Positions 1-64,000 of a stretch of DNA of 64,000 nucleotides are shown in pieces. The position numbers were made by a program, and so were the translations under genes. The notes under the pieces were generated by a model that saw only the letters and a list, made by a program, of their open reading frames with translations, was not told the DNA's origin and made no database searches. The first letter of the stretch is position 1. Each line of letters starts with the position of its first letter. Origin of the DNA: Sulfuricella denitrificans (GTDB taxonomy: Bacteria; Pseudomonadota; Gammaproteobacteria; Burkholderiales; Sulfuricellaceae); assembly GCA_002632355.1 (NCBI GenBank), contig NSJJ01000003.1, positions 1-64,000 of the forward strand, written 5' to 3'.

Positions 1-93
1 CTCACAACTATTGCCGACATGCCGCGAGCAAAGAACCGTTATCAGCGTAATTAGCTACAATAAGAGGTTCTTCAACGTAGCGAGAGCTAACCA

Positions 94-708
94 TTGCTAG
101 TCCTGATTGACGAAAGCGGCGATGCCGGTTTCAAGATTGCAAAAGGATCAACACCTCATTTCGTAGTGGCGATGGTGATTTTCCGCGATTTCAAGGAAGC
201 CGAGCGGGCCAGTGTTGCGATTGGCGGAGCGCGGGAGCAGTTGCGGGTCAAGTCGGAATTCAAATTCAACAAAAGCTCGCATCCTGTACGCGACGCCTTC
301 TTTGAAGTTGTGAACCCGTTCCACTTTAGCGTGCGTGCTGTTGTTGTTCATAAGTCCCAAATCTACAGCGACAACCTGCGGGAAAATAAGGAGATGTTCT
401 ACAACTATTTCGTGAAACTGCTCTTGAAGCACGATAACGATGTGTTGCAAGGCGCTCGGGTGAAAATTGATGGCAGTGGAGACCGCGAATTCAAGCGGGA
501 GTTGGAGCGTTACCTGAAACAGCAGATTCAGACAGGGAAAATCGCCAGCGTCAAATTTGCTGAATCACACCGGGACAATTTGATCCAACTGGCCGACATG
601 GCTGCCGGGGCGATTGCGCGCTCTTACCGCGATGACGACAGAAAGCACGCCGACCGCTGGCGCAAAATGCTAGCCGGAAAAATAGAAGACGTTTGGGATT
701 TCAAATAA
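94..708 (+). CDS. DUF3800 domain protein
   Basis: A 204-residue protein that opens with LIDESGDAGF, the acidic motif that starts DUF3800 proteins. A later conserved acidic segment (HRDNLIQLADMAAGAIARS, near residues 157-175) matches the second DUF3800 block, where family members carry Asp residues of an RNase H-like fold. The family has no settled biochemical role; it is common on mobile elements and is suspected of nuclease activity. The start is TTG because an in-frame TAA lies two codons upstream and the motif begins immediately. No signal peptide or membrane segment is visible. The gene stands alone at the left end of the accessory region. Confidence 0.8.
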   Translation: MLVLIDESGDAGFKIAKGSTPHFVVAMVIFRDFKEAERASVAIGGAREQLRVKSEFKFNKSSHPVRDAFFEVVNPFHFSVRAVVVHKSQIYSDNLRENKEMFYNYFVKLLLKHDNDVLQGARVKIDGSGDREFKRELERYLKQQIQTGKIASVKFAESHRDNLIQLADMAAGAIARSYRDDDRKHADRWRKMLAGKIEDVWDFK

Positions 709-795
709 GGAAGAGGGTCGCCCTTGCGACCTAGGCTGGCGAGATGCCAACCAAGCACACCATCCGGTGACGATTCGGATCGCAAGGACTAGGTG
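706..795 (-). ncRNA. Candidate small RNA antisense to the DUF3800 gene end
   Basis: Downstream of the leftward promoter the minus strand can fold into a stem closed by CACACC/GGTGTG with an inner ATCCG/CGGAT helix. A second stem (AGGTCGC paired with the GCGACCCT side, about 714-732) follows and is trailed by a pyrimidine-rich tract. This looks like a short transcript with a weak terminator. It matches no RNA family I recognise and is inferred from sequence alone. Confidence 0.25.
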
Positions 796-800
796 TGCGG

Positions 801-829
801 ACTATAAAACCGGAATCATCCCCTGTCAA
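801..829 (-). promoter_or_regulatory. Near-consensus sigma-70 promoter facing left
   Basis: On the minus strand TTGACA (824-829) is followed after exactly 17 bases by TATAGT (801-806). Transcription should start near 795 and run left toward the 3' end of the DUF3800 gene. No minus-strand gene follows, so the product would be a small or antisense RNA. Confidence 0.6.
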
Positions 830-938
830 CACCAATTTATCCCACATTTCCCGCCTTATCCCGCTTTACCATCTGACCGCTCACCCGTGCGGGCATCACC
901 GCCATTGTAAACCGGCCAAAGCCGGAACAATGGCGCGA

Positions 939-1405
939 CAGTCACGGGGCTTGCAATAAAACCCCGCAAGCCCCGCGCCTTCGCTAGCGCGTCACGTACT
1001 CCACGCCCGCCAGAGGCTACGCCACTGGCTTTGTGGCTCCGGCCACATCCAGCAACCCTTCGTTACCGCCTCATGGCTTCGCCAACAGGCTACCCCATAC
1101 CAATCTGACAAAGCGCCGAAGGCATCCACCCGCCATCGGCTATCCGCTCTTGCCGCGTTGGGCTCGCTCCGATTCCGCCGCCGCTTCACCACTGCGGCCT
1201 TCATGGCTTCGCCCAACCCCACGGCTACGCCATCAAGCCCTTGCGGTTTGCCGGCGGCTAGTTCCGTGCAGCCTGGTCATCCTGTACCGTCTCGGCGTTG
1301 GTGCATGGTCTTGTCGGGCGGCAAAGTAACATAATGCCGGAAATTATGCGCAATGGCCCAAGGGCCACAGTCCGGCTTGCGCCCGCACAATTTGCATTAT
1401 GCTAA
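939..1405 (-). repeat. Left copy of a diverged inverted repeat
   Basis: The reverse complement of this segment matches 7174-7545. The best blocks are 35 identical bases (1163-1197 against 7383-7417), the adjoining CGATGGCGGG and TGCCTTCGGCGCT blocks, and the hairpin block 939-974 against 7500-7534. The inner end is an imperfect palindrome with arms at 1330-1337 and 1394-1401 and a perfect apex palindrome at 1354-1367. TTATGTTAC sits at the same place in both copies (1326-1334 here, read on the minus strand). Relative insertions and deletions show that the copies are old. Confidence 0.7.
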
Positions 1406-1534
1406 ATTGCCACCCGGTCTTGTTCTTGATTCCCCGCCCGCCCAGCGGGTCAGGCTGTGCGGGGTCGCGCTGCGCTGCTCCTTTCCCGCCCATCTTGCCC
1501 CGCTCCCATCCGCCCGCCGGGCTCCCTCAAGATC

Positions 1535-1559
1535 AAAAAAAGCGGCTCGTGGCCGCTTT
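1535..1559 (-). terminator. Rho-independent terminator of the tandem HU gene
   Basis: On the minus strand an 8-bp stem (1552-1559 with 1539-1546, five-base loop) is followed by a T run (1540 down to 1535). It begins 22 bases after the stop codon of the tandem HU gene. Confidence 0.8.
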
Positions 1560-1581
1560 CCTGGCTGGATGCTGGCTGCGT

Positions 1582-2136
1582 TTAGTTCACGGCTTCCTTC
1601 ATCGCAGCCGCCGGGCTGAATTTGCCGCCCCTGTTGCGCGTCCGGGAGGCACGGAACTTGGGAAGCCGGGCAGCAGGAATCCTGATGGTTGCACCGGTCT
1701 GCGGGTTGCGGCCATTGCGGGCGGCACGTTTGCCCACGTAGAAGCTGCCGAAGCCGAGCAGGGATACGACATCGCCTTTCTTTAGCGCACCTTTCAGGGC
1801 GGCCTTAAAGGCGTCCAGCGCCATCCTGGTGGCATTTGCTGACTGGCCGGTATTGTTGCTGATTTCGGCAAGCAGTTTGCTTTCGCTGAACAGGGGCGCA
1901 CCTGTGGTGCGGCGATAGCCGGTGTAGGTAAGCGGTTCACCGGTGCGCGGGTTGCGCCCGGCACGTTGGGTGGCTTCGCCTCGGGTGAAGCTGCCCAGGC
2001 CACGCAGCAGTATGCGCTCGCCTGTGTCGATGTGGGTCTTGATGCTGGTTTCCAGCGCGTTCAACATTTGCTGGGCGGCGGTTTTGCTGATGGCGGCATC
2101 TTTGGCTATCTGGTCGATGGTTTCGGCTTTGTTCAT
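1582..2136 (-). CDS. Two fused HU/IHF-type DNA-binding domains
   Basis: A 184-residue protein with two complete HU/IHF-like domains in tandem. The first (residues 1-80) starts MNKAETIDQIAKDAAISK and contains GLGSFTRGEATQRAGRNPRTGE, the DNA-binding arm. The second (about 82-184) contains LLGFGSFYVGKRAARNGRNPQTG followed by a basic proline-rich tail. Ordinary HU and IHF subunits are about 90-100 residues and act as dimers, so this chain could form an intramolecular pseudo-dimer that bends DNA. The domains differ clearly, which suggests an old fusion. The gene is monocistronic with its own terminator. A 13-bp inverted repeat sits just upstream, and its near arm contains the ribosome binding site (AAGGGG). 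Confidence 0.85.
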   Translation of the reverse strand: MNKAETIDQIAKDAAISKTAAQQMLNALETSIKTHIDTGERILLRGLGSFTRGEATQRAGRNPRTGEPLTYTGYRRTTGAPLFSESKLLAEISNNTGQSANATRMALDAFKAALKGALKKGDVVSLLGFGSFYVGKRAARNGRNPQTGATIRIPAARLPKFRASRTRNRGGKFSPAAAMKEAVN

Positions 2137-2142
2137 TTGTAA

Positions 2143-2193
2143 CCCCTTGATTTGTTGTGAATGACGATATATTCCTTAGCACAAATCAAGGGG
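2143..2193. promoter_or_regulatory. Perfect 13-bp inverted repeat upstream of the tandem HU gene
   Basis: CCCCTTGATTTGT (2143-2155) is repeated as its exact reverse complement at 2181-2193, 25 bases apart. One arm overlaps the Shine-Dalgarno region of the HU-fusion gene, so it could be an operator or an RNA hairpin that hides the ribosome binding site. The rest of the 313-base gap up to the lipoprotein at 2450 shows no gene and no promoter I can assign. Confidence 0.5.
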
Positions 2194-2449
2194 AATTGCA
2201 AGATGGCGTGACTGGGCGGGTGTTGCTATCGGGGATGAGCGGAAATTCTTTTTGCTGTGGCTCATCCTGTGAGCCTTGGCGGCTGTAATCTTGTGCACAT
2301 GGGCCGGAAAATATGGAGTTACAGGGGGGGCAATAATGGGCTCTGGTGCTGTACTGCCCATTACCAGACATTTGAATATAGGGGATTCCCTTATGTTCGA
2401 GTGGCCAATTAAAGATAACAATGTCTAAATTCACAATAAGGGTTATAGC

Positions 2450-3001
2450 ATGAAAAAAACAATAGCCTCGGTGCTTTCCGCAACGATTACACTTGCTGGC
2501 TGTGCCACCGCCTCAAGAGACATTGCATCAAACTATGTTTCACCCATGCAGTTCCAGTCTTACGACTGTAATCAACTTTCCAGCGAAATGCAGCGCATCC
2601 AAGGTAAAGTCAACCAGCTTGGCGGTCGCCTCGATGAAGCGGCATCAAACGACAAAGCAATTATGGGTGTAGGTTTAATCCTGTTCTGGCCTGCATTATT
2701 TGCGCTTGGCGGCACGAAACAACAAGAGGCCGAATATTCACGCCTGAAAGGTGAATATGATGCCGTTCAACAATCTGCTGTCGCAAGAAAATGTCCTGGC
2801 GCCGTGGGGGCGACAATCGAGGCCACAAAAAGCCCTGAAAATCAGCAAGCCGACTCTCAGCCATCTTCATTAACCCTTGCCACCGCTCCAACTCAATCCA
2901 AAGAAGAAAAACTCAAGGAATTAAAGCGGTTGAATGATGCTGGCTTGATTAGCGCTGAAGTGTATTTGACGCAGCAAAAAGCAATATTGGCTAATCCATA
3001 A
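2450..3001 (+). CDS. Lipoprotein with C-terminal SHOCT domain
   Basis: A 183-residue lipoprotein: the signal peptide ends in LAGC (Cys about residue 18). The middle contains a helical stretch and a hydrophobic glycine-containing segment near residues 74-90 (MGVGLILFWPALFALGG). The last 30 residues are a SHOCT short helical domain (EEKLKELKRLNDAGLISAEV), typically an oligomerisation or interaction module with an (LKxLxxAGLITxEEF) pattern. Its SHOCT domain is almost identical in DNA and protein to that of the lipoprotein at 3105, and the gene at 3826 carries a related motif. Function unknown; it is probably part of an envelope system with its neighbours. Confidence 0.75.
   Translation: MKKTIASVLSATITLAGCATASRDIASNYVSPMQFQSYDCNQLSSEMQRIQGKVNQLGGRLDEAASNDKAIMGVGLILFWPALFALGGTKQQEAEYSRLKGEYDAVQQSAVARKCPGAVGATIEATKSPENQQADSQPSSLTLATAPTQSKEEKLKELKRLNDAGLISAEVYLTQQKAILANP
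2912..2949 (+). repeat. 38-bp direct repeat, copy 1 (SHOCT-coding)
   Basis: These 38 bases differ from 3702-3739 at only two positions. They encode LKELKRLNDAGL in both lipoproteins, whose other regions are unrelated. Confidence 0.85.
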
Positions 3002-3104
3002 CCGCATTGCAAAATCAGCTGAAATTGCTGGGTGGCAGAACCAATTAACTCCCATTTCGACCATGTTAAAATAGCCAACATCATATAAATCAAGGGGAAT
3101 ATTC

Positions 3105-3785
3105 ATGAATAACAATTTTCTTGGCTTCGTCATTTTAGGCTGCCTTGTTTTTCTTTCTGGATGCGCTACGCCTGCCAGGGTGGAGCAAATGGTGGTTAGC
3201 GGGACACCCTCCCAGCGTATCGCCGCAACACCGTTGCGCAACAACGTCGCCGTTCACGATGTAACTGGCGGGCAGGAAACCAACCCGATGTGGAAATCGA
3301 ATGTCGGAAGCAGTGAATTCTCGAAAGCCCTTGAAGAGTCGTTACGCACTGTTGGTCTACTTGCGGCCAATCGCCAGGCTGGGAGCCACACTCTGACAGT
3401 GCATCTCCAGAACGTGGATCAACCTTTCATGGGCCTTGATATGACGGTCACAGCAGCGGTTAACTATATCGTTGCCGAGCGCGCAACTGGTAAAGAGGTT
3501 TTCAATAGAACAGTCGCGGTTCCGTACACAGCGAAGTTTGGCGATTCCCTATTGGGCGTGGAACGTTTAAAACTCGCAAATGAAGGCGCTATCCGGACAA
3601 ACATTTCCCAGCTAATCGAGGAATTATTCCGACTCAAAATTGATAATGTTTCAATTAATGGATCATCCTCAACAGATACTACACAATCTAATGAAGACAA
3701 GCTCAAGGAATTAAAACGGTTAAATGATGCTGGCTTGATAAGCAAAGACGTGTACCTAGAACGGCAAAATGCAATTCTTAGGTAA
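3105..3785 (+). CDS. Lipoprotein with C-terminal SHOCT domain
   Basis: A 226-residue lipoprotein with a signal peptide ending in LSGC (Cys about 22). The body (about 25-185) is predicted mixed alpha/beta, with a fold-like pattern reminiscent of small outer-membrane-associated lipoproteins, but I do not recognise the family. It ends in a SHOCT domain (EDKLKELKRLNDAGLISKDV). The start is supported by AAGGGGA nine bases upstream, in a leader (AAATCAAGGGG) that also precedes the tandem HU gene. It lies in the same direction as the lipoprotein before it and the nuclease-domain protein after it, with short gaps that suggest one transcript. Confidence 0.75.
   Translation: MNNNFLGFVILGCLVFLSGCATPARVEQMVVSGTPSQRIAATPLRNNVAVHDVTGGQETNPMWKSNVGSSEFSKALEESLRTVGLLAANRQAGSHTLTVHLQNVDQPFMGLDMTVTAAVNYIVAERATGKEVFNRTVAVPYTAKFGDSLLGVERLKLANEGAIRTNISQLIEELFRLKIDNVSINGSSSTDTTQSNEDKLKELKRLNDAGLISKDVYLERQNAILR
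3702..3739 (+). repeat. 38-bp direct repeat, copy 2 (SHOCT-coding)
   Basis: Second copy of the 2912-2949 segment, with two G-to-A differences. It encodes the SHOCT domain of the second lipoprotein. Confidence 0.85.
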
Positions 3786-3825
3786 ACCGTAACTTGGCAA
3801 ATGCAATCAAGAAAATGGGGGGGCT

Positions 3826-5376
3826 ATGTTGGGGGATACAGCGATTGGTATCATTATAGGCATCGGCGCCATTTCGATATATTTGGTGAACGATACTGTC
3901 AAAAAGAAGAAGGCGATGGACTCCAAGAAGAATGAAATGGACTCCAAACTGAAGGCACTCCCCGATTTTTGCCCTACTCACCGCATTTTTGGGTGGCTTG
4001 GTCAGTCAGGGCTTGCGGTCGATGTTACGAGAAAAAAAGTCTGTCTTATTACTAACTCGGACACAGACGTATTCTATCGGATGATTTCTTACAAGGACAT
4101 TCTTTCTGTTGAACTGATCGAGGATGGTATATCTACCACAAAGACATCCAGATTGTCGCAGAGTGGTGGCGCGGCTGTCGGCGGCATTCTATTGGGCGGA
4201 GTAGGCGCTATTGTAGGCGGCCTATCCGGAAAACGAGAGACATCCGAAAAAGTCGAAAATATAGATCTACGGCTTACCGTGAACGATACGGACGCTCCAT
4301 TGCATACTATCACTTTTCTAAAAGTGCCTATAGAAAAAGCCATGTCCATTTACGCCAAGCAAAATCAAGCCGCCCGACTATGGTATGGAATCATAGATGT
4401 ACTCATAAAAAGCGCTGATTCTGAGAATAAATCTTTGCCTTTTTCTGAGCTTAATGAGGCATTACCCTCCACACCCGTCTACGTCGACGATGAGATCAAG
4501 AAACTCCAAGACCTCCATGCTACCAGCGCATTGACCGCAGACAAATTCCAGCAGCAAAAGAATGAAGAGAAAATTCGAATAGCCAAGTCATATATAACAG
4601 AGATTATCAACGCGCATCTATCAACCTTGGCAACCAAACACCGTCAGTCGATTGTTACTGACGAATATGGTGCGGTGGATATATCAGGATGGTCAAAGGA
4701 AATAGACTACTTCGTGGATAAAGTTCTCTGGGCTGATCCTCTTGTTGCGGCTTATCTGGGTGGCATAGACACGGGGGAACTTGTTGGTGATGCTTTGGCT
4801 GCAATTACAAAACGCCAAGATGATTTTTTCGCACAGCAAGAAAAGGGACAAAAGATTCCGCAATGGAAACTTGATAAGTTAAAACAACACGTTGATGACA
4901 TTAACCGAAAAAGCACAGAGCGAATGCGTGAGGCAAAGAACCTCATAAATGAACTTGTCACAAATTACCGCATAAATGAAATAGAAAATCCTTCGCAACA
5001 TTCATTGATTGATGTTGATAGTCTTGATCCGATCCAATTTGAACACTACTGCGCAGACATCCTGAGGAATGGCGGATGGAGTGCACGGGTCACACAAGCA
5101 TCCGGCGATCAGGGAATTGATGTAATTGCCACGATTGGCAACATCAAGGCAGTATTCCAATGTAAAAAATATTCCCAGCCCGTGGGCAATGCATCTGTTC
5201 AAGAGATTTTTGCTGGCAAACAACATGAACAGGCTCATGTGGCAGCCGTGGTGAGTAACGCAACCTTTACTTCATCGGCAAAGCAACTGGCGTCAAGCAC
5301 AGGGGTTTATTTGCTTCATTACAGCGAACTTGACCAGTTTTCTCAAGAATTGTATTCCGTGATTACCCCCCGTTGA
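3826..5376 (+). CDS. Membrane-anchored glycine-zipper protein with SHOCT-like motif and Mrr-type nuclease domain
   Basis: A 516-residue multidomain protein. An N-terminal membrane helix (about residues 4-21) is followed by a basic stretch. A glycine-rich hydrophobic segment near 110-135 (GGAAVGGILLGGVGAIVGGL) resembles glycine-zipper membrane segments. Around residues 223-250 a helical pair (DDEIKKLQDLHATSALTADK) resembles SHOCT. From about 400 to the end it matches the Mrr/restriction-endonuclease-like fold: DPIQFEHYCADILRNGGW, then GDQGIDVIA and FQCKK, giving the D...QxK catalytic signature (about 427-447). Mrr domains cut DNA; tied to a membrane this could be a surveillance nuclease, but that is inference. 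It lies in a run of lipoprotein genes. Confidence 0.75.
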   Translation: MLGDTAIGIIIGIGAISIYLVNDTVKKKKAMDSKKNEMDSKLKALPDFCPTHRIFGWLGQSGLAVDVTRKKVCLITNSDTDVFYRMISYKDILSVELIEDGISTTKTSRLSQSGGAAVGGILLGGVGAIVGGLSGKRETSEKVENIDLRLTVNDTDAPLHTITFLKVPIEKAMSIYAKQNQAARLWYGIIDVLIKSADSENKSLPFSELNEALPSTPVYVDDEIKKLQDLHATSALTADKFQQQKNEEKIRIAKSYITEIINAHLSTLATKHRQSIVTDEYGAVDISGWSKEIDYFVDKVLWADPLVAAYLGGIDTGELVGDALAAITKRQDDFFAQQEKGQKIPQWKLDKLKQHVDDINRKSTERMREAKNLINELVTNYRINEIENPSQHSLIDVDSLDPIQFEHYCADILRNGGWSARVTQASGDQGIDVIATIGNIKAVFQCKKYSQPVGNASVQEIFAGKQHEQAHVAAVVSNATFTSSAKQLASSTGVYLLHYSELDQFSQELYSVITPR

Positions 5377-5404
5377 CAGGTTTAATCTGGAGAATTTCAA
5401 CTTA

Positions 5405-6658
5405 ATGAAAACAACCTCTTTGCTTGCCGCCCTGATCCTTTCTTTATCTGGTTGCGCCACCTTCCCCCAAACCCCAGAAGCCGAGGCGTCTTTCTACGTT
5501 GATGCAGCCAAATCCTCTGTCTCGAAGGGTGAGGGATACGCCGCTGCGACTAATGCTGATGTTGCACTGACTAAACCAACTGGCGGCCAGAAAGTGCGTG
5601 ATATGGTCGCAGAGTATCCAAAAATTCGTGAATATTACCGCTCGGCTAAGGAGAAAGAGATTGCGGAGATGTCGCTCGTTTACCAACCGATAGCAATTCA
5701 CGAGAGATTGTTACTAGCAAAATCTGCCGGCCTTTTTTCTGAAAATGACATGAATGACTTAATGGCGAAACTGAAGAAGGCAGTCTCTGACGCCAACCTG
5801 AGTGGGTCCATCCCCTTCGATTTGAGTGATAACCTTGGCCTGTTCCCCGACCTCCAGACACCGGAGCATCAGGCGATTATGCGGGATAGGACGATCAAGA
5901 ACCTCCAATTAGAGATTGGATTCAGGCGTATAGTGCCTTTGGTTACGTATATCCAGAAGGTAGGCTCTACGTCCGACGAAGGTAAACGGATCGAAAGCCT
6001 ACTACCTTCGATGAATATTAAACGTGATGAAATTGATATTGTTGCTAAGGTTTACCCAGCATTCGCGGCGGCGCGCAAAGAAGCAATTACGAGGCGTGTT
6101 CTTTTGAAGGTCAAAAACGGAGATCGTCTTTTTGCTGATGATATTCAGCAGGCGTTACGCTCCCAACTTCGCGGGATTGACTGGGTGACTGAGATTGGCC
6201 CGAAAGTAACAATTTTAGGGATTGAACGAGTACGCAACGATGAGCGGACGCTGCCTGAGCGAACCCAGACGATCACGTATTCACAGGGGCAGGTTAACTT
6301 TCTCAGTGGTGCGCTGCTCATGCCCCGTAACGCATCTTACTTATATGAAGTCATCTCAGGAGGTGCGGAGATCGAGTACGGGTACGTGGTTGATGCTATT
6401 TCAGAGGGCAAAACGATCTACGAAAAGGTGATTCGTGGAAAGGTGGGTGGAGAGTACCAACGTTGCCAAAATGAGCGAATTCAAAATGTATTTGGCGGCG
6501 TTAATCCAGCCACTTTTGTGGCGAATGACGACCAGAAACAACGCTGTTCTGGCCCAAGCGCTACCTCATTGGACCAGCTTCGTAACGAAGTACTGTCGAA
6601 AGTGGTAGAAGGCGTGAGAGAGATGCCAGCAATAAAAGCCGCAGAAGAATTAAAATAG
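5405..6658 (+). CDS. Large putative lipoprotein of unknown function
   Basis: A 417-residue protein with a lipoprotein signal (LSLSGC, Cys about 17). The rest is soluble and mostly helical in its first half; residues 250-320 look beta-rich. I recognise no family, catalytic motif or metal site. It starts 28 bases after the nuclease-domain gene and is followed after 16 bases by a small membrane protein, so it is probably co-transcribed with the SHOCT/nuclease cluster. A Cys near residue 352 and two more near 379-384 could form disulfides in the periplasm. Confidence 0.65.
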   Translation: MKTTSLLAALILSLSGCATFPQTPEAEASFYVDAAKSSVSKGEGYAAATNADVALTKPTGGQKVRDMVAEYPKIREYYRSAKEKEIAEMSLVYQPIAIHERLLLAKSAGLFSENDMNDLMAKLKKAVSDANLSGSIPFDLSDNLGLFPDLQTPEHQAIMRDRTIKNLQLEIGFRRIVPLVTYIQKVGSTSDEGKRIESLLPSMNIKRDEIDIVAKVYPAFAAARKEAITRRVLLKVKNGDRLFADDIQQALRSQLRGIDWVTEIGPKVTILGIERVRNDERTLPERTQTITYSQGQVNFLSGALLMPRNASYLYEVISGGAEIEYGYVVDAISEGKTIYEKVIRGKVGGEYQRCQNERIQNVFGGVNPATFVANDDQKQRCSGPSATSLDQLRNEVLSKVVEGVREMPAIKAAEELK

Positions 6659-6674
6659 TCATTGATTGTAAGAA

Positions 6675-7004
6675 ATGAGCGGAATAATTGTACTTATAGC
6701 GTTCTTCTGGGCGCTTTCGAAACATCCAGAAGCCGCAATAAAATTATTTGGGGTTTTGTTACTTTTGTTTTTGGTTAGCATGTGCTCCTCGGCCAAAGAA
6801 AAAAAACAGCAACAACCGCAACCAATAAAAACATCAGTCAACAACATGGAGCCGCCGAAGAAACAAGCGGAGCACAAGACTGCTGAGTTGATGAAATGCA
6901 CTGACAATAAAGGCAATGTAATCTTTACAACAGACCCGCAATCCTACATAGAGCCTTTGAAATGTATAGATTTGATGGAGGCGGCAAAGGGAGGAACACC
7001 CTAA
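6675..7004 (+). CDS. Small membrane protein with DUF4124-like tail
   Basis: A 109-residue protein with two adjacent hydrophobic stretches at the N terminus (about 3-14 and 22-37), then a Lys/Gln/Pro-rich linker. The tail KCTDNKGNVIFTTDPQSYI resembles the short DUF4124 pattern of periplasmic proteins (residue, D-G-V-x-Y-T-D-P), with Cys residues near 76 and 98. Function unknown. It is the last gene of the plus-strand run and is followed by the right inverted repeat. Confidence 0.6.
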   Translation: MSGIIVLIAFFWALSKHPEAAIKLFGVLLLLFLVSMCSSAKEKKQQQPQPIKTSVNNMEPPKKQAEHKTAELMKCTDNKGNVIFTTDPQSYIEPLKCIDLMEAAKGGTP

Positions 7005-7559
7005 ACGAATGCACAGCGTTGTTATGGTGCATGCAATCTTATTTCCGCCCGCGACCACGCCGCAAAAAGCGAAGGGGCGACGCCCCACCAGCCCCGTTTT
7101 GCGGCCTTCCCCCACCGGGGGCAAGGGGGCGATGGTTTGCCTTGTGGCGGTTTTTACCCGCCAGGGCGCAAGACATAACCGCTTCTTATGCGAACCCGAA
7201 GGGCGGGCGGTTTCATGCCCGGCGTGTCGCTTTGCATAAGACGCGGTTATGTTACAAACCGCCACAGATGCCAGCGCAAGCGCGACAAGACCGCGAACCG
7301 TGGCAGGGGCACGGAACTGGCCGACTGCCACCGCACTAGCCGCCTGCGAACCGCAAGAGCCTTGCGGGGTTCTTCGCTAGGCCCGCAGTGGTGAAGCGGC
7401 GGCGGAATCGGAGCGAGTCCAACGTGGCTGGTGCGGCAAGCCGATGGCGGGTTTATGCCTTCGGCGCTCTGTCAGGTGGGTACGGAATAGCGATGGCCCG
7501 GGGCTTGCGGGGCTTATAGCAAGCGCCGTGACTGAGCGGGCAGGTGGTACGACGGTATG
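7005..7559. other. Non-coding stretch carrying the right inverted repeat
   Basis: I see no supported gene in these 555 bases. They hold a long palindrome (7143-7266) and the right copy of the repeat also found at 0.94-1.4 kb. The stretch is more GC-rich than the lipoprotein genes to its left. The primase gene ends at 7560 on the opposite strand. Confidence 0.6.
7143..7545 (+). repeat. Right copy of the inverted repeat with attC-like hairpin
   Basis: The left end is a strong imperfect palindrome: arms 7174-7192 and 7234-7251 (CATAACCGC...GCGGTTATG), extended outward by TGTGGCGGTTT (7143-7153) against its complement at 7256-7266. The block after it matches the reverse complement of the left copy, including 35 identical bases at 7383-7417. 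The palindrome differs in sequence from that of the left copy but keeps its position and the terminal TTATGTTAC (7247-7255). This combination of variable stem and fixed ends recalls integron attC sites, but the core boxes are not canonical and no integron integrase is present. Confidence 0.65.
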
Positions 7560-9977
7560 CTATTGCCACCCCTGGTTCAGAATAGCAGCCGAGTTGTCAT
7601 CCCCGGCGCTGGCGAACATTCCACCGATGTTGTCCCAATCATCCCATTCGGATAGTTCGGATAGTTCGGATAGTTCGGATAGTTCGGATAGTTCGGATAG
7701 TTCGGATAGTTCGGATAGTTCGGATAGTTCGGAAGGTTTTTCAGGGCTGGCGTTGGTGAAGGACGAATAAGGGCGAGTTCCAGAATTACTCTCCCATCTG
7801 TCCGAACCTTCCAGAATCCCCACGCCGTAATAGGTCATGGTGCCGGATTTTTCTTTTTTGAAGCCGCGCTCACCCATTTTGAGGCCGAACTTGGTGCCGC
7901 TGATGGGGTAGCCGCCGTTGTCCTCCACCCACTGCTTGTAGCTGTTGTAAAGGCTACTGGCCTTGGCGGTGGCGTGTGTGGTGACGATGCAGCATTCCTC
8001 CAACCACTTGCCGATCAAGTCCATTTCATTCTTGTATTCTTCGGTGGCTGCGAGCACTTCTTCCGGCGGGTTAAGTCCCTGGCGCTGCCATTCCAGGCAG
8101 CCCTGCACAGCCCAAGCCAGTATACCGGGGAGTTCGTTGCGCAGTTTTTCCGGTAGTGCGCTGTCTTTTTCCTCCGGGGGGATGGTGACGGTGAAGGGGA
8201 TCAGGCGGATGCGTCGCCAGATTGCGAAATCGTCCCCGCGTATGACAGGCTTATGGTTGGCAGCCAGCCAGATTTTGAAATTGGGCAGAAACTCGAAAAA
8301 TTCCGCAAACAGAAAGCGGGCGGAAATGGTGTCCTGGCCGGTAAGCTGTTTAATCATGGTCTCGGCAAAGCGGCGTCCTTCCTCGGTTTCTGATGTCGCC
8401 ACAAATCGCGCTCCGCGTAGTCTGGCGATGTCGTTGGAGGCGTTGCCGCTGCTTTGCTTGACCATGAGGGTTTCCGCCGGGCACTGCATGGCGTAGTCGC
8501 CCAACATTTCCTTGATGACGTTGAGCAGAGTGCTCTTGCCGTTCTGACCGCTGCCGTAGAGGAAGAACAGGCATTGCTCAGTGGTTTCCCCCGTGAAGCT
8601 GTAGCCGACGGCACGCTGGATGAAGTCTACCAGCGCCTGCTTTCCTCCCATGGTGCGCGCTATGAACCCCAAAAATATTGGGCATTTTGCGTTCGGGTCG
8701 TAGATGGTGAAGGCTAGTTTGGTAATCAGGTCTTCACGGCGAGGCTCGCGGAGCAGTCCGGTTCTGAGATTTACCACGCCGTTGCTGACGCCCAGCAGCC
8801 AGTTGTCGCGATCAAGCTCACTCTGGTGGATGGGTATGCCTGCCTCGGATTGCGCCAGCTCGATCATGGCCTTGAGGCGATTGATGTGCTGGGTTTTTCC
8901 GGCGTGGCTGGCTAGTTGTTTGGCTTTGTCGGTGTTGGCAGCTTCGGCGGCTTGCCTGGCTTCGCTATAAATCAGCGTTGCGGTGTCCTTCGAGCGGCGC
9001 ATGATCGCTCCGTCATCATCCATCAGCCAGCGACGGCTGTCCCATATCAGCCAGTTTTTGAATTCGGGGACGAAGCGAATATCCGACCCATGGTATCGCA
9101 CCAGGCGACGAGCATTTCCGGCGTCGGTCAGGTTTTCGATGCGCGTATCGTCATAGCTCCATGCACTATTGAGACACTTGAGCGCCTGCGCCTCGTCCAT
9201 TGGTGGCGTGCAGTTGGCCGCTGCCGTCAACACCAGTATTCGCGCTTCCTCAAATCCCATGCCTCGCGCTCGCAGGCTACCCGCATAGCGGAACAGCCCA
9301 TCATCGCGTTCGCCGTCTCCAAACCCGGCAATTGCCGTAGTGCGGTCGAATGTAATCAGTGTGCCAGTGCTGGCGACATTCTCCACCAGGTTCAGGCCGA
9401 GTTGGTCTGTCAGGGTAGCGACATCGTAGATAGGCAGTGCCGGGTTGTCTTGCAGGATGCGTGTCTGGAAAGCTTCGGCCTTTTGGTGCCAGTAGCCGGG
9501 CAGGCGCATCACGCGGGGCAGGTCTTTGACTTTGGGGTCGCTGTTGAATTTGACGGCCAGCGCAGCTTGTAAGGCAGTGAAACGATCCAGCGGGCAATCG
9601 GCAACCAGCCAATAAGCGTGGTAACGATCCGGGCTGGATTCGATCACGATATGGGGTGCCACCCCGCAGGCCAGCACCGGTTCCAGCGGTGCGCCATCCA
9701 AATCGACGAACAGGGCGCGAATGCCGATGACGTTTCCGGCCTTGCGGCCTTTACCGTCGCCCTGGTTGACCATGATAAACACGCCGGCACCTTGCGCGTT
9801 GAGGGCGGCCAGCGCCTTGCCATGCTGATCCAGCGTGCCGTGCAGGATGCGCGCCAGCGCTGGATTCTTGGCTTCGCTGTCGTCGAAGGTCTGGAAGCTG
9901 ACGGGTTGGTCTTTCGCCAGCAGGGCGAGGAAGCGTTGCGCCTGGGCAATGTCGGGTTGGAAGTTTTGAATATTCAT
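7560..9977 (-). CDS. P4-type primase-helicase (D5 family) with LSE repeat tail
   Basis: An 805-residue replication protein of phage satellites and integrative elements. Residues 1-190 resemble a RepB-like primase domain (VDLDGAPLEPV, HAYWLVADCP), followed by a linker and a D5/P4-type helicase domain with Walker A FLYGSGQNGKST (about 470-482) and ATSETEEGRRFAE behind it. It would synthesise primers and unwind the element's origin. The C terminus contains nine consecutive Leu-Ser-Glu triplets encoded by a 9-bp tandem repeat and then an acidic tail. The start ATG follows GGGGGAA. It lies ten bases after the AlpA gene and is the last gene of the int-hyp-alpA-primase run. Confidence 0.85.
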   Translation of the reverse strand: MNIQNFQPDIAQAQRFLALLAKDQPVSFQTFDDSEAKNPALARILHGTLDQHGKALAALNAQGAGVFIMVNQGDGKGRKAGNVIGIRALFVDLDGAPLEPVLACGVAPHIVIESSPDRYHAYWLVADCPLDRFTALQAALAVKFNSDPKVKDLPRVMRLPGYWHQKAEAFQTRILQDNPALPIYDVATLTDQLGLNLVENVASTGTLITFDRTTAIAGFGDGERDDGLFRYAGSLRARGMGFEEARILVLTAAANCTPPMDEAQALKCLNSAWSYDDTRIENLTDAGNARRLVRYHGSDIRFVPEFKNWLIWDSRRWLMDDDGAIMRRSKDTATLIYSEARQAAEAANTDKAKQLASHAGKTQHINRLKAMIELAQSEAGIPIHQSELDRDNWLLGVSNGVVNLRTGLLREPRREDLITKLAFTIYDPNAKCPIFLGFIARTMGGKQALVDFIQRAVGYSFTGETTEQCLFFLYGSGQNGKSTLLNVIKEMLGDYAMQCPAETLMVKQSSGNASNDIARLRGARFVATSETEEGRRFAETMIKQLTGQDTISARFLFAEFFEFLPNFKIWLAANHKPVIRGDDFAIWRRIRLIPFTVTIPPEEKDSALPEKLRNELPGILAWAVQGCLEWQRQGLNPPEEVLAATEEYKNEMDLIGKWLEECCIVTTHATAKASSLYNSYKQWVEDNGGYPISGTKFGLKMGERGFKKEKSGTMTYYGVGILEGSDRWESNSGTRPYSSFTNASPEKPSELSELSELSELSELSELSELSELSELSEWDDWDNIGGMFASAGDDNSAAILNQGWQ
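7647..7736 (-). repeat. 9-bp minisatellite within the primase gene
   Basis: TTCGGATAG is repeated nine times without error from 7647 to 7727, followed by one degenerate unit. The unit is a multiple of three, so copy-number change would lengthen or shorten the Leu-Ser-Glu tract without a frameshift. Confidence 0.95.
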
Positions 9978-9986
9978 CGTTCCCCC

Positions 9987-10205
9987 TTACGCTGCTGCAC
10001 GGCTGGCTTGTACGCGCTGTGCGAGCCAGTCTTCAATTTCCGATTCCAGCCAGCCGACAGCGCGGCCACCGAGGTTGACTGCCTTGGGGAAGGTGCCATC
10101 GGCAATGCGCTGATAGATGGTGGAACGGGATAGCCCGGTGCGGGCCTCAACTTGCTTGCGACGCAGAATTGCCAATGCTTTGTGTAATGTTCCAACCATA
10201 CCCAT
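9987..10205 (-). CDS. AlpA-family regulator / excisionase-like protein
   Basis: A 72-residue DNA-binding protein with a MerR-like winged helix: VEARTGLSRSTIYQRIADGTFP (helix-turn-helix at about 19-40), then KAVNLGGRAVGWLESEIEDWL, the pattern of AlpA/phage-type regulators. AlpA of prophage CP4-57 activates integrase expression and so promotes excision; here it probably controls excision or replication genes of this element. The start ATG is preceded by AGGAG. It lies between an unknown gene and the primase gene on the same strand. Confidence 0.85.
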   Translation of the reverse strand: MGMVGTLHKALAILRRKQVEARTGLSRSTIYQRIADGTFPKAVNLGGRAVGWLESEIEDWLAQRVQASRAAA

Positions 10206-10313
10206 GTACTCCTATTAAAGTTTGGGTGCTCCCCGGCCAATCCGGTAGGCATGGTTGCAAGATAATGATTTATAAAAACAATAGCGAAGAAACAGGGGTG
10301 GGTTCTGTTACAT

Positions 10314-10341
10314 CGAATCTTCCCGATTGCTGGAAGATTCG
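10314..10341 (-). terminator. Stem-loop after the 351-residue gene
   Basis: A perfect 10-bp stem (10314-10323 with 10332-10341) with an eight-base loop lies five bases beyond the stop codon. No T run follows, so it may act as an mRNA-stabilising hairpin or a weak terminator. Confidence 0.45.
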
Positions 10342-10345
10342 CGGA

Positions 10346-11401
10346 TTATTTTTCGCCTGAATCTTCCAGCGGTTTGGTTTTCGAGCTTCCGATAGCTTTG
10401 CGCACGTCGTCGTAAGAACAATCCAGATCTGGATCATCGAGCGCAACCATGGCCGCAATCGCCATGGCTTTCATGATGCCAACGGATAAATTGATGTGGT
10501 AGGTTTCTTTCAACAGGAAAGCAAGGCTGCGCAGATATTCGGTTTTGCGGGCACTCTTTTGGCTTGCTATTGCCGCAGCAGTAGCGCCAGTTTCCTGTGG
10601 TTCGTAATCTCGTGCTGCCTGCGCTACGGTTTCCAGCAAAGCCGGAAAGTACGGGGCATTTTGCCAGGCATAACCAACCGCTTGCCTCGTCCGTTCGCCT
10701 GGTTCTATCTGGGCGGCTTCCTGCTGTTTGCCTGCGTCAGGCAAAATAATAATGTTGATGGTGGGCGCTTCAGTAGCGCCAACATGGTTTTCCGGATTTT
10801 CATTGCGTGACGGCAAACCAAGCACAACCGGGCGCTGCGCTTGCCACATAACGCGATCATTGGGGCTTTCGGTATTATCGGTGCGCTCCAGCAGGGTGGG
10901 TATGTGGAAGAATTCCCATGGGTAATTCAGCCCGATTGTCATGCTTTCATTTAACAGCACTGCCAGCTTGTCGGCAGTTTCGGCAATTTCATCTCTAACT
11001 TTTTTAGCTTGCTTCAGACGTTCCCGATTATGTTGGTAATCCTTGCAGGCCGCCCAGGCAGAGTAAAGGAAGCGCTCCCATTGGTGGTCTTCCAGTTCCT
11101 TGGTTAAATGGGCGTAGGCACCCTTCATGTTGAGGTCTTGTGCGAAGCGCTGCATACAGGCCACCCGATCCTTCAGGTAGGCATAGCTTTCCTTGATTTC
11201 CATGCACTCTTCGCGTAATGCGCTGGTGTCATCACCTGCTGCTGCGAGTTCTGCGATACGCTGCTCGATTTCGTATAGCTCCCTGGCCTTACTGTCGCGT
11301 AAAGAGAGAAACCCGGGAGAGCCGTTAGCGCCTTCCATGAACTCGGTTACATAATCACGAACAGCAGAGGGAACATAGGCGGGGATTTTGAGTGCATTCA
11401 T
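10346..11401 (-). CDS. Hypothetical protein of the mobile element
   Basis: A 351-residue soluble protein. The first 160 residues are rich in charged helices likely to form coiled coils (ELYEIEQRIAELAAAGDD, ERLKQAKKVRDEIAETADKL). A low-complexity linker follows near 200-240, and the C-terminal 90 residues are again helical. I recognise no enzyme motif. Its start lies one base after the integrase stop, so the two are translated from one transcript. Genes of this type between integrase and alpA are commonly element-specific and of unknown role. Confidence 0.65.
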   Translation of the reverse strand: MNALKIPAYVPSAVRDYVTEFMEGANGSPGFLSLRDSKARELYEIEQRIAELAAAGDDTSALREECMEIKESYAYLKDRVACMQRFAQDLNMKGAYAHLTKELEDHQWERFLYSAWAACKDYQHNRERLKQAKKVRDEIAETADKLAVLLNESMTIGLNYPWEFFHIPTLLERTDNTESPNDRVMWQAQRPVVLGLPSRNENPENHVGATEAPTINIIILPDAGKQQEAAQIEPGERTRQAVGYAWQNAPYFPALLETVAQAARDYEPQETGATAAAIASQKSARKTEYLRSLAFLLKETYHINLSVGIMKAMAIAAMVALDDPDLDCSYDDVRKAIGSSKTKPLEDSGEK

Positions 11402-11402
11402 T

Positions 11403-12734
11403 TCAGGCCATCCGTTGTAGCTGCACGATATTGTCGCCTGTCACCAATTCCTCGATTCTGCTTGCCCAGGCTTTCAGCGCAGCTTCCCGCTGCGGCTCAT
11501 AACTGTTGTGATTGTAATGGCCCAGCACCCCCGGCAGGACGTGATTGGCTATCTTGTGCCCGATGAACGGCTCGAATCCCAGATCGGGCAGGCGAGTAAT
11601 CAGGGTACGGCGGAAGTCATGCACATGGCAGCGGGTGACGTTGGGCAGCGCGCCCTTGTTGAACAGGGTCAGCAGGGCATTGTTCACGGAGCGCCCAAAG
11701 ACGGCCTGGCCGGGCTTCAGGGGCGAGGGAAAAACATGACGCGACTTGCCGCTGAGCGGTTTCACTCCTTCCAGTATGGCGATGGCCTGCGGGGCGAGGT
11801 GGACCAGATGGGCGCGCTCTTTCTTGGTTCGGGCGGCGGGAATTTTCCATAACCCGGCTTTCAGGTCGAATTCCGCCCATTCGGCATCGGTCACTTCGCG
11901 TTCGCGCTGGCCGGTCAGGATCAATATTTTCATGGCGGCGACGGTAATGGGATCAGATTTGCAGCGTGCCGGGTCATCCAGTGCGCGCCAGATTACCGCC
12001 AGTTCATCGAGGCGTAGCGTGACATCACGCTTATTCGGCTTGGCATCGAAATCCTTGCGGGTGAGCTTTTCAATGCAGGATGTTTCTATCCATTCCCGCG
12101 ACTCAGCAAACCGCCATAAGCGCTTTGCCTGCGTGAGCACTTCGCCGGTCAACTGCTTGGCGGTTTGCCCTTCACGCTGCCCATCTGAAATTTTATCCAG
12201 CGCCGCGATAACACCCTTGCGGGTGACATCACGAATTTTCGTGTCGCCGATATGGGCAGCCAGCCTTTCCAAACGGTAACGGATAGCAGGCGCACTTTTC
12301 TTTCCATCCATATGCCGTGCCATGAAGGTTTCAATGGCCTGGCTCACGGTAGGCTGGGCAGCCTCGGCTTCCTCTTCGGCCTTGATAACGGCCTCCGTTG
12401 CCCGCTCCTGTGCCAGCAGATTTTCCCACTCCGCCACCGGATCATGCCCACCACGCCGTGCGACCTTCCAGCTGCCCGCAATCGCCCGCGCCTGTGTAAG
12501 CGAGAGGCGGCCATAGCGCAGCCATTCCGTTATACTTTCTCCAGGCGCGCCCCCTTGGTCGTACACCCCAAGGGTGTACTTGGTGCGCGACCCGTTGAAA
12601 ATATACTCAATCAACCAGGTTTTCGTGCCATGCGGTCGCACCCGAAGAAACAGCCCATCTCCATCCCCCAGCAGCCGGTCACGGCTCTTGTCGGGTTTCG
12701 CGGTTTCGCAAGTTACAGCAGCCAGCTTTCCCAT
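11403..12734 (-). CDS. Tyrosine-type site-specific integrase (P4 family)
   Basis: A 443-residue recombinase. The N-terminal arm-binding domain (DGDGLFLRVRPHGTKTWLIEY, about 24-45) is the DUF4102 type of P4-like integrases. The catalytic domain carries Arg in TGQREREVTDAEW (about 273), HDFRR (about 370) and the nucleophilic Tyr in GHYNHN (about 406). It integrates and excises the element by strand exchange between attP and attB. It is the rightmost gene of the element, transcribed leftward, so one att site is expected between 12,735 and 12,877, beside the EVE gene. No tRNA lies at this edge, so the target is unusual or the tRNA is at the other end, outside the window. Confidence 0.92.
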   Translation of the reverse strand: MGKLAAVTCETAKPDKSRDRLLGDGDGLFLRVRPHGTKTWLIEYIFNGSRTKYTLGVYDQGGAPGESITEWLRYGRLSLTQARAIAGSWKVARRGGHDPVAEWENLLAQERATEAVIKAEEEAEAAQPTVSQAIETFMARHMDGKKSAPAIRYRLERLAAHIGDTKIRDVTRKGVIAALDKISDGQREGQTAKQLTGEVLTQAKRLWRFAESREWIETSCIEKLTRKDFDAKPNKRDVTLRLDELAVIWRALDDPARCKSDPITVAAMKILILTGQREREVTDAEWAEFDLKAGLWKIPAARTKKERAHLVHLAPQAIAILEGVKPLSGKSRHVFPSPLKPGQAVFGRSVNNALLTLFNKGALPNVTRCHVHDFRRTLITRLPDLGFEPFIGHKIANHVLPGVLGHYNHNSYEPQREAALKAWASRIEELVTGDNIVQLQRMA

Positions 12735-12877
12735 GGCGGTCTCCTTGGGTGTGGAATTGGGTGGGACTCTGGGTGGGATTATAACGGTTCTGCTCGGACG
12801 TTACAAGAATATAGATATGTAAAATACTGTTATTTTACAATGATTAAATGGCAATACAGGATAGTGAAGGAAGTTAA

Positions 12878-13333
12878 ATGCGTTACTGGCTCATGAAATC
12901 CGAACCTTCCGATGTCAGCGTGGATGATCTCGCTGCCATGCCCGACCAGACCGTGGCGTGGTATGGCATACGTAACTATCAGGCACGCAATTTCATGCGT
13001 GACCAGATGAAAGTCGGCGACCAGGTTTTTTTCTATCACTCGAGCTGCGATGAGCCCGGCATTGTCGGGCTGGCAGCGGTCAGCAAGCTGGCCTATCCAG
13101 ACCAGACCCAGTTCGATCCCGAAAATAAATACTTCGATCCCAAGGCAACGCCGGAAAATCCGCGCTGGATGAATGTGGATGTCAGGCTGGCAAAAAAAAT
13201 CCGGCTGGTCAGCATCAAGGAACTGCGTAGCCATCCGGAGCTTGAGCATATGCGCATTCTGCAAAAAGGAAACCGGCTTTCGATCACGCCGGTCGACCCC
13301 AGGGAATGGGAGTTTATTCTGGGACTGCTATAA
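12878..13333 (+). CDS. EVE domain protein
   Basis: A 151-residue single-domain EVE protein (MRYWLMKSEPSDVSVDDL, then VAWYGIRNYQARNFMR and DQVFFYHSSC), like human THYN1. EVE domains share the PUA-like fold and are thought to bind modified nucleotides in DNA or RNA; the aromatic residues of the pocket are present. Length is typical. The start ATG follows GAAGGAAG. It is the first core gene right of the mobile element, and ends convergently six bases from ftsY. Confidence 0.9.
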   Translation: MRYWLMKSEPSDVSVDDLAAMPDQTVAWYGIRNYQARNFMRDQMKVGDQVFFYHSSCDEPGIVGLAAVSKLAYPDQTQFDPENKYFDPKATPENPRWMNVDVRLAKKIRLVSIKELRSHPELEHMRILQKGNRLSITPVDPREWEFILGLL

Positions 13334-13338
13334 GCAGT

Positions 13339-14304
13339 TTATTCGAACAGGGCCGAAACGAAGTCCTGCGCTTCGAAGGGGCGAAGATCATCGAGCTGCT
13401 CGCCGACCCCGATAAAGCGAATCGGGATTGGCCGGGACCGGGCGATGGCTGCGATGATGCCGCCCTTGGCCGTGCCATCGAGCTTGGTGAGTGCCAGACC
13501 GCTTACCTGTAGCGCATCATCGAAGGCTTTTACCTGCGCCAGGCCGTTCTGACCGGTATTTGCGTCAAGCACCAGCAGTACTTCATGCGGGCCGCTGGGT
13601 TCGGCCTTGGCGATGACACGCTTGACCTTCTTGATTTCTTCCATCAGGTGCAGCTGCGTGGGCAGGCGTCCGGCTGTGTCCGCCAGCACCACATCGATAC
13701 CGCGTGCCTTGGCGGCCTGGATGGCGTCGAAAATCACGGCGGCCGAGTCGCCGCTTTCCTGAGCAATCACCGTGACATTATTGCGCTCGCCCCAGATCAT
13801 CAATTGTTCCCGGGCGGCTGCACGAAATGTGTCTCCTGCAGCCAGCAACACGGTTTTCCCCTGGGACTGGAAATATTTGGCCAGCTTGCCGATGGTGGTG
13901 GTTTTTCCCGCTCCGTTTACCCCCGCCAGCATGATGATGAAGGGGCGATGTCCTGAAATATCCAACGGCGCTTCCAGTGGCTGAAGCAGTGCCAGCAGTG
14001 ACTGTTGCAAGGCGTCTTTCAACTGTCCGGCCTCAAGCATGCCCTCGCGCCTGACACGGGCACGGAGGTCGTCGAGCAGGTATTGCGTAGCGGTAACGCC
14101 CACATCCGAGGTCAGAAGAATGGTTTCCAGCTCTTCATACAAATCTTCGTCAATCTTGCCGCCGCCACCAAGCAGATTCGCCACCTTGCGCCCGAACTGC
14201 TCGCGGGTACGCGACAAGCCCTGCTTCAGCCGTGCCGCCCAGCCTTCAGGCTTGCTTTCTGTTTCAACCGCGGGTGCTTCGGATTTTTTGAAGAAACTAA
14301 ACAT
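13339..14304 (-). CDS. ftsY: Signal recognition particle receptor FtsY
   Basis: A 321-residue SRP receptor GTPase. It delivers ribosome-SRP complexes to the Sec translocon at the inner membrane. The NG domain is clear: GVNGAGKTTTIGKLAKYF (G1), DTAGRLPTQ (G3), TKLDGTAKGG (G4) and a final GVGEQLDDLRPF. The acidic A domain is very short (about 20 residues), as in many betaproteobacteria. It is divergent from the M16 protease genes, with promoter elements between them. Confidence 0.97.
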   Translation of the reverse strand: MFSFFKKSEAPAVETESKPEGWAARLKQGLSRTREQFGRKVANLLGGGGKIDEDLYEELETILLTSDVGVTATQYLLDDLRARVRREGMLEAGQLKDALQQSLLALLQPLEAPLDISGHRPFIIMLAGVNGAGKTTTIGKLAKYFQSQGKTVLLAAGDTFRAAAREQLMIWGERNNVTVIAQESGDSAAVIFDAIQAAKARGIDVVLADTAGRLPTQLHLMEEIKKVKRVIAKAEPSGPHEVLLVLDANTGQNGLAQVKAFDDALQVSGLALTKLDGTAKGGIIAAIARSRPIPIRFIGVGEQLDDLRPFEAQDFVSALFE

Positions 14305-14327
14305 GGTGGTTTCGGGTCAGTGAGATA

Positions 14328-14354
14328 TTGCAGTGAGTGGGGATCGCTTATAAT
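14328..14354 (+). promoter_or_regulatory. Probable promoter of the M16 protease operon
   Basis: A perfect TATAAT (14349-14354) lies 46 bases before the GTG start at 14401, with TTGCAG (14328-14333) 15 bases upstream. The spacing is short, so the -35 assignment is weak. On the other strand TATAAG overlaps it (14347-14352) and may serve ftsY. Confidence 0.45.
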
Positions 14355-14400
14355 CCACCCCATTTTATCCCGAATAGACCACTAAAAGGTAGGAGGTTGC

Positions 14401-15765
14401 GTGCTGACAAAAGCGTTACTGGGACTGACCCTGCTCGGGCTGAGCTGGGGCGTGGCAGCCAACCCTTATGAGCATCTTCTGGCCAATGGCATGAAGGTGA
14501 TTGTCAAGGAAGACTGGCGTGCGCCGGTGGTCGTGTCCCAAATTTGGTACCGGGCAGGCAGCATGGACGAACAGAACGGTACGACCGGGGTGGCGCATGT
14601 GCTTGAGCATATGATGTTCAAGGGGACACGCAAGGTCCCGGCCGGCCAGTTTTCGAAAATCATCGCTGAAGCAGGCGGGCGCGAGAATGCCTTCACTAAT
14701 CACGATTACACGGCGTATTTCCAGCAACTGAAATCTGACAAACTGCCTCTGGCATTCAAGCTTGAAGCAGACCGCATGGAGAATCTGGTGCTGACAGAAC
14801 AGGAGTTCGCCAAGGAAATCCAGGTCGTGATGGAAGAACGCCGCATGCGCACCGAGGACAAGCCGCAGGCCCTGGTTTATGAGCAGCTCAATGCAGTTGC
14901 TTTTAACGCGCATCCTTATCATCACCCTGTCATCGGCTGGATGGACGATCTGGAAAACATGCGAGTCGAGGATGCCCGAACCTGGTACCAGCGCTGGTAT
15001 GCGCCCAATAATGCCACCCTGGTCGTGGTCGGTGATGTCCGGCACGAAGATGTGTACAAGTTGGCACAAAAATACTTCGGGCCACTCAAGGCGCATCCGC
15101 TGCCTATTCGCAAGCCGCAGCAGGAGCCGCCACAACGCGGCATCAAGCATGTTCTGATAAAGGCGCAAGCCAAGCTTCCATACCTCGCGATGGCCTATCG
15201 AGTGCCTGCGATCCGGAATGCCGGCAATGACAGTGATCCCTATGCGCTGGAGATCCTTTCGGGTGTGCTTGATGGCCATGCCGCTGCTCGCCTGAACCAG
15301 GCGCTGGTGCGTGAAAGCCGCTTGGCAACTGAAGTCGGCGCAGGCTATGGCGCTATTTCAAGGGGGCCGGGTTTGTTTCTGATTGAAGCCATGCCGAGTG
15401 AAGGAAAAACCGTACTCGAACTGGAACAAGGTATTCGCCATGAAATCAACCGTGTGCAGCGCGACGGCATCAGTGAGGAAGAGTTGCAGCGAGTCAAGGC
15501 CCAGGTCGTCGCCGCACAGGTTTATCAGCGTGATTCGATGTTCTATCAGGCGATGCTGATCGGCCAGATGGAAAGTGCAGGCCTTTCCTGGCGTGATGAA
15601 AAGACCATGCTGGAGCGACTCAATTCAGTCACTGCCGAACAGGTTCAGGCCGTGGCGCAAAAATACCTGCAGGATGATGGACTCACGCTCGCCACGCTCG
15701 ATCCACAGCCGATGGAAACAAAACGTCCTGCCCAGAAAATGACAGGAGATCGTCATGCGCACTAG
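14401..15765 (+). CDS. M16 family zinc protease, catalytic subunit
   Basis: A 454-residue insulinase/pitrilysin-type peptidase with a signal peptide (about 1-20). The inverted zinc motif HVLEHMMFKG (HxxEH, about 66-75) and the distal Glu region (KEIQVVMEERRMR) are intact, so it should be an active periplasmic metallopeptidase. The GTG start follows TAGGAGG. It overlaps the next gene, a second M16 protein without the zinc motif, by 11 bases; the two probably form a heterodimer as in other split M16B pairs. Substrate unknown. Confidence 0.9.
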   Translation: MLTKALLGLTLLGLSWGVAANPYEHLLANGMKVIVKEDWRAPVVVSQIWYRAGSMDEQNGTTGVAHVLEHMMFKGTRKVPAGQFSKIIAEAGGRENAFTNHDYTAYFQQLKSDKLPLAFKLEADRMENLVLTEQEFAKEIQVVMEERRMRTEDKPQALVYEQLNAVAFNAHPYHHPVIGWMDDLENMRVEDARTWYQRWYAPNNATLVVVGDVRHEDVYKLAQKYFGPLKAHPLPIRKPQQEPPQRGIKHVLIKAQAKLPYLAMAYRVPAIRNAGNDSDPYALEILSGVLDGHAAARLNQALVRESRLATEVGAGYGAISRGPGLFLIEAMPSEGKTVLELEQGIRHEINRVQRDGISEEELQRVKAQVVAAQVYQRDSMFYQAMLIGQMESAGLSWRDEKTMLERLNSVTAEQVQAVAQKYLQDDGLTLATLDPQPMETKRPAQKMTGDRHAH

Positions 15766-17077
15766 ATTGATCAACACCTTGTTCGGCATTCTGACGCTTT
15801 TCGCGACGGGAGCCGTTGAAGCCGCCCTGCCCATCCAGCACTGGCAAACGGCAAATGGAGCACAGGTGTATTTTGTAGAAAGCCGGGGGCTGCCGCTGGT
15901 GGATGTCAGCGTTGAATTCGATGCGGGTGCGCGCCGCGACTCTCCGGCCAGATCTGGGCTGGCCAGCCTGACCGCGCAAACCCTGGTCCTGGGCGCTGGC
16001 GGGTTGCCGGAAGAAGCCATTTCTCGCCGCCTCGCTGACGTGGGCGCGCAACTTGCCGCGACTTTTGAGCCGGATCGTGCCGGGATGACATTACGCACAC
16101 TGAGCAGTGATCACGAACGCATACAGTCACTGGAGATGATGGCCAAGGTGCTGCAGCATCCGGATTTCCCCGCTGCGGCCATTGAGCGCGAAAAAGCCCG
16201 CATTGTCGCCGGGTTGAAAGAAGAAGGAACCCAGCCCGGACCCATCGGGGAAAAAGCTTTTTACGCCGCTCTTTATGGCGATCATCCCTATGGACTGCCG
16301 GGTGCGGGTCAAATCGAAACGGTGAGCGCGTTGCAACGGCAGGATGTCGTTGAGTTTTACCAGCGCCACTATGTTGCCGATTCGGCGGTGATTTCTCTGG
16401 TGGGCGACGTCGGTCGCTCACAGGCCGAAGCCATCGCAGAGCAGCTTTCAGCTGGCCTGCCGCGCAACTCTGTCGCCTTGCCTGAACTGCCGGAAATTGC
16501 GCCGCTGGCACAGGCTGATATCCGTCGCATCCCCCATCCGGCCACCCAGAGCCATATCCTGCTTGGCATGCCGGGCATGAGTCGCACAGACCCGGACTAT
16601 TTTGCGCTTTATCTTGGCAACTATATTCTGGGCGGTGGAGGATTTGCCTCTCGGCTAACTGAAGAAGTGCGCGAGAAGCGCGGCCTGGCGTACAGCGTAT
16701 ACAGCTATTTCCTGCCACTGGCCCAGCCCGGCCCATTTCAGATCGGCCTGCAAACCCGGCAGGAACAATCACAGCAGGCGCTGGATGTCGTTCGTGCCAC
16801 GCTCAGCCGGTTTGTGACAGAAGGGCCGAGCCAGGATGAATTGCGGCGCGCCAAGCTGAATATCGGCGGCGGCTTTCCGCTACGCATTGACAGCAACAAG
16901 AAGATCCTCGGATATCTGGCCCTGATCGGCTTCTATCACCTGCCGCTGAATTATCTCGACGCGTTTTCTGACAAGATCGAAAAAGTCACGCTGGCCGAGA
17001 TCAAAAGCGCTTTCAAACGCCGCATCAACCCGGAAAGAATGGTGACGGTGATTGTGGGGGGGAATGGCGAAAAGTAA
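15755..17077 (+). CDS. M16 family protein, non-catalytic partner
   Basis: A 440-residue M16 protein with a signal peptide (about 1-25). In the position of HxxEH it has GLASLTAQTL, so it lacks the zinc ligands. It keeps the C-domain Arg/Tyr motif EVREKRGLAYSVYSYF (about 301-316), which in M16B partners binds the substrate carboxyl terminus. It therefore most likely pairs with the active protease encoded just upstream. The short 11-base overlap suggests translational coupling. It overlaps the start of rsmD by 14 bases. Confidence 0.9.
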   Translation: MRTRLINTLFGILTLFATGAVEAALPIQHWQTANGAQVYFVESRGLPLVDVSVEFDAGARRDSPARSGLASLTAQTLVLGAGGLPEEAISRRLADVGAQLAATFEPDRAGMTLRTLSSDHERIQSLEMMAKVLQHPDFPAAAIEREKARIVAGLKEEGTQPGPIGEKAFYAALYGDHPYGLPGAGQIETVSALQRQDVVEFYQRHYVADSAVISLVGDVGRSQAEAIAEQLSAGLPRNSVALPELPEIAPLAQADIRRIPHPATQSHILLGMPGMSRTDPDYFALYLGNYILGGGGFASRLTEEVREKRGLAYSVYSYFLPLAQPGPFQIGLQTRQEQSQQALDVVRATLSRFVTEGPSQDELRRAKLNIGGGFPLRIDSNKKILGYLALIGFYHLPLNYLDAFSDKIEKVTLAEIKSAFKRRINPERMVTVIVGGNGEK

Positions 17078-17609
17078 CCGTGTTCGTATTGTCGGCGGAG
17101 ACTGGCGTAGCCGCTTGCTCCCCTTTCCCGATGTGGTAGGATTGAGGCCCACTCCTGACCGGGTCAGGGAAACGGTATTCAACTGGCTGGGCCAGACCAT
17201 GGAGGGCAAGCGATGTCTTGATCTTTTCGCTGGCAGCGGGGTGCTCGGATTTGAAGCGCTTTCTCGAGGCGCCAGGCAGGTGGTAATGGTCGAGCGTGAC
17301 AGCAAGGTAGCGCGAGCGCTGAAGGAAAATGCCGCCACGCTGAAGGCGGTAAATTGTGAACTGGTCGTGGCAGATGCACTGAAATTCATTGAGCAGGATG
17401 CGCGTCGTTTCGACGTGGTTTTTGTCGATCCTCCCTATCAGATGAATCTGCTGCCCCTTGTTTTACCCGGATTGTTGCCCCACCTAGAGGGCGATGGCTT
17501 GGTATATGCCGAATCCGATGCGCCTCTGGACTTCGAGGCGGAGTGGCAGGTCTGGCGCCAGGGCCGAGCGGGCCAGGTACATTACTATCTATTGAAGAAA
17601 GCTGACTGA
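17064..17609 (+). CDS. rsmD: 16S rRNA (guanine(966)-N(2))-methyltransferase RsmD
   Basis: A 181-residue methyltransferase that modifies G966 of 16S rRNA in the 30S subunit. Class I SAM motifs are clear: DLFAGSGVLGFEALSRGA (about 50-67) and the N6/N2-type catalytic VFVDPPYQ (about 119-126). RIVGGDWRSRLLPFP at the N terminus is characteristic. I chose the ATG at 17064 because it follows a G-rich ribosome binding site; a TTG at 17052 would add four residues. It is followed after three bases by coaD, its usual partner. Confidence 0.95.
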   Translation: MAKSNRVRIVGGDWRSRLLPFPDVVGLRPTPDRVRETVFNWLGQTMEGKRCLDLFAGSGVLGFEALSRGARQVVMVERDSKVARALKENAATLKAVNCELVVADALKFIEQDARRFDVVFVDPPYQMNLLPLVLPGLLPHLEGDGLVYAESDAPLDFEAEWQVWRQGRAGQVHYYLLKKAD

Positions 17610-18364
<755 letters not shown>

Positions 18365-18387
18365 GTCTCGGGACGCGAAAAACGTAA

Positions 18388-18436
18388 AAACCCCCGCTTC
18401 GGGATGCCTGAGAGGCTCCGAACGGGGGGTTGTCTT
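18388..18436. terminator. Bidirectional terminator
   Basis: ACCCCCG (18390-18396) pairs with CGGGGGGT (18423-18430), flanked by A and T runs on both sides. It can end the ferredoxin operon on the plus strand and the dynamin-like gene on the minus strand. Confidence 0.85.
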
Positions 18437-18448
18437 TTTAAGGGCTGA

Positions 18449-20407
18449 CTAGGCAGCGAGTCGCTGCGAACCGCTCTCGAAATCCAGCGCCTGCGCCAGA
18501 CTCCGCTGCAGATTCCTGAGGTCGTCGAGTTGTGCGGTAATGACGGCTTCCATCTGCTCCAGTTCGGCAATGCGGTCTTCCAGCGTGTCCGTTGCCTTGT
18601 GGATGCGCTTGATGCTTTCCAGGCGGCGGCGCAACTGCAACTGGTGTTCCCGCACCTGCGTTTCCATTGGCGCCATAACCGCCTTGAGCCAGTTTTCCAC
18701 ATCACGATTGGCCACCTCGTAAACATGGATCACCCGGCTGGCGATGGTTTCGAAAAACTTGGTGGTCAGCGTGAACTGCTCGTTGGTCAGCATGTTCAGA
18801 GTCGTATTGAAGTGGTCGTTGTAGCCTTTTTCCAGCTTGGCAATTTCCTTCAGATATTTCAGGGTTGAGAAGGGCGGAGGCGTACTCTGCGACAGGCCAT
18901 GCTCCTCACTGAATTTCTTGTACATGCTGTCCATCATGTGCTTGATTTCTTCGACCTGTTTGCCCGACTTGTTGATGTTTTCCGAAACGTCCTTGAAAAA
19001 CCGGTTCATCGCATCGCGAATGCCCTTGCTGAAACGGCTGTTGACCATGGCGTCGCGAGTATTCTTCACCTCGACCTTGAGCGAGTCCATGCCGAGGAAG
19101 GTGAACAGGATATTGGTCTGTTGCGAAAATACGCTGCGCAGCGCCTGGAAGCGCTGCAAACCCTTCTCGAAGCTTTCCTTGTCGAACTTGACCTTCTCCA
19201 TCATGTGCTCGATCACATCCTGGTTCTTGCCGCGCAGGCCCTTGAGTTCTTCGAGTTGCTCGCTTACGCCACCCATGCGCGCATCGAGGATGGAATGCGT
19301 GACATCCATCATGTCCTCGATTTCACTCTGAGTGTTGTCGCGCACGATCTCCTGTTTGGACGGAATCAATTCCTCGGACAGGGCTTTTTCCAAAGCCGGC
19401 AGGCGGCTCTTGTCTAGCAGCGCTTCATCCTTGTTGATTTTTGCCAGCAGCCCTTTCTGGGCCGATATGGGAAATACCTGAGTGGGCTTGATGCCAAGCA
19501 ATTCGGCACTGCTGTTGACCTGCGAATGAATTTCACGCTCGATGGCTTCGCTGGTCTTGAGTTCATCCCATAAGCCATCGATCTTGTTCAGGACGACCAG
19601 GCGACCTTTCTGACGCCCCTGCGGGTTGCCGACATAATCACGCCAAACTTCGATGTCGGTCTTGGTCACGCCGGTATCTGCCGCCAGCATGAACAGCACC
19701 GCGTGCGCATTGGGCAGCATGTTGATGGTCAGCTCCGGCTCGGTGCCGATGGCATTCAGGCCGGGGGTGTCGAGTATCACCAGTCCCTGTTTCAGCAGGG
19801 GATGCGGAAAATTGATGATGGCATGGCGCCAGCAAGGCACTTCAACGGAACCGTCGGCCTGCAGGGTAAATGCGTTATCCGGGTCGTTTTCGTCGAACAG
19901 GCCGTAGCGCTGGGCGTCTTCCTTGCTGACCCGCTTGACCTGGCTGACCTGCTGGAAAGCCGTCAGCATGCCTTCGGCTGAATTGACATCAAGCGGGAAA
20001 ATCTGCCATTCATCCACGTAACGCTTGTATTCCGTGGTCGTGGTGTCGGTGGCGCGGGTTTCGATTGGCAACAACTGAATACAGGGTTCGCGGCCTTCCT
20101 CGTACATCAGCTCGGTGGGGCACATGGTGGTGCGCCCTGCACTTGAAGGCAGCAGGCGCAGGCCGTAACCGGCGAAGAAGATGGCATTGATCAGTTCGGA
20201 TTTTCCGCGCGAAAACTCGGCTACAAACGCCACATTGAGCTTGTCGTCGCGCAAACGGTCAAGGATGTGCTGAATGCGCAGATCGGTCTGTCCATCGTTC
20301 AGTTCCTGCTCGTTCAGCCAGTCCCGGTAGCCGCTGATGTTGTCGGATAATCCGCTGCGCCAGGCGCTATAAGCCTCGAAATGTGCGACCAGATTTTCGT
20401 TTGTCAT
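18449..20407 (-). CDS. Dynamin-family large GTPase
   Basis: A 652-residue dynamin-like GTPase. G1 is AEFSRGKSELINAI (about 61-74), G3 is LDTPGLNAIG (about 212-221) and G4 is VLNKIDG. The remaining 350 residues are long helices and coiled coil, the stalk of bacterial dynamin-like proteins, which remodel or protect membranes. No membrane-spanning helix is evident. I chose the ATG at 20407 (MTNENLVAHF); the open frame extends 19 residues upstream without family-like sequence. The gene is monocistronic between the ferredoxin operon and mutM. Confidence 0.88.
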   Translation of the reverse strand: MTNENLVAHFEAYSAWRSGLSDNISGYRDWLNEQELNDGQTDLRIQHILDRLRDDKLNVAFVAEFSRGKSELINAIFFAGYGLRLLPSSAGRTTMCPTELMYEEGREPCIQLLPIETRATDTTTTEYKRYVDEWQIFPLDVNSAEGMLTAFQQVSQVKRVSKEDAQRYGLFDENDPDNAFTLQADGSVEVPCWRHAIINFPHPLLKQGLVILDTPGLNAIGTEPELTINMLPNAHAVLFMLAADTGVTKTDIEVWRDYVGNPQGRQKGRLVVLNKIDGLWDELKTSEAIEREIHSQVNSSAELLGIKPTQVFPISAQKGLLAKINKDEALLDKSRLPALEKALSEELIPSKQEIVRDNTQSEIEDMMDVTHSILDARMGGVSEQLEELKGLRGKNQDVIEHMMEKVKFDKESFEKGLQRFQALRSVFSQQTNILFTFLGMDSLKVEVKNTRDAMVNSRFSKGIRDAMNRFFKDVSENINKSGKQVEEIKHMMDSMYKKFSEEHGLSQSTPPPFSTLKYLKEIAKLEKGYNDHFNTTLNMLTNEQFTLTTKFFETIASRVIHVYEVANRDVENWLKAVMAPMETQVREHQLQLRRRLESIKRIHKATDTLEDRIAELEQMEAVITAQLDDLRNLQRSLAQALDFESGSQRLAA

Positions 20408-20549
20408 GTGATTCCCCGTAGCCACGTATCGGCAATGCCATCGTACTTTAGCATAAAATACCAATTAAACAATGCAGTCCGGAAGGATTCTAAGCCTTCC
20501 CTTGAAGCCTGAATATGGGAAAAGCAGGCAATTTACATGCCATATCGCA

Positions 20550-21365
20550 TCACTTCTGGCAGTGCGGGCAGTAAAATGTGGAACGTTGCCCCTGACGCAA
20601 TAGCTGGATGGGGCTGGTACAGACCAGGCAGGGTTCCCCTGCGCGGCCGTAAACAAAGTACTGTTGCTGGAAATATCCCGGTTTGCCGCTGCTGTCGACA
20701 AAATCCCGCAGGCTGCTTCCGCCAGCGGCAATCGCCAGCTCCAGTACCTCTTTTACGATCTGTGCCAGCCTGTGGCAGCGATCCCGGCCGAGCCGCGAGG
20801 CTGGAAGCGCAGGCCTGATCCCGGCCCGGAACAAGGCTTCGTTCGCATAAATATTGCCTACCCCCACTACCAGATGAGCATCCATCAGCGTCTGCTTGAT
20901 ACTGGTCTTCTTGCCGCGTGTGATCTTGTAAAGCCAGGGGCCATTAAAATCAGAAGTCAGCGGTTCTACACCGAGTTTTTCCAGCAGAGGGTGACGCACA
21001 GGGTCAGTTTGTGTCCAGATCACGGCACCGAAACGGCGTGGATCGCGCAGGCGCATGCAGGAACCATTTTCCAGCACCAGATCGAAGTGGTCATGTTTTT
21101 CCGGCGGTGTGGCGGCGGGCAGAACGCGCAGGCTGCCTGACATCCCCAGATGCAGAATCAGCCAGCCTTCTCCGCAATCCAGCAAGAGATATTTTCCCCG
21201 CCGGGAAATGTCGCCAGCAACTCGTCCTGGCAGCATGCTGAGCAGCGCAGGGTCGACAGGAAAACGCAGGTGCGAATTGCGTATGATGACTGCCCTGATG
21301 CGTTCGCCTTTTAAATGGGGCTCAAGTCCTCGGCGTGTGGTTTCGACTTCGGGCAGTTCAGGCAT
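20550..21365 (-). CDS. mutM: Formamidopyrimidine-DNA glycosylase
   Basis: A 271-residue base-excision repair enzyme that removes 8-oxoguanine and formamidopyrimidines. The catalytic N-terminal Pro is present ([17 protein letters not shown]), as are the H2TH region ([17 protein letters not shown], about 170-186) and the C-terminal zinc finger with CLVC and CPHC. Complete and of typical length. It lies at the end of a minus-strand run after the ABC-exporter genes, separated from the preceding stop by six bases. Confidence 0.97.
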
Positions 21366-21371
21366 GTCGGT

Positions 21372-22724
21372 CTAGCTGTTGCGCCGTCGGCGCCACGTCA
21401 ACACGGCGGTAGCGAAAAAAACGAGAGGTAATGCCGCCAGAAACAGTGATGCAATGATTGTCATGCCAGTCTGGCCGAGATTCAGGCTGGCATCCAGCGT
21501 ATTCTTGGGTTGTATGGTAATGAGCCGGGAGTCACCCGACAGCCAGTTGAAAAGGTTGATGCCGAGATCAAGATTGCCAGCATTGCCAAGCGTGCCATTA
21601 GCCAGAAAATCTGCACTGCCGATCACGACAACACGTTGCCTCACTTCTTCCAGCTGGCGCTCCAGCGCCCAACCAATCACAACCGGCCCCGGAATGTCCT
21701 GACCTTCATTGAAAGAGGCATGTTCATCCGCGACGCCATTTTCCACCCAGGTGCGTGCAGAAGTCTCGAGCAATGGCGTTACATGCCAGCCCGGGTCATC
21801 ATTCATGCCTATGGCCCGTGCCTGAGGGTAGAGCGTAATGAGATCGAACTGTTCGGTCACCGGATGCGGTCCATACTGGGCGACCACCACCGTTGCCAAT
21901 GCGGAACCTGATTCACGTGCAGCAGGATCGACTACTATGCCCGGCGTCAGCGCCAGCCCCAGCGTTTCGGCCACGGGCAGCAAACCTTGCAGCAAGCCGG
22001 GTTCCAGCAGCCAGAGCAGATTGCCCCCGCGTGCCAGGTAGCGCTTGATCTTGTCTGCTTCGCCCGGTGGAATGGGTGTGCGCGGCTGGGTCAGCAGCAG
22101 AATGTTAACTTCGGCTGGGACTTCCGGCACCAGCGCAAGGCTTGATGCAGTGGCGTGAAAACCCTTGTATGCCAGCTGGCGTCCAAACTCACCCAGGTCA
22201 TGCGGCGCACTGCCGTCCAGGCGGCGCTCGCCATGACCGCTCACACTCATGACCTGTCGTTCATGTCCACGGGAAAGGCGCATGAGGGTGTTGGTAAAGT
22301 CCTGCTCATTCAGCGTCGCAAGATGTTCACTGCGATCACTGTAGCTCAGGATCATTTCGCCATTGACCCGGACGCCCGCGGTACGCGCCAGTCCGGGTTG
22401 AGTCAGCGGGTCGATGAATTTTAGTGCCACGTCGGATTTGAGACCCTGATAACGGGCTATGAAGTCACGAATGGGCCGCCGCAGGTCGCCAAGCTGCATG
22501 TCCTGCAAGGTGGCATAAGCGGTTACGGTCACAGGGCCCGGCATCTCGCGCAGCACGTTGCTGCTGGCCGTGCTCAGCGTGTGACGCCCGTTTTGCGTGA
22601 CATCCCGTTGCCATTCATGGCGCTGCGATAAAACACCCATGGCGCTCACGACGCAAAGGAGCAGTAGCACGTAAATCCGGTGGTGGCGGCGCAACCAGAA
22701 ATGAGCACGGGAGAATATTTTCAT
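21372..22724 (-). CDS. GldG-like ABC exporter auxiliary protein
   Basis: A 450-residue membrane protein: an N-terminal helix (about residues 17-33), a large extracytoplasmic domain of the type found in GldG/ABC-type uncharacterised transport systems, and a C-terminal helix (about 425-443) followed by an Arg-rich end. It is probably a periplasmic partner of the ABC-2 permease and ATPase encoded just before it. I chose the ATG at 22724; a GTG at 22739 would overlap the permease gene and add five residues. Substrate unknown; related systems support gliding in Bacteroidetes but occur widely without gliding. Confidence 0.82.
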   Translation of the reverse strand: MKIFSRAHFWLRRHHRIYVLLLLCVVSAMGVLSQRHEWQRDVTQNGRHTLSTASSNVLREMPGPVTVTAYATLQDMQLGDLRRPIRDFIARYQGLKSDVALKFIDPLTQPGLARTAGVRVNGEMILSYSDRSEHLATLNEQDFTNTLMRLSRGHERQVMSVSGHGERRLDGSAPHDLGEFGRQLAYKGFHATASSLALVPEVPAEVNILLLTQPRTPIPPGEADKIKRYLARGGNLLWLLEPGLLQGLLPVAETLGLALTPGIVVDPAARESGSALATVVVAQYGPHPVTEQFDLITLYPQARAIGMNDDPGWHVTPLLETSARTWVENGVADEHASFNEGQDIPGPVVIGWALERQLEEVRQRVVVIGSADFLANGTLGNAGNLDLGINLFNWLSGDSRLITIQPKNTLDASLNLGQTGMTIIASLFLAALPLVFFATAVLTWRRRRNS

Positions 22725-22729
22725 GGACC

Positions 22730-23470
22730 TCAGCCGCACACCCTGTCCTGATCAAGACGGCGCGCCGCCAGTGTCAGAAAAGTTAATATGAACAGTAGAA
22801 AATACGCTATATCGGCGCTGTTCAGAAATCCCCGGCTGATGCGCTCAAAATGCCACAGAAGCGACAACGCATGCCACAGGCCCAGGTCTTTCGTCACAAT
22901 ATCAAGTAGCCACAGGCCAAGAGACGCGCCAATGCTGCTGATGGCAGCCACGGCAGGGTGTGCGGTGAGGGCGGAAAAATACAGGCCAAGGGCGGCAAGG
23001 CAGGCTGCCAGCAACACGATACCGGCCTGGTTGGCGAGCAGCAGTCCCATGTCGAGCTGGCCTCCCATGCGCAGTGAAAACGCCATGAGCGTGGCAAGAA
23101 TGACGATAAGGCAGAGGAAAATCCATAGCCCGAAAAATTTTCCCAGCACGATATCCCGTAACGAAACCGGTGCAGAAAACAGCAGGGGCAAGGTGTGGTT
23201 GCGGCGTTCTTCCGCGATCAGGCGCATGGCGAGTATCGGCGTTATTGCCAGCAGTAGCAGGGCTGTAGCCCAGTACAGGGGCGCTACCACCATTTCGGTT
23301 ACCCCCGGTGGATTGACTAGCAGCGACAATTGCGCCTGGAGTCCGAGAAAGGCGTCGACCTGATTGAGAAACAACCATGCCAGTATCCCTTGCAGCACGC
23401 CCAGGGTAATCCAGGCCAGCGGCGAGCCGAACAGTTGTTTTAATTCCTTGGCTGCAATCGTTGCAATCAA
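22730..23470 (-). CDS. ABC-2 type permease
   Basis: A 246-residue integral membrane protein with about six hydrophobic segments, matching ABC-2 permeases of the GldF type (IAAKELKQLFGSPLAWITLG at the N terminus). It forms the channel for the ATPase encoded upstream. The TTG at 23468-23470 overlaps the ATPase stop (TTGA), which implies translational coupling; an in-frame extension to 23530 has no membrane-protein character. Confidence 0.85.
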   Translation of the reverse strand: MIATIAAKELKQLFGSPLAWITLGVLQGILAWLFLNQVDAFLGLQAQLSLLVNPPGVTEMVVAPLYWATALLLLAITPILAMRLIAEERRNHTLPLLFSAPVSLRDIVLGKFFGLWIFLCLIVILATLMAFSLRMGGQLDMGLLLANQAGIVLLAACLAALGLYFSALTAHPAVAAISSIGASLGLWLLDIVTKDLGLWHALSLLWHFERISRGFLNSADIAYFLLFILTFLTLAARRLDQDRVCG

Positions 23471-24210
23471 GTCGCGTTCCCCTGTCCGGTCAGGCGAACG
23501 AAACAGTCTTCCAGGGTATCGTCTGTGCATTGTTTCAGTAAATCCGAAACCTGACCGCTGAAGACTGTCCTGCCCCGTCGCAGAATCAACACCCGATTGC
23601 AGAGCGCTTCGGCTTCGGGCAGAAAATGGGTAGACAGAATCACACTATGGGAGCGTCCCAGTTCCGCAATCAGGGCGCGAATTTCGCGAATCTGCAGCGG
23701 GTCCAGTCCAGCCGTCGGTTCATCCAGAATAACCACGGCAGGTGAGTGAATGATCGCCTGGGCGATGCCCACGCGTTGCCGGTAGCCTTTGGATAAGTTG
23801 CCAATCAGGCGCTTCGATACGCCTGTCAGGTCACAGCGCTGCAGCGTCTGTGCCACTGCGACGGTCATGCCGGATTTTGGTACACGGTGCAAACTCGCGG
23901 CCAGGCGCAGAAATCCGCTCACGGTCATTTCCTGATACAGCGGCGGAATTTCAGGCAGATAGCCAAGGTGCATTTTTGCAGCCTCAGGATTTTTGCACAG
24001 GTCAATGCCACAAACCTCGATGCTGCCGGAACCTGGCGCCAGATTGCCGGTCAACATCCGCATCGTAGTGGATTTTCCCGCGCCGTTTTGCCCCAGCAGT
24101 CCCATCACCTCACCCGGATGTAATTCCAGATCGAGCGCCTCCAGTGCCATGCGCTTGCCATAGCAGCGACTCAGATTGCGGGCGCGAAGGGAGGGCAATA
24201 ATTCAGCCAT
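23467..24210 (-). CDS. ABC transporter ATP-binding protein
   Basis: A 247-residue ATPase: Walker A GLLGQNGAGKSTTMRMLTG (about 39-57), signature LSKGYRQRVGIAQA (about 137-150), Walker B VVILDEPTAGLDP and the switch His in STHFLPEAE. It powers the permease and GldG-like protein downstream. I took the ATG at 24210 (MAELLPSLRARNLSRCYG), where family similarity begins. It is divergent from the TPR lipoprotein gene. Confidence 0.93.
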   Translation of the reverse strand: MAELLPSLRARNLSRCYGKRMALEALDLELHPGEVMGLLGQNGAGKSTTMRMLTGNLAPGSGSIEVCGIDLCKNPEAAKMHLGYLPEIPPLYQEMTVSGFLRLAASLHRVPKSGMTVAVAQTLQRCDLTGVSKRLIGNLSKGYRQRVGIAQAIIHSPAVVILDEPTAGLDPLQIREIRALIAELGRSHSVILSTHFLPEAEALCNRVLILRRGRTVFSGQVSDLLKQCTDDTLEDCFVRLTGQGNAT

Positions 24211-24282
24211 GAGTAGCCAGTTCAAAGGGTTGTGCCTATACTTGGCAGGCACTCATTATACTCGAGACCCCGAGCTCACAAG

Positions 24283-26007
24283 ATGCCTATCCTGAAACTC
24301 AAATCTGCCTTGTTAACTTCATCTCTGCTGGCACTGGCGGCATGCGCGCCAATGCAGGTCAAGCCGCCTGTCGCTTTAGTGCAGCAAAACCAGAACGAGG
24401 AGAAAAAACCGCCTCTTCCAAATCAGGAATTGACAGCGCAATTGTTATATCAGTATTTGATAGGCGAAGTGGCTTTGCAGCGCGGCCAGCCGGAATTGGC
24501 TGCAGAGGCGCTACTGGATATGGCGAAACAGACCCAGGACCCCCGTCTGGCAAAGCGTGCAACGGAAACTGCAATTCAGGGGCGGCAAGTTGATCAGGCT
24601 GGCGATGCTGCATCACTGTGGCAGTCGCTTGACCCTAATTCTCCCCAGGCTGCGCAGGCGGCAGCCGTACTTCTGATCAATAGCGGCCGTCTGAACAAGG
24701 CGCGGCCTTACCTTGAGAAACTCATCTCTGTTGAGGCAGGGGGGCGCACGGCAGCATTTCTCCACCTGAACCAGATGCTGTTGCGTCAACCAGACCGTGA
24801 GGCTGTGCTGGCACTGGTGCAGGACCTTGCCAAGCCCTATCAGGGGAGCGCCGAAGCGCATTTTGCAATTGCTCAGGCGGCCTGGAGCGCCGGCAAGCGT
24901 CAGCAGGCAGTTGAGGAGTTGCAGCGGGTCGAGCAGCTGCGCCCTGGTTGGGAACCCGCAGCCTTGTTCCATGGGCAGGCACTGCAGCAGGCTTCTGTCG
25001 GCGAGGCACTGGATTATTACCGTGCTTTTTTGCGCGACTACCCCAAGGCCGTTGAAGTACGGCTTGCCTATGCCCGCCTGCTGGTGAGCGAAAAGGATTA
25101 TCCGCAGGCCCGCGCAGCGTTCCAGAGGGTGCTGGATGACGCACCCAACAACGCTGAGGTCGGCTTTGCCGTTGGGTTGCTGGCCCTGCAGGCTTCTGAT
25201 TTCGAAGCGGCTGAAGCCTACTTGAAACAGTCGCTTGCCGCAGGATATAAGGATGAAGATCTGGTGTATTTCTATCTCGGGCAGATCGAGGATGAGCAAA
25301 AACACCTGGAACGGGCGGCCGAGTGGTTCGCTCGCGTAGGCCCCGGAGAACATTACCTCAATGCACAGATACGCTACGCCGGTGTCCTGGCGAAACAGGG
25401 CGAGATGGATAAGGCACGCGCCCATTTGCAGCAGATGCGCCCCAGGGACGTTGCTCAGCAGACCCTGCTTATCCAGGCTGAAGCGCAATTGCTACGCGAT
25501 GCCAAGCAGTATCAGGACGCATTCGACGTGTTGGGAAAGGGGATGGAAAAACTGCCTGACCAGCCCGAACTGCTCTACGACCACGCCATGGCCGCGGACA
25601 AGCTCGATTTACTGGATGTGATGGAGAAGGATCTGCGTCAGCTGATACAAATCAAGCCAGATAACGCCCATGCCTATAATGCCCTGGGCTATTCTTTCGC
25701 GGAGCGCGGCATTCATCTCGAAGAGGCGCGCCAGCTGACAGAAAAGGCATTGTCACTGGCGCCTGACGACCCTCTCATCATGGATAGCCTGGGCTGGGCG
25801 CATTACCGTCTGGGCGAGCATGACAAGGCGGCCGAATGGCTGAAAAAAGCTTATGAATTGCGTCAGGACCCTGAAATTGCCGCGCACCTTGGAGAGGTAT
25901 TATGGGTCCAGGGGCAGCGAGATGAAGCACGCAAGGTATGGCAATCCGCCCTGAAACTGGCTCCTGAGAGCGATGCGTTACGCAATGTCATGCAAAGATT
26001 CAAATAA
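24283..26007 (+). CDS. TPR-repeat outer-membrane lipoprotein
   Basis: A 574-residue lipoprotein. The signal peptide ends in LALAAC (Cys about 20) and the mature chain is a tandem of tetratricopeptide repeats: clear copies near 275-345 (VRLAYARLLVSEKDYPQARA) and 455-560 (AYNALGYSFAERGIHLEEAR, DSLGWAHYRLGEHDKAAEWL). Such proteins act as scaffolds in the envelope; this family is regularly encoded just before lolB in betaproteobacteria. The ATG at 24283 was chosen because the signal peptide starts there. The end overlaps lolB by 35 bases. Confidence 0.88.
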   Translation: MPILKLKSALLTSSLLALAACAPMQVKPPVALVQQNQNEEKKPPLPNQELTAQLLYQYLIGEVALQRGQPELAAEALLDMAKQTQDPRLAKRATETAIQGRQVDQAGDAASLWQSLDPNSPQAAQAAAVLLINSGRLNKARPYLEKLISVEAGGRTAAFLHLNQMLLRQPDREAVLALVQDLAKPYQGSAEAHFAIAQAAWSAGKRQQAVEELQRVEQLRPGWEPAALFHGQALQQASVGEALDYYRAFLRDYPKAVEVRLAYARLLVSEKDYPQARAAFQRVLDDAPNNAEVGFAVGLLALQASDFEAAEAYLKQSLAAGYKDEDLVYFYLGQIEDEQKHLERAAEWFARVGPGEHYLNAQIRYAGVLAKQGEMDKARAHLQQMRPRDVAQQTLLIQAEAQLLRDAKQYQDAFDVLGKGMEKLPDQPELLYDHAMAADKLDLLDVMEKDLRQLIQIKPDNAHAYNALGYSFAERGIHLEEARQLTEKALSLAPDDPLIMDSLGWAHYRLGEHDKAAEWLKKAYELRQDPEIAAHLGEVLWVQGQRDEARKVWQSALKLAPESDALRNVMQRFK

Positions 26008-26575
26008 TTCTTTCTTGATCTGGTTGCTGATGCTGTGGTCCCTGCTGCTGGGGGGCTGCGCCACGCCGCCACTCAGCTTGCCCGCCATGTCAACATCGCA
26101 GCCTTCCGCCGAGGCATTCGAGCTGAATGGCCGGATTGGTGTGCGGCATGACGGGCAGGGTTTTTCCGGTAACCTGAGTTGGCTGCATCGTGCAAATGAA
26201 GATGAAATTCAGCTGCGCTCGCCCCTGGGGCAGACAGTGGCACGTATTCAGCGAAAATCAGGAATCGTGACTCTGGAAACCCAGGATGGACATTACACGG
26301 CAAAGAGCCCGGCAGAGTTGACCGAACAAGTGCTGGGCTGGCGCCTTCCGCTGGAGGGGATGCAGTATTGGGTGCTTGCCCGTCCATCCCCCGACAGCAC
26401 GGCTGAAAGCAAGCGCGACGAAAACCTGCGCGTCATCCGTTTGCGCCAGCAGGAATGGGAAATCGAATATCAGGACTATCGTATGGAAGGAAATTTCGTC
26501 CTGCCTTCCCGGATCGTGATGCGTAACGGTACGCTGGAGCTCAAGCTGATCGTGGATGGCTGGGAACTGCCATGA
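25973..26575 (+). CDS. lolB: Outer-membrane lipoprotein LolB
   Basis: A 200-residue lipoprotein receptor that takes lipoproteins from LolA and inserts them in the outer membrane. The signal peptide ends in LLLGGC (Cys about 28). The LolB pattern follows: FELNGRIGVRHDGQGFSGNLSW, then LRSPLGQTVARI and TAKSPAELTEQVLGWRLPLEG. The start overlaps the end of the TPR gene, and its stop overlaps ispE by four bases. Confidence 0.93.
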   Translation: MRYAMSCKDSNNSFLIWLLMLWSLLLGGCATPPLSLPAMSTSQPSAEAFELNGRIGVRHDGQGFSGNLSWLHRANEDEIQLRSPLGQTVARIQRKSGIVTLETQDGHYTAKSPAELTEQVLGWRLPLEGMQYWVLARPSPDSTAESKRDENLRVIRLRQQEWEIEYQDYRMEGNFVLPSRIVMRNGTLELKLIVDGWELP

Positions 26576-27408
26576 GCGAGATCGACTATCCTGCTCCGGC
26601 CAAGCTCAATCTGTTTCTTCATGTGGTGGGGCGACGCCCTGACGGATACCATCTGCTGCAGAGTGTGTTCCGTTTCATCGATTATGGCGACAGCCTGCGC
26701 TTCAAGGTGCGTAACGATGGGCGAATAATGCGCAGCACCGAACTGGCGGGCGTTGTGCCGGAAAAAGATCTGGTGATACGTGCAGCGCGCCTGCTGCAGG
26801 AACATGCCGGCTGCCCACTGGGCGTCGACATTGCCGTAGAAAAAAATCTTCCGATGGGTGGCGGCCTGGGTGGCGGCAGCTCGGATGCCGCCACCACCCT
26901 TCTGGCGCTGAACCGTCTGTGGCAACTCAACCTCCCGCGCGCAGAACTGCAGCAACTGGGCTTGCAGCTGGGCGCCGACGTCCCGGTATTCGTGTTTGGC
27001 GAGAGCGCTTTTGCCGAAGGCGTGGGTGAGCGCCTGCAGCCCATGCATCTGCCTCCTGCCTGGTATGTCGTGCTGGTTCCACCTGTTTCGGTGCCGACCG
27101 CAGAGATTTTTGCTGCGCCGGAATTGACACGAAACACGACTTCGATCAAAATACCGCTCCTCCTGACAGCCGATTTGCGCAACGATTTGCAAATGGTGGT
27201 TTGTGAGCGGTATCCCAGGGTGGCGGAGTATCTGGATTGGCTTGATCAGTACGGGGCCGCCAGGATGACGGGATCCGGCGCATGCGTATTTGCTGAGTTT
27301 GATTCGGAAAACGAAGCAAACCAGGTACTGGCGCGCAAGCCTGCAGATTGGCAGGGTTTTGTGGCGCAAGGCATGGACCGGCACCCGTTACGGGATTATG
27401 CAGACTAG
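26572..27408 (+). CDS. ispE: 4-diphosphocytidyl-2-C-methyl-D-erythritol kinase
   Basis: A 278-residue GHMP kinase of the MEP isoprenoid pathway; it phosphorylates CDP-methylerythritol. Motifs: PAPAKLNLFLHVVGRRPDGYH (residues 4-24), the ATP loop LPMGGGLGGGSSDAATTL (about 93-110) and MTGSGACVFAEF near the C terminus. It overlaps lolB by four bases (ATGA) and is followed six bases later by tRNA-Gln. Confidence 0.97.
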   Translation: MSEIDYPAPAKLNLFLHVVGRRPDGYHLLQSVFRFIDYGDSLRFKVRNDGRIMRSTELAGVVPEKDLVIRAARLLQEHAGCPLGVDIAVEKNLPMGGGLGGGSSDAATTLLALNRLWQLNLPRAELQQLGLQLGADVPVFVFGESAFAEGVGERLQPMHLPPAWYVVLVPPVSVPTAEIFAAPELTRNTTSIKIPLLLTADLRNDLQMVVCERYPRVAEYLDWLDQYGAARMTGSGACVFAEFDSENEANQVLARKPADWQGFVAQGMDRHPLRDYAD

Positions 27409-27414
27409 ATTTTT

Positions 27415-27489
27415 TGGGGAGTCGCCAAGTGGTAAGGCACCGGATTTTGATTCCGGCATTCGTAGGTTCGATCCCTACCTCCCCAGCCA
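27415..27489 (+). tRNA. tRNA-Gln (anticodon TTG)
   Basis: A 75-base cloverleaf including an encoded CCA. The acceptor TGGGGAG pairs with CTCCCCA, the anticodon stem CCGGA encloses TTTTGAT with TTG as anticodon, and the T arm GTAGG-TTCGATC-CCTAC is perfect. It sits between ispE and prs, as in many betaproteobacteria. Confidence 0.97.
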
Positions 27490-27554
27490 AATTCCAGGGG
27501 CGGGCATTCAAAACCCCGCCCCTTTGTTTTTTTATTCGCTGAGATAGGCACCTC

Positions 27555-28505
27555 ATGGCGTACGGCAGCATGATGGTTTTTACCGGCAATGCCAATCCAC
27601 GGCTTGCCGAAGAAGTGGTTAAGCACCTCAATATTCATCTTGGGCGCGCGGTCGTCGGGCGCTTCTCGGATGGCGAGGTGATGGTCGAGTTGCTCGAAAA
27701 CGTGCGTGGCAAAGACGTTTTCGTACTGCAATCCACCTGCATGCCAACCAACGACACACTAATGGAAGTGATGGTCATGGTGGACGCGCTGAAACGCGCA
27801 TCCGCTGGACGCATCACCGCCGCCATTCCCTACCTTGGCTATGCCCGCCAGGATCGCCGCCCGCGCTCTGCCCGCGTGGCAATTACCGCCAAAGTCGTGG
27901 CCAACATGCTGCAGAGCGTGGGGGTTGACCGGCTGCTGACCATGGATCTGCATTCAGATCAGATTCAGGGCTTTTTCGACATTCCGGTGGACAATGTTTA
28001 TTCCGCTCCAATTTTGTTGGGAGACATCTGGAAGCATGACCACAAGAACCTGATGGTGGTTTCGCCGGATGTGGGCGGCGTTGTGCGTGCACGCGCCCTG
28101 GCCAAGCGCCTGGAGTCGGATCTGGCGATCATTGACAAACGTCGCCCCAAGCCCAACGTGGCAAAGGTGATGCACATCATTGGCGACGTTTCGGGCCGCA
28201 CCTGTATCCTGATGGATGACCTGGTGGACACCGCCAACACGCTGTGCGAAGCAGCCTCTGCGCTCAAGGAACATGGTGCAGAACGGGTGCTGGCTTACTG
28301 TACCCACCCGGTCCTGTCCGGCAGTGCGATCGAACGGATCATGAATTCCCATCTCGACGAACTGGTGGTGACCGACACCATCCCGCTGCGCGAGGAAGCC
28401 AAACAGTGTGGCCGCATTCGTCAACTGTCGGTCGCCGAACTGATGGCCGAAACGATACGCAGAATCAGCAACGAGGACTCGGTCAGTTCCTTGTTCATGG
28501 AATAG
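27555..28505 (+). CDS. prs: Ribose-phosphate pyrophosphokinase
   Basis: A 316-residue enzyme that makes PRPP from ribose 5-phosphate and ATP for nucleotide, His and Trp synthesis. Motifs: [15 protein letters not shown], the divalent-cation site [19 protein letters not shown] (about 129-147), the flexible loop DKRRPKPN and the PRPP loop [15 protein letters not shown] (about 216-230). Standard length. It is followed by a double hairpin and rplY. Confidence 0.98.
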
Positions 28506-28507
28506 TT

Positions 28508-28567
28508 GGCAAGCCGGCTCGGCCGGTTTGCCTGCTTGTAACACCGCCTGGTCGCGGGCGGTTTTTT
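28508..28567 (+). terminator. Double hairpin with T run between prs and rplY
   Basis: A first hairpin (GGCAAGCCGG against CCGGTTTGCC, 28508-28532) is followed by a second (CCGCC 28544-28548 with GGCGG 28557-28561) and TTTTTT. The second has intrinsic-terminator form; it probably limits read-through from prs into rplY. Confidence 0.7.
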
Positions 28568-28587
28568 GATAACTTTGGAGTAATGCA

Positions 28588-29196
28588 ATGACTATTGAAT
28601 TTAACGCAACCTTGCGCACGGTGCAGGGAACGGGTGCGAGCCGCCGTCTCCGCCATGCCGGCAGAACCCCTGCCATCGTCTATGGTAGCGGCGAGGAAGT
28701 CGTCGTGATCGAACTGGATCACAATGAAATCTATCATGCCCTGCGCCATGAGAGCTTCCACTCCTCCATTCTCACCATGAACCTGAATTCCAAAAAGGAA
28801 AAGGTTCTGTTGCGTGATTACCAGATGCACCCTTTCAAGCAGTTGGTGTTGCATGTCGATTTCCAGCGCGTCAATCCGAAACAGAAGATTCACATGAAAG
28901 TGCCGTTCCACTTCGTCAACGCCGATGTCGCACCGGGTGTGAAGCTGACAGGCAGTACCGTGAATCACGTCATGACGGAAGCTGATGTCAACTGCCTGCC
29001 CAAGGATCTTCCCGAATTCATCGAAGTGGATTTGTCCGGCCTGGCTGCAGGGCACTCCATCCATATGTCGGAAATCAAACTGCCCAAGGGTGTGGAATTC
29101 GTACAGCTGTCTCACGGCGATGATGCCGCAGTTGTTACCATTCCGACTCCACGCGGTGGCGCAACGGAAGTTGCGGGCGCAGAAGCCGCTTCCTGA
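28588..29196 (+). CDS. rplY: 50S ribosomal protein L25/general stress protein Ctc
   Basis: A 202-residue L25 protein of the long Ctc type. The N-terminal domain (about 1-95; [25 protein letters not shown]) binds 5S rRNA, and the C-terminal extension (96-190) has the TL5 beta domain ([13 protein letters not shown]). The tail is Ala/Gly-rich. GGAG sits just before the ATG. A terminator ends it, and pth follows, a common gene pair. Confidence 0.96.
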
Positions 29197-29221
29197 CCGG
29201 GCGCCTCTGGCGCTAAAATCG

Positions 29222-29255
29222 AAAAGCCCGTCATGTAGCATTGACGGGCTTTTTT
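29222..29255 (+). terminator. Terminator after rplY
   Basis: AAAAGCCCGTCA and TGACGGGCTTTT form a 12-bp stem around an eight-base loop, ending in a T run. It may work in both directions. Confidence 0.85.
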
Positions 29256-29275
29256 GTTAACAAGGAAAATACCTG

Positions 29276-29869
29276 ATGGCATCTGTTCGGTTGATCGTGG
29301 GACTCGGTAATCCGGGCCTGGAATACGAGGATACCCGCCACAACGCGGGATTCTGGTGGGTGGATCGTTTAGCTGCTGCTCGGGGCGCATCGCCCAATAT
29401 GGACAAGAAATTTCATGGCCAATCTGCTCGATTTCATCTTTCAGGACAAGAAGTCTGGCTGCTGAAGCCGGCTACATTCATGAATCGCAGTGGTCAGGCC
29501 GTAGGTGCTTTGTCCTCATTTTACAAAATCACTCCGGAAGAAATTCTGGTCATCCACGACGAGCTTGATTTGCCTCCGGGTGAGGCACGCCTCAAGAAAG
29601 GCGGTGGTCATGGCGGTCACAACGGCCTGCGCGACATCATCGCGCATCTTGGCACCGCTGATTTCTGGCGTCTGCGCCTGGGCATCGGGCACCCCGGCGA
29701 CAAATCCCAGGTTGCGGATTTCGTGCTGCACCCCGCACGGCGCGAAGAGCAGGAGTTGATCGACGCCGCTATTGAAAAAAGCCTGACTGTGTTGCCTCAA
29801 CTACTGTCAGGTGATTTTCCTGCTGCCATGCTCAAATTGCATACCAAGACGGCTAAAGCCGTGACATAA
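29276..29869 (+). CDS. pth: Peptidyl-tRNA hydrolase
   Basis: A 197-residue enzyme that releases peptides from tRNAs dropped by ribosomes. Motifs: [20 protein letters not shown] with catalytic His (about 23), [23 protein letters not shown] and [15 protein letters not shown]. Length is standard. In many betaproteobacteria ychF follows; here a short unknown gene does. Confidence 0.97.
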
Positions 29870-29963
29870 AAATGGACAATTCATTCTTTTCCTGTCAACC
29901 GGGATTCAGGCCGCAGCGTTATTCGCTCCATGGTGGATTGCCACCGGACATTCAACGGAGGGT

Positions 29964-30251
29964 ATGATGGGCAGCCTTAGCAATGAATCCTTTGACGTTT
30001 TTCTGGATTCCCTGAAAAAAGCCGGCATTGAAATCAGCAATGAGCAGGAATTGCGTGAACGCCTCGCCGAGGCGCAGTGGTGGCGTTATGCTTTTACCAC
30101 CTTGGCATCGAATGGCCGGTCCATCGGCATCCGTTTCGAAGACCGCAATGCGGCATGCAACAAATCGGAAGTTTATCGTGCCTTTTCGGAATTCCAGTTT
30201 CCGGAAAATGCGGTAGCGATTTTCGATGCAAGCCTGAAAAGCCAGCACTGA
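29964..30251 (+). CDS. Small hypothetical protein
   Basis: A 95-residue soluble protein without a signal peptide or membrane segment. An N-terminal helical part (FDVFLDSLKKAGIEISNEQ) is followed by a stretch rich in Arg and aromatic residues. I recognise no family. GGAGG stands just before the paired ATGATG, and an intrinsic terminator follows, which supports expression as a separate unit. Confidence 0.65.
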   Translation: MMGSLSNESFDVFLDSLKKAGIEISNEQELRERLAEAQWWRYAFTTLASNGRSIGIRFEDRNAACNKSEVYRAFSEFQFPENAVAIFDASLKSQH

Positions 30252-30280
30252 TGTAACAGTCTGCAGATACGTGGTGCGAA

Positions 30281-30306
30281 GACCCGCTCCATGGCGGGTC
30301 TTTTTG
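30281..30306 (+). terminator. Terminator after the small hypothetical gene
   Basis: GACCCGC (30281-30287) pairs with GCGGGTC (30294-30300) across a six-base loop, followed by TTTTTG. Confidence 0.85.
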
Positions 30307-30367
30307 TTATGAGATAGACTGCGGTCCTGATGGATTTTTCCGATTACGGAGAGGCAAAAGGCTGCCA

Positions 30368-31093
30368 GTGAGCAAACAGACTCTGGACCGTATCCTGCAA
30401 TCGCAGGGTTTTGGCACCCGCAAGAGGTGCCGTCAACTGATCGCACACGGAGAGGTCACGATTGCTGGCGAAACCGTCATGGATTATCGTGTCAGTTTCG
30501 AAACCACCGGCCTGTCATTCAAGCTTTTTGATGAGGCGTGGGCTTGCCGTGAGCATGTCTATATCGCGCTGAATAAACCCGCCAATTTTGAATGTTCCAG
30601 AAAGGCCAGTCACCATCCAGGTGTGCTGAGCTTGCTGCCAGAGCAATTTACCTGGCGTGACGTGCAGCCGGTAGGGCGTCTCGATCATGACACTACCGGC
30701 CTGTTGCTGATGTCGGATGACGGACCTTTCATTCATGCCCAGTCTTCCCCGAAGCGACATGTACCGAAAGTTTATATTGCTGCCACGCATGATCCTGTTA
30801 CGCCGGAACTGATCGAACATCTGCTCTCCGGGGTACAGCTCCATGACGAACCCGCGCCGCTGGCGGCAGTGAGTTGCCGTGCGCTGGATAGGCATCACCT
30901 TGAAATCGTTCTGGAACAGGGCAAGTACCATCAGGTCAAACGTATGTTGGCGGCGGCGGGCAATCACTGTAGCGCCTTGCAGCGCTCGGCCATCGGTCTC
31001 TTGACACTGGAATCTCTCGGACTGAAAGAAGGTGAGTGGTGCTATCTGGAAGAAGATCAACGCAACTTGCTGGTGCCTGGGACATCAGGCTGA
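30368..31093 (+). CDS. rsuA: 16S rRNA pseudouridine synthase RsuA
   Basis: A 241-residue RsuA-family enzyme; E. coli RsuA makes pseudouridine 516 in 16S rRNA. An S4 domain (LDRILQSQGFGTRKRCRQLI, residues 6-25) precedes the catalytic domain with the GRLDHDTTGLLLMSDDG motif (Asp about 103) and YHQVKRMLAAAGNHC near the C terminus. GTG start behind GGAG. RluE/RluF-type relatives cannot be fully excluded, but length and motifs fit RsuA. Confidence 0.88.
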   Translation: MSKQTLDRILQSQGFGTRKRCRQLIAHGEVTIAGETVMDYRVSFETTGLSFKLFDEAWACREHVYIALNKPANFECSRKASHHPGVLSLLPEQFTWRDVQPVGRLDHDTTGLLLMSDDGPFIHAQSSPKRHVPKVYIAATHDPVTPELIEHLLSGVQLHDEPAPLAAVSCRALDRHHLEIVLEQGKYHQVKRMLAAAGNHCSALQRSAIGLLTLESLGLKEGEWCYLEEDQRNLLVPGTSG

Positions 31094-31198
31094 CACTTCC
31101 ATCTCAGGTGATTGTCATGTGGATAAAAATCATATATTCTCATTTAAAACAATCTGTTGTTGACGTTGTGTCATGTATCCAGAAAGAAAGGCGGAGAG

Positions 31199-31423
31199 AT
31201 GTCAGGTAGCAACAAAACAAGGTCAGGTCGGGACCGTCGCAACCACGACGAGGGGCCTCCCGGTGGGTGGAAAGAACGCAGGCGAAACCCGGAACGCAGA
31301 ATGCCGGAAGTAGAGGAAATTTCCATCGCCGAATTCAAACGTCTGATGTCCTCGAATATTCTGCCAGGCGAAAATGCCACAGAACAAGCGATTTTCGATT
31401 GGGGTGAGGTCAGGAAGCTTTAA
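31199..31423 (+). CDS. Small charged hypothetical protein
   Basis: A 74-residue protein, strongly basic in its first half (SGRDRRNHDE, KERRRNPERRMPEVEE) and acidic afterwards. No family recognised. The ATG at 31199 follows AGGCGGAGAG, so the upstream TTG (31157) is not needed. Its repeated ERR/DRR pattern resembles short regulator-like or membrane-periphery peptides in betaproteobacteria, but nothing shows its role. Confidence 0.6.
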   Translation: MSGSNKTRSGRDRRNHDEGPPGGWKERRRNPERRMPEVEEISIAEFKRLMSSNILPGENATEQAIFDWGEVRKL

Positions 31424-31483
31424 TTGCGCTATAAGCGCAAGCTCCCTTGTCACCTCACCATTGTCAGGAACTGGGTTGTGAGC

Positions 31484-32332
31484 TTACTTCTTGCCAAGCA
31501 TGCTTTGCACGGTTTGCATGATATCCGCGGGCAGCACCACAGTTTTGCTATTGGGCGACGAGGCCAGTTCACGCATGGCCTGGATGTATTTTTCGCCCAG
31601 CAGGTAGTAGGCAGGAAATTCCCGGTCCGGGATGGCTTCGGTGACCTTGCGGATGGCTTCGGCAGCGCCCTGCGCCATGGTGATCTGGGCGGCGGCGTCG
31701 CGCTTGGCTGATTCAAGACGGGCTTCGGCTTCAAGAATGGCCGCCTGTTTGTCGCCTTCCGCCTTGGTTACGGTGGCTTTCCTTTCCCGTTCTGCCGCTG
31801 CCTGACGTTCCATGGAGTCCTGCATCGAGCGAGAGGGTTTGATGTCCTGGATTTCCACCGATTTCAGCGTCAGTCCCCAGTCTGCCACGTCATCTGAAAT
31901 CGACTCCTTGAGGCGAACTTTAATCTGTTCCCGTGAGGATAGCGCCTGATCCAGTTCCATTTCGCCGACGATGGAGCGTAAAGTGGTCTGGATCATATTG
32001 ACGATGGCCAATTCAAAGCTGGTGACGCCATACACGGCGTTCTGCGTATCCGTTACCTTGACGAAGGCGATGGCGTTGACGACCAGCACCGCGTTGTCCT
32101 TGGTGATGACTTCCTGCTGCGGGATATCGAGGATCAGATCCTTGGTGGGCACCTTGTAGGCCACGCGGTCAATGTAGGGAATGATGATGTGCAGACCGGG
32201 CAGCATGGTGGTGTGGTACTTGCCGAGGCGTTCCACTACCCATTCTTCGCCCTGCGGCACGATGCGCACGCCCTTGGCCACGGTAATGGCGACAAAGATG
32301 AAAAATACAAATGCCAGAAAGGTGAGTTCCAT
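31484..32332 (-). CDS. SPFH/stomatin-family membrane protein
   Basis: A 282-residue membrane-anchored prohibitin-homology protein, like QmcA/YbbK. An N-terminal helix (about 1-20) is followed by GEEWVVERLGKYHTTMLPGLHIIIPYIDRV and a band-7 domain, and then a coiled coil (AAAERERKATVTKAEGDKQA, about 180-225). Such proteins form large oligomers and organise membrane microdomains or FtsH-type proteases. It is encoded after an NfeD-like protein, its usual partner, nine bases away. Confidence 0.92.
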   Translation of the reverse strand: MELTFLAFVFFIFVAITVAKGVRIVPQGEEWVVERLGKYHTTMLPGLHIIIPYIDRVAYKVPTKDLILDIPQQEVITKDNAVLVVNAIAFVKVTDTQNAVYGVTSFELAIVNMIQTTLRSIVGEMELDQALSSREQIKVRLKESISDDVADWGLTLKSVEIQDIKPSRSMQDSMERQAAAERERKATVTKAEGDKQAAILEAEARLESAKRDAAAQITMAQGAAEAIRKVTEAIPDREFPAYYLLGEKYIQAMRELASSPNSKTVVLPADIMQTVQSMLGKK

Positions 32333-32341
32333 TGCCTGCTC

Positions 32342-32779
32342 CTATTTTTTCGAAACTTTGAGGGTCTGTCCCATGACGTCGACGATGCGTGCCCGTTCCC
32401 CTGCGGGAATAGTTTCATCGGCGATAACCGGCCAGGTGTCCGAGCCCAGGATGGGCTTCTGGAAACGGATCTGGCCTTTGTTCAACTCCGTTACCTCGCG
32501 GATGATCATACCGGTTTCGCCCAGAAACGCTTCCTTGGAGAGGCCGGATTTGGTGCGGTCCGGGTTCTTGAAGTAGCGCATCCACAGGAACACCATGGCG
32601 CCGGAGGCAATGGCCCACAAGGTGAACTGGGTTGCCAGCGAAATGGGCATCAGCAGCACGAGTATACCCACCAGCAATGCGCCCAGCCCGAACCAGATGA
32701 TAAAGAAGGAGGGAATGGCCAGTTCCAGCAGAATCAGCAACAAGCCACCCGCAATCCAGTGCCACCATGCGATTTCCAT
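32342..32779 (-). CDS. NfeD-like membrane protein
   Basis: A 145-residue protein with hydrophobic helices in the first 75 residues (WIAGGLLLILLELAIPSFFI, ATQFTLWAIASGAMVFLWM) and a C-terminal OB-fold domain of NfeD type (GETGMIIREV, GSDTWPVIADE). NfeD proteins work with stomatins. I chose the ATG at 32779 (MEIAWWHWIAGG) because it begins at the membrane segment; the reading frame stays open far upstream but that part is the antisense shadow of apaH. Confidence 0.9.
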   Translation of the reverse strand: MEIAWWHWIAGGLLLILLELAIPSFFIIWFGLGALLVGILVLLMPISLATQFTLWAIASGAMVFLWMRYFKNPDRTKSGLSKEAFLGETGMIIREVTELNKGQIRFQKPILGSDTWPVIADETIPAGERARIVDVMGQTLKVSKK

Positions 32780-32827
32780 TGCGTCCTCCGGTAGAATATC
32801 GCTACACATTAACAAAAAACAGACCTT

Positions 32828-33655
32828 ATGCCCACTTATGCCATCGGCGACCTGCAGGGGTGCCACGCCGCGCTTGAAAAACTGCTTGAGCACATTGAGT
32901 TCGATGCGAAGAAGGACAAGATCTGGCTGGTCGGCGACCTGATCAATCGCGGTACCGGTTCTCTTGCTGTTCTGCGCTGGGCAATGGGGCTGGGCGATGC
33001 GCTGGTCACGGTACTGGGCAATCACGATCTGCACACCCTGGCCGTGGCGGAAGGGTTTGTGCCATTGCACCGCAGCGATACTATCCAGGATGTGCTGCAG
33101 GCGCCCGACCGGGTTGAGCTGCTGAACTGGCTGCGCCAGCAGCCGCTGGCTTACCGTGAAGGCGAATATTTCCTGGTGCATGCCGGCCTTTTGCCGCAAT
33201 GGACGCCGGAACAGGCCCTGGCGCTGGCAGGTGAAGTCGAAACGGTATTGCGCGGAAAGAAGTACCGCGATTTTCTTGAGCATATGTACGGCAACGAGCC
33301 GCGCCGCTGGCGTGACGATCTGCGTGGCAAGAACCGCTTGCGGTTGATTACCAATGCAATGAGCCGTTTGCGTTTCTGCACCGCAGACGGAAAAATCGAA
33401 TTTTCCCACAAGGGGGCGCTCGGTAGCCAGCCTGAGGAACTGATGCCATGGTTCGATGTGCCTGGTCGGGCCAGCCAGGGGGTGACCGTGATATTTGGCC
33501 ACTGGTCGGCGCTGGGGCTGATGCAGCGGCCCAATCTGGTGGCGCTCGATAGCGGTTGTCTGTGGAGCGGGGCGCTTACTGCGCTGCGGCTTGAGGATCG
33601 TCAGGTGTTCCAGGTGTCCTGTGCAGGTTTGCCAGGTTCAAAGCGCTGGAAATAG
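32828..33655 (+). CDS. apaH: Bis(5'-nucleosyl)-tetraphosphatase (symmetrical)
   Basis: A 275-residue metallophosphatase that splits Ap4A to two ADP. Motifs: MPTYAIGDLQGCHAALEKLL, the second site LVGDLINRGTGSL (about 36-48), GNHDLH and HAGLLPQW, followed by FGHWSALG near 220. Length fits. Its last 80 bases are antiparallel to the 3' end of plsC. Confidence 0.96.
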   Translation: MPTYAIGDLQGCHAALEKLLEHIEFDAKKDKIWLVGDLINRGTGSLAVLRWAMGLGDALVTVLGNHDLHTLAVAEGFVPLHRSDTIQDVLQAPDRVELLNWLRQQPLAYREGEYFLVHAGLLPQWTPEQALALAGEVETVLRGKKYRDFLEHMYGNEPRRWRDDLRGKNRLRLITNAMSRLRFCTADGKIEFSHKGALGSQPEELMPWFDVPGRASQGVTVIFGHWSALGLMQRPNLVALDSGCLWSGALTALRLEDRQVFQVSCAGLPGSKRWK

Positions 33656-34385
33656 CTGACTCCGCTTGCCGTGCCAGTTCGCGGCGGGATTTTCCGCGGC
33701 AGGGTATGGGCTCGAGAAACCGCACTTCGGCCCGGATCTCGCGCTGCGACAGGATGTTGCGCAGGGAGTCCAGCATCGACATGTCGTCAAAGTAGGCGGC
33801 CAGGGTGTTGATGCCGCCATCGGGGCTGGGGTAGCGAATCGCGACCGGGCGCAGTTCCGCACCCGCGTCGATGGCCGGCTGCAGCAGGGATGCAAGAAAG
33901 GGGCGCAGGCGGGTACCATCTGTCGTGGTGCCTTCGGGAAAGAAAGCCACACAATCTCCGTTGTCCAGCGCGATGCCTATGGCGTTGTTGATGCGTGCCG
34001 CATCGCGCCGTTTTTCCCGTTCCAGAAACAGCGTTCCCGTTACTTGCGCCAGCCAGCCGATCACCGGCCAGTTGCGAACCTCGGCTTTGGATACGAAGCG
34101 CACCGGGCGTGCTGCGTTGAGCAGATAAATGTCGAGCCAGGATATGTGGTTGGCAACCACCATCGCCTTGCTGCTGGAATCATCCAGCGGCGTGCCGTGA
34201 ATCATGAGCCTGATTCCAAGCAGCACCAGAAGACTGCGCGACCATTCCCTGATAAGCGCCAGACGCAAACGCGGGGTGCTCCATGGCACGATAATGGCGG
34301 CGGTCAGCAATCCGCGCAGAATGTGCAACGCGAGACGGAGCGAGCGCCATGTGCGTGTCGGCAGGGAGGTGGGGCGAAAACTCAC
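33576..34385 (-). CDS. plsC: 1-acyl-sn-glycerol-3-phosphate acyltransferase
   Basis: A 269-residue membrane-associated acyltransferase that makes phosphatidate. The HxxxxD motif is NHISWLD (about 79-85), with FPEGTTTDGTRL (about 150-161) as block III. A hydrophobic helix near 20-35 anchors it. GTG start overlapping the stop of the PfkB-family gene (GTGA). The C-terminal tail (about 26 residues) lies over the 3' end of apaH on the other strand. Several PlsC paralogues usually occur, so the exact acyl specificity is unknown. Confidence 0.88.
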   Translation of the reverse strand: MSFRPTSLPTRTWRSLRLALHILRGLLTAAIIVPWSTPRLRLALIREWSRSLLVLLGIRLMIHGTPLDDSSSKAMVVANHISWLDIYLLNAARPVRFVSKAEVRNWPVIGWLAQVTGTLFLEREKRRDAARINNAIGIALDNGDCVAFFPEGTTTDGTRLRPFLASLLQPAIDAGAELRPVAIRYPSPDGGINTLAAYFDDMSMLDSLRNILSQREIRAEVRFLEPIPCRGKSRRELARQAESAISSALNLANLHRTPGTPDDPQAAAQ

Positions 34386-35317
34386 TCCAGATTCGTGCCG
34401 AACTGCTCACGGTAGCGGTTGATGATTTCATCCCGGGAATGGGCGTGATTCTGTCCGCCGCGGCTGGCAATCTTGAGCGCGCCCATGAGCGCAGCCAGGC
34501 GTCCGGTGGTTTGCCAGTCCATGTCGTTGACGATGCCATAGAGCAGTCCGGCACGGTAGGCGTCGCCGCAGCCGGTTGGGTCGATGACCTGTTCCGCCTG
34601 CACGCAGGGGATTTCCTGGACTTTGCCGTCGCTGTAGATCATCGAACCTTTGGCGCCCAGCGTGACAATCAGGGCGCGCACGTTTTGTGCCAGTTGTTCC
34701 AGGCTTTTGCCGGTGCGTTCCTGCAGCAGCTTGGCCTCATAGTCGTTGAGGGCGACGTAATCCGCCAGGCCGACGAAGTGCATCAGTTCCTCGCCGTTGA
34801 ACATGGGCAGGCCCTGGCCTGGATCGAAGACGAAAGGCACGCCTTTTTCGTGGAACTCGCGCGCATGCTGCAGCATGCCATCGCGACCATCGGGCGCAAC
34901 GATGCCCAGTGCGACGTTGCTGGCATCATGTACATGGTTGTGGTGCGAGAAGCTCATCGCGCCGGGGTGGAAGGCGGTGATCTGGTTGTCGTCCAGGTCG
35001 GTGGTAATGAAGGCCTGCGCGGTATAGGAGCCGGGGGCGCGGCGCACGTGGGTCTGTGCCAGCCCCAGACTTTCCAGACGCTGGGCATAAGGCTCGAAGT
35101 CATCGCCGATGGTGGCCATGATGAGGGGTTTTCCATTCAGCAGCTTGAGGTTGTAGGCGATGTTGCCGGCGCAGCCGCCGAACTCGCGCCGCATTTCCGG
35201 CACCAGAAAGGCGACGTTGAGAATGTGGATCTGTTCCGGCAGGATGTGGTTCTTGAACTGGTCGGGAAACACCATAATGCTGTCGTAGGCCAGCGAGCCG
35301 CAAATCAATGTGTTCAT
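34382..35317 (-). CDS. PfkB-family carbohydrate/nucleoside kinase
   Basis: A 311-residue ribokinase-superfamily kinase. It has MNTLICGSLAYDSIMVF at the N terminus, GGCAGNIAYNL (about 37-47), the middle VTLGAKGSMIYS and the C-terminal PfkB signature DPTGCGDAYRAGLLYG (about 242-257) with catalytic Asp. Adenosine kinase-like members look similar, so the substrate (adenosine or a sugar) is not fixed by sequence. The ATG at 35317 lies 13 bases after coaX. Confidence 0.88.
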   Translation of the reverse strand: MNTLICGSLAYDSIMVFPDQFKNHILPEQIHILNVAFLVPEMRREFGGCAGNIAYNLKLLNGKPLIMATIGDDFEPYAQRLESLGLAQTHVRRAPGSYTAQAFITTDLDDNQITAFHPGAMSFSHHNHVHDASNVALGIVAPDGRDGMLQHAREFHEKGVPFVFDPGQGLPMFNGEELMHFVGLADYVALNDYEAKLLQERTGKSLEQLAQNVRALIVTLGAKGSMIYSDGKVQEIPCVQAEQVIDPTGCGDAYRAGLLYGIVNDMDWQTTGRLAALMGALKIASRGGQNHAHSRDEIINRYREQFGTNLE

Positions 35318-35330
35318 TTGTTGTGTTCTC

Positions 35331-36047
35331 TCACGTTTCAAGGGCAATCCGCAGCAAACCTTCCAGCACAAGCTGTTCGGCTTTTTGGGCGGGAATATTG
35401 AGCAAAGGCAGCAGGATATCCGCATCCCCGCCGCTGATCAAACACAACGGGCGCTCGACAAGCTGCCTGAAGCCGCGCTCCACCGCACCGGCAATGGCGT
35501 TTGTCGCGCCGCTCATCATGGCGTCCGGGGTGTTGCAGGGGAAGTCGTGGATTTTTCCGTCCTGCCGCACCAGCCCTGCCGTGTTGTGTGCCAGGGTGTC
35601 CAGCATCAGCCCGAGCCCGGGCATGATCATGCCACCGCGGAAATGGCCGTCTGCACCGAGCGTGTCGATCGTGACAGCGGTGCCGCTCTGCACCACCAGC
35701 ACATCGCGTTCCGGGTAGAAGTGGCGCGCGGCGATCAGCGCCGCCCAGCGGTCGCTACCGAGCTGTTGCGGGGAGGTATAGCCGTTGCTCACGCCGCACT
35801 GGGATGATTGTGAACGGATGAACAGGGGGAAAACGCCCCAATGCTGGCAGGCGCTGGTGATGGTGAGTTCGGTTGTGGGGCCTGCGACGTTCGAAACAAT
35901 GATCCCATCCGGAGGCGTCAGGTCTGCCCATTGCGCTTTCAATTGCGGCTGCGAGGTTGGCGTCCAGCCCGTCTCCTGCCATGCCTCGTGCTCATGACGA
36001 GCCCATTTGATGCGGGTGTTGCCGGCATCCACGGCAAGAATGTTCAT
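35331..36047 (-). CDS. coaX: Type III pantothenate kinase
   Basis: A 238-residue ASKHA-fold kinase, the first step of coenzyme A synthesis. Phosphate loops are MNILAVDAGNTRIKWA and, further on, QLGSDRWAALIAA (about 94-106) and VVQSGTAVTIDTLGADGHFRGG (cut here: VVQSGTAVTIDTLG, about 115-128). The ATG at 36047 overlaps the birA stop (ATGA), which fixes the start against a longer frame. Fused or adjacent to birA as in many betaproteobacteria. Confidence 0.93.
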   Translation of the reverse strand: MNILAVDAGNTRIKWARHEHEAWQETGWTPTSQPQLKAQWADLTPPDGIIVSNVAGPTTELTITSACQHWGVFPLFIRSQSSQCGVSNGYTSPQQLGSDRWAALIAARHFYPERDVLVVQSGTAVTIDTLGADGHFRGGMIMPGLGLMLDTLAHNTAGLVRQDGKIHDFPCNTPDAMMSGATNAIAGAVERGFRQLVERPLCLISGGDADILLPLLNIPAQKAEQLVLEGLLRIALET

Positions 36048-37021
36048 GCACCGCTCCGCATGCTGATTTCGCCGGCGGTGAAGCGCCGCTCCCCATTTGC
36101 GCCGCGCACCAGCAATGCGCCATCCTCTGCCACGCCCGTTACCGTGCCGTGGTATTCGCTGCCGTCGGGCAGCAGCATGCATACCGGCCGGTTTTGATAA
36201 AAATGATGACGGCTCCATTCCTCGCGCAGTCTGCCGAAACCCTCATTTTCAAACTGCAGCAGCACGTCGCTGAGATGATTCAGGATCAGCGCCAGCAGAT
36301 GATTGCGGTCGGGCAAACCGGACTTGATTGCAGCAATGTCGGTGGCCGCCTGATCAATATGGGCTCTGGTCTGCCCGCTAAGTTTCAGGTTGAGGCCGAT
36401 GCCGATCACGGCGGCGCTGGGGCCGAGCATGTCGCCTTGCAGTTCGATCAGGATGCCGGCAAGTTTTTGTTCGTCATGCAGTACGTCGTTCGGCCACTTA
36501 AGCCGGGTATCGCGGATTCCCGTCTGCTCCAGTGCGCGCATGATCGCCACGCCAACGGCCAGACTGAGGCCAGACAGGGCGCTTGCTCCCTGGTTGAAAC
36601 GCCACAGTAGAGAAAAGGTCAGACTTCCCCCGAGGCTGGTGTGCCATGTCCGTCCGCGCCGGCCGCGCCCTTGCGTTTGCAGTTCAACTGCTAGGCAACT
36701 GCCGTGTTCTGCGCCCAGCGCGGCTTTTTGCATCAGGATGCGGTTGCTGGAGTCCGCAGTTTCTACCACTTCAAGCTGGATGAGGCGGGCCTTGCAGCCA
36801 AGTGCGGCAAGAATTTCGTCACGGTTCAGCCAGTGCACCGCTTCGGCCAGGCGATAACCGCGTCCCGGCAGGCGAAACACCTGGATGCCGTACTGGTCCA
36901 GGTCCTGCAGCGCCTGCCAGACAGAGCCGCGTGAAATACCGAGCTGGCGTGCAATGGCTTCCCCCGAGCTGAATTCGCTGCTGGAAAGCTGACGTAATAC
37001 AGAGAAGGTGAGTGCTTTCAC
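36044..37021 (-). CDS. birA: Bifunctional biotin ligase/biotin operon repressor
   Basis: A 325-residue protein with an N-terminal winged helix (GEAIARQLGISRGSVWQAL, about 20-38) for DNA binding and a biotin-protein ligase core: GRGRRGRTWHTSLGGSL (about 118-134), LKWPNDVLHDEQKLAGILIE and the C-terminal SH3-like part. It biotinylates acetyl-CoA carboxylase and represses biotin genes. GTG start. Same-strand neighbour of coaX and a conserved hypothetical gene. Confidence 0.95.
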   Translation of the reverse strand: MKALTFSVLRQLSSSEFSSGEAIARQLGISRGSVWQALQDLDQYGIQVFRLPGRGYRLAEAVHWLNRDEILAALGCKARLIQLEVVETADSSNRILMQKAALGAEHGSCLAVELQTQGRGRRGRTWHTSLGGSLTFSLLWRFNQGASALSGLSLAVGVAIMRALEQTGIRDTRLKWPNDVLHDEQKLAGILIELQGDMLGPSAAVIGIGLNLKLSGQTRAHIDQAATDIAAIKSGLPDRNHLLALILNHLSDVLLQFENEGFGRLREEWSRHHFYQNRPVCMLLPDGSEYHGTVTGVAEDGALLVRGANGERRFTAGEISMRSGA

Positions 37022-37036
37022 GCGTGGCCAAAGACC

Positions 37037-37612
37037 TTAAAGCGTGCCGGATTCTTCCGCGAACAGGCCGGCCAGCCCCTTCCTGACCAGCGTCAGGGCG
37101 TTGGGTACCTCAATTTCAACGACCTGGTCTATGGTCCAGGATTGGTCACGTCTGGGCATCAGTTCGAGAATCTTGCTGCCGAGAAAACGGCGACAGGGAT
37201 AGCTGGGTTCGCCATCTTCATAATCGAAGGTGGCATACTCCGCCAGGCGCTCGACCAGCAGGTCGATGAAGCGTTGCTGGTAACTGTCCGGTGAAGGGCC
37301 CATGAAGGCAATCTGGTTGTCCTCGAGGATTTCAGCCAGACGCCTGACCATGATATTGATGAGTTCGCCGCGGTATTCGTCGTCCACACGCGGATAGACA
37401 AAACGGTCAGTGTACTGGACGAGGAAGGCAAGGTATTCGGCAATCATCGCGAATCCCTGCTCCTTGGAGTTGATCTCGAATTTTTCCTGTTGCATGTGGG
37501 TGGCTTTTTCCTCCGCCACCCGGAAAATCAGGGATGCGATTACGGTTGCCACCTGAAATGGGGTCTTGGGTGCGCCCCGGGTGTGCCATTGGGTTCTGAC
37601 TCGAATTGCCAT
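37037..37612 (-). CDS. Conserved hypothetical protein
   Basis: A 191-residue soluble, mostly helical protein; the second half is acidic (PSPDSYQQRFIDLLVERLAE) and contains a Cys at about 144. No signal peptide. It lies six bases from the rhodanese gene and 15 from birA in a compact minus-strand run. I do not recognise a family with known function. Confidence 0.75.
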   Translation of the reverse strand: MAIRVRTQWHTRGAPKTPFQVATVIASLIFRVAEEKATHMQQEKFEINSKEQGFAMIAEYLAFLVQYTDRFVYPRVDDEYRGELINIMVRRLAEILEDNQIAFMGPSPDSYQQRFIDLLVERLAEYATFDYEDGEPSYPCRRFLGSKILELMPRRDQSWTIDQVVEIEVPNALTLVRKGLAGLFAEESGTL

Positions 37613-37618
37613 GCCTGA

Positions 37619-38467
37619 TTATTCTCCAGTTTCGACCGGCCGGCCGGGATCGGTAATCCATTCGCTCCAGGAACCGGGGTAAAGCCGTGCGCCCTTGAGC
37701 CCGGCGTGTTCCATGGCGATTACGCTATGGCAGGCGGTGACGCCTGAGCCGCACATATGCACCACGCGTTCGGGCTCGATTCCGTTTAGGAGGTCAATGT
37801 AAGCTTCCTTCAGTTCTTCTGCCGACATGTAGGTGCCGCCCATGTCGAGATTGTCTTCGAAAGGGTAGTTGACGCTGCCTGGAATGTGTCCGGCCACCTT
37901 GTCGAGAGCTTCGCGTTCGCCGCTGAAGCGTTCTTCGGAGCGTGCATCAATGATCAGGCACTTGTCGCTGCGCAGTGCGTCTTCGATGCATTTTGCGTCC
38001 ACCCACATGCTGTCGTCAGGATGCGCCTCAAATGTTACCGGGGTGATCTCCGTCATCTCGGCAGTCATCGGATGTCCATCGCGAATCCAGCGTTGGATGC
38101 CTCCATCGAGCAGGGCGACCGACTCGTGCCCAAGCCAGCGCAGATCCCACCACATGCGGCTTGCCATGGAACCGAAGCTGTCGTCGTAAACCACGACCTG
38201 TTTGCTGCCGTCCACGCCCCACCTGCCAAGTTTCTGTGCCAGTAGCAGTGGGTCCGGCAGAGGGTGGCGGCCACTGGTGGCCGTGACTTCAGAGGAAAGA
38301 TCGTCGTTGAGGTGGGCGTAGCGCGCACGTGGGATATGCCCGGCCTGATAGGCTCGGCGGCCTGACTCGGGGTCGCTCAGGGTAAAACGGCAATCAAAAA
38401 TGACCCAGTCCGGATCATTCAGATGTTGCGCCAGCTGCGCTGCACTGACGATGGTAGAAAATTTCAT
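37619..38467 (-). CDS. Tandem-rhodanese sulfurtransferase (SseA-type)
   Basis: A 282-residue protein with two rhodanese domains. The active site loop in the second domain is CGSGVTACHS (Cys about 239), matching 3-mercaptopyruvate sulfurtransferases (CG[S/T]GVTA) rather than the CRKGVT of thiosulfate-type rhodaneses. Substrate may be mercaptopyruvate or thiosulfate. I chose the ATG at 38467 (MKFSTIVSAAQL). Its nearness to the DsrC-like gene and dsr cluster suggests a link to sulfur trafficking, but this is inference. Confidence 0.88.
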   Translation of the reverse strand: MKFSTIVSAAQLAQHLNDPDWVIFDCRFTLSDPESGRRAYQAGHIPRARYAHLNDDLSSEVTATSGRHPLPDPLLLAQKLGRWGVDGSKQVVVYDDSFGSMASRMWWDLRWLGHESVALLDGGIQRWIRDGHPMTAEMTEITPVTFEAHPDDSMWVDAKCIEDALRSDKCLIIDARSEERFSGEREALDKVAGHIPGSVNYPFEDNLDMGGTYMSAEELKEAYIDLLNGIEPERVVHMCGSGVTACHSVIAMEHAGLKGARLYPGSWSEWITDPGRPVETGE

Positions 38468-38536
38468 GAATGGGTTCCTGATTCCGGATTCCACAGTTTA
38501 ACCCGAAACCCGGAACCCGGAGATTTGCTGCTTTTC

Positions 38537-38869
38537 TTAGTAACCGCCTTTTCCAAACGGCTTTGGCAAGCCGGCTACTTTGGCGGACTGCCGGTTGGGC
38601 TGCATCGGGAACAGGGTGTACAGGTGCTTTTTCCAGTCGGTGCCGGGATGGTCGGCTTCGAAATCCTTGCACATATTGCGGAAGTTCGGGGTCTGCCCAT
38701 CTTCCTTGTACTTGGTACGCATGTAGTTGACTACCGTCCAGTGTTCGTCAGTCAGTTTGATGCCTTCGGCTTCAGCGATTACGCTGACCACTTCATCGCT
38801 ATAGTCCGGCTCCAGCAGAAAGCCGTCATCATCTACTTCCAGTTCGGTGCCGTTTACGACGTAGCCCAT
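38537..38869 (-). CDS. DsrC/TusE-family protein without redox cysteines
   Basis: A 110-residue protein aligned end to end with the DsrC at 43743: MGYVVNGTELEVDDDGFL, TDEHWTVVNYMR, and the C-terminal KVAGLPKPFGKGGY. The two Cys of the DsrC arm (C98 and C109 in the true DsrC) are replaced by Ala96 and a Gly. The only Cys (about 67) is elsewhere. It cannot form the trisulfide or disulfide of DsrC. DsrC relatives without these cysteines have been described as possible regulators (RspA group). The gene follows the Cas6-like gene and has AAGGAG before ATG. Confidence 0.85.
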   Translation of the reverse strand: MGYVVNGTELEVDDDGFLLEPDYSDEVVSVIAEAEGIKLTDEHWTVVNYMRTKYKEDGQTPNFRNMCKDFEADHPGTDWKKHLYTLFPMQPNRQSAKVAGLPKPFGKGGY

Positions 38870-38911
38870 AGTTTTCTCCTTAGTTAAGGTCGTTGAGTTA
38901 AAAAATTACGC

Positions 38912-39505
38912 TCAAGTAAGCGCGGTTATGGATTTGTGAGGGATGAAAATGCCACAACCAATTTTGCGGTATTTTCCCAGCCCCTGTTGCTGTATCAGTA
39001 ACGAATGCTCCAACGGCAGGCCATGCAGCATGAGGCTGAAGCCACTCACGTTGCCGTCCTGCGTACGGATGGTCTGACGCTTGCCGCAGATGAAGCGGGA
39101 GTCAATTTTCATTTCATCCAGCAGGCGAATAATATCATTGGTGAAGTCTAATTCGTCCTCGCTTCCTGTTGCTACGCAATGTGCAAACAATGGAGTGTGT
39201 TGAGACAGTGGACGCATTTTGCCGGCCCCGATTGTAAGCATGTGGTTGTCAATGTTAATGGTTTTGCCAGTCAGTTGAAGTAACTCAGGTAGACGCGCTG
39301 AGGCAATGCGGATCGTTAGCTTGGTGCGTCGGCTGAGTATTAGCTCCCCGTGTCCGGTGTCAGCTCCGGGAATGGCATGCACCCCACCGAGCGGCTCATC
39401 GGGAAACCAGGGCAGCAAGCGCGCCACTTCGGAATAAAGATAAAAACCATGGTCAATTGGCAGCAAAGTGCCCCTAACGTCGAACTGAACGTCGGTTACA
39501 AGCAA
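38912..39505 (-). CDS. Stand-alone Cas6/Cmx6-like RAMP protein
   Basis: A 197-residue protein with the sequence pattern of the Cas6/Cmx6 family that databases tie to type I-MYXAN CRISPR: VRGTLLPIDHGFYLYSEVAR at the start, LSRRTKLTIRIASARLPELL, then ICGKRQTIRTQDGNVSGFSL and the Gly-rich loop GLGKYRKIGCGIF (about 176-188). Cas6 proteins cut hairpin RNAs at the 3' base. His19 and other His residues are candidates for catalysis but none is proven. No CRISPR repeats or other cas genes occur in the window. First codon TTG, 32 bases after a small unknown gene. The neighbours are sulfur genes; family members of this type occur stand-alone near dsr genes, as far as I recall. Confidence 0.72.
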   Translation of the reverse strand: MLVTDVQFDVRGTLLPIDHGFYLYSEVARLLPWFPDEPLGGVHAIPGADTGHGELILSRRTKLTIRIASARLPELLQLTGKTINIDNHMLTIGAGKMRPLSQHTPLFAHCVATGSEDELDFTNDIIRLLDEMKIDSRFICGKRQTIRTQDGNVSGFSLMLHGLPLEHSLLIQQQGLGKYRKIGCGIFIPHKSITALT

Positions 39506-39537
39506 CTCATCTATGGGTTGAGGGTCCTGATTGTAGC

Positions 39538-39768
39538 TTAGCCAGCCGATTTTGAAACTCCTTGTTCTTGTGTTTTTGCCCAGTCCAGCAAAGCCCTGCC
39601 CCAGTGTTGAGCGGTTTCGCTGTCTATCTCAAATATTGTGAATCGCTTGATCTCACGAATGCGCAACCGCAATGTGCAAAACCCGGCATCGTGATTCACC
39701 TCTTGCAACTCGATCTCCTGTCTGTAGGGTGTCGACAGGAATTTGTCCAAACTTATGAAATCATCCAT
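39538..39768 (-). CDS. Small hypothetical protein next to the Cas6-like gene
   Basis: A 76-residue protein, MDDFISLDKFLSTPYRQEIE, then LRLRIREIKRFTIFEIDSET and a Trp-containing C-terminal helix. It looks like a single compact domain. An open frame extends 37 residues upstream, but the ATG at 39768 fits the visible domain better. I do not recognise a named family. It is the first gene of the minus-strand run opposite dsrA and is probably co-transcribed with the Cas6-like gene. Confidence 0.65.
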   Translation of the reverse strand: MDDFISLDKFLSTPYRQEIELQEVNHDAGFCTLRLRIREIKRFTIFEIDSETAQHWGRALLDWAKTQEQGVSKSAG

Positions 39769-40117
39769 AATAAACTTTTCGTTCTCAATAGTGTTTTGCA
39801 AGATTGTAACGAAATATAGGTTCTGCGCCCGATACTGCAAGGTGTATAACCCATATTGGTAGTGCCGGCATACTCCCAATGGGGTGGTTGGGTACTCCCT
39901 GCTAAGCGCTAGGGTAGCCGTGAAGAATGATGGAAAACGAATGCATAACGGTTGTAGTATTCACCAATCTGCTGGAGTTCAAGCGTGATGACGGTGAATG
40001 GTCGTAAGCACGTGGACGCAGTATTAAGAATCACACAAAAGTTGTAGCATAATTTGAGTCGGCTGCTGCCGGGGAAAGCCGGCATGGTCGGACGTTACTT
40101 TTTTTTGGAGAATATCT
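39769..40117. promoter_or_regulatory. Divergent control region of the dsr operon
   Basis: This 349-base gap separates the Cas6-like run from dsrA. A CATAAT box (40048-40053) with TTAAGA 18 bases upstream is a weak candidate promoter for dsrA. Just downstream TGCCGG/CCGGCA (40067-40084) forms a leader hairpin, followed by an eight-T run (40099-40106) and GGAG before the start codon. No other operator is obvious. Confidence 0.4.
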
Positions 40118-41413
40118 ATGGCTAAGAAATTGCACGATACGCCGATGCTGGACCAGCTTGAGAGTGGCCCGTGGCCCAGTTTTGTTACTGGTCTGAAGCG
40201 CGAAGCCGCTAAAAAAGACATTATGGTTGATCTGTTGGGTCAGCTGGAAACGTCTTACAAGACCAAAAAAGGTTACTGGAAAGGTGGTACGGTGGGTGTG
40301 TTCGGCTATGGTGGCGGCGTGATTCCACGCTTTACCGAGCTGAAGGACGAAAACGAAAACCCGGTATTTCCTGACGCGGCTGAATTCCATACGCTGCGCA
40401 TCCAGCCGCCTGCCGGTATGCACTATGACACCGCCACCCTGCGCAAGTTTGCCGACATCTGGGACAAGTATGGTTCCGGCCTGATCGGACTGCACGGGCA
40501 GTCCGGGGATATCATGATGCAGGGTTGTACAACTGCCAATGTCCAGCCGGCATGGGAAGAAATCAATGCCATGGGTTTCGACATGGGTGGTGCGGGTCCT
40601 GCACTGCGTACTTCCATGTCCTGCGTGGGTGCTGCCCGCTGTGAAATGTCCTGCTTCGACGAGGCCAGGGCTCTGCGCACGATTATTAATGCCAATATTG
40701 ATGACATGCACCGTCCGGCGCTGCCTTACAAGTTCAAGTTCAAGTTCTCTGGCTGCCCTAATGACTGCGTGAACTCCATTCAGCGTTCTGACATGGCTAC
40801 CATCGGCACCTGGCGCGACAACATTCAGGTCAACGAGCAGCAGGCTCGTGACTACATGAAGGGTCACGGCATGGACAAGCTGGTAAACGATGTAATCAGC
40901 AAGTGCCCAACTCGTGCCATTACCTTGCGTAACAAGGCTGATGCCGTATCCGGCGATAGCATTTCTACCGTGGCGGTTGACGACCAGCATGTGATGCAGA
41001 TCGAGAACCACGACTGCGTACGTTGTATGCACTGCCTGAATGTCATGCCTGGCGCATTGCTCCCCGGTAAGGATAAGGGTGTTACCATTCTGGTTGGTGG
41101 TAAGAGCGTGCTGAAGATCGGCGCAACCATGGGTACGGTGATCATCCCGTTCATGAAGCTCGAATCCGACGAAGATTTCGAAAAAATCAATGAAATGTCT
41201 CGCAACATCATCGACTTCTTTGCTGAAAATGCACTGGAGCATGAGCGCACGGGTGAAATGATCGAGCGTATCGGTCTGGTGAATTTCCTCGAGGGTCTGG
41301 ATATCGATGTTGATCCGAACATGATTAATCACCCTCGTGCCAACCCATATGTGCGTATGGACGATTGGGATGAGGAAGTCGAGAAAGCGAACGAGCGCAA
41401 GGCTGCTGCCTGA
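40118..41413 (+). CDS. dsrA: Reverse dissimilatory sulfite reductase, alpha subunit
   Basis: A 431-residue catalytic subunit that, in the oxidative pathway, converts DsrC-bound sulfane sulfur to sulfite in the cytoplasm. Siroheme-[4Fe-4S] ligands are C169, C175 (CVGAARC) and C213, C217 (CPNDC). The inserted ferredoxin domain has C300, C303, C306 with C263. Sequence features and the adjoining dsrEFH and dsrL point to the oxidative type. Good ribosome binding site. It is followed by dsrB after 47 bases. Confidence 0.98.
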   Translation: MAKKLHDTPMLDQLESGPWPSFVTGLKREAAKKDIMVDLLGQLETSYKTKKGYWKGGTVGVFGYGGGVIPRFTELKDENENPVFPDAAEFHTLRIQPPAGMHYDTATLRKFADIWDKYGSGLIGLHGQSGDIMMQGCTTANVQPAWEEINAMGFDMGGAGPALRTSMSCVGAARCEMSCFDEARALRTIINANIDDMHRPALPYKFKFKFSGCPNDCVNSIQRSDMATIGTWRDNIQVNEQQARDYMKGHGMDKLVNDVISKCPTRAITLRNKADAVSGDSISTVAVDDQHVMQIENHDCVRCMHCLNVMPGALLPGKDKGVTILVGGKSVLKIGATMGTVIIPFMKLESDEDFEKINEMSRNIIDFFAENALEHERTGEMIERIGLVNFLEGLDIDVDPNMINHPRANPYVRMDDWDEEVEKANERKAAA

Positions 41414-41460
41414 TCCTGCGTCGAAATTTGTTAATCTAGTGAATATTTGGAGAATAAATA

Positions 41461-42531
41461 ATGGCTGAATTGCGTGCACCTGATGAGTGCGGCGTACCGG
41501 ATCCGATGCCCTTCATGCATCCTACGTTAAGAGATAACTACGGCAAGTGGGTTTTCCATTCGCATCCGAAACCGGGTGTTCTGTATCACCGGGCCGAGAA
41601 CGGCGCTGAAGTATGGACTGTCAAGTTCGGCACTGCCCGTCAACTGGATGGCTACACCATTCGCTTGCTGTGCGACCTGGCTGACAAGCATGCAGATGGG
41701 CATATGCGCTTCACAGCACGTAGCAATGTGGAGTTCATGGTAACTGCCGAGAGCAAGATTGATCCCTTGATCAAGGAATTGAACAGCCATGGATTCCCGG
41801 TGGGTGGTACCGCCAACTCAGTGTCCATGATTTCTCATACTCAGGGTTTCCTGCATTGCGATATTCCTGGAACGGATGCTTCCGGTGTGGTCAAGGCGCT
41901 GATGGATGAATTGCATGAAGAGTTTATCAAGTGCGAGATGCCTAACCGCGTCAAGCTATCAACTTCCTGCTGCGAAATTAACTGCGGCGGCCAAGCGGAT
42001 ATCGCGATTATCATGCAGCATACCAAGCCGCCAAAGATCAATCACGATCTGGTAGCTAACGTTTGCGAGCGCCCTACTGTTGTTGCGCGTTGCCCGGTTG
42101 CGGCTATTCGCCCCGCACTGGTGAATGGCAAGCCTTCTCTGGAAGTGGATGAGAAGAAATGTATCTGCTGCGGCGCTTGTTTCCCTCCTTGCCCACCGAT
42201 GCAGATCAACGATCCTGAACACTCCAAGATTGCAATATGGGTGGGTGGCAAGAACTCCAATGCGCGTTCAAAGCCAACTTTCCACAAGCTGGTTGCTTCG
42301 GGTCTGCCAAACAATCTTCCTCGCTGGCCAGAAGTGGCGGCTGTCGTGAAGAAAATCCTTTCTGTTTACAAGGCTGACGCACAGCCATGGGAACGCATGG
42401 GCGACTGGATCGACCGTATCGGTTGGCCACGTTTCTTCGAAAAAACTGGCCTGCCTTTCACCAAGTATCACATTGATGACTGGCGTGGCGCACGTACTAC
42501 CCTGAATGCCTCGACTCACATCAGGTTCTAA
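41461..42531 (+). CDS. dsrB: Reverse dissimilatory sulfite reductase, beta subunit
   Basis: A 356-residue subunit forming the alpha2beta2 enzyme with DsrA. STSCCEINCGGQADIA (about 167-182) is the siroheme-cluster region; the ferredoxin domain has C234, C237, C240 and C244 (CICCGACFPPC) with C211. DsrB contributes the site where DsrC's C-terminal arm docks. GGAG lies before the ATG. A long hairpin with a T run follows. Confidence 0.98.
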   Translation: MAELRAPDECGVPDPMPFMHPTLRDNYGKWVFHSHPKPGVLYHRAENGAEVWTVKFGTARQLDGYTIRLLCDLADKHADGHMRFTARSNVEFMVTAESKIDPLIKELNSHGFPVGGTANSVSMISHTQGFLHCDIPGTDASGVVKALMDELHEEFIKCEMPNRVKLSTSCCEINCGGQADIAIIMQHTKPPKINHDLVANVCERPTVVARCPVAAIRPALVNGKPSLEVDEKKCICCGACFPPCPPMQINDPEHSKIAIWVGGKNSNARSKPTFHKLVASGLPNNLPRWPEVAAVVKKILSVYKADAQPWERMGDWIDRIGWPRFFEKTGLPFTKYHIDDWRGARTTLNASTHIRF

Positions 42532-42542
42532 TTGGGGTTATT

Positions 42543-42587
42543 CCCTGCCATTGCTTGGTTGCAATGGCAGGGTTTGCTTCTTTTTTG
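42543..42587 (+). terminator. Hairpin with T-rich tail after dsrB
   Basis: A perfect 12-bp stem (42543-42554 with 42561-42572, loop TTGGTT) is followed by TTTGCTTCTTTTTT. This has the form of an intrinsic terminator inside the operon. It probably attenuates transcription so that dsrAB mRNA exceeds the downstream part, or it stabilises the dsrAB 3' end. Confidence 0.7.
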
Positions 42588-42614
42588 TTATATATTGATA
42601 CAGGACATTCAGGG

Positions 42615-42974
42615 ATGAAATTCGGAATATTGATTAATGAGGGGCCATACAATCATCAGGCCTCTGATTCTGCATATCAGTTCTGCAAGGCGGCAATAGA
42701 AAAAGGTCATGAAATTGATCGTGTGTTTTTTTACCATGACGGTGTGAATAACGCGACTAAGCTAACAGAGCCGCCTCAGGACGATCGCAATATCGTTCAG
42801 CGCTGGGGTAAGTTGGCTGAAGAACACAACGTAGACTTGGTGGTGTGTGTTGCAGCTGCATTGCGCCGTGGTATCGTCGAGGAAAATCTTGCCCCAGGGT
42901 TCAGGATTTCAGGCTTGGGTCAGTTGGTTGAGTCCGGCATTCGCTCGGATCGTCTTGTGACTTTTGGCGATTAA
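42615..42974 (+). CDS. dsrE: Sulfur relay protein DsrE
   Basis: A 119-residue DsrE-family subunit of the cytoplasmic DsrE2F2H2 sulfur carrier. The persulfide Cys is at position 78 (VDLVVCVAAALRRG), the same number as in Allochromatium vinosum DsrE. It passes sulfur to DsrC. The ATG at 42615 gives the family length; a longer frame upstream is non-coding. It resembles TusD of the tRNA thiolation relay. Confidence 0.97.
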   Translation: MKFGILINEGPYNHQASDSAYQFCKAAIEKGHEIDRVFFYHDGVNNATKLTEPPQDDRNIVQRWGKLAEEHNVDLVVCVAAALRRGIVEENLAPGFRISGLGQLVESGIRSDRLVTFGD

Positions 42975-42989
42975 GTTAGGGAGTTATTT

Positions 42990-43397
42990 ATGAGTGAAAG
43001 CACGGGAGGTATCGAAATGGAAGAAGACATGTCCGGTACCGTAAAGAAGTTCGCCTTCATTAATCGCAAGGCGCCATATGGAACGATCTATGCTCTCGAA
43101 TCGCTTGAGGTTGTGCTGATCAGCGCTGCATTTGACCAGGATGTAAGCTTGGTTTTTGCAGATGATGGCGTGTACCAGCTTAAAAAAGGGCAGGCGACAA
43201 AAGCGGTAGGGATGAAGAATTTTTCACCAACTTATCGCGCGCTTGAAGGCTACGACATCGAAAAGCTCTATGTCGAGAAAGAATCCATGGAGGCCCGAGG
43301 CCTTACCGCTGACGATCTGATCGTTGACGTGGAAGTGCTGGATGCCGCTGAAATGGCTGCGTTGCTCGAAGAGCAAGACGTGGTTCTGAGTTTCTAA
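42990..43397 (+). CDS. dsrF: Sulfur relay protein DsrF
   Basis: A 135-residue DsrE/F-fold subunit (KKFAFINRKAPYGTIYALES, FADDGVYQLKKGQ, and the C-terminal VLDAAEMAALLEEQDVVLSF). It carries no essential Cys and acts as a structural part of DsrEFH, like TusC. It starts with a short acidic, Met-rich stretch (residues 1-14), so an internal ATG is possible. Seven bases separate it from dsrH. Confidence 0.96.
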   Translation: MSESTGGIEMEEDMSGTVKKFAFINRKAPYGTIYALESLEVVLISAAFDQDVSLVFADDGVYQLKKGQATKAVGMKNFSPTYRALEGYDIEKLYVEKESMEARGLTADDLIVDVEVLDAAEMAALLEEQDVVLSF

Positions 43398-43404
43398 GAA
43401 GGGG

Positions 43405-43710
43405 ATGCAGATGTTGCACATCGTGAATAAATCGCCGCTGGAAAGAAATGCTTTTGACGGCGCCTTGCGCATGGCTAAGCCGGGTAGCACCATTCTTTTG
43501 ATCGAAGATGCTGTCTATGCGGTAACAAAGGGTAATAAAGCCGAAGGCCAGCTAAAAGAGGCCATGAAGAACTGCTCCGTATGCGCGCTATGGCCGGATC
43601 TGGAAGCACGCGGCATGCAGGATACCGTGATCGACGGTATTAAGCAGGTGGACTACAACGGTTTCGTGGATCTGGTGGCAGAGAGCAAATCCGTGATGTC
43701 TTGGTTGTAA
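43405..43710 (+). CDS. dsrH: Sulfur relay protein DsrH
   Basis: A 101-residue TusB-like subunit of DsrEFH (LHIVNKSPLERNAFDGALRM, LLIEDAVYAVTKG, DYNGFVDLVAESKSVMSWL). The Cys that is conserved at position 20 of A. vinosum DsrH is missing: NKSPLERNAFDGALRM has Gly/Ala there, and no Cys occurs before C57 and C60. Start at 43405 or, two codons later, 43411. Confidence 0.95.
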   Translation: MQMLHIVNKSPLERNAFDGALRMAKPGSTILLIEDAVYAVTKGNKAEGQLKEAMKNCSVCALWPDLEARGMQDTVIDGIKQVDYNGFVDLVAESKSVMSWL

Positions 43711-43742
43711 TTGCAACGCTTTTGATTATTTAGGAGAAACAT

Positions 43743-44075
43743 ATGGGCTTCGAAATTAACGGTAAGACTTATGAAACGGACGAAGAAGGTTACTTGGTTA
43801 ACCTGGCAGAGTGGGACGAAGAAGCTGCCAAGTTCCTGGCCATCGAAGAAAAAGTAGAGATGACAGATCAGCACTGGGAAGTCATCAATTTCCTGCGCGA
43901 GTACTATAACGACTACCAGATCGCTCCGGCGGTGCGGGTTCTGACCAAGGCTATCGGCAAGAAACTTGGGCCTGAGAAAGGAAACAGCAAGTATCTGTAC
44001 GAACTGTTCCCATATGGCCCAGCCAAGCAAGCGTGTAAGATTGCTGGCCTGCCTAAACCAACCGGCTGTATCTAA
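43743..44075 (+). CDS. dsrC: DsrC, sulfur-carrier substrate of DsrAB
   Basis: A 110-residue protein that carries sulfur as a persulfide or trisulfide and feeds DsrAB and the DsrMKJOP complex. The C-terminal arm YGPAKQACKIAGLPKPTGCI holds both redox cysteines, C98 and the penultimate C109. Strong ribosome binding site (GGAG). It stands last in the EFHC block, before a long hairpin. Confidence 0.98.
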   Translation: MGFEINGKTYETDEEGYLVNLAEWDEEAAKFLAIEEKVEMTDQHWEVINFLREYYNDYQIAPAVRVLTKAIGKKLGPEKGNSKYLYELFPYGPAKQACKIAGLPKPTGCI

Positions 44076-44090
44076 GCAATAAAGCAAGGC

Positions 44091-44141
44091 GAATTCACGA
44101 ATGACCGTATTCCTTTGGTAATGCGGTCATCTCCTGAATTC
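44091..44141 (+). other. Long hairpin between dsrC and dsrM
   Basis: The arm from 44091 (GAATTCA, then ATGACCG and TATT) pairs with the arm ending 44141 (CGGTCAT, TGAATTC), giving about 20 paired bases with a CCTTTGG-like loop. No T run follows, so it is more likely an mRNA-stability or processing element than a terminator. Confidence 0.65.
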
Positions 44142-44197
44142 CCAAGAATAACTACGGCAAGCGTTGCTTGCTGAACGAACTACTCCAGGGGATGTAC

Positions 44198-44947
44198 ATG
44201 TCGTTTCTGACCGTACTGTTTGCGTACCTATTTTACGCAGCCACCGCAATCTTGGTGGGCGGACTTTTTTTTAAGATCCGCACTTATGCCCGCACGCCGG
44301 CGCCTTTGAAGATTCCAACTACGCCGGCTCCAATTACAAAAACCGGCGTGGTTTTGCGCATGACGCGTGAAGTAACCCTGTTCGAAAGCCTGTTCAAATC
44401 TAACAAATGGATCTGGCTGTTTGGCTATCTATTTCACGTTTCGCTTTTGCTGGTAACATTGAGGCACTTGCGCTATTTCACAGAGCCGGTTTGGTTTCCA
44501 GTAGAAATGATCCAGCCTTTTGGTATGTATGCTGGATTTGCTATGGTGGCGGGCCTTGGAGGACTCTGGGCAAGGCGCTTTCTTGTCGATAGGGTGAGAT
44601 ATATTTCAACGCCGTCTGACCATTTGATCCTTGCCCTTTTGGTCGCTATCGGCTTGTCCGGTTTGGGAATGAGCTTTGTTGCGCACACAGATATTGTGGC
44701 AGTTAAGGCATTCATTCTTGGCTTGATGGTTTTCGATTTGCATCCCTTACCTGCAGATCCTGTTTTGCTGGTACATCTTTCGTTAGTCGCTTTGCTGATG
44801 TTTATCTTTCCAATTAGCAAGCTGCTACATGCACCAGGTATTTTCTTCAGCCCGACGCGTAATCAGGTTGACGATCCGCGTGACCGGCGTCATATAGCCC
44901 CGTGGGCTGCAAAACTGGAAGCCGGTGCTCAGGGCAAATCGGAGTAA
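44198..44947 (+). CDS. dsrM: DsrM, heme-b membrane subunit
   Basis: A 249-residue NarI-like integral membrane protein with about five helices, which carries heme b and exchanges electrons with quinone. Together with DsrK it links DsrC oxidation to the membrane. I took the ATG at 44198 (MSFLTVLFAYLFY) because AGGGG stands before it; earlier TTG (44168) and ATG (44192) codons add up to ten residues. It begins the MKLJOP block. Confidence 0.93.
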   Translation: MSFLTVLFAYLFYAATAILVGGLFFKIRTYARTPAPLKIPTTPAPITKTGVVLRMTREVTLFESLFKSNKWIWLFGYLFHVSLLLVTLRHLRYFTEPVWFPVEMIQPFGMYAGFAMVAGLGGLWARRFLVDRVRYISTPSDHLILALLVAIGLSGLGMSFVAHTDIVAVKAFILGLMVFDLHPLPADPVLLVHLSLVALLMFIFPISKLLHAPGIFFSPTRNQVDDPRDRRHIAPWAAKLEAGAQGKSE

Positions 44948-44986
44948 TCAACATGCAGGTATATTTGAAAGTTAGCAGGAGGAATA

Positions 44987-46558
44987 GTGGCTGCCCCAAA
45001 ATTTGAGGTGCCTAGTCTTACGGGCTTTATTGAAGTTCCTAAGATCAAGGAAAATGCGAGTGCGCATGTAAAGTCATTTCCTGCGAGTGCGGAAATACAG
45101 GAGAGAATTGGTTTTCCTGGTCCGCTGGTTGAGGATTGGCATGATAAGGCGATTGCCAAGATGGGAGATCTTCTGGGCAAGTACCGCTCACTCCAGGTCT
45201 TCATGGATGCGTGCGTGCATTGCGGGGCATGCACAGATAAGTGCCATTACTTTCTTGGTACTGCCGATCCAAAAAATATGCCGGTTGCAAGGCAGGAGTT
45301 GATGCGTAGCGTTTATCGGCGACATTTTACTTTTGCCGGTAAATACTTTCCGTCTCTGGTTGGTGCGAAGGACCTTACCGAGGATATTCTTCAGGAATGG
45401 TATAGCTACTATTATCAGTGTTCAGAATGTCGTCGTTGTTCAGTATATTGTCCATATGGCATAGATACAGCAGAAGTGACCATGGCTGGCCGTGAAATCC
45501 TCGACACTGTTGGGATTGGCCAGAAATACACTAACGAGATCATGGGAAAGCTGCACCGTATTGGGAATAACTTAGGTCTTCCCGGACCGGCCCTGGAAGA
45601 TACGTTGCAAGGTCTCGAAGAAGATATTTTTGATGCGACGGGTGTGCCAGTGAAGATGCCGCTGGATGCGGAAGGCGCAGATATTTTGTTGATTACTCCA
45701 TCGGCAGATTTTTTCTCTGAGCCTCATGTCGAGAGTTTGATCGGGTATGCAAAAGTTTTTCATGCGGCTGGCGTGAAATGGACACTAAGTACTACCGCCT
45801 CTGAAGCAGGTAATTTTGGTTTGTTCATCGGAAGCTATGACAATATACGCAAAGCTGCGATGCGAATTCGTGATGCTGCCCTGGAACTGGGGGTGAAACG
45901 TGTTGTGGTCGGCGAATGTGGGCATGCATGGCGAGTTGCTTATAGCTTCTGGAATACCTTGACCGGAGTGGGGCATGGCGGGAATGATCCTTTCGCCAGA
46001 CAGTTGCAGCAGCAATTGGATCCGAATTATCCAGCGCCACAGCATATTTGCGAGTTTACTTATGCTCTGATTCAGGAAGGCAAGCTTAAGTTTGACAAGT
46101 CACTGAATGACCACCGAGTAGTTACATTTCATGATTCTTGTAATGTGGCACGAGGGTCACGTATGGGGGATATGCCAGGCGGCCAGTTTATTATTCCACG
46201 TGAAGTTATCAAGGCGGTAGTCAATAACTTTCAGGATATGGCTGAGGAAACAATTGGCGAGGCCACTTTCTGCTGTGGAGGTGGGGGAGGGATACTGACT
46301 GACGATCTGATGGAGATTCGTGTAAAAGGCGCTTTGCCTCGCATGGAAGCCTTCAATAATGTTGTCAAGGAAAACAAGGTTAACTTCCTGGCTCTAATTT
46401 GCGCAATCTGCAAGGCGCAATTTACCAAGGTGGTGCCATATTACGGATTTGATATGAGCATGGTGGGTGGCGTGCATCAACTCGTGAGCACGGCCATTCT
46501 GCTTGATGTACCCGAGGGTTCAGAGCAAGAAACTGAAACCGAAGAATCTGAAGCATAG
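44987..46558 (+). CDS. dsrK: DsrK, heterodisulfide reductase-like subunit
   Basis: A 523-residue HdrD-like protein. Two [4Fe-4S] sites lie at CVHCGACTDKCHYF (C76-C86) and CSECRRCSVYCPYG (C145-C155). CCG-type motifs follow (FCCGGGGGIL, about 430-440). It is the cytoplasmic catalytic partner that oxidises or reduces DsrC cysteines and passes electrons to DsrM. The GTG start has AGGAGG eight bases upstream. The last residues are Glu-rich. Confidence 0.97.
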   Translation: MAAPKFEVPSLTGFIEVPKIKENASAHVKSFPASAEIQERIGFPGPLVEDWHDKAIAKMGDLLGKYRSLQVFMDACVHCGACTDKCHYFLGTADPKNMPVARQELMRSVYRRHFTFAGKYFPSLVGAKDLTEDILQEWYSYYYQCSECRRCSVYCPYGIDTAEVTMAGREILDTVGIGQKYTNEIMGKLHRIGNNLGLPGPALEDTLQGLEEDIFDATGVPVKMPLDAEGADILLITPSADFFSEPHVESLIGYAKVFHAAGVKWTLSTTASEAGNFGLFIGSYDNIRKAAMRIRDAALELGVKRVVVGECGHAWRVAYSFWNTLTGVGHGGNDPFARQLQQQLDPNYPAPQHICEFTYALIQEGKLKFDKSLNDHRVVTFHDSCNVARGSRMGDMPGGQFIIPREVIKAVVNNFQDMAEETIGEATFCCGGGGGILTDDLMEIRVKGALPRMEAFNNVVKENKVNFLALICAICKAQFTKVVPYYGFDMSMVGGVHQLVSTAILLDVPEGSEQETETEESEA

Positions 46559-46629
46559 TTTTTTTACGTATAGTGCATGCGCCATTGGGCGTACGCCACT
46601 CAATATTTGTAGATTAGGAGATTTAATAC

Positions 46630-48636
46630 ATGTCCGCCTCATCCGAAGAAATGAAAGACACGAAACTGAACTACCGCCGTTACAAGGACGGACAGAACCC
46701 CAATGACTGGCGTCAGCTGCAGGACAAGATTTTTCAGGCCGGCTGGACCCACAAGTGTCCGGAGTATGTGCTTTCTACACCACCCTGCCAGGGGAGTTGT
46801 CCGGCCGGTGAGGATATTCGTGGTTATCTCGATATCGCACGTGGGGTTGAAAAGCCGCCCAAAGACAGCAATTGGCAAACATATGCTTTCCAGCGCATTA
46901 CTCAGGCAAACCCATTTCCTTCTGTTATGGGTCGTGTTTGCCCTGCCCCTTGCGAAAGTGGCTGTAACCGTAATCAGGTTGATGACTTTGTCGGCATTAA
47001 TTCTGTCGAACACTTTGTTGGCGATTACGCGATTGCAAACAAACTTACCCTGCCACAGGCAGGTGCCAGCACAGGAAAGAAAGTTGCACTGATTGGTGGC
47101 GGTCCTGCTTCTATGTCCGCAGCTTACCAATTGCGGCTCAAGGGCCACGCATGCACGATTTTTGATGACCATGCCCATCTTGGCGGTATGATGCGTTACG
47201 GCATTCCTGGTTTCCGTACGCCACGCGATGTTCTTGATGCAGAAATCCAGCGCATTATTGATCTTGGTGTTGAAGTTAAGCTTAATACCCGGATTGGCGT
47301 TGATGTCACCCTTGAACAATTGGAAAAAAACTACGATGCTATTTTCCTTGGCATGGGTGCGCAATCAGGTCGCATGTTGCCTGTCCCCGGTTTTGATACG
47401 CCAAACTGCGTAAACGCAATGGCTTTTCTACGCGCATTTAACGACGGGCGTCTACAGCACGTTGGTAAGCGTGTTGTTGTTATCGGTGGTGGCGATACAT
47501 CAATTGACGTTGCAACGGTTGCCCGTCGTCTGGGTAACATCACGGTTGCAACCGAATCTGACCGCCCGGAACACATTATTGCAGGCCAAGTCGCCCATGA
47601 TGTGGCGGCAGTTTCTGCACGGGAAGGTGCTGAGGTTATTCTGGTTTCCCGTTCGACAATTGACAAGATGAATGCCAATAAGCATGAAATTGATCAGGCG
47701 CTGGCAGAAGGTATTGAAATCATTGGCGGAGTGACGCCGATTTCCGTTGTCAAGGGTACGGATGGCCGTGCTACAGCATTGCGTGTGGCTGAGTTCGATG
47801 TTGTTAAGGGTGAGACAGTCATCAAGGCCGGAACTGAAAAAGATATTCCCGCTGATCTGATCGTCTCCGCAATTGGTCAGGCTGTGGATTTCACGGGCTT
47901 TGACGGTTTCGACAACGGTAAAGGTTTGATCAACGCAAATAAAAATTACGAAGTGCCTAATAAGAAGGGTTACTTCGTAGGCGGCGACGTAATTCGCCCA
48001 CATTTGCTGACCACGGCGATCGGTCACGGGTCGATTGCAGCAGAGAGTATTGACATCTATCTGAAGGGTGAAGCGCAGGACAAGCGTCCTAAGATCGACG
48101 TTCATCACTGGGACTTGGTACGCAAGTTGATTGAAACGGAACATGCACCCGTTGAGTTCAAGTCGACAGCAAAGGAAGAGATTGCAAAGACTGAGGGTTA
48201 TGCCAAGGAAATCGACCTGGGTGTGCGTGGTACCGATAGCAACAAGTTCGCTGTACACAATTTTGAAGACCGATCCGACAAATATGTGATTCCATCGAAT
48301 GAATTGTTCCTTGGGCATTTCCCGTTCGTTGCCCGTAACGTTCGTGAACACATCACCCTGAACGCAGAACAGGCTCTTGGCCACTTCGAAGAACGTCTGA
48401 TGAAACTGGATGACAAGCAGGTGGTGGCTGAAGCCAAGCGCTGCATGAGCTGCGGGCTGTGCTTTGAATGCGACAACTGCGTTGTTTACTGTCCTCAAAC
48501 TGCTGTGTTCAAAGTTAAGCGTACTGACTCGACAACTGGTCGCTATGTTGATACTGACTATTCGAAGTGCATCGGCTGCCATATTTGCGCAGACGTATGT
48601 CCAACCGGTTATATCAAAATGGGTATGGGTGAGTAA
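46630..48636 (+). CDS. dsrL: DsrL, NAD(P)H:acceptor oxidoreductase
   Basis: A 668-residue cytoplasmic flavoprotein like the GltD/NfnB group. It has an N-terminal Fe-S region (CPEYVLSTPPCQGSCPAGED, about 39-58), FAD Rossmann motif KVALIGGGPASMSAAYQL (about 154-171), NAD(P) motif VVVIGGGDTSIDVATVARRL (about 282-301) and two C-terminal ferredoxin clusters (CMSCGLCFECDNC; CIGCHICADVCPTGY). DsrL takes electrons from DsrAB and reduces NAD(P)+, and is the hallmark of oxidative Dsr systems. A short stem (about 46575-46599) precedes it. Confidence 0.97.
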   Translation: MSASSEEMKDTKLNYRRYKDGQNPNDWRQLQDKIFQAGWTHKCPEYVLSTPPCQGSCPAGEDIRGYLDIARGVEKPPKDSNWQTYAFQRITQANPFPSVMGRVCPAPCESGCNRNQVDDFVGINSVEHFVGDYAIANKLTLPQAGASTGKKVALIGGGPASMSAAYQLRLKGHACTIFDDHAHLGGMMRYGIPGFRTPRDVLDAEIQRIIDLGVEVKLNTRIGVDVTLEQLEKNYDAIFLGMGAQSGRMLPVPGFDTPNCVNAMAFLRAFNDGRLQHVGKRVVVIGGGDTSIDVATVARRLGNITVATESDRPEHIIAGQVAHDVAAVSAREGAEVILVSRSTIDKMNANKHEIDQALAEGIEIIGGVTPISVVKGTDGRATALRVAEFDVVKGETVIKAGTEKDIPADLIVSAIGQAVDFTGFDGFDNGKGLINANKNYEVPNKKGYFVGGDVIRPHLLTTAIGHGSIAAESIDIYLKGEAQDKRPKIDVHHWDLVRKLIETEHAPVEFKSTAKEEIAKTEGYAKEIDLGVRGTDSNKFAVHNFEDRSDKYVIPSNELFLGHFPFVARNVREHITLNAEQALGHFEERLMKLDDKQVVAEAKRCMSCGLCFECDNCVVYCPQTAVFKVKRTDSTTGRYVDTDYSKCIGCHICADVCPTGYIKMGMGE

Positions 48637-48639
48637 ACA

Positions 48640-49161
48640 ATGGTCAGCCTGGCAAAACTGCGCGTGGTGCTGAACTGGCAGCGGGGCGGCCTGCTGGCTG
48701 CTTTGCTGGCTTTGGGCGCCTTCGCGACGGCATCAGTAAATGCCCATGAGAGTACTCCTGCTGGTCGCGTGGCGTTGCCCGTTCATGCAGAGGCATCTGG
48801 TGATAAATGCGTAAGAGATACCTCGTACATGAAGCGACACCACATGGACGAACTCAAGCATCACCGCAAGGAGACCATGCGCAAGGGCATTCGGACAACA
48901 GAGTTCAGCTTGCAGGGGTGCATTAATTGCCACGCTGATAAGAAAACCAATAGCGTTCTTGGCAAGGAAGGGTTCTGCCAGAGTTGCCACTCTTATGCGG
49001 CTGTGAAGCTAGATTGTTTTGAATGCCACGCCAGTAAACCAAAAGCAGCAACGGCATTAAGCAGCATGCCGGCATCCAGTGCAGACACGCCCGCAATAAT
49101 GCCGCAGCAAGTACAGGCCGAGTCTGTCGATCTCAATTCAACAGGCGGGGTAAGGAAATGA
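48640..49161 (+). CDS. dsrJ: DsrJ, triheme cytochrome c
   Basis: A 173-residue periplasmic cytochrome with an N-terminal signal or anchor helix (about 17-35). Heme sites are CINCH (94-98), CQSCH (113-117) and CFECH (126-130). C57 (DKCVRDTSYMKRHHMDE) corresponds to the Cys that serves as an unusual axial heme ligand in A. vinosum. It overlaps dsrO by four bases. A 40-residue Ala/Ser-rich tail follows the last heme. Confidence 0.95.
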   Translation: MVSLAKLRVVLNWQRGGLLAALLALGAFATASVNAHESTPAGRVALPVHAEASGDKCVRDTSYMKRHHMDELKHHRKETMRKGIRTTEFSLQGCINCHADKKTNSVLGKEGFCQSCHSYAAVKLDCFECHASKPKAATALSSMPASSADTPAIMPQQVQAESVDLNSTGGVRK

Positions 49162-49916
49162 GTAACAGTATGGACAAAACCCCTGAAAATAACTCACCTG
49201 ATAAAAAACGCCGTCAATTCATTGGGTATAGCGCTGCCATGGCTGGATTGGCGATAGCGCCTGGTGTTACCTTGTTTGATCTGGCCCATGGCCGCGCTCC
49301 GGAAGAAGCAGCATCAAGCAAAGTGCGCTGGGGCATGTTAATTGACAGCGGAAAGTGTGCGAGTGGGTGCAATGATTGCGTTTCGGCTTGCGGTACGGAA
49401 AATGGCTTTTCCGGATCTCGTGAGACAGATTCACAGTGGATACGCAAAGTGGAAATCAAGGATTTGCGTATCGGTCAATCGCATAGCCTGCCTATGATGT
49501 GCCAGCATTGCGAGCACCCTCCTTGTGTCGATGTCTGCCCAACAGGGGCTTCATTCAAACGCGCTGATGGGATCGTGCTGGTGGACCGCCACATCTGTAT
49601 CGGTTGCCGTTATTGCATGATGGCTTGTCCATACAAGGCGCGTTCGTTTGTGCATGAAGAGTTGCACGATCAGAACCCAGATGTGCCACGAGGTAAAGGT
49701 TGCGTTGAATCTTGCACATTATGTGTGCACCGTATCGATCGCGGAGGCCAACCTGCTTGTGCGGATGCGTGTACTGCAGCCGGACATAATGCAATCCTGT
49801 TTGGAGATCTGAATGATCCAAACAGTGAAATTTCCAAACGCGTTGCGACGCTTGCGACAACTCAGGTGCGAGCTGATCTGGGACTTAATGTTGGCGTTCG
49901 TTATCAGGGAATCTAA
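49158..49916 (+). CDS. dsrO: DsrO, periplasmic iron-sulfur protein
   Basis: A 252-residue ferredoxin-like protein of the DmsB/HybA type. The Tat signal KKRRQFIGYSAAMAGLAIAP (about 16-35) sends it to the periplasm. Four [4Fe-4S] motifs are visible: CASGCNDCVSAC, CQHCEHPPCVDVCP, CIGCRYCMMACP and CTLCVHRIDRGGQPACAD. It relays electrons between DsrJ and DsrP. Confidence 0.96.
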   Translation: MSNSMDKTPENNSPDKKRRQFIGYSAAMAGLAIAPGVTLFDLAHGRAPEEAASSKVRWGMLIDSGKCASGCNDCVSACGTENGFSGSRETDSQWIRKVEIKDLRIGQSHSLPMMCQHCEHPPCVDVCPTGASFKRADGIVLVDRHICIGCRYCMMACPYKARSFVHEELHDQNPDVPRGKGCVESCTLCVHRIDRGGQPACADACTAAGHNAILFGDLNDPNSEISKRVATLATTQVRADLGLNVGVRYQGI

Positions 49917-49921
49917 GCGAC

Positions 49922-51124
49922 ATGAATATTGAAGCGTTTCGTAAAATTGAGGGGCAAGCGTTTTATGCACTTGCCGGGTTGCTTGGACTGGTTGTCCTGA
50001 TTGGGTTTGGGGCTGCTCACTATATGGAAACCCATGGGCACGTCGTAACAGGGATGACCAATCAGATTGTCTGGGGTCTGCCGCATGTTTTTGCGGTATT
50101 CATGATTGTAGCTGCATCAGGTGTCCTAAATGTTGCATCAATCGGTTCAGTGTTTGGCAAACCAGTATATAAGGCTCGCGCACCCCTTTCCGGTTTGCTT
50201 GCAATAGCCTTGCTTGCCGGTGGTTTGACCGTTCTTATGCTGGATTTGGGACGGCCTGACCGGTTGATTGTTGCTATGACGCACTTCAACTTCAAGTCAA
50301 TTTTTGCGCTCAACGTCATACTTTATACTGGATTTTTTGCAATTGTGGCAGTCTATATCTGGACTATGATGGAGAGAAAAATGCATGCATATTCCAAATA
50401 TGCGGGTTTTTCTGCTTTTATCTGGCGCTTGGCACTGACCACGGCTACCGGATCTATCTTTGGGTTTCTGGTGGCACGACAAGCTTATAGTTCAGCAATT
50501 CTGGCCCCGATGTTTATCATCATGTCCTTCTCCTACGGACTGGCAGTTTTCATTCTTGTACAGTCGTTCATGTATTTATGGAACGGACTTGAGCTTGACC
50601 CAGCTATTCTGCGCCGCATGAAAAATCTTCTGGCAACTTTTGCTGGAGCAGTGCTTTACTTCACAATCGTATATCACCTGACAAACTTGTATTTCGCCAA
50701 GCAAGCCGCATTTGAACAGTTTATTCTAGTTGATGGCGGGATCTTCACTACGCTGTTTTGGGTAGGACAGATTTTTATCGGCACGCTGATTCCAATTGCT
50801 CTTTTGCTACATCCTACTCTCGGTGCTAATTGTAAAACTGTTATCTGGTCAGCGCTTCTGATTGTCGTAGGTGGTTTTGCGCAACTATATGTAATCATAA
50901 TTGGGGGGCAGGCATTCCCTCTTGAGTTGTTCCCAGGGATGCAGGAATCCAGCACTTTTTTTGATGGCGCAATTCATTACTACCATCCAAGCCTTCCAGA
51001 ACTACTTTTGGGTATTGGCGGTATCGGAATGGCATTGTTGATAACCACTATCGCAGTAAGAGTTTTGCGCTTTATTCCTCAGGATGATTTTCATCATGTC
51101 AGCAAGGAAGCATTGACCGATTAA
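49922..51124 (+). CDS. dsrP: DsrP, NrfD-like membrane subunit
   Basis: A 400-residue integral membrane protein with about ten helices, family NrfD/PsrC. It probably reduces or oxidises quinone on the periplasmic side. Typical charged loop residues (LDLGRPDRLIVAMTHFNFKS) are present near residues 105-124. Last gene of the MKLJOP block; a long hairpin follows. Confidence 0.95.
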   Translation: MNIEAFRKIEGQAFYALAGLLGLVVLIGFGAAHYMETHGHVVTGMTNQIVWGLPHVFAVFMIVAASGVLNVASIGSVFGKPVYKARAPLSGLLAIALLAGGLTVLMLDLGRPDRLIVAMTHFNFKSIFALNVILYTGFFAIVAVYIWTMMERKMHAYSKYAGFSAFIWRLALTTATGSIFGFLVARQAYSSAILAPMFIIMSFSYGLAVFILVQSFMYLWNGLELDPAILRRMKNLLATFAGAVLYFTIVYHLTNLYFAKQAAFEQFILVDGGIFTTLFWVGQIFIGTLIPIALLLHPTLGANCKTVIWSALLIVVGGFAQLYVIIIGGQAFPLELFPGMQESSTFFDGAIHYYHPSLPELLLGIGGIGMALLITTIAVRVLRFIPQDDFHHVSKEALTD

Positions 51125-51142
51125 ACCAGGAAATTCTCGGTC

Positions 51143-51216
51143 TAACCCGAAGCACACCAAAGGTAGGAGCGCTACTTGATTAGCCTCTTAACATTGCCTC
51201 AGGTGGCTTCGGGTTA
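51143..51216 (+). other. Long nested hairpin between dsrP and dsrN
   Basis: TAACCCGAAGC (51143-51153) and its neighbours pair with the reverse complement ending 51216 (GGTGGCTTCGGGTTA) over 14-15 bases. The interior holds an inner stem around GTAG...CTAC. No T run follows. It may be a structured leader of dsrN or a processing element. Confidence 0.65.
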
Positions 51217-51240
51217 ATTATTTCTGGAACTCTTTAATCC

Positions 51241-52647
51241 ATGTCTCGTTTGCTTATCTCAGCAGCACACAAGTCCTCAGGTAAAACCACTGTCAGTATC
51301 GGTTTGTGTTCTGCGTTTACACAGCGTGGACTCAAAGTACAGCCTTATAAGAAGGGTCCTGATTATATCGATCCAATGTGGTTAGGCGCAGCAACAGGCC
51401 GCCCATGCCGTAATCTGGATTTTTACCTTATGGAGCCTGACGAGATACTTGACTCGGTTCGGCAACATTCAATCAGTGCTGATCTAAGCCTGATCGAGGG
51501 AAATAAAGGCCTGTATGACGGGCTTGATCTTAATGGCAGTAACAGCAATGCCGCTCTTGCAAAATTGCTACATGCACCCGTGGTTCTGGTGATCGACGCA
51601 CGAGGTATGACGCGTGGCATCGCGCCACTCATTCTGGGTTACCAGGCTTTTGATCCAGAAATACGCATCGCAGGCGTCATTCTCAACAACCTTGGCGGTG
51701 CGAGGCATGAAAGTAAATTGAGGGCGGTGATTGAACATTATACGGATATCCCGGTGTTGGGAGCCGTGCATCACGACACTCGATTACAGATAACCGAAAG
51801 ACACCTGGGCTTGATGCCAAGTAATGAATCTAGCGTGGCTTTGCAACATATTAGCGAAATTGGTCAGTTGGTCGGAGCTCAGGTAGACCTCGATGCCTTG
51901 ATTAAAATTGCGGATAGCGCGCCGTCGATAGGCGAAAGCCTCAATCAAGACCACAAGCCGATAGAGCTTGCGCCCACTGCAATAAAAGTCCGGATTGGCG
52001 TGGCAAAGGATCAGTCGTTTGGTTTTTATTACGCCGATGATCTGCAGGCTATGCAAGTGGCGGGCGCAGAAATCATTAATATTGATACGCTTCGAGATCA
52101 TGAGTTACCTGATCAACTTGATGGTTTATTTATTGGCGGAGGTTTTCCTGAGCTTTTTATGGAACGGCTGGAAAGTAATTCCACGCTGCGCCAGCAAATG
52201 CGTGACGCCATTGAGAATGGGCTACCAACGTATGCGGAGTGTGGGGGATTAATGTATCTTGCCCGGAGTTTGTCGTGGCAGGGGAAAACCTGCAAAATGG
52301 TCGGAGTGATTCCTGGTGATGTGGTAATGCACGGCAAACCAGTTGGCCGGGGTTATGTTCGTGTACGATCGACCGGAAACTGTCCTTGGCCAGATGAGAT
52401 CGCGGGCAGGGAATTGCTTGCACATGAATTTCACTATTCAAGCTTGGAAAATGTAGATTCTGACCTCAAATATGCGTTTGAAGTCGAACGTGGACATGGT
52501 ATCGACGGCCAATCCGATGGCATCGTCTACAAGAACCTGCTTGCCTGCTACACGCATTTTCGCTCGCTTCGTGGTTATAACTGGGCGGGTCGCTTTGTGG
52601 ATTTTGTTCGGGAAGTTAAGGCTGCAGGGCCGCAGCCACATCAGTAA
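51241..52647 (+). CDS. dsrN: DsrN, siroheme amide-forming (CobB/CbiA-like) synthase
   Basis: A 468-residue amidotransferase like cobyrinic acid a,c-diamide synthase. The P-loop is AAHKSSGKTTVSIGL (residues 8-22) and the C-terminal glutaminase half has YAECGGLMYLA (Cys about 334). In A. vinosum DsrN supports amidation of siroheme for DsrAB. Start ATG; weak ribosome binding site behind the hairpin. It sits 21 bases before dsrR. Confidence 0.93.
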   Translation: MSRLLISAAHKSSGKTTVSIGLCSAFTQRGLKVQPYKKGPDYIDPMWLGAATGRPCRNLDFYLMEPDEILDSVRQHSISADLSLIEGNKGLYDGLDLNGSNSNAALAKLLHAPVVLVIDARGMTRGIAPLILGYQAFDPEIRIAGVILNNLGGARHESKLRAVIEHYTDIPVLGAVHHDTRLQITERHLGLMPSNESSVALQHISEIGQLVGAQVDLDALIKIADSAPSIGESLNQDHKPIELAPTAIKVRIGVAKDQSFGFYYADDLQAMQVAGAEIINIDTLRDHELPDQLDGLFIGGGFPELFMERLESNSTLRQQMRDAIENGLPTYAECGGLMYLARSLSWQGKTCKMVGVIPGDVVMHGKPVGRGYVRVRSTGNCPWPDEIAGRELLAHEFHYSSLENVDSDLKYAFEVERGHGIDGQSDGIVYKNLLACYTHFRSLRGYNWAGRFVDFVREVKAAGPQPHQ

Positions 52648-52668
52648 TGACTAATTAAGGAGAATTAT

Positions 52669-53031
52669 ATGGTAAAAGTAACCGCTGAGGCCGTTGTGCA
52701 AATCCAGAATGCTGCAGGTCAGGCCGGTGCTGAGGGCATGGCGTTGAGAATTGCCGCCAAGCGTGATTTTGATGGCTCCATCCAATACGGAATGGGCTTT
52801 GATGAGCAAGCGGATGATGACATGCTGATCGACGCTGAAGGGATTCAGGTTCTGGTAGCAAAGCAAAGCCAGCCACTTCTGAATGGCGCTGTGCTCGACT
52901 TTGTTGAAATGAGCCCGGGAAATTTCCAATTTATATTTATCAACCCCAATGACACTGCCGGCTCATCTTGTGGCAGTTCCTCTGGAAGCTCCGGTGGCGG
53001 ATGTGGTGGTTGTGGAGGCGGTTGCCATTAA
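52669..53031 (+). CDS. dsrR: DsrR, A-type HesB-like protein with Cys/Gly tail
   Basis: A 120-residue HesB/IscA-like protein. The IscA Cys near residue 35 is absent (AAKRDFDGS), and the usual C-terminal CGCG motif is replaced by a Gly/Ser/Cys-rich tail (CGSSSGSSGGGCGGCGGGCH). A. vinosum DsrR lacks the IscA cysteines and acts in post-transcriptional control of dsr. The tail here carries four Cys and a final His, so metal binding is possible. AAGGAG precedes the ATG. Confidence 0.88.
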   Translation: MVKVTAEAVVQIQNAAGQAGAEGMALRIAAKRDFDGSIQYGMGFDEQADDDMLIDAEGIQVLVAKQSQPLLNGAVLDFVEMSPGNFQFIFINPNDTAGSSCGSSSGSSGGGCGGCGGGCH

Positions 53032-53040
53032 CGCTGTCTG

Positions 53041-53106
53041 CAGTTAAGCCGTTTGACCTCAGCGTCATTGGCAGTGGGCGAGGTGATTTCAAGACGGCTT
53101 TAACTG
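53041..53106 (+). other. Long hairpin after dsrR
   Basis: CAGTTAAGCCGTTTGA (53041-53056) pairs with the reverse complement ending 53106 (TCAAGACGGCTTTAACTG) with one bulge, plus CCTC/GAGG inside. It lies ten bases after the dsrR stop and probably marks the 3' end of the operon. Confidence 0.6.
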
Positions 53107-53183
53107 TGACCAGCTTTCGGGTTTCGTCCTGCCTTGATTGAATAGAAGGTTTTCCGGGTGGTTCGCGGAAGATTGTAAAGGAA

Positions 53184-53372
53184 ATGGTACAACTGCGGCT
53201 TGAGGGTCAGGAAGCGTATGACTTAAACGGCGATTCGTCGTGTCCATATTGGCATACACCGACCCTCGCATCTGCTGGTTCGCGAAACCATGCTGATGTT
53301 GTGCTAGAAGCTTACATTAACCAGTTTCATCGGGAGAAACGAAGGTCACGGTTCTTCGGATTTCTGTTTTAG
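53184..53372 (+). CDS. Possible small protein with CPY motif
   Basis: A 62-residue frame, MVQLRLEGQEAYDLNGDSSC, then PYW and a basic aromatic C terminus. The spacing EAY...G...CPY recalls ribosome modulation factor and CrpP-like small proteins, but the downstream Trp is missing. GGA is only two bases before ATG. The end overlaps the lipoprotein gene on the other strand by 27 bases. Weak evidence. Confidence 0.35.
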   Translation: MVQLRLEGQEAYDLNGDSSCPYWHTPTLASAGSRNHADVVLEAYINQFHREKRRSRFFGFLF

Positions 53373-53552
53373 CATTTCGGCATGCTTGTTTACCTGCCTT
53401 TCGACATCCTTAGCCTTTTCCAGCGCCTGACGCTCGCTCTGGAGCATAGGTGTGGCCGGAGTTTGAGGCACGGGCTGCTTATAGGGTTTTTTGTCTTCAC
53501 CACAAGAGGCAAAAAACAAACATATAACAATAGATATCCAAAGCAGCTTCAT
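53346..53552 (-). CDS. Small lipoprotein
   Basis: A 68-residue protein with a lipoprotein signal ending FFASC (Cys about 17), a Pro-rich spacer (PYKQPVPQTPATPM) and a charged helical end (EKAKDVERQVNKHAEMLKQK) likely to form a short coiled coil. Function unknown; it lies alone between the dsr operon and the CRP-like gene. Confidence 0.65.
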   Translation of the reverse strand: MKLLWISIVICLFFASCGEDKKPYKQPVPQTPATPMLQSERQALEKAKDVERQVNKHAEMLKQKSEEP

Positions 53553-53629
53553 GGCGAATCTTCAAGATTTGTTAACGGTTCCATTCTCGCTTGCTATGCC
53601 ACTTGAAGCAAGCACAAGGGAGATTTGCA

Positions 53630-54178
53630 ATGCTGAGCAGCAATAAGAAGCCAGTGCTTGCGCGTCAGATGGGTGTGCGCAGCAAGGGGGACAAGAAAAG
53701 GCTTCGCCCAAATCTTGCCAGATTTCTGGGTAGCCAGTATTTATGCCAGTCTCTTAAATCTTCCGAAATCAAGACACTACTGAAATATCTGACATTGCGT
53801 CAATTCAATGAGGGAGACATTCTTGCGGATATTGGAGAGGTGGGAGAAGCGCTATACCTGGTCGTGCAAGGAGAAATCGCGCTGGTTGTGGCTGAAAAGA
53901 AAAAGGAATATGAGATCGTGCGAGAAGGCCCGGGGGAAATGCTCGGCATCATGTCTTTTTTCGACCGGAAACCGCGCTCTGTCAGACTGGTGGCGCGCGC
54001 ACCGGATACTCAGGTGCTGCGTCTTTCACGTGCCATGTACAAGCGCATGAAAGTGGAGCATCCCTTCATCGCGATCAATCTTGTGGAACATGCGCTGATC
54101 AACCTCGATTGCCTGTTCCGCAAGGTGAGTAATGATTTTGCCCAGTTCGCGCACCACTTGTATGGGACAGGTGAATAG
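53630..54178 (+). CDS. Cyclic nucleotide-binding domain protein (no HTH)
   Basis: A 182-residue protein with a single cAMP-type beta-barrel (FNEGDILADIGEVGEALYLV, then GEMLGIMSFFDRKPRSVRLV with the phosphate-binding cassette). The C-terminal part is helical and has no DNA-binding helix-turn-helix, so it is not a classical CRP/FNR regulator. The basic N-terminal 35 residues may contact nucleic acid or a partner. The ATG at 53630 has GGGAG upstream. Its target and ligand are unknown. Confidence 0.85.
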   Translation: MLSSNKKPVLARQMGVRSKGDKKRLRPNLARFLGSQYLCQSLKSSEIKTLLKYLTLRQFNEGDILADIGEVGEALYLVVQGEIALVVAEKKKEYEIVREGPGEMLGIMSFFDRKPRSVRLVARAPDTQVLRLSRAMYKRMKVEHPFIAINLVEHALINLDCLFRKVSNDFAQFAHHLYGTGE

Positions 54179-54190
54179 ACAGGATTATAT

Positions 54191-54835
54191 TCAGGCAAGC
54201 AGCCCCTGCTGTGCCAGAAAAGAGTGCAATATCTCGATTCTGACCACGCTGTCATTCATTTCCAGCATGTTTTGACGCGCCGAAAGTTTGAGTGGAAGCA
54301 ATTCAGCCAGCCGGTAACTTACCCATACTGCGTCGTCATAGTTCAGTGGCGGATTAAAGCGCTCCTCTCCGAGATGCTCTACCAGGCGGCGCAACAAAGT
54401 AGCACAGGCATGATGGTTGGTGGGTAAGGGTTGTGGTGCTTCGGGCGCGATATACACGGCTCTGGCCACAATCAACCCATTCGATTCGATGCGGGAGTTT
54501 TCGATATAAAAGCGCTGGGTCCCGAGTATATGAATATTCATCACACCCAGTTGTTTCATGTCCCACTCAGTGATATCCGCAATACATCCAGTTTCAACAT
54601 GTTGTGCAGGCTTACCGCTTTCTTCGCCCTCGAGAATCAGACAAACACCGAAGGGCCGCCTGTTCCTGAGGCAAACACTCACCATTTCCATGTAGCGCGG
54701 TTCGAAAACCTTGAGAGGGAGCTTACCGCCCGGGAAAAGAACGGTATTTAGTGGAAAAACCGGAATTTCGAAGGATTCATGGTGTTTTCCCCTCTTCAGG
54801 AAAGCCGACATGTATTGATTTAAAACGTGAGACAC
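54191..54835 (-). CDS. Lon N-terminal (substrate-binding) domain protein
   Basis: A 214-residue stand-alone LON-domain protein: IPVFPLNTVLFPGGKLPLKVFEPRY (cut: IPVFPLNTVLFPGGKLPL, about 24-41), then a helical C-terminal part. No ATPase or protease domain is present. Such proteins are widespread and of unknown function. Start GTG at 54835, ten bases after ubiX; ATG at 54811 would give 206 residues. Confidence 0.9.
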   Translation of the reverse strand: MSHVLNQYMSAFLKRGKHHESFEIPVFPLNTVLFPGGKLPLKVFEPRYMEMVSVCLRNRRPFGVCLILEGEESGKPAQHVETGCIADITEWDMKQLGVMNIHILGTQRFYIENSRIESNGLIVARAVYIAPEAPQPLPTNHHACATLLRRLVEHLGEERFNPPLNYDDAVWVSYRLAELLPLKLSARQNMLEMNDSVVRIEILHSFLAQQGLLA

Positions 54836-54844
54836 GATGCGTGT

Positions 54845-55462
54845 TCAGGTTCCGTCTTTTCCCCATCGCGCCATAAGCTGATGGGGAACGTCAAGATGGT
54901 CGAGTATGCGTGCTGCCACGAAATCCACCAGATCCTGAACGTTGGACGGATGATGATAAAAACCAGGATTGGCTGGCAGGATGACCGCACCGAGGCGTGC
55001 CAGTTTAAGCATGTTTTCCAGGTGTATGGCTGAAAATGGCGTTTCTCTGGGCACCAGAATCAACTTGCGATGCTCTTTCAAGCTGACGTCCGCAGCACGC
55101 TCGATCAGATTGTCGCTCATGCCTGTGGCAATGGCTGCAAGCGTGCCCATTGTGCAGGGGCACACAACCATGGCGTCAGCAACACCTGTGCCGGATGCGA
55201 TGGGTGCAAACCACTCGTCACGCCCAAAAACCTGGAGCCGACCGGGCAAGTGGCGGTATTGTTCACGTAGCTGGTGCTGAACTTCCCGGCTGCTGGACGG
55301 GAGAGAAAGCCCCATTTCTTGCTGGGCCACGATCTGGGCGGCCTGAGAGTAGAGCAGGTAGACGGATTTGTCTGCGATCAGCAGGGATTCCAGCAAGCGC
55401 ATGGCATAGGGCATGCCAGATGCGCCTGTCAGTGCAAGAGTGATGGACTGGCGAGGATTCAT
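54845..55462 (-). CDS. ubiX: Flavin prenyltransferase UbiX
   Basis: A 205-residue flavoprotein that makes prenylated FMN, the cofactor of the UbiD decarboxylase in ubiquinone synthesis. Motifs: LALTGASGMPYAMRLLE (about 9-25), VCPCTMGTLAAIATGMSDNL (about 100-119) and RETPFSAIHLENMLKL. Complete and of normal length. Confidence 0.96.
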   Translation of the reverse strand: MNPRQSITLALTGASGMPYAMRLLESLLIADKSVYLLYSQAAQIVAQQEMGLSLPSSSREVQHQLREQYRHLPGRLQVFGRDEWFAPIASGTGVADAMVVCPCTMGTLAAIATGMSDNLIERAADVSLKEHRKLILVPRETPFSAIHLENMLKLARLGAVILPANPGFYHHPSNVQDLVDFVAARILDHLDVPHQLMARWGKDGT

Positions 55463-55488
55463 AGCGTGTGATTAAACCACGAGAATGA

Positions 55489-56064
55489 TTAATTCACCAC
55501 CGGAGGAGACGGAGAGACTGGAGGTTTCTGTTCTTCATCCGGCCCCATGGACGGTGTTTTTTCTACCGGTTCTTTGGTTTCTGAGTCCGAAGCCTGGGTG
55601 GCGGGTACGGGGTCAGTCTGGATGTGCTCTGGTTTTTTTTCATCGGCCCGATTTTTTTGCCGTGCCTGTTCCATTTTTTGTCGAACCAGATCGCAAACGG
55701 TTTTTTCGAATATATCTCCCACAGTATCTGGGATGATTGGGGCTGCTTCACCCTCATGGTTGGCGATGTACTCGATGGTGCTGCCATCTGCAGCGTAAAG
55801 CAGATGACTGATCAGTTTCAACGTGTGTTCGGCGCAGTGGATACGTTCACGATAAAGTCCGCTGACGGCTGCTTGTCCTTTCAACGTGACAGGTATTTTG
55901 AAGGCCACCTTTTTCCAGTATGTGATTTCGTCTCCGCTGAAATATAGCTTGGATCGGTCGTAGAAATACTGGTCACCCTCAGCCAGCGGTCGCACCCTGA
56001 TCCATTCCGCAGCGGCGGCAGGCAAACTGAGCAGAAGGAGAACTGCGAGAGCAAGCCGTTTCAT
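55489..56064 (-). CDS. Periplasmic protein of the surface-adhesin E-like type
   Basis: A 191-residue exported protein with a signal peptide (about 1-19) and a beta-rich domain WIRVRPLAEGDQYFYDRSKL...VTLKGQAAVSGLYRERIHC that resembles surface-adhesin protein E domains; Cys residues near 79 and 125 could form a disulfide. The last 55 residues are a low-complexity Pro/Glu/Lys tail. Function unknown. Its start overlaps the Gx transporter gene by four bases. Confidence 0.7.
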   Translation of the reverse strand: MKRLALAVLLLLSLPAAAAEWIRVRPLAEGDQYFYDRSKLYFSGDEITYWKKVAFKIPVTLKGQAAVSGLYRERIHCAEHTLKLISHLLYAADGSTIEYIANHEGEAAPIIPDTVGDIFEKTVCDLVRQKMEQARQKNRADEKKPEHIQTDPVPATQASDSETKEPVEKTPSMGPDEEQKPPVSPSPPVVN

Positions 56065-56603
56065 TTCAGTGCGGGCGCTAATTGTTCATGGACTGGCTCT
56101 TCAAGCAAACGTGCTGCAATCAGCCCATTGACAATGCCGAACAGCAGAGCAGCGGTGGCAAAAACCGGCGCGAGATAAAGCACGCCAGCATGCGGGATCA
56201 GCCAGAAATACACGACACCAAGTTGCGCGGCTATATGCGCAAAGGCAGCAAGGATGCTATGACTGACCGGGCCAAAAAAATTCGCAGGAAGCCTGCATGC
56301 AGCTCCCAGAACGAGCAGGCTGAGTAGGCCGCCAGAAAAACTCAGGATAAAACCGGGCGAGAGGAAAGTGCCGAGCAACAGGCTGCCGGCCACGACACGC
56401 AGCAGTGAAACCCAGGCAGCGGCTCGCCATCCGAAACGCTGCAGTACCAGCAGGGTAATGATGTTGGCCAAGCCGGGCTTGACGCCGGGCAGTGGCGACG
56501 GCAGTGCGGCTTCTGCCAGCGATAACCCTATGGCAAAAGCGGCCAGCCGGGCAATGCGGTGATCATCCGTGCTGGCGGGCAGCTTAATAACTGAGTGAGT
56601 CAT
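56061..56603 (-). CDS. Gx transporter family membrane protein
   Basis: A 180-residue integral membrane protein with about five helices (ARLAAFAIGLSLAEAALPSPLPGVKPGLANIITLL begins the family pattern; shown here LPGVKPGLANIITLLV). The family was once named heptaprenyl diphosphate synthase component I. It regularly accompanies NusG-domain-II proteins in electron-transfer-linked clusters. I chose the ATG at 56603; a GTG at 56618 adds five residues. Confidence 0.85.
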   Translation of the reverse strand: MTHSVIKLPASTDDHRIARLAAFAIGLSLAEAALPSPLPGVKPGLANIITLLVLQRFGWRAAAWVSLLRVVAGSLLLGTFLSPGFILSFSGGLLSLLVLGAACRLPANFFGPVSHSILAAFAHIAAQLGVVYFWLIPHAGVLYLAPVFATAALLFGIVNGLIAARLLEEPVHEQLAPALK

Positions 56604-56952
56604 AGGCTCGGTCTGCACCGATCAATTCCACGCTGACCTGATTGGGCAGGCATAGGGCAGATTCTCCCGCACGTGAAAGCCAGCCTTGTTTGACGCAGTA
56701 TTGACGCGGGCTGGGGTCTCGGGTAACGCGGACACGCCGGTTTTCGACTGTGATCAGGGTCGTGCCGAGCGGGCCGCTAATTTCAAAGTCATGGTTTCGT
56801 GTCAAATCGGTTTCTGTCACGATTTTGCCGCCGCTACGGATGATCAGGCTGATGCCCTTGCTTCCGCCCCACAATGAAGTGAAAAGGTAAATGACCAGTA
56901 TCATGCCAGCGAGCACGGTCAGCCAGTCTCCCATCCTGAGCCCCGGGTTCAC
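56584..56952 (-). CDS. NusG domain II-like membrane protein
   Basis: A 122-residue protein with one N-terminal membrane helix ([20 protein letters not shown], about 9-28) and a beta-rich domain of the NusG_II type ([42 protein letters not shown]). It overlaps rapZ by GTGA and the next gene by 20 bases, so translation is coupled. Role unknown. Confidence 0.85.
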
Positions 56953-57785
56953 GATAGCTCACGGTGTCGGATCAGCACCTGATATTCGCTGCTGAACTGG
57001 GCTGCCAGTGTTTCTGCAAAGAAAACGGAGCGATGCTGTCCCCCGGTGCATCCCAGGGCGATGGTCAGATAATTGCGATTGTCGCGAATGAAACAGGGTA
57101 GCCAGTCGGCAGCAAAGCGACTGATATCGCACAGCATTTTCTGCACCAGCGGGTCTTTCTGCAAAAAAGCGCGGACCTTAGGATCCTTGCCCGTCAGTGG
57201 TCTCAATTCCGGGTCGTAATGTGGGTTGGGCAGGCAGCGGACATCGAACACATAATCGGCGTCCAGAGGAATGCCGTGCTTGAAGCCGAATGACTGGAAT
57301 AGCAGCGTCAGCCTGGAGCGGTCGAGTGCGATAAAATCCTTGATCCATGCACGCAGGGTGTTGGGCGATATTTCGCTGGTATCCATGCGATGGCCGAGGC
57401 TGCTGACCGCCTCCAGTTGCTCCTGCTCGCGTTCGATGCATTCAGTGAGCGTGCGTCCCTGATTGCTCAGGGGGTGGCGGCGCCGGGTTTCGCTGAAGCG
57501 TTTGACCAGGGCGTCGGTTTTGGCTTCAAGAAACAGAACACGCACATCCAGCCCCTCCTGCCTCAATGCCTCGAGACTCATCGGCAACTGATTCAGGTCG
57601 CTGCTGCTGCGTGCGTCGACACTGATAGCCGCCTGCGTGACGCCACTTTCGAGAAGGTAGTGGGCTGTCTGAGTGAGCAGTGGCAGGGGGAGATTGTCGA
57701 CACAAAAGTAGCTGCTGTCTTCGAGAACATTGAGTGCGATGCTTTTTCCAGAACCGGATAATCCGCTGACTAGGATGAGCTGCAT
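56949..57785 (-). CDS. rapZ: RNase adapter protein RapZ
   Basis: A 278-residue P-loop protein. Walker A is [16 protein letters not shown] (residues 8-23). Other marks: [33 protein letters not shown] (shown: [15 protein letters not shown], about 92-106) and the C-terminal [15 protein letters not shown] (about 247-261). In E. coli RapZ binds the small RNA GlmZ for RNase E and controls glucosamine-6-phosphate synthase. Close to hprK and ptsN, its normal context. Confidence 0.95.
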
Positions 57786-57790
57786 GGGTG

Positions 57791-58738
57791 TTAGCTGGGG
57801 AGTTCGTTTTCGGACATCATGCGGTCATGGCGTTCGATGAACTGCTGGGTGCTGTTGATTCCTCGCAGTTGCAGGATGTGATTGCGCGCAGCCACCTCGA
57901 CCAGCACTGCAATATTACGGCCAGCCGCGACAGGAATGCGCACTTCCGGAATGGTGATATCCAGAATTTGCTGGGAGTAGGCGTTGATCTGGAGCCGGTC
58001 GAGAGACATGGTTTGCTCCGTCAGCTTTTCCAGGTGCACGATCAGCCGGATATTCTTTTTTAACTTGATCGCGTCTTCTCCGAACAGGGCACGGATATTC
58101 AGTACACCGAGGCCACGCACCTCAAGGAAGTCCTGCAGCATTTCCGGACAGCGTCCTTCAAGCGTGTCGGGGGAAACCTGATAAAACTCCACTACGTCGT
58201 CGGCCACCAGGCGATGGCCGCGAGTGATCAGTTCCAGCGCCAGTTCACTTTTCCCCACGGCACTGTCGCCGGTAATCAGTACACCCATACCCTGAACTTC
58301 CATGAATACGCCGTGACGTACCGTGGATTCAGCCAGAACCTGCGCCAGATAATGGCGCAGTATGTTCATCATGTCCGGGCTCTGCTCGTGGGAGGTGAAT
58401 AATGGCGTCAGCGTACGGTCGGCTGCCTCCCTGAGCAAAGGGGGTACGATTTCCCCGTTGGCAACAATGATCGCTGCCAGTTCGGTGCTGAACAGGTTGT
58501 TGACAGACTGCGCCAGTGCTTCCGGCGTCAGACTGCGCAGGTAGTCCATTTCCGCGCATCCCAGCACCTGGACGCGGTTGGGATGGACGAAATTGAGATA
58601 ACCGATCAGCGCCAGGGATAATTTCTGTACCGTGTCACTGGTTAGCAGTTTGTTTCCACCGGCCTTGCCGGCAACCCACGTCAGGCCAAGCTTGTCACCC
58701 TTGTCTGCAAAAAGCTGATTAACGCTGATTTGCGGCAT
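57791..58738 (-). CDS. hprK: HPr kinase/phosphorylase
   Basis: A 315-residue enzyme that phosphorylates a Ser of HPr and reverses the reaction. Walker A is [20 protein letters not shown] (about 152-171), followed by LVADDVVEF and the signature [19 protein letters not shown] (about 202-220). ATG at 58738 ([10 protein letters not shown]); the frame opens earlier within ptsN. It overlaps the ptsN stop by 20 bases. Confidence 0.95.
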
Positions 58739-59192
58739 GGGGAGCCCATGAGGTGAGGAGGCGGTGCAGGGCCTCTTGATCCTGGCTGGCATTCAGTTGA
58801 TCACGTAAGTGGTGGTCGCTGAACATGTGTGCCAGTTCACCAAGAATCTGCAGATGCAGGTCGGTTGCCTGCTCTGGTACCAATAGCACGAATAGCAGTG
58901 ATACAGGCGCGCCATCAGGGGCATCGAAAGGAATCGGCTCCTTGAGGTGTACGAATACGCCCAGTGTGTCCTGCAAGCCCTTGATTCGCCCGTGCGGGAT
59001 GGCGATGCCATGGCCGAGACCGGTAGAGCCCAGTTTCTCGCGTGCGAACAGGCTGTCGAATATTTTTCCTCGACCAAGATGCAGGCGTTGTTCCAGCATT
59101 TCGCCGACATGCTCAAAAGCCCGTTTTTTGCTCCCTACATCGAGTTCTGCAATGACATTGTCGAGCGGGAGTATTTTTGCGATGAGCTCCAT
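58719..59192 (-). CDS. ptsN: Nitrogen PTS enzyme IIA (PtsN)
   Basis: A 157-residue EIIA-Ntr domain protein with the phosphorylated His in GHGIAIPHGRIKGL (about 62-75). It takes phosphate from NPr and regulates potassium, nitrogen and stress functions. Same-strand neighbour of hpf and hprK. Confidence 0.95.
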   Translation of the reverse strand: MELIAKILPLDNVIAELDVGSKKRAFEHVGEMLEQRLHLGRGKIFDSLFAREKLGSTGLGHGIAIPHGRIKGLQDTLGVFVHLKEPIPFDAPDGAPVSLLFVLLVPEQATDLHLQILGELAHMFSDHHLRDQLNASQDQEALHRLLTSWAPHAANQR

Positions 59193-59222
59193 GGTTTAAC
59201 CTCGGGCATCTGATGGCAGGTG

Positions 59223-59543
59223 TTATTCTTCGACTGGCTGATGTTTTACATCGCTGTGATGAGCGCCATTCTTTTCCTTATGTTTGAGAATCTGGCGGTC
59301 CAGCTTGTCCACCAGAGAGTCGATCGCGGCGTACAGGTCAGCATCTTCAGATTGTACGAACACGTCGTTCCCACGCATGTGAACGCTTACCTCTGCCTTC
59401 TGGATGAGTTTTTCGACAGTCAGGATTACCTTGACATCGATGACCTGATCGAAATGGCGAGTGATTTTTTCCAGCTTGCCGGTGACATAGTCGCGAATGG
59501 CAGGGGTAACTTCAATGTGGTGGCCGGTGATAGTCAAGTTCAT
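59223..59543 (-). CDS. hpf: Ribosome hibernation-promoting factor (short form)
   Basis: A 106-residue protein, MNLTITGHHIEVTPAIRDYV, with the central DVKVILTVEKLIQKAEVSVH. It binds the 30S subunit in stationary phase; the length shows it is a short HPF/YfiA type without the dimerisation tail. It sits 35 bases downstream of rpoN and 30 upstream of ptsN. Confidence 0.93.
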   Translation of the reverse strand: MNLTITGHHIEVTPAIRDYVTGKLEKITRHFDQVIDVKVILTVEKLIQKAEVSVHMRGNDVFVQSEDADLYAAIDSLVDKLDRQILKHKEKNGAHHSDVKHQPVEE

Positions 59544-59578
59544 GATGAATGCTCCTTGTTATAAAAAGAACCTGGTGG

Positions 59579-61024
59579 TTAGAGAGACTTACGAAGTGTT
59601 ACCGCGGGGATTTGTAATGCCTCGCGATATTTTGCCACGGTACGACGTGCGACTACGATACCCTGCTGTGACAGAATTTCGGCAATCTGGGTATCGCTGA
59701 GGGGTTTCTTGCTGTTTTCCGCGGCAACCAGTTGCTTGATCAGGGCGCGGATGGCTGTGGCGGAGCAGGCGCCACCGGTTTCAGTGGCAACATGGCTGCC
59801 GAAAAAATATTTTAATTCGAAAATGCCTCTGGGTGTGAGCATGTACTTCTGCGTGGTAACGCGTGAAATCGTGGATTCGTGCAAGCCGACTTCTTCTGCA
59901 ATCTCGCGTAGTACCAATGGACGCATGGCAACTTCACCATGTTCAAAAAAATGCTTCTGCCGGTCGACGATGGCTTGCGAGACCCGCAATATAGTGTCAA
60001 AACGCTGCTCGATGTTTTTGACCATCCAGCGCGCTTCCTGTAACTGGCTGGCTAACTGCTGCCCCCCGCTCTCACGGTTGCGGCTCAGAATATCCGCATA
60101 CATGCGGTTGACTCGCAATTTGGGCATGGCTTCGCGATTCAGGCTGGCGATCCACATTCCCTTGATTTTCTTGACGATGACGTCGGCCACGACGTAGCGC
60201 GTGTCGGCAGCAGCAAAATCGGCGCCAGGCCGGGGATTGAGTCCGACGATCAGATGCTGCGCGCCACGCAGGCCGTCATCGTCGCATTGCAGCAGTTTTT
60301 TTAGCTTGTTGTAGTCCCGGCTGGCTAGTTGTTCCAGATGTTGCTGCGCAATTCGCAGGGCAATATTGCGATAAGGCGTTTCTGGTGGCAAGGCCTCGAT
60401 CTGCAGGGACAGGCATTCTCCCAGATTGCGGGCGCCGACGCCAAGAGGGTCGAAATTTTGCAGGTGCTTCAATGCAGTCTCAATCTCGAGCGGGTCGATC
60501 TCCAGTTCCGTAGGCAGCATTTCGGCAATTTCTTCCAGGCTCTGGGTCAGGTAGCCGTCGTCGCTAAGGGCATCGATCATCAGCGAAACAATGGTTCGAT
60601 CACGCAGCGGAAGTTGAGTAAGATTGAGTTGCCAGTTCAGATGGTCGCGCAGGCTGGTCGTTCCCGCATCCTGTTGCGGATAATCCGGTTCGTCATTGTC
60701 ATCGCGGATACCGTGGGATGGACTGACTTCATTCCAGATGTCCTGGTCATCACCGAAACTGTCTTCCTGACTCGATGCTTCGCTGCGTTCATCTGCCGGC
60801 GTCGTTGTGGCTTCCTGGCTAACCAGGGTAAATGGCGTTGCCTCTTCCTCGCTGCCCGTATCCTGATTTGGTTCGATGCGCTCCAGCAGGGGGTTGTTCT
60901 CGATAAACTGTTCAAGCTCCTGGTTGAGTTCCAGAGAGGACAGCTGTAGCAATCGAATGGACTGCTGCAGCTGAGGTGTCAGGGCCAGATGTTGGGAGAG
61001 CTTGAGCTGGAGGCTTTGTTTCAT
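59579..61024 (-). CDS. rpoN: RNA polymerase sigma-54 factor
   Basis: A 481-residue sigma-54. Region I is Gln-rich (LKLSQHLALTPQLQQSIRLL, residues 7-26); region II is acidic (about 50-115). The core-binding and DNA-binding parts follow, with a helix-turn-helix near 380-400 and the RpoN box ARRTVAKYREAL (about 460-471). It drives nitrogen and other enhancer-dependent genes. It follows lptB in the usual order. Confidence 0.97.
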   Translation of the reverse strand: MKQSLQLKLSQHLALTPQLQQSIRLLQLSSLELNQELEQFIENNPLLERIEPNQDTGSEEEATPFTLVSQEATTTPADERSEASSQEDSFGDDQDIWNEVSPSHGIRDDNDEPDYPQQDAGTTSLRDHLNWQLNLTQLPLRDRTIVSLMIDALSDDGYLTQSLEEIAEMLPTELEIDPLEIETALKHLQNFDPLGVGARNLGECLSLQIEALPPETPYRNIALRIAQQHLEQLASRDYNKLKKLLQCDDDGLRGAQHLIVGLNPRPGADFAAADTRYVVADVIVKKIKGMWIASLNREAMPKLRVNRMYADILSRNRESGGQQLASQLQEARWMVKNIEQRFDTILRVSQAIVDRQKHFFEHGEVAMRPLVLREIAEEVGLHESTISRVTTQKYMLTPRGIFELKYFFGSHVATETGGACSATAIRALIKQLVAAENSKKPLSDTQIAEILSQQGIVVARRTVAKYREALQIPAVTLRKSL

Positions 61025-61062
61025 GGGTAATGGGTTCCCGAGAGCGGAAGCTCAGGGCCGTG

Positions 61063-61785
61063 TCATAGACGGAAATGCTCACCGAGATATACTTTTCTCA
61101 CGGTTTCATTATAAACGATTTCTTCGGGTTTTCCGCTTGCCAGCACCAGGCCATCGTTAATGATATAGGCGTGATCGCAAATGCCGAGGGTTTCGCGCAC
61201 GTTGTGATCTGTGATCAGGACACCGATATCGCGCTCAGAGAGAAAACGGATGATTTTCTGGATTTCCAGCACCGCGATCGGGTCCACGCCGGCAAAAGGT
61301 TCGTCAAGCAGTATGAAGCGCGGATTGGAAGCCAGTGCCCGGGCAATTTCAACTCGCCGCCGTTCTCCGCCTGAAAGGCTCATGGCGGGGTTGTCACGCA
61401 GGTGATGAACATGCAGTTCGTGCAGCAATTCATCCGTTTTCTGCTCCACTTCTTCGCTGCTCAAGCCACGCAACTCGAGAATGGCGGCTACATTTTCTGC
61501 CACTGTCAGTTTGCGAAAAATCGAGGCTTCCTGGGGGAGATAACTGAGCCCCAGGCGCGCGCGGCGGTGAATCGGCATGCGGCTCAACTCGTTGCCGTCC
61601 AGCAAAATACTGCCGCCATCCAGCGGGACCAGTCCAACCATCATGTAAAAGCTGGTGGTTTTTCCCGCGCCATTCGGCCCCAGCAGTCCCACGACTTCGC
61701 CGCTGCGGACGCTGAGAGAAACATCCTTGACGACGGCACGAGATTTGTAGCGCTTTTTCAGGCTGCTTACCGTAAGTTCACTCAT
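61063..61785 (-). CDS. lptB: LPS export ABC ATPase LptB
   Basis: A 240-residue ATPase that powers LPS transport from the inner membrane with LptFGC. Walker [17 protein letters not shown] (about 35-50), signature [15 protein letters not shown] (about 138-152), Walker [14 protein letters not shown] and YLGEHFRL at the end. ATG at 61785 ([11 protein letters not shown]); the stop of lptA lies five bases away. Confidence 0.97.
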
Positions 61786-61789
61786 GGGC

Positions 61790-62392
61790 TTATTCGGTTC
61801 GCGGGTTGGCGATGTTTTCTGCATCCCGCAAGGGGAGCGAAGATGGTGGAAGTGTGTTGATTGCCTTGGGCTTGGGTTGAATCACGGCACGCACACGCCC
61901 TTTTTCCCTGCCTGGTGAAGCCGCTTCCCTGCCTCCACCGATGACCTGGAAAAGTTCCGTTTTGGCATCATAGGAAATGTAATTGCCCCGGACTTCATCC
62001 TGGTTGCGTTTCATCCTGGCCTGGGTGAAAAGTTCGGCTTTTTCAATTCTGGCATCATATTCGATGCGCAGGCCATAGCCTTCGATATATTCATCCGTGC
62101 CCTCGCGCTTCTGGCGAAAACTGGCCGGGTTGCCATAGGCGGTGGCATGCTGCAAGCCTGCAGTATCCTCTTTGATCACCAGTTTGTCTGCGCGAATCAG
62201 GAGCGTGCCCTGAGTCAACTGTACGTTACCCTGGTAGACGCTGACCTTGTTCGCATCATCAAGATTGACGGTATCCGCTTCAAGGTTGATCGGCTTGTTG
62301 CGATCCGCCAGTTCGGCATGTCCTGCGGCTGAAAAAAGGATGAAAATCAGGCAGCCAATCGCAGCGGTTGGCCTAGTTCTTGGGTTTTTCAT
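61790..62392 (-). CDS. lptA: LPS bridge protein LptA
   Basis: A 200-residue periplasmic protein with a signal peptide (about 1-26, AAGHA) and the OstA-like beta fold ([34 protein letters not shown]). It forms the bridge that carries LPS from LptC to LptD. Overlaps lptC by 20 bases. The C terminus is Pro-rich and longer than in E. coli. Confidence 0.92.
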
Positions 62393-62963
62393 AATGACCT
62401 TTCACGCGGGAAAGCAGTTTGATCGTCTGGGTCCGGTTGTCGAATTCCATTCCGGTGGCGGTGATGAATGCGGCTGGCGTTTTAATCCTGACTTCATTGT
62501 CGGTGCGGGCTAGCTCCTGATCAGGCGTAATGTGCAGGGAGTCGGTGCTGACTGTCAGCCAGTCCTTTCCTGTGCCGGCTTCGCGCCTGATTTCGACTTC
62601 ATGGGTAAAATATACCTCCCCGCCATCGCGGGAGACCAGCCCTTGCTGAGCCTGGATATGTACCGGGGGTTTGTTTTCATTCATGGCTGTGAAATGCGGA
62701 CGGGTCAGATGCGCGGTGTCATCGTCCGGAAAATGCTCGAGTTTGGTGGCGGCCAGGGTATGCTGAGGCAGCCCATCTGGCCCCATGCGCCGGGCAAAAA
62801 AGTTCTCTACCCAGTAATCCGGGTCGTGGCGGGTACTGCCATCGCGTTTCGACAACGGCGCCTGAACGGTGCTGTTGAGCCAGAAAGTGAGCAGCGCGAG
62901 CAGTCCCAGCAGCGCGAGCGGGGACCACAGCGAGAGGCGTTCGCTTATTTTAGATAAACGGAT
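62373..62963 (-). CDS. lptC: LPS export protein LptC with apparent ATC start
   Basis: A 196-residue inner-membrane protein: a short cytoplasmic start (RLSKISERLSLWSP), one membrane helix (LALLGLLALLTFWL, about 17-30) and a periplasmic domain (HDPDYWVENFFARRMGPDG, TGMEFDNRTQTIKLLSRVKG). It accepts LPS from LptB2FG and passes it to LptA. No ATG, GTG or TTG exists in frame before the membrane helix; the first TTG (62855) would remove it. An ATC (62961-62963) stands seven bases after a perfect GGAGG and yields a normal LptC N terminus. Overlaps the kdsC end by 19 bases. Confidence 0.8.
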   Translation of the reverse strand: MRLSKISERLSLWSPLALLGLLALLTFWLNSTVQAPLSKRDGSTRHDPDYWVENFFARRMGPDGLPQHTLAATKLEHFPDDDTAHLTRPHFTAMNENKPPVHIQAQQGLVSRDGGEVYFTHEVEIRREAGTGKDWLTVSTDSLHITPDQELARTDNEVRIKTPAAFITATGMEFDNRTQTIKLLSRVKGHYEKPKN

Positions 62964-63469
62964 AGCTGGGCCTCCAGGGTGTCTTGCGACTGCATGATCA
63001 GTTCGCAGATTTCACGGGCAGCACCGTGCCCCCCTTCCTTGACGGAAACATAATGGGCATGCTGTTTTACCCGATCCGGCGCCTGAGGTACCGTGAGCGC
63101 CAGACCGCAGCGGCGCATGGCGGGCAGGTCCACGACATCATCCCCCATGAATGCGCATTGCTCGAAGCGCATGGCCAGCTTTTCCGTGAGGTGCTGAAAT
63201 GCTTCCAGCTTGTCATGTACACCCTGATAAACATGGGTGATGCCGAGATTCTCGGCGCGGTGAATCACGACTTTCGAGGTGCGCCCGGTAATGATGGCGA
63301 TTTCCACACCGCTGTTTTTGAGCATCTTGATGCCATGCCCATCGTGTGAGTTGAAGGCCTTGTATTCCTGGCCATCGTCGCCGAGGAACAGGCTGCCATC
63401 GGTGAGCACGCCGTCCACATCGAAAATCAGCAGCTTGATGTTGCGCGCCAGTTCGTAAACCGCTTGCAT
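62945..63469 (-). CDS. kdsC: 3-deoxy-D-manno-octulosonate 8-phosphate phosphatase
   Basis: A 174-residue HAD-family phosphatase of KDO synthesis. Motifs: LIFDVDGVLTDGSLFLGD (nucleophile Asp about 17), SHDGHGIKML, ITGRTSKVV (motif II) and MGDDVVDLPAMRRCG (motif IV, about 117-131). No C2 cap, as expected. The stop lies within the lptC start region. kdsD precedes it. Confidence 0.96.
   Translation of the reverse strand: MQAVYELARNIKLLIFDVDGVLTDGSLFLGDDGQEYKAFNSHDGHGIKMLKNSGVEIAIITGRTSKVVIHRAENLGITHVYQGVHDKLEAFQHLTEKLAMRFEQCAFMGDDVVDLPAMRRCGLALTVPQAPDRVKQHAHYVSVKEGGHGAAREICELIMQSQDTLEAQLSVYLK
62961..62975 (-). promoter_or_regulatory. Ribosome binding site and ATC start of lptC
   Basis: GGAGG (62971-62975 on the minus strand) is followed by seven bases and ATC (62961-62963). 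The site lies inside the 3' end of kdsC. It decides the lptC start as described there. Confidence 0.6.
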
Positions 63470-63484
63470 TGCAATGCTCCGTGA

Positions 63485-64000
63485 TCAGACCACGCCTGCA
63501 CGCAGCAGGTCGTGCATGTTGAAGGCGCCAACCAGTCTGCCCGATTCGTCGGCAACCAGCAGCCCATTGATCTTGTGCTGTTCCATGAACTGTACTGCCT
63601 CCGCTGCCAGACGTTCCGGCCGGATGCTGAATGGTTTTTCAGTCATGATTCCGCGAATGGGCGTTGTGCGGATATCCAGTGGCGAGTCGAGGTGGCGGCG
63701 CAGATCGCCGTCGGTGAACAGCCCGAGGATATGGTCGCCTGTATCCACAACCGCAGTCATTCCCAGCCCCTTCCTGGTCATCTCCAGTAGCGCTTCGCTC
63801 AGGCTGGCGTCCGCATGGACTTTGGGCAAATCTTCGCCCTGATGCATCACGTCCTGCACATGCACCAGCAGGCGACGGCCAAGTGCTCCGCCGGGATGCG
63901 AACGGGCGAAATCCTCCTTGCCGAAGCCGCGCGCATCCAGCAGCGCCACCGCCAGCGCATCGCCCAGCGCCAGTGTCGCCGTTGTGCTGGCGGTCGGCGC
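63485..64000 (-). CDS. kdsD: D-arabinose 5-phosphate isomerase, C-terminal part (truncated by window end)
   Basis: The frame stays open to the window edge, so the N-terminal SIS domain is only partly seen. PTASTTATLALGDALAVALL and RSHPGGALGRRLL are the end of the SIS region; two CBS domains follow (MHQGEDLPKVHADASLSEAL; IRPERLAAEAVQFMEQHKIN). The enzyme makes arabinose 5-phosphate for KDO. It lies 15 bases before kdsC. Confidence 0.93.
   Translation of the reverse strand, partial: APTASTTATLALGDALAVALLDARGFGKEDFARSHPGGALGRRLLVHVQDVMHQGEDLPKVHADASLSEALLEMTRKGLGMTAVVDTGDHILGLFTDGDLRRHLDSPLDIRTTPIRGIMTEKPFSIRPERLAAEAVQFMEQHKINGLLVADESGRLVGAFNMHDLLRAGVV

Follow-up and report, generated by a model that had tools for sequence, protein, structure and literature searches.

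Cas6 is the crRNA-processing ribonuclease of CRISPR immune systems. Why does a gene of this family lie opposite the dsr genes of Sulfuricella denitrificans, and does it serve immunity or sulfur oxidation? In the window (i.e., the whole stretch of 64,000 nucleotides that was analyzed), cas6 belongs to a minus-strand run opposite dsrABEFHCMKLJOPNR, a run in which we took the gene names from synteny and general knowledge (Table 1). The initial annotation had reported that cas6 is divergent from the dsr operon, which was borne out, with one small DUF6967 gene separating cas6 from dsrA.

Table 1. Positions of features in the dsr region of the window
Feature	Positions	Strand	Evidence
Conserved 191-aa all-helical protein	37037-37612	-	AlphaFold2 pLDDT 89.4; usable homolog in 74/80 named loci
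Rhodanese/3-mercaptopyruvate sulfurtransferase-like protein	37619-38494	-	PF00581; NF008557 below cutoff; synteny in most, not all, loci
dsrC2, DsrC paralog without C-terminal cysteines	38537-38869	-	PF04358, E 6.6e-32; C terminus GKGGY
cas6, Cas6-family protein of the dsr-linked clade	38912-39505	-	197 aa; Pfam, NCBIfam, and PADLOC; AlphaFold2; PDB match; residues
Small DUF6967 protein at the head of the divergent operon	39538-39879	-	PF22295, E 2.3e-27; synteny in most, not all, loci
Divergent promoter region common to cas6 run and dsrA	39880-40117		Alignments; conserved block 39914-39931
dsrA, first gene of the dsr run (to 53031)	40118-41413	+	ORFs; TIGR02064, E 9.4e-153 in this genome
dsrB-dsrE border hairpin	42534-42580	+	-30.6 kcal, z -4.7, 0/200 shuffles; position conserved
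dsrC-dsrM border hairpin	44088-44143	+	-40.2 kcal, z -5.2, 0/200 shuffles
dsrP-dsrN border hairpin	51126-51227	+	-44.0 kcal, z -5.14, 0/200 shuffles; 3 other loci compared
Hairpin after dsrR, weaker	53033-53114	+	-48.3 kcal, z -2.04, 5/200 shuffles

Family, fold, and residues of the Cas6-like protein

The gene starts with TTG, and the sole Pfam match of its product was PF09559 Cas6 (208.8 bits, cutoff 26.7; E 9e-62). The NCBIfam model TIGR02807 cas6_cmx6 was also matched well above its cutoff (156.7 versus 98.85 bits). The AlphaFold2 model (pLDDT 94.4) showed the Cas6 fold, aligning over its whole length (197 residues; Z 26.3, rmsd 1.9 Å) with 8fcj_B, the Cas6 of a type I-B CAST. Residues 172 to 191, near the C terminus, form the Gly-rich loop QQQGLGKYRKIGCGIFIPHK. 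These results confirmed the description of a Cas6/Cmx6-like protein with such a loop that had been made from the window alone.

The dsr-linked proteins, which shared 30 to 87% identity with that of the window, formed one clade separate from CRISPR Cas6 (SH-aLRT 99) in a tree built on 86 of the 169 sequences collected. Loop residues G175, G177, G183, and G185 were found in 159 to 160 of 161 dsr-linked proteins. R60, R66, and E118 were invariant (161/161), G141 nearly so (160/161), and the basic residues R180 and K191 were kept in 141 and 157, respectively; the window protein has H19, R60, R66, E118, and G141. His19, which we take to be the catalytic histidine from its position at the start of helix 1 in other Cas6 enzymes, was present in 122 of the 161. 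The other 39 had N, Y, S, or D there; cutting is thus not common to all members of the clade. Sulfuricella and Thiobacillus proteins tend to differ at this residue, a Thiobacillus protein being a natural Asn/Ser19 variant, and 8fcj Cas6 has N at the equivalent position.

Besides family, fold, and Gly-rich loop, the dsr-linked proteins have in common with CAST and cyanobacterial type I-MYXAN Cas6/Cmx6 proteins a DHG/DNG-like motif before helix 1. They differ from this comparison set in that 39 of 161 lack His19. E118, G141, and a near-invariant H190-K191 pair are specific to the clade and absent from six CRISPR Cas6 proteins; six cyanobacterial plasmid copies conserved neither these residues nor R60. 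Furthermore, cas3 and cas8/cmx8 were adjacent at all six of the cyanobacterial loci, whereas the dsr clade shows no CRISPR link.

The replacement of His19 and the clade-specific residues would both fit a protein that kept the Cas6 fold, gave up work on RNA, and became a protein adaptor (e.g., a scaffold for DsrC2 or DsrEFH). We consider such a change of function unlikely, given that the Gly-rich loop, R60, R66, R180, and K191 are retained and that the full-length structural match is to a Cas6 whose structure was determined as part of a Cascade complex.

Distribution of cas6 relative to dsrA and CRISPR

Among 250 genomes of the order, 46 encoded cas6 and 51 dsrA (49 above the cutoff and 2, G008 and G178, with fragments), and cas6 was found in 46 of the 51 dsrA genomes but in none of the other 199 (Fisher 5e-45). 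In a class sample of 274 genomes, 91 had cas6, 94 had dsrA (87 above the cutoff and 7 with fragments), and 87 had both; cas6 occurred in 87 of 94 dsrA genomes versus 4 of 180 others (Fisher 2e-57). Both Fisher values overstate independence because the genomes are related. In both samples, cas6 thus had the distribution of a reverse-Dsr accessory gene, present in nearly all dsrA genomes and rare otherwise. A phylum sample (219 genomes) yielded one Cas6 match, the Sulfuricella genome itself; the dsrA counts cover the order and class samples.

Linkage was mostly divergent. In the order sample, cas6 lay divergently on the dsrA contig in 46 of 46 cases (median gap, 622 bp), as did 65 of 66 same-contig pairs of the class sample, all 65 within 4.6 kb. 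In the class sample, at least nine genomes (G295, G305, G320, G360, G439, G442, G456, G487, and G501) carried cas6 deep within a contig other than that of dsrA, and therefore the association is not one of synteny alone. The gene was also retained in reduced genomes of 1.0 to 1.6 Mb (G302, G404, G516, G371, and G487).

Twelve dsrA genomes had no cas6. Three of these (G102, G150, and G232) had enough flanking sequence to be true losses, eight were poorly covered, and G473 fell into neither group. In the eight (G012, G140, G333, G342, G372, G385, G469, and G499), the region upstream of dsrA was missing, shorter than about 2 kb, or seemingly cut, or the assembly was very incomplete. Conversely, the four class genomes with cas6 and no dsrA (G330, G356, G389, and G448) had cas6 on a short contig or less than 1 kb from a contig end; G330 carried a dsrB fragment, and the other three had no strong dsrB match.

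The gene was independent of CRISPR. Cas1 was not enriched in the cas6 genomes of the order sample (15/46 versus 80/204 others; odds ratio 0.75, p 0.50). The genome-wide cas searches covered Cas1 and Cas3: Cas3 did not exceed its cutoff in any of the 31 cas6-positive, cas1-negative genomes of the order sample, the Sulfuricella genome included, and the latter (3.09 Mb, 100% complete) had no Cas1 match. No CRISPR-like array was found in the window, in agreement with the initial annotation. Taken with the Cas1 and Cas3 results, this speaks against occurrence of the gene in a cas operon or with CRISPR. The expectation that cas6 would go with dsr rather than with CRISPR was upheld, as 46 of 46 cas6 genomes of the order sample and 87 of 91 of the class sample had dsrA. 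A search for phage-borne copies gave 34 stretches with the pattern in viral_contigs, none of which was confirmed.

The Pfam and NCBI models label the protein as CRISPR-associated, which would suit a mobile gene or a remnant of CRISPR that came to lie beside dsr by chance. As a general account this is refuted, and we give it almost no credence: presence tracks dsrA and not Cas1 or Cas3, and the gene has been retained across the range of identities given above and in reduced genomes. Because the window protein exceeds the TIGR02807 cutoff, automatic annotation is likely to label such genes "type I-MYXAN CRISPR-associated Cas6/Cmx6" and to mislead CRISPR surveys of sulfur oxidizers. The near-constant companionship of cas6 and dsr, the genes by which many sulfur oxidizers consume stored sulfur, points to a nonimmune, RNA-level role in the sulfur cycle.

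Hairpins at the dsr module borders

Of the long hairpins initially placed after dsrB, dsrC, dsrP, and dsrR, the first three exceeded all shuffles and the last was weaker (Table 1). The core stem of the dsrB-dsrE hairpin (42543-42572) is followed by a T-rich tail. At three borders (dsrA-dsrB, dsrB-dsrE, and dsrC-dsrM), we counted perfect stems of 8 bp or more and used dinucleotide shuffles as the control. Only loci with both flanking genes were counted; second dsrA copies standing alone and clusters truncated by contig ends were excluded. A count that allowed interior loops was too loose, as shuffled sequences gave as much in 56/102 and 64/95 cases. Across loci, hairpins at all three borders were far above shuffles, and the dsrC-dsrM stem was found in 56 of 68 betaproteobacterial and 15 of 18 gammaproteobacterial loci. 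The hairpins are thus fixed in position at the borders tested. Among eight genus members, the 5' arms were only 22% (dsrB-dsrE) and 29% (dsrC-dsrM) identical and pairing was preserved, which bears out the initial description of hairpins alike in structure and not in sequence. No Rfam family matched positions 36000 to 55000 at E values up to 1.

The initial annotation proposed that Cas6 processes dsr mRNA at these hairpins, by cleavage at their 3' base, which would yield module-specific mRNA levels. The abundance of hairpins above shuffles and the His19 of the window protein and most others agree with this proposal. At the cas6-loss clusters, perfect stems were absent from dsrA-dsrB (0/3) and dsrB-dsrE (0/2), with all three borders lacking a hairpin in G102, and the reduced genome G371 has both cas6 and the dsrC-dsrM stem. 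It also fits a passage in PMC3397948 (citing Grimm 2010), by which dsrEFH and dsrC transcript levels in Allochromatium are above that of dsrA.

In most tests, however, hairpins and cas6 dissociated. Three other reduced genomes kept cas6 and had no hairpin at any tested border (0/3 at each), and 15 of 18 gammaproteobacterial loci with cas6 had no perfect dsrB-dsrE stem. Where Cas6 lacked His19, the hairpin was kept at dsrC-dsrM in 19 of 20 loci and at dsrB-dsrE in 20 of 21 (32 of the 39 loci were used, 7 being short or without a dsr operon, and the spacer was present in 20 to 24 of the 32). The dsrC-dsrM hairpin persisted in two of the three cas6 losses. Finally, stem sequences turned over completely inside one genus, whereas the repeats usually recognized by Cas6 enzymes do not fully turn over. 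Cutting at the border hairpins is therefore not supported as a general account and is unlikely, and its use to set mRNA levels module by module is very unlikely. The RNA target of Cas6 would be something other than these hairpins, or not these alone.

The hairpins themselves are likely to be ordinary intercistronic stabilizers or partial terminators, with stoichiometry set by exonucleases and RNA polymerase and Cas6 uninvolved. Conserved position, free sequence, and a large degree of independence from the Cas6 state all favor this, as does the terminator-like score of the dsrB-dsrE stem and tail (in a scan that gave 21 sites overall versus 17.0 in shuffles). This explanation accounts for the hairpins alone and not for cas6, and it is compatible with an accessory role of the protein elsewhere. 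A photosynthetic counterpart is the puf operon, which has an intercistronic mRNA hairpin at a module border; the dsr hairpins are similarly stable and conserved in structure without sequence, but they lie opposite a Cas6-family gene and yet are untied to it in most cases tested. In Allochromatium, dsrC has its own promoter, according to a passage in PMC3368242, which also suits the stabilizer or terminator explanation.

The hairpin comparisons yielded no RNA target of Cas6, and several other elements of the dsr region were examined and set aside. A hairpin in the dsrA 5' untranslated region (stem of at least 6 bp) was only modestly above shuffles (betaproteobacterial loci, 41/85 versus 25.8 expected; gammaproteobacterial loci, 5/18 versus 4.6; cas6 losses, 3/3 versus 1.2). 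A second short hairpin with conserved sequence, before dsrM, was confined to the genus. An 18-base block of the divergent region occurred in 23 of 254 loci, all from genus members, and near dsr in 3 genus genomes among 20 searched; its single exact match in a viral contig, where no protein matched those of the dsr region, is likely due to chance. Separately, covariation in the dsrA 5' hairpin was seen by eye within the genus.

The DsrC paralog and a possible role in sulfur oxidation

Downstream of cas6, dsrC2 ends in GLPKPFGKGGY and belongs with the DsrC proteins without C-terminal cysteines. A KGGY-ended DsrC lay downstream of cas6 at 143 of 161 distinct loci. A search made without requiring KGGY found a downstream DsrC at 138 of 161, with both cysteines absent in 138 of 138, versus both present in 99 of 101 opposite-strand DsrC proteins (not deduplicated). 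By the KGGY search, G324 had cas6 without such a DsrC, and G232 had such a DsrC without cas6. The paralog shares family PF04358 with TusE and with known cysteine-less DsrC paralogs of the "RspA" type, and differs from them in often adjoining Cas6 and in its KGGY terminus. A literature search on cysteine-less DsrC returned unrelated papers only.

On balance, we favor the view that the dsr-linked protein is an ex-CRISPR Cas6, long separated from immunity, that has become a dedicated RNA-binding accessory of reverse Dsr in Gammaproteobacteria (including the former Betaproteobacteria) and that adjusts Dsr posttranscriptionally with the DsrC paralog. It would bind a specific RNA and, where His19 is kept, probably also cut it. 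Together with the cysteine-less paralog, which may be a DsrC look-alike reporting the state of DsrC or DsrEFH, it would tune Dsr expression or assembly at a posttranscriptional stage. A Cas6 clade that tracks dsrA in Gammaproteobacteria and persists even where the genome is only about 1 Mb implies an overlooked component of a main route of biological sulfur oxidation and an RNA-level step in a pathway so far studied mainly through its enzymes.

More tentatively, and with rather low probability, the former CRISPR RNA-processing enzyme could be the RNA arm of sulfur-flux control: Cas6 would hold a dedicated RNA, the KGGY DsrC would act as a mimic of the DsrC substrate toward DsrEFH or DsrAB, and the two proteins together would couple sulfur supply to Dsr expression. 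If so, a Cas protein would have been domesticated for core energy metabolism, class-wide, in rDsr-type sulfur oxidizers.

Two minor observations concern neighbors and relatives. The all-helical protein (37037-37612) matched no Pfam family and no PDB entry at E ≤ 0.001. A Gloeobacter plasmid Cas6 (L230) resembles the dsr-linked proteins in being of the PF09559 type and in having no further cas gene among those annotated over 6.6 kb; unlike them, it clusters with CRISPR proteins and lies beside PAPS-reductase-like and cupin genes.

The Cas6-family gene and its neighborhood

The Cas6/Cmx6-like character that the initial annotation gave to the gene divergent from the dsr operon was confirmed. The sole Pfam match of the 197-aa product is Cas6 (PF09559; 208.8 bits), its score exceeds the cutoff of the NCBI cas6_cmx6 equivalog model, and the PADLOC call agrees. 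The nearest solved sequence is a type I-B CAST Cas6 (8fcj; E = 8e-19), and 8fcj_B matches the AlphaFold2 model of the window protein (pLDDT 94.4, pTM 0.89; alignment of 53 sequences) over 197 aligned residues (Z 26.3; 1.9 A; Foldseek E = 1.5e-16).

The minus-strand run is ordered DUF6967, cas6, dsrC2, rhodanese, and a helical protein. Scanning one public genome collection with the window protein yielded 190 relatives, and 80 loci were retained. Relatives whose titles name a genus are mostly sulfur oxidizers (Sulfuricella, Sulfurimicrobium, Sulfuriferula, Thiobacillus, Hydrogenophilus, and Tepidiphilus); one is labeled Rhizobium. Among the matches listed, the arrangement recurs in most loci, DUF6967 or rhodanese is missing from some, and a weak match (locus L028) has none of the run's genes. 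The helical protein, for which 74 of the 80 named dsr loci have a usable homolog, matches no Pfam family and, at E <= 0.001, no PDB structure. In the divergent promoter region, GGGTAG/TACYCC half-sites recur by eye in Sulfuricella and Thiobacillus; with the long conserved block, they look like a candidate operator common to the cas6 run and dsr.

Features of the window, with coordinates and strand
Coordinates	Strand	Feature	Remarks
7647-7733		perfect tandem array	unit TTCGGATAG, 9.7 copies
37037-37612	-	191-aa protein	all-helical
38537-38869	-	dsrC2	DsrC paralog without C-terminal cysteines
38912-39505	-	cas6	PF09559
39880-40117		divergent region	between cas6 run and dsr
39914-39931		conserved block	GTAGCCGYGAAGAATGAT, in 8/8 genus genomes
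from 40118	+	dsr operon	dsrABEFHCMKLJOPNR

Association with dsr and separation from CRISPR

In the order sample (250 genomes), PF09559 was found in 46 genomes and dsrA in 51; the latter count comprises 49 genomes over the cutoff and two with strong fragments (G008 and G178), weaker sulfite-reductase matches being excluded. All 46 cas6 genomes carry dsrA, in every case divergent from cas6 on the same contig, with gaps of 416 to 4,969 bp (median, 622). Five families (f11, f20, f24, f34, and f48) each include some genomes that carry both genes and others that carry neither, and the tie is therefore not the synteny of one lineage. In the class sample (274 genomes), cas6 was found in 91 genomes, and dsrA in 94 (87 over the cutoff and 7 with fragments); 87 genomes carry the two together. 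Same-contig pairs number 66: in 65 the genes are divergent and at most 4.6 kb apart (median, 1.7 kb), and in the remaining one they are 41 kb apart. In at least nine genomes, cas6 lies well inside a contig other than that of dsrA, which is nonetheless present. With both samples pooled and the window's own genome counted once, dsrA is present in 132 of 136 cas6 genomes and cas6 in 132 of 144 dsrA genomes. The 12 exceptions among the latter include three real losses and eight cases limited by contig ends or incompleteness. The phylum sample (219 genomes, scored for cas6 only) gave no match beyond the own genome.

Cas1 is not enriched, occurring in 15 of 46 cas6 genomes versus 80 of 204 others in the order sample (odds ratio, 0.75; p = 0.50). 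None of the 31 cas6 genomes without Cas1 in this sample has Cas3 over the cutoff; the matches in 30 of them reach at most 47 bits against a cutoff of 102. The 64-kb window contains no CRISPR-like array, and no Cas1 match was obtained in the own genome, which spans 3.09 Mb and is 100% complete. Thus, the suggested check favored co-occurrence with dsr over that with CRISPR, and the reported absence of CRISPR from the window held. Six plasmid-borne relatives, our CRISPR reference, adjoin cas3 and cas8/cmx8. In a tree of 86 of the 169 sequences in hand, built by a quick method, the dsr-linked proteins make up one side of a branch (SH-aLRT, 99). Because both the Cas6 grouping and the dsrA score of one order genome (G256, locus L149) resemble those of the class sample, its sequences suggest a possible joint transfer of cas6 and dsr.

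On a Gloeobacter morelensis plasmid (L230), a PF09559-type Cas6 adjoins PAPS-reductase-like and cupin genes, with no other cas gene annotated within the 6.6 kb shown. Several genomes (L240-L245 and L251-L254) hold a second dsrA, joined by dsrB in L251-L254, that lacks cas6 and the greater part of the operon.

Hairpins at the operon borders

Perfect stems (8 bp or longer) were counted in primary clusters of cas6 genomes, with expectations from dinucleotide shuffles; "beta" denotes order-sample and "gamma" class-sample loci. Stems exceeded expectation between dsrC and dsrM (beta, 56/68, 17.8 expected; gamma, 15/18, 1.7 expected), dsrB and dsrE (57/74, 10.4 expected; 3/18, 0.8 expected), and dsrA and dsrB (39/74, 6.6 expected; 9/18, 1.1 expected), which bears out their conserved position among relatives. 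Counts were low at dsrH-dsrC (1/57; 1/18), dsrM-dsrK (3/60; 0/17), and dsrK-dsrL (8/61; 4/18). For the dsrP-dsrN and dsrR hairpins, the comparison covered at most three loci. As previously proposed, the hairpins share structure and not sequence: among eight genus members, the arms are 22 to 29% identical, with three to six pair types per stem position, although in a few rows the automatic picker selected a minor stem. The stems are therefore kept as structure, or renewed, at fixed places. The pattern fits Allochromatium transcript levels, in which, in the available part of PMC3397948, dsrEFH and dsrC exceed dsrA. In a dsr operon without cas6 (G150, L238), large intergenic hairpin repeats appear MITE-like by eye.

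The initial annotation had proposed that the cas6 product cuts dsr mRNA at these hairpins, and stems and cas6 would therefore be expected to accompany each other. This expectation was mostly not borne out. In three reduced genomes (G302, G404, and G516; 1.0 to 1.1 Mb), cas6 is kept with stems in 0/3 at each of the three borders, and the perfect dsrB-dsrE stem is missing from 15 of 18 gamma loci. Stems are more frequent where Cas6 lacks the presumed catalytic His19 than in other beta loci (not de-duplicated): 19/20 versus 44/59 for dsrC-dsrM, 20/21 versus 45/64 for dsrB-dsrE, and 19/24 versus 21/64 for dsrA-dsrB. Clusters that lost cas6 retain the dsrC-dsrM stem in 2/3 (0.7 expected by shuffling). 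In favor of cutting, these clusters have no perfect dsrA-dsrB (0/3) or dsrB-dsrE (0/2) stem, one of them (G102) has no stem at any of the three borders, and a fourth reduced genome (G371; 1.4 Mb) retains the dsrC-dsrM stem. Because losses and reduced genomes are few, the cutting model is only weakened.

Conserved residues and the cysteine-less DsrC partner

R60, R66, and E118 are invariant across 161 distinct dsr-clade sequences, and G141 (160/161), K191 (157/161), and H190 (151/161) are nearly so; the six CRISPR reference proteins show no conservation of R60, E118, G141, H190, or K191. His19 lies where helix 1 begins, the place of the catalytic His in other Cas6 enzymes; it is present in 122/161 and replaced by N, Y, S, or D in 39/161, many from Thiobacillus relatives. 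Thus, the Gly-rich loop, R60, R66, and K191 are better conserved than His19.

In 143/161 loci, cas6 is followed at a distance of no more than 1.5 kb by a DsrC paralog with a KGGY C terminus, a count that requires KGGY. Without this requirement, a downstream DsrC was found at 138/161 loci, and both cysteines are absent in 138/138; the opposite-strand DsrC has both in 99/101 (not de-duplicated). Ten whole genomes were searched for the KGGY DsrC. Six of them have cas6 but no adjacent copy; five of the six (G277, G360, G371, G442, and G494) have one elsewhere, and none was found in the sixth (G324); in G389, it adjoins cas6. Where cas6 was lost, it is also absent from G102 and G150, and one copy is retained in G232.

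The dsr-dedicated Cas6 clade is probably RNA-binding and would act jointly with the cysteine-less DsrC to control the Dsr system or to assemble it. TusE hands sulfur to the tRNA-bound enzyme MnmA, and by this analogy the pairing of a DsrC-fold protein with an RNA-binding protein is plausible. Among the literature matches listed, which covered few subscription papers, none linked Cas6 with dsr or sulfur by title or abstract. In the available parts of PMC5728499, PMC10952691, PMC7540712, PMC5944118, and PMC8889020, Cas6 appears solely in CRISPR contexts, and those of PMC6397845, PMC4287430, and PMC3368242 describe dsr genes without mentioning Cas6. The available part of PMC5944118 also reports DNA binding by Allochromatium DsrC upstream of dsr.

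In Gammaproteobacteria, the cas6 run often extends to a TauD/TfdA-like dioxygenase as well as small proteins of unknown family. Among 48 loci, the cas6-dsrC2 companions (L188-L226) include the dioxygenase in 25, a 64-aa protein in 23, a 67-aa protein in 16, and a hydroxylase-like protein, named by eye, in 8. In G528 (L223), cas6-dsrC2 adjoins dsrEFHCMKLJOP, and dsrA was found on a separate contig.
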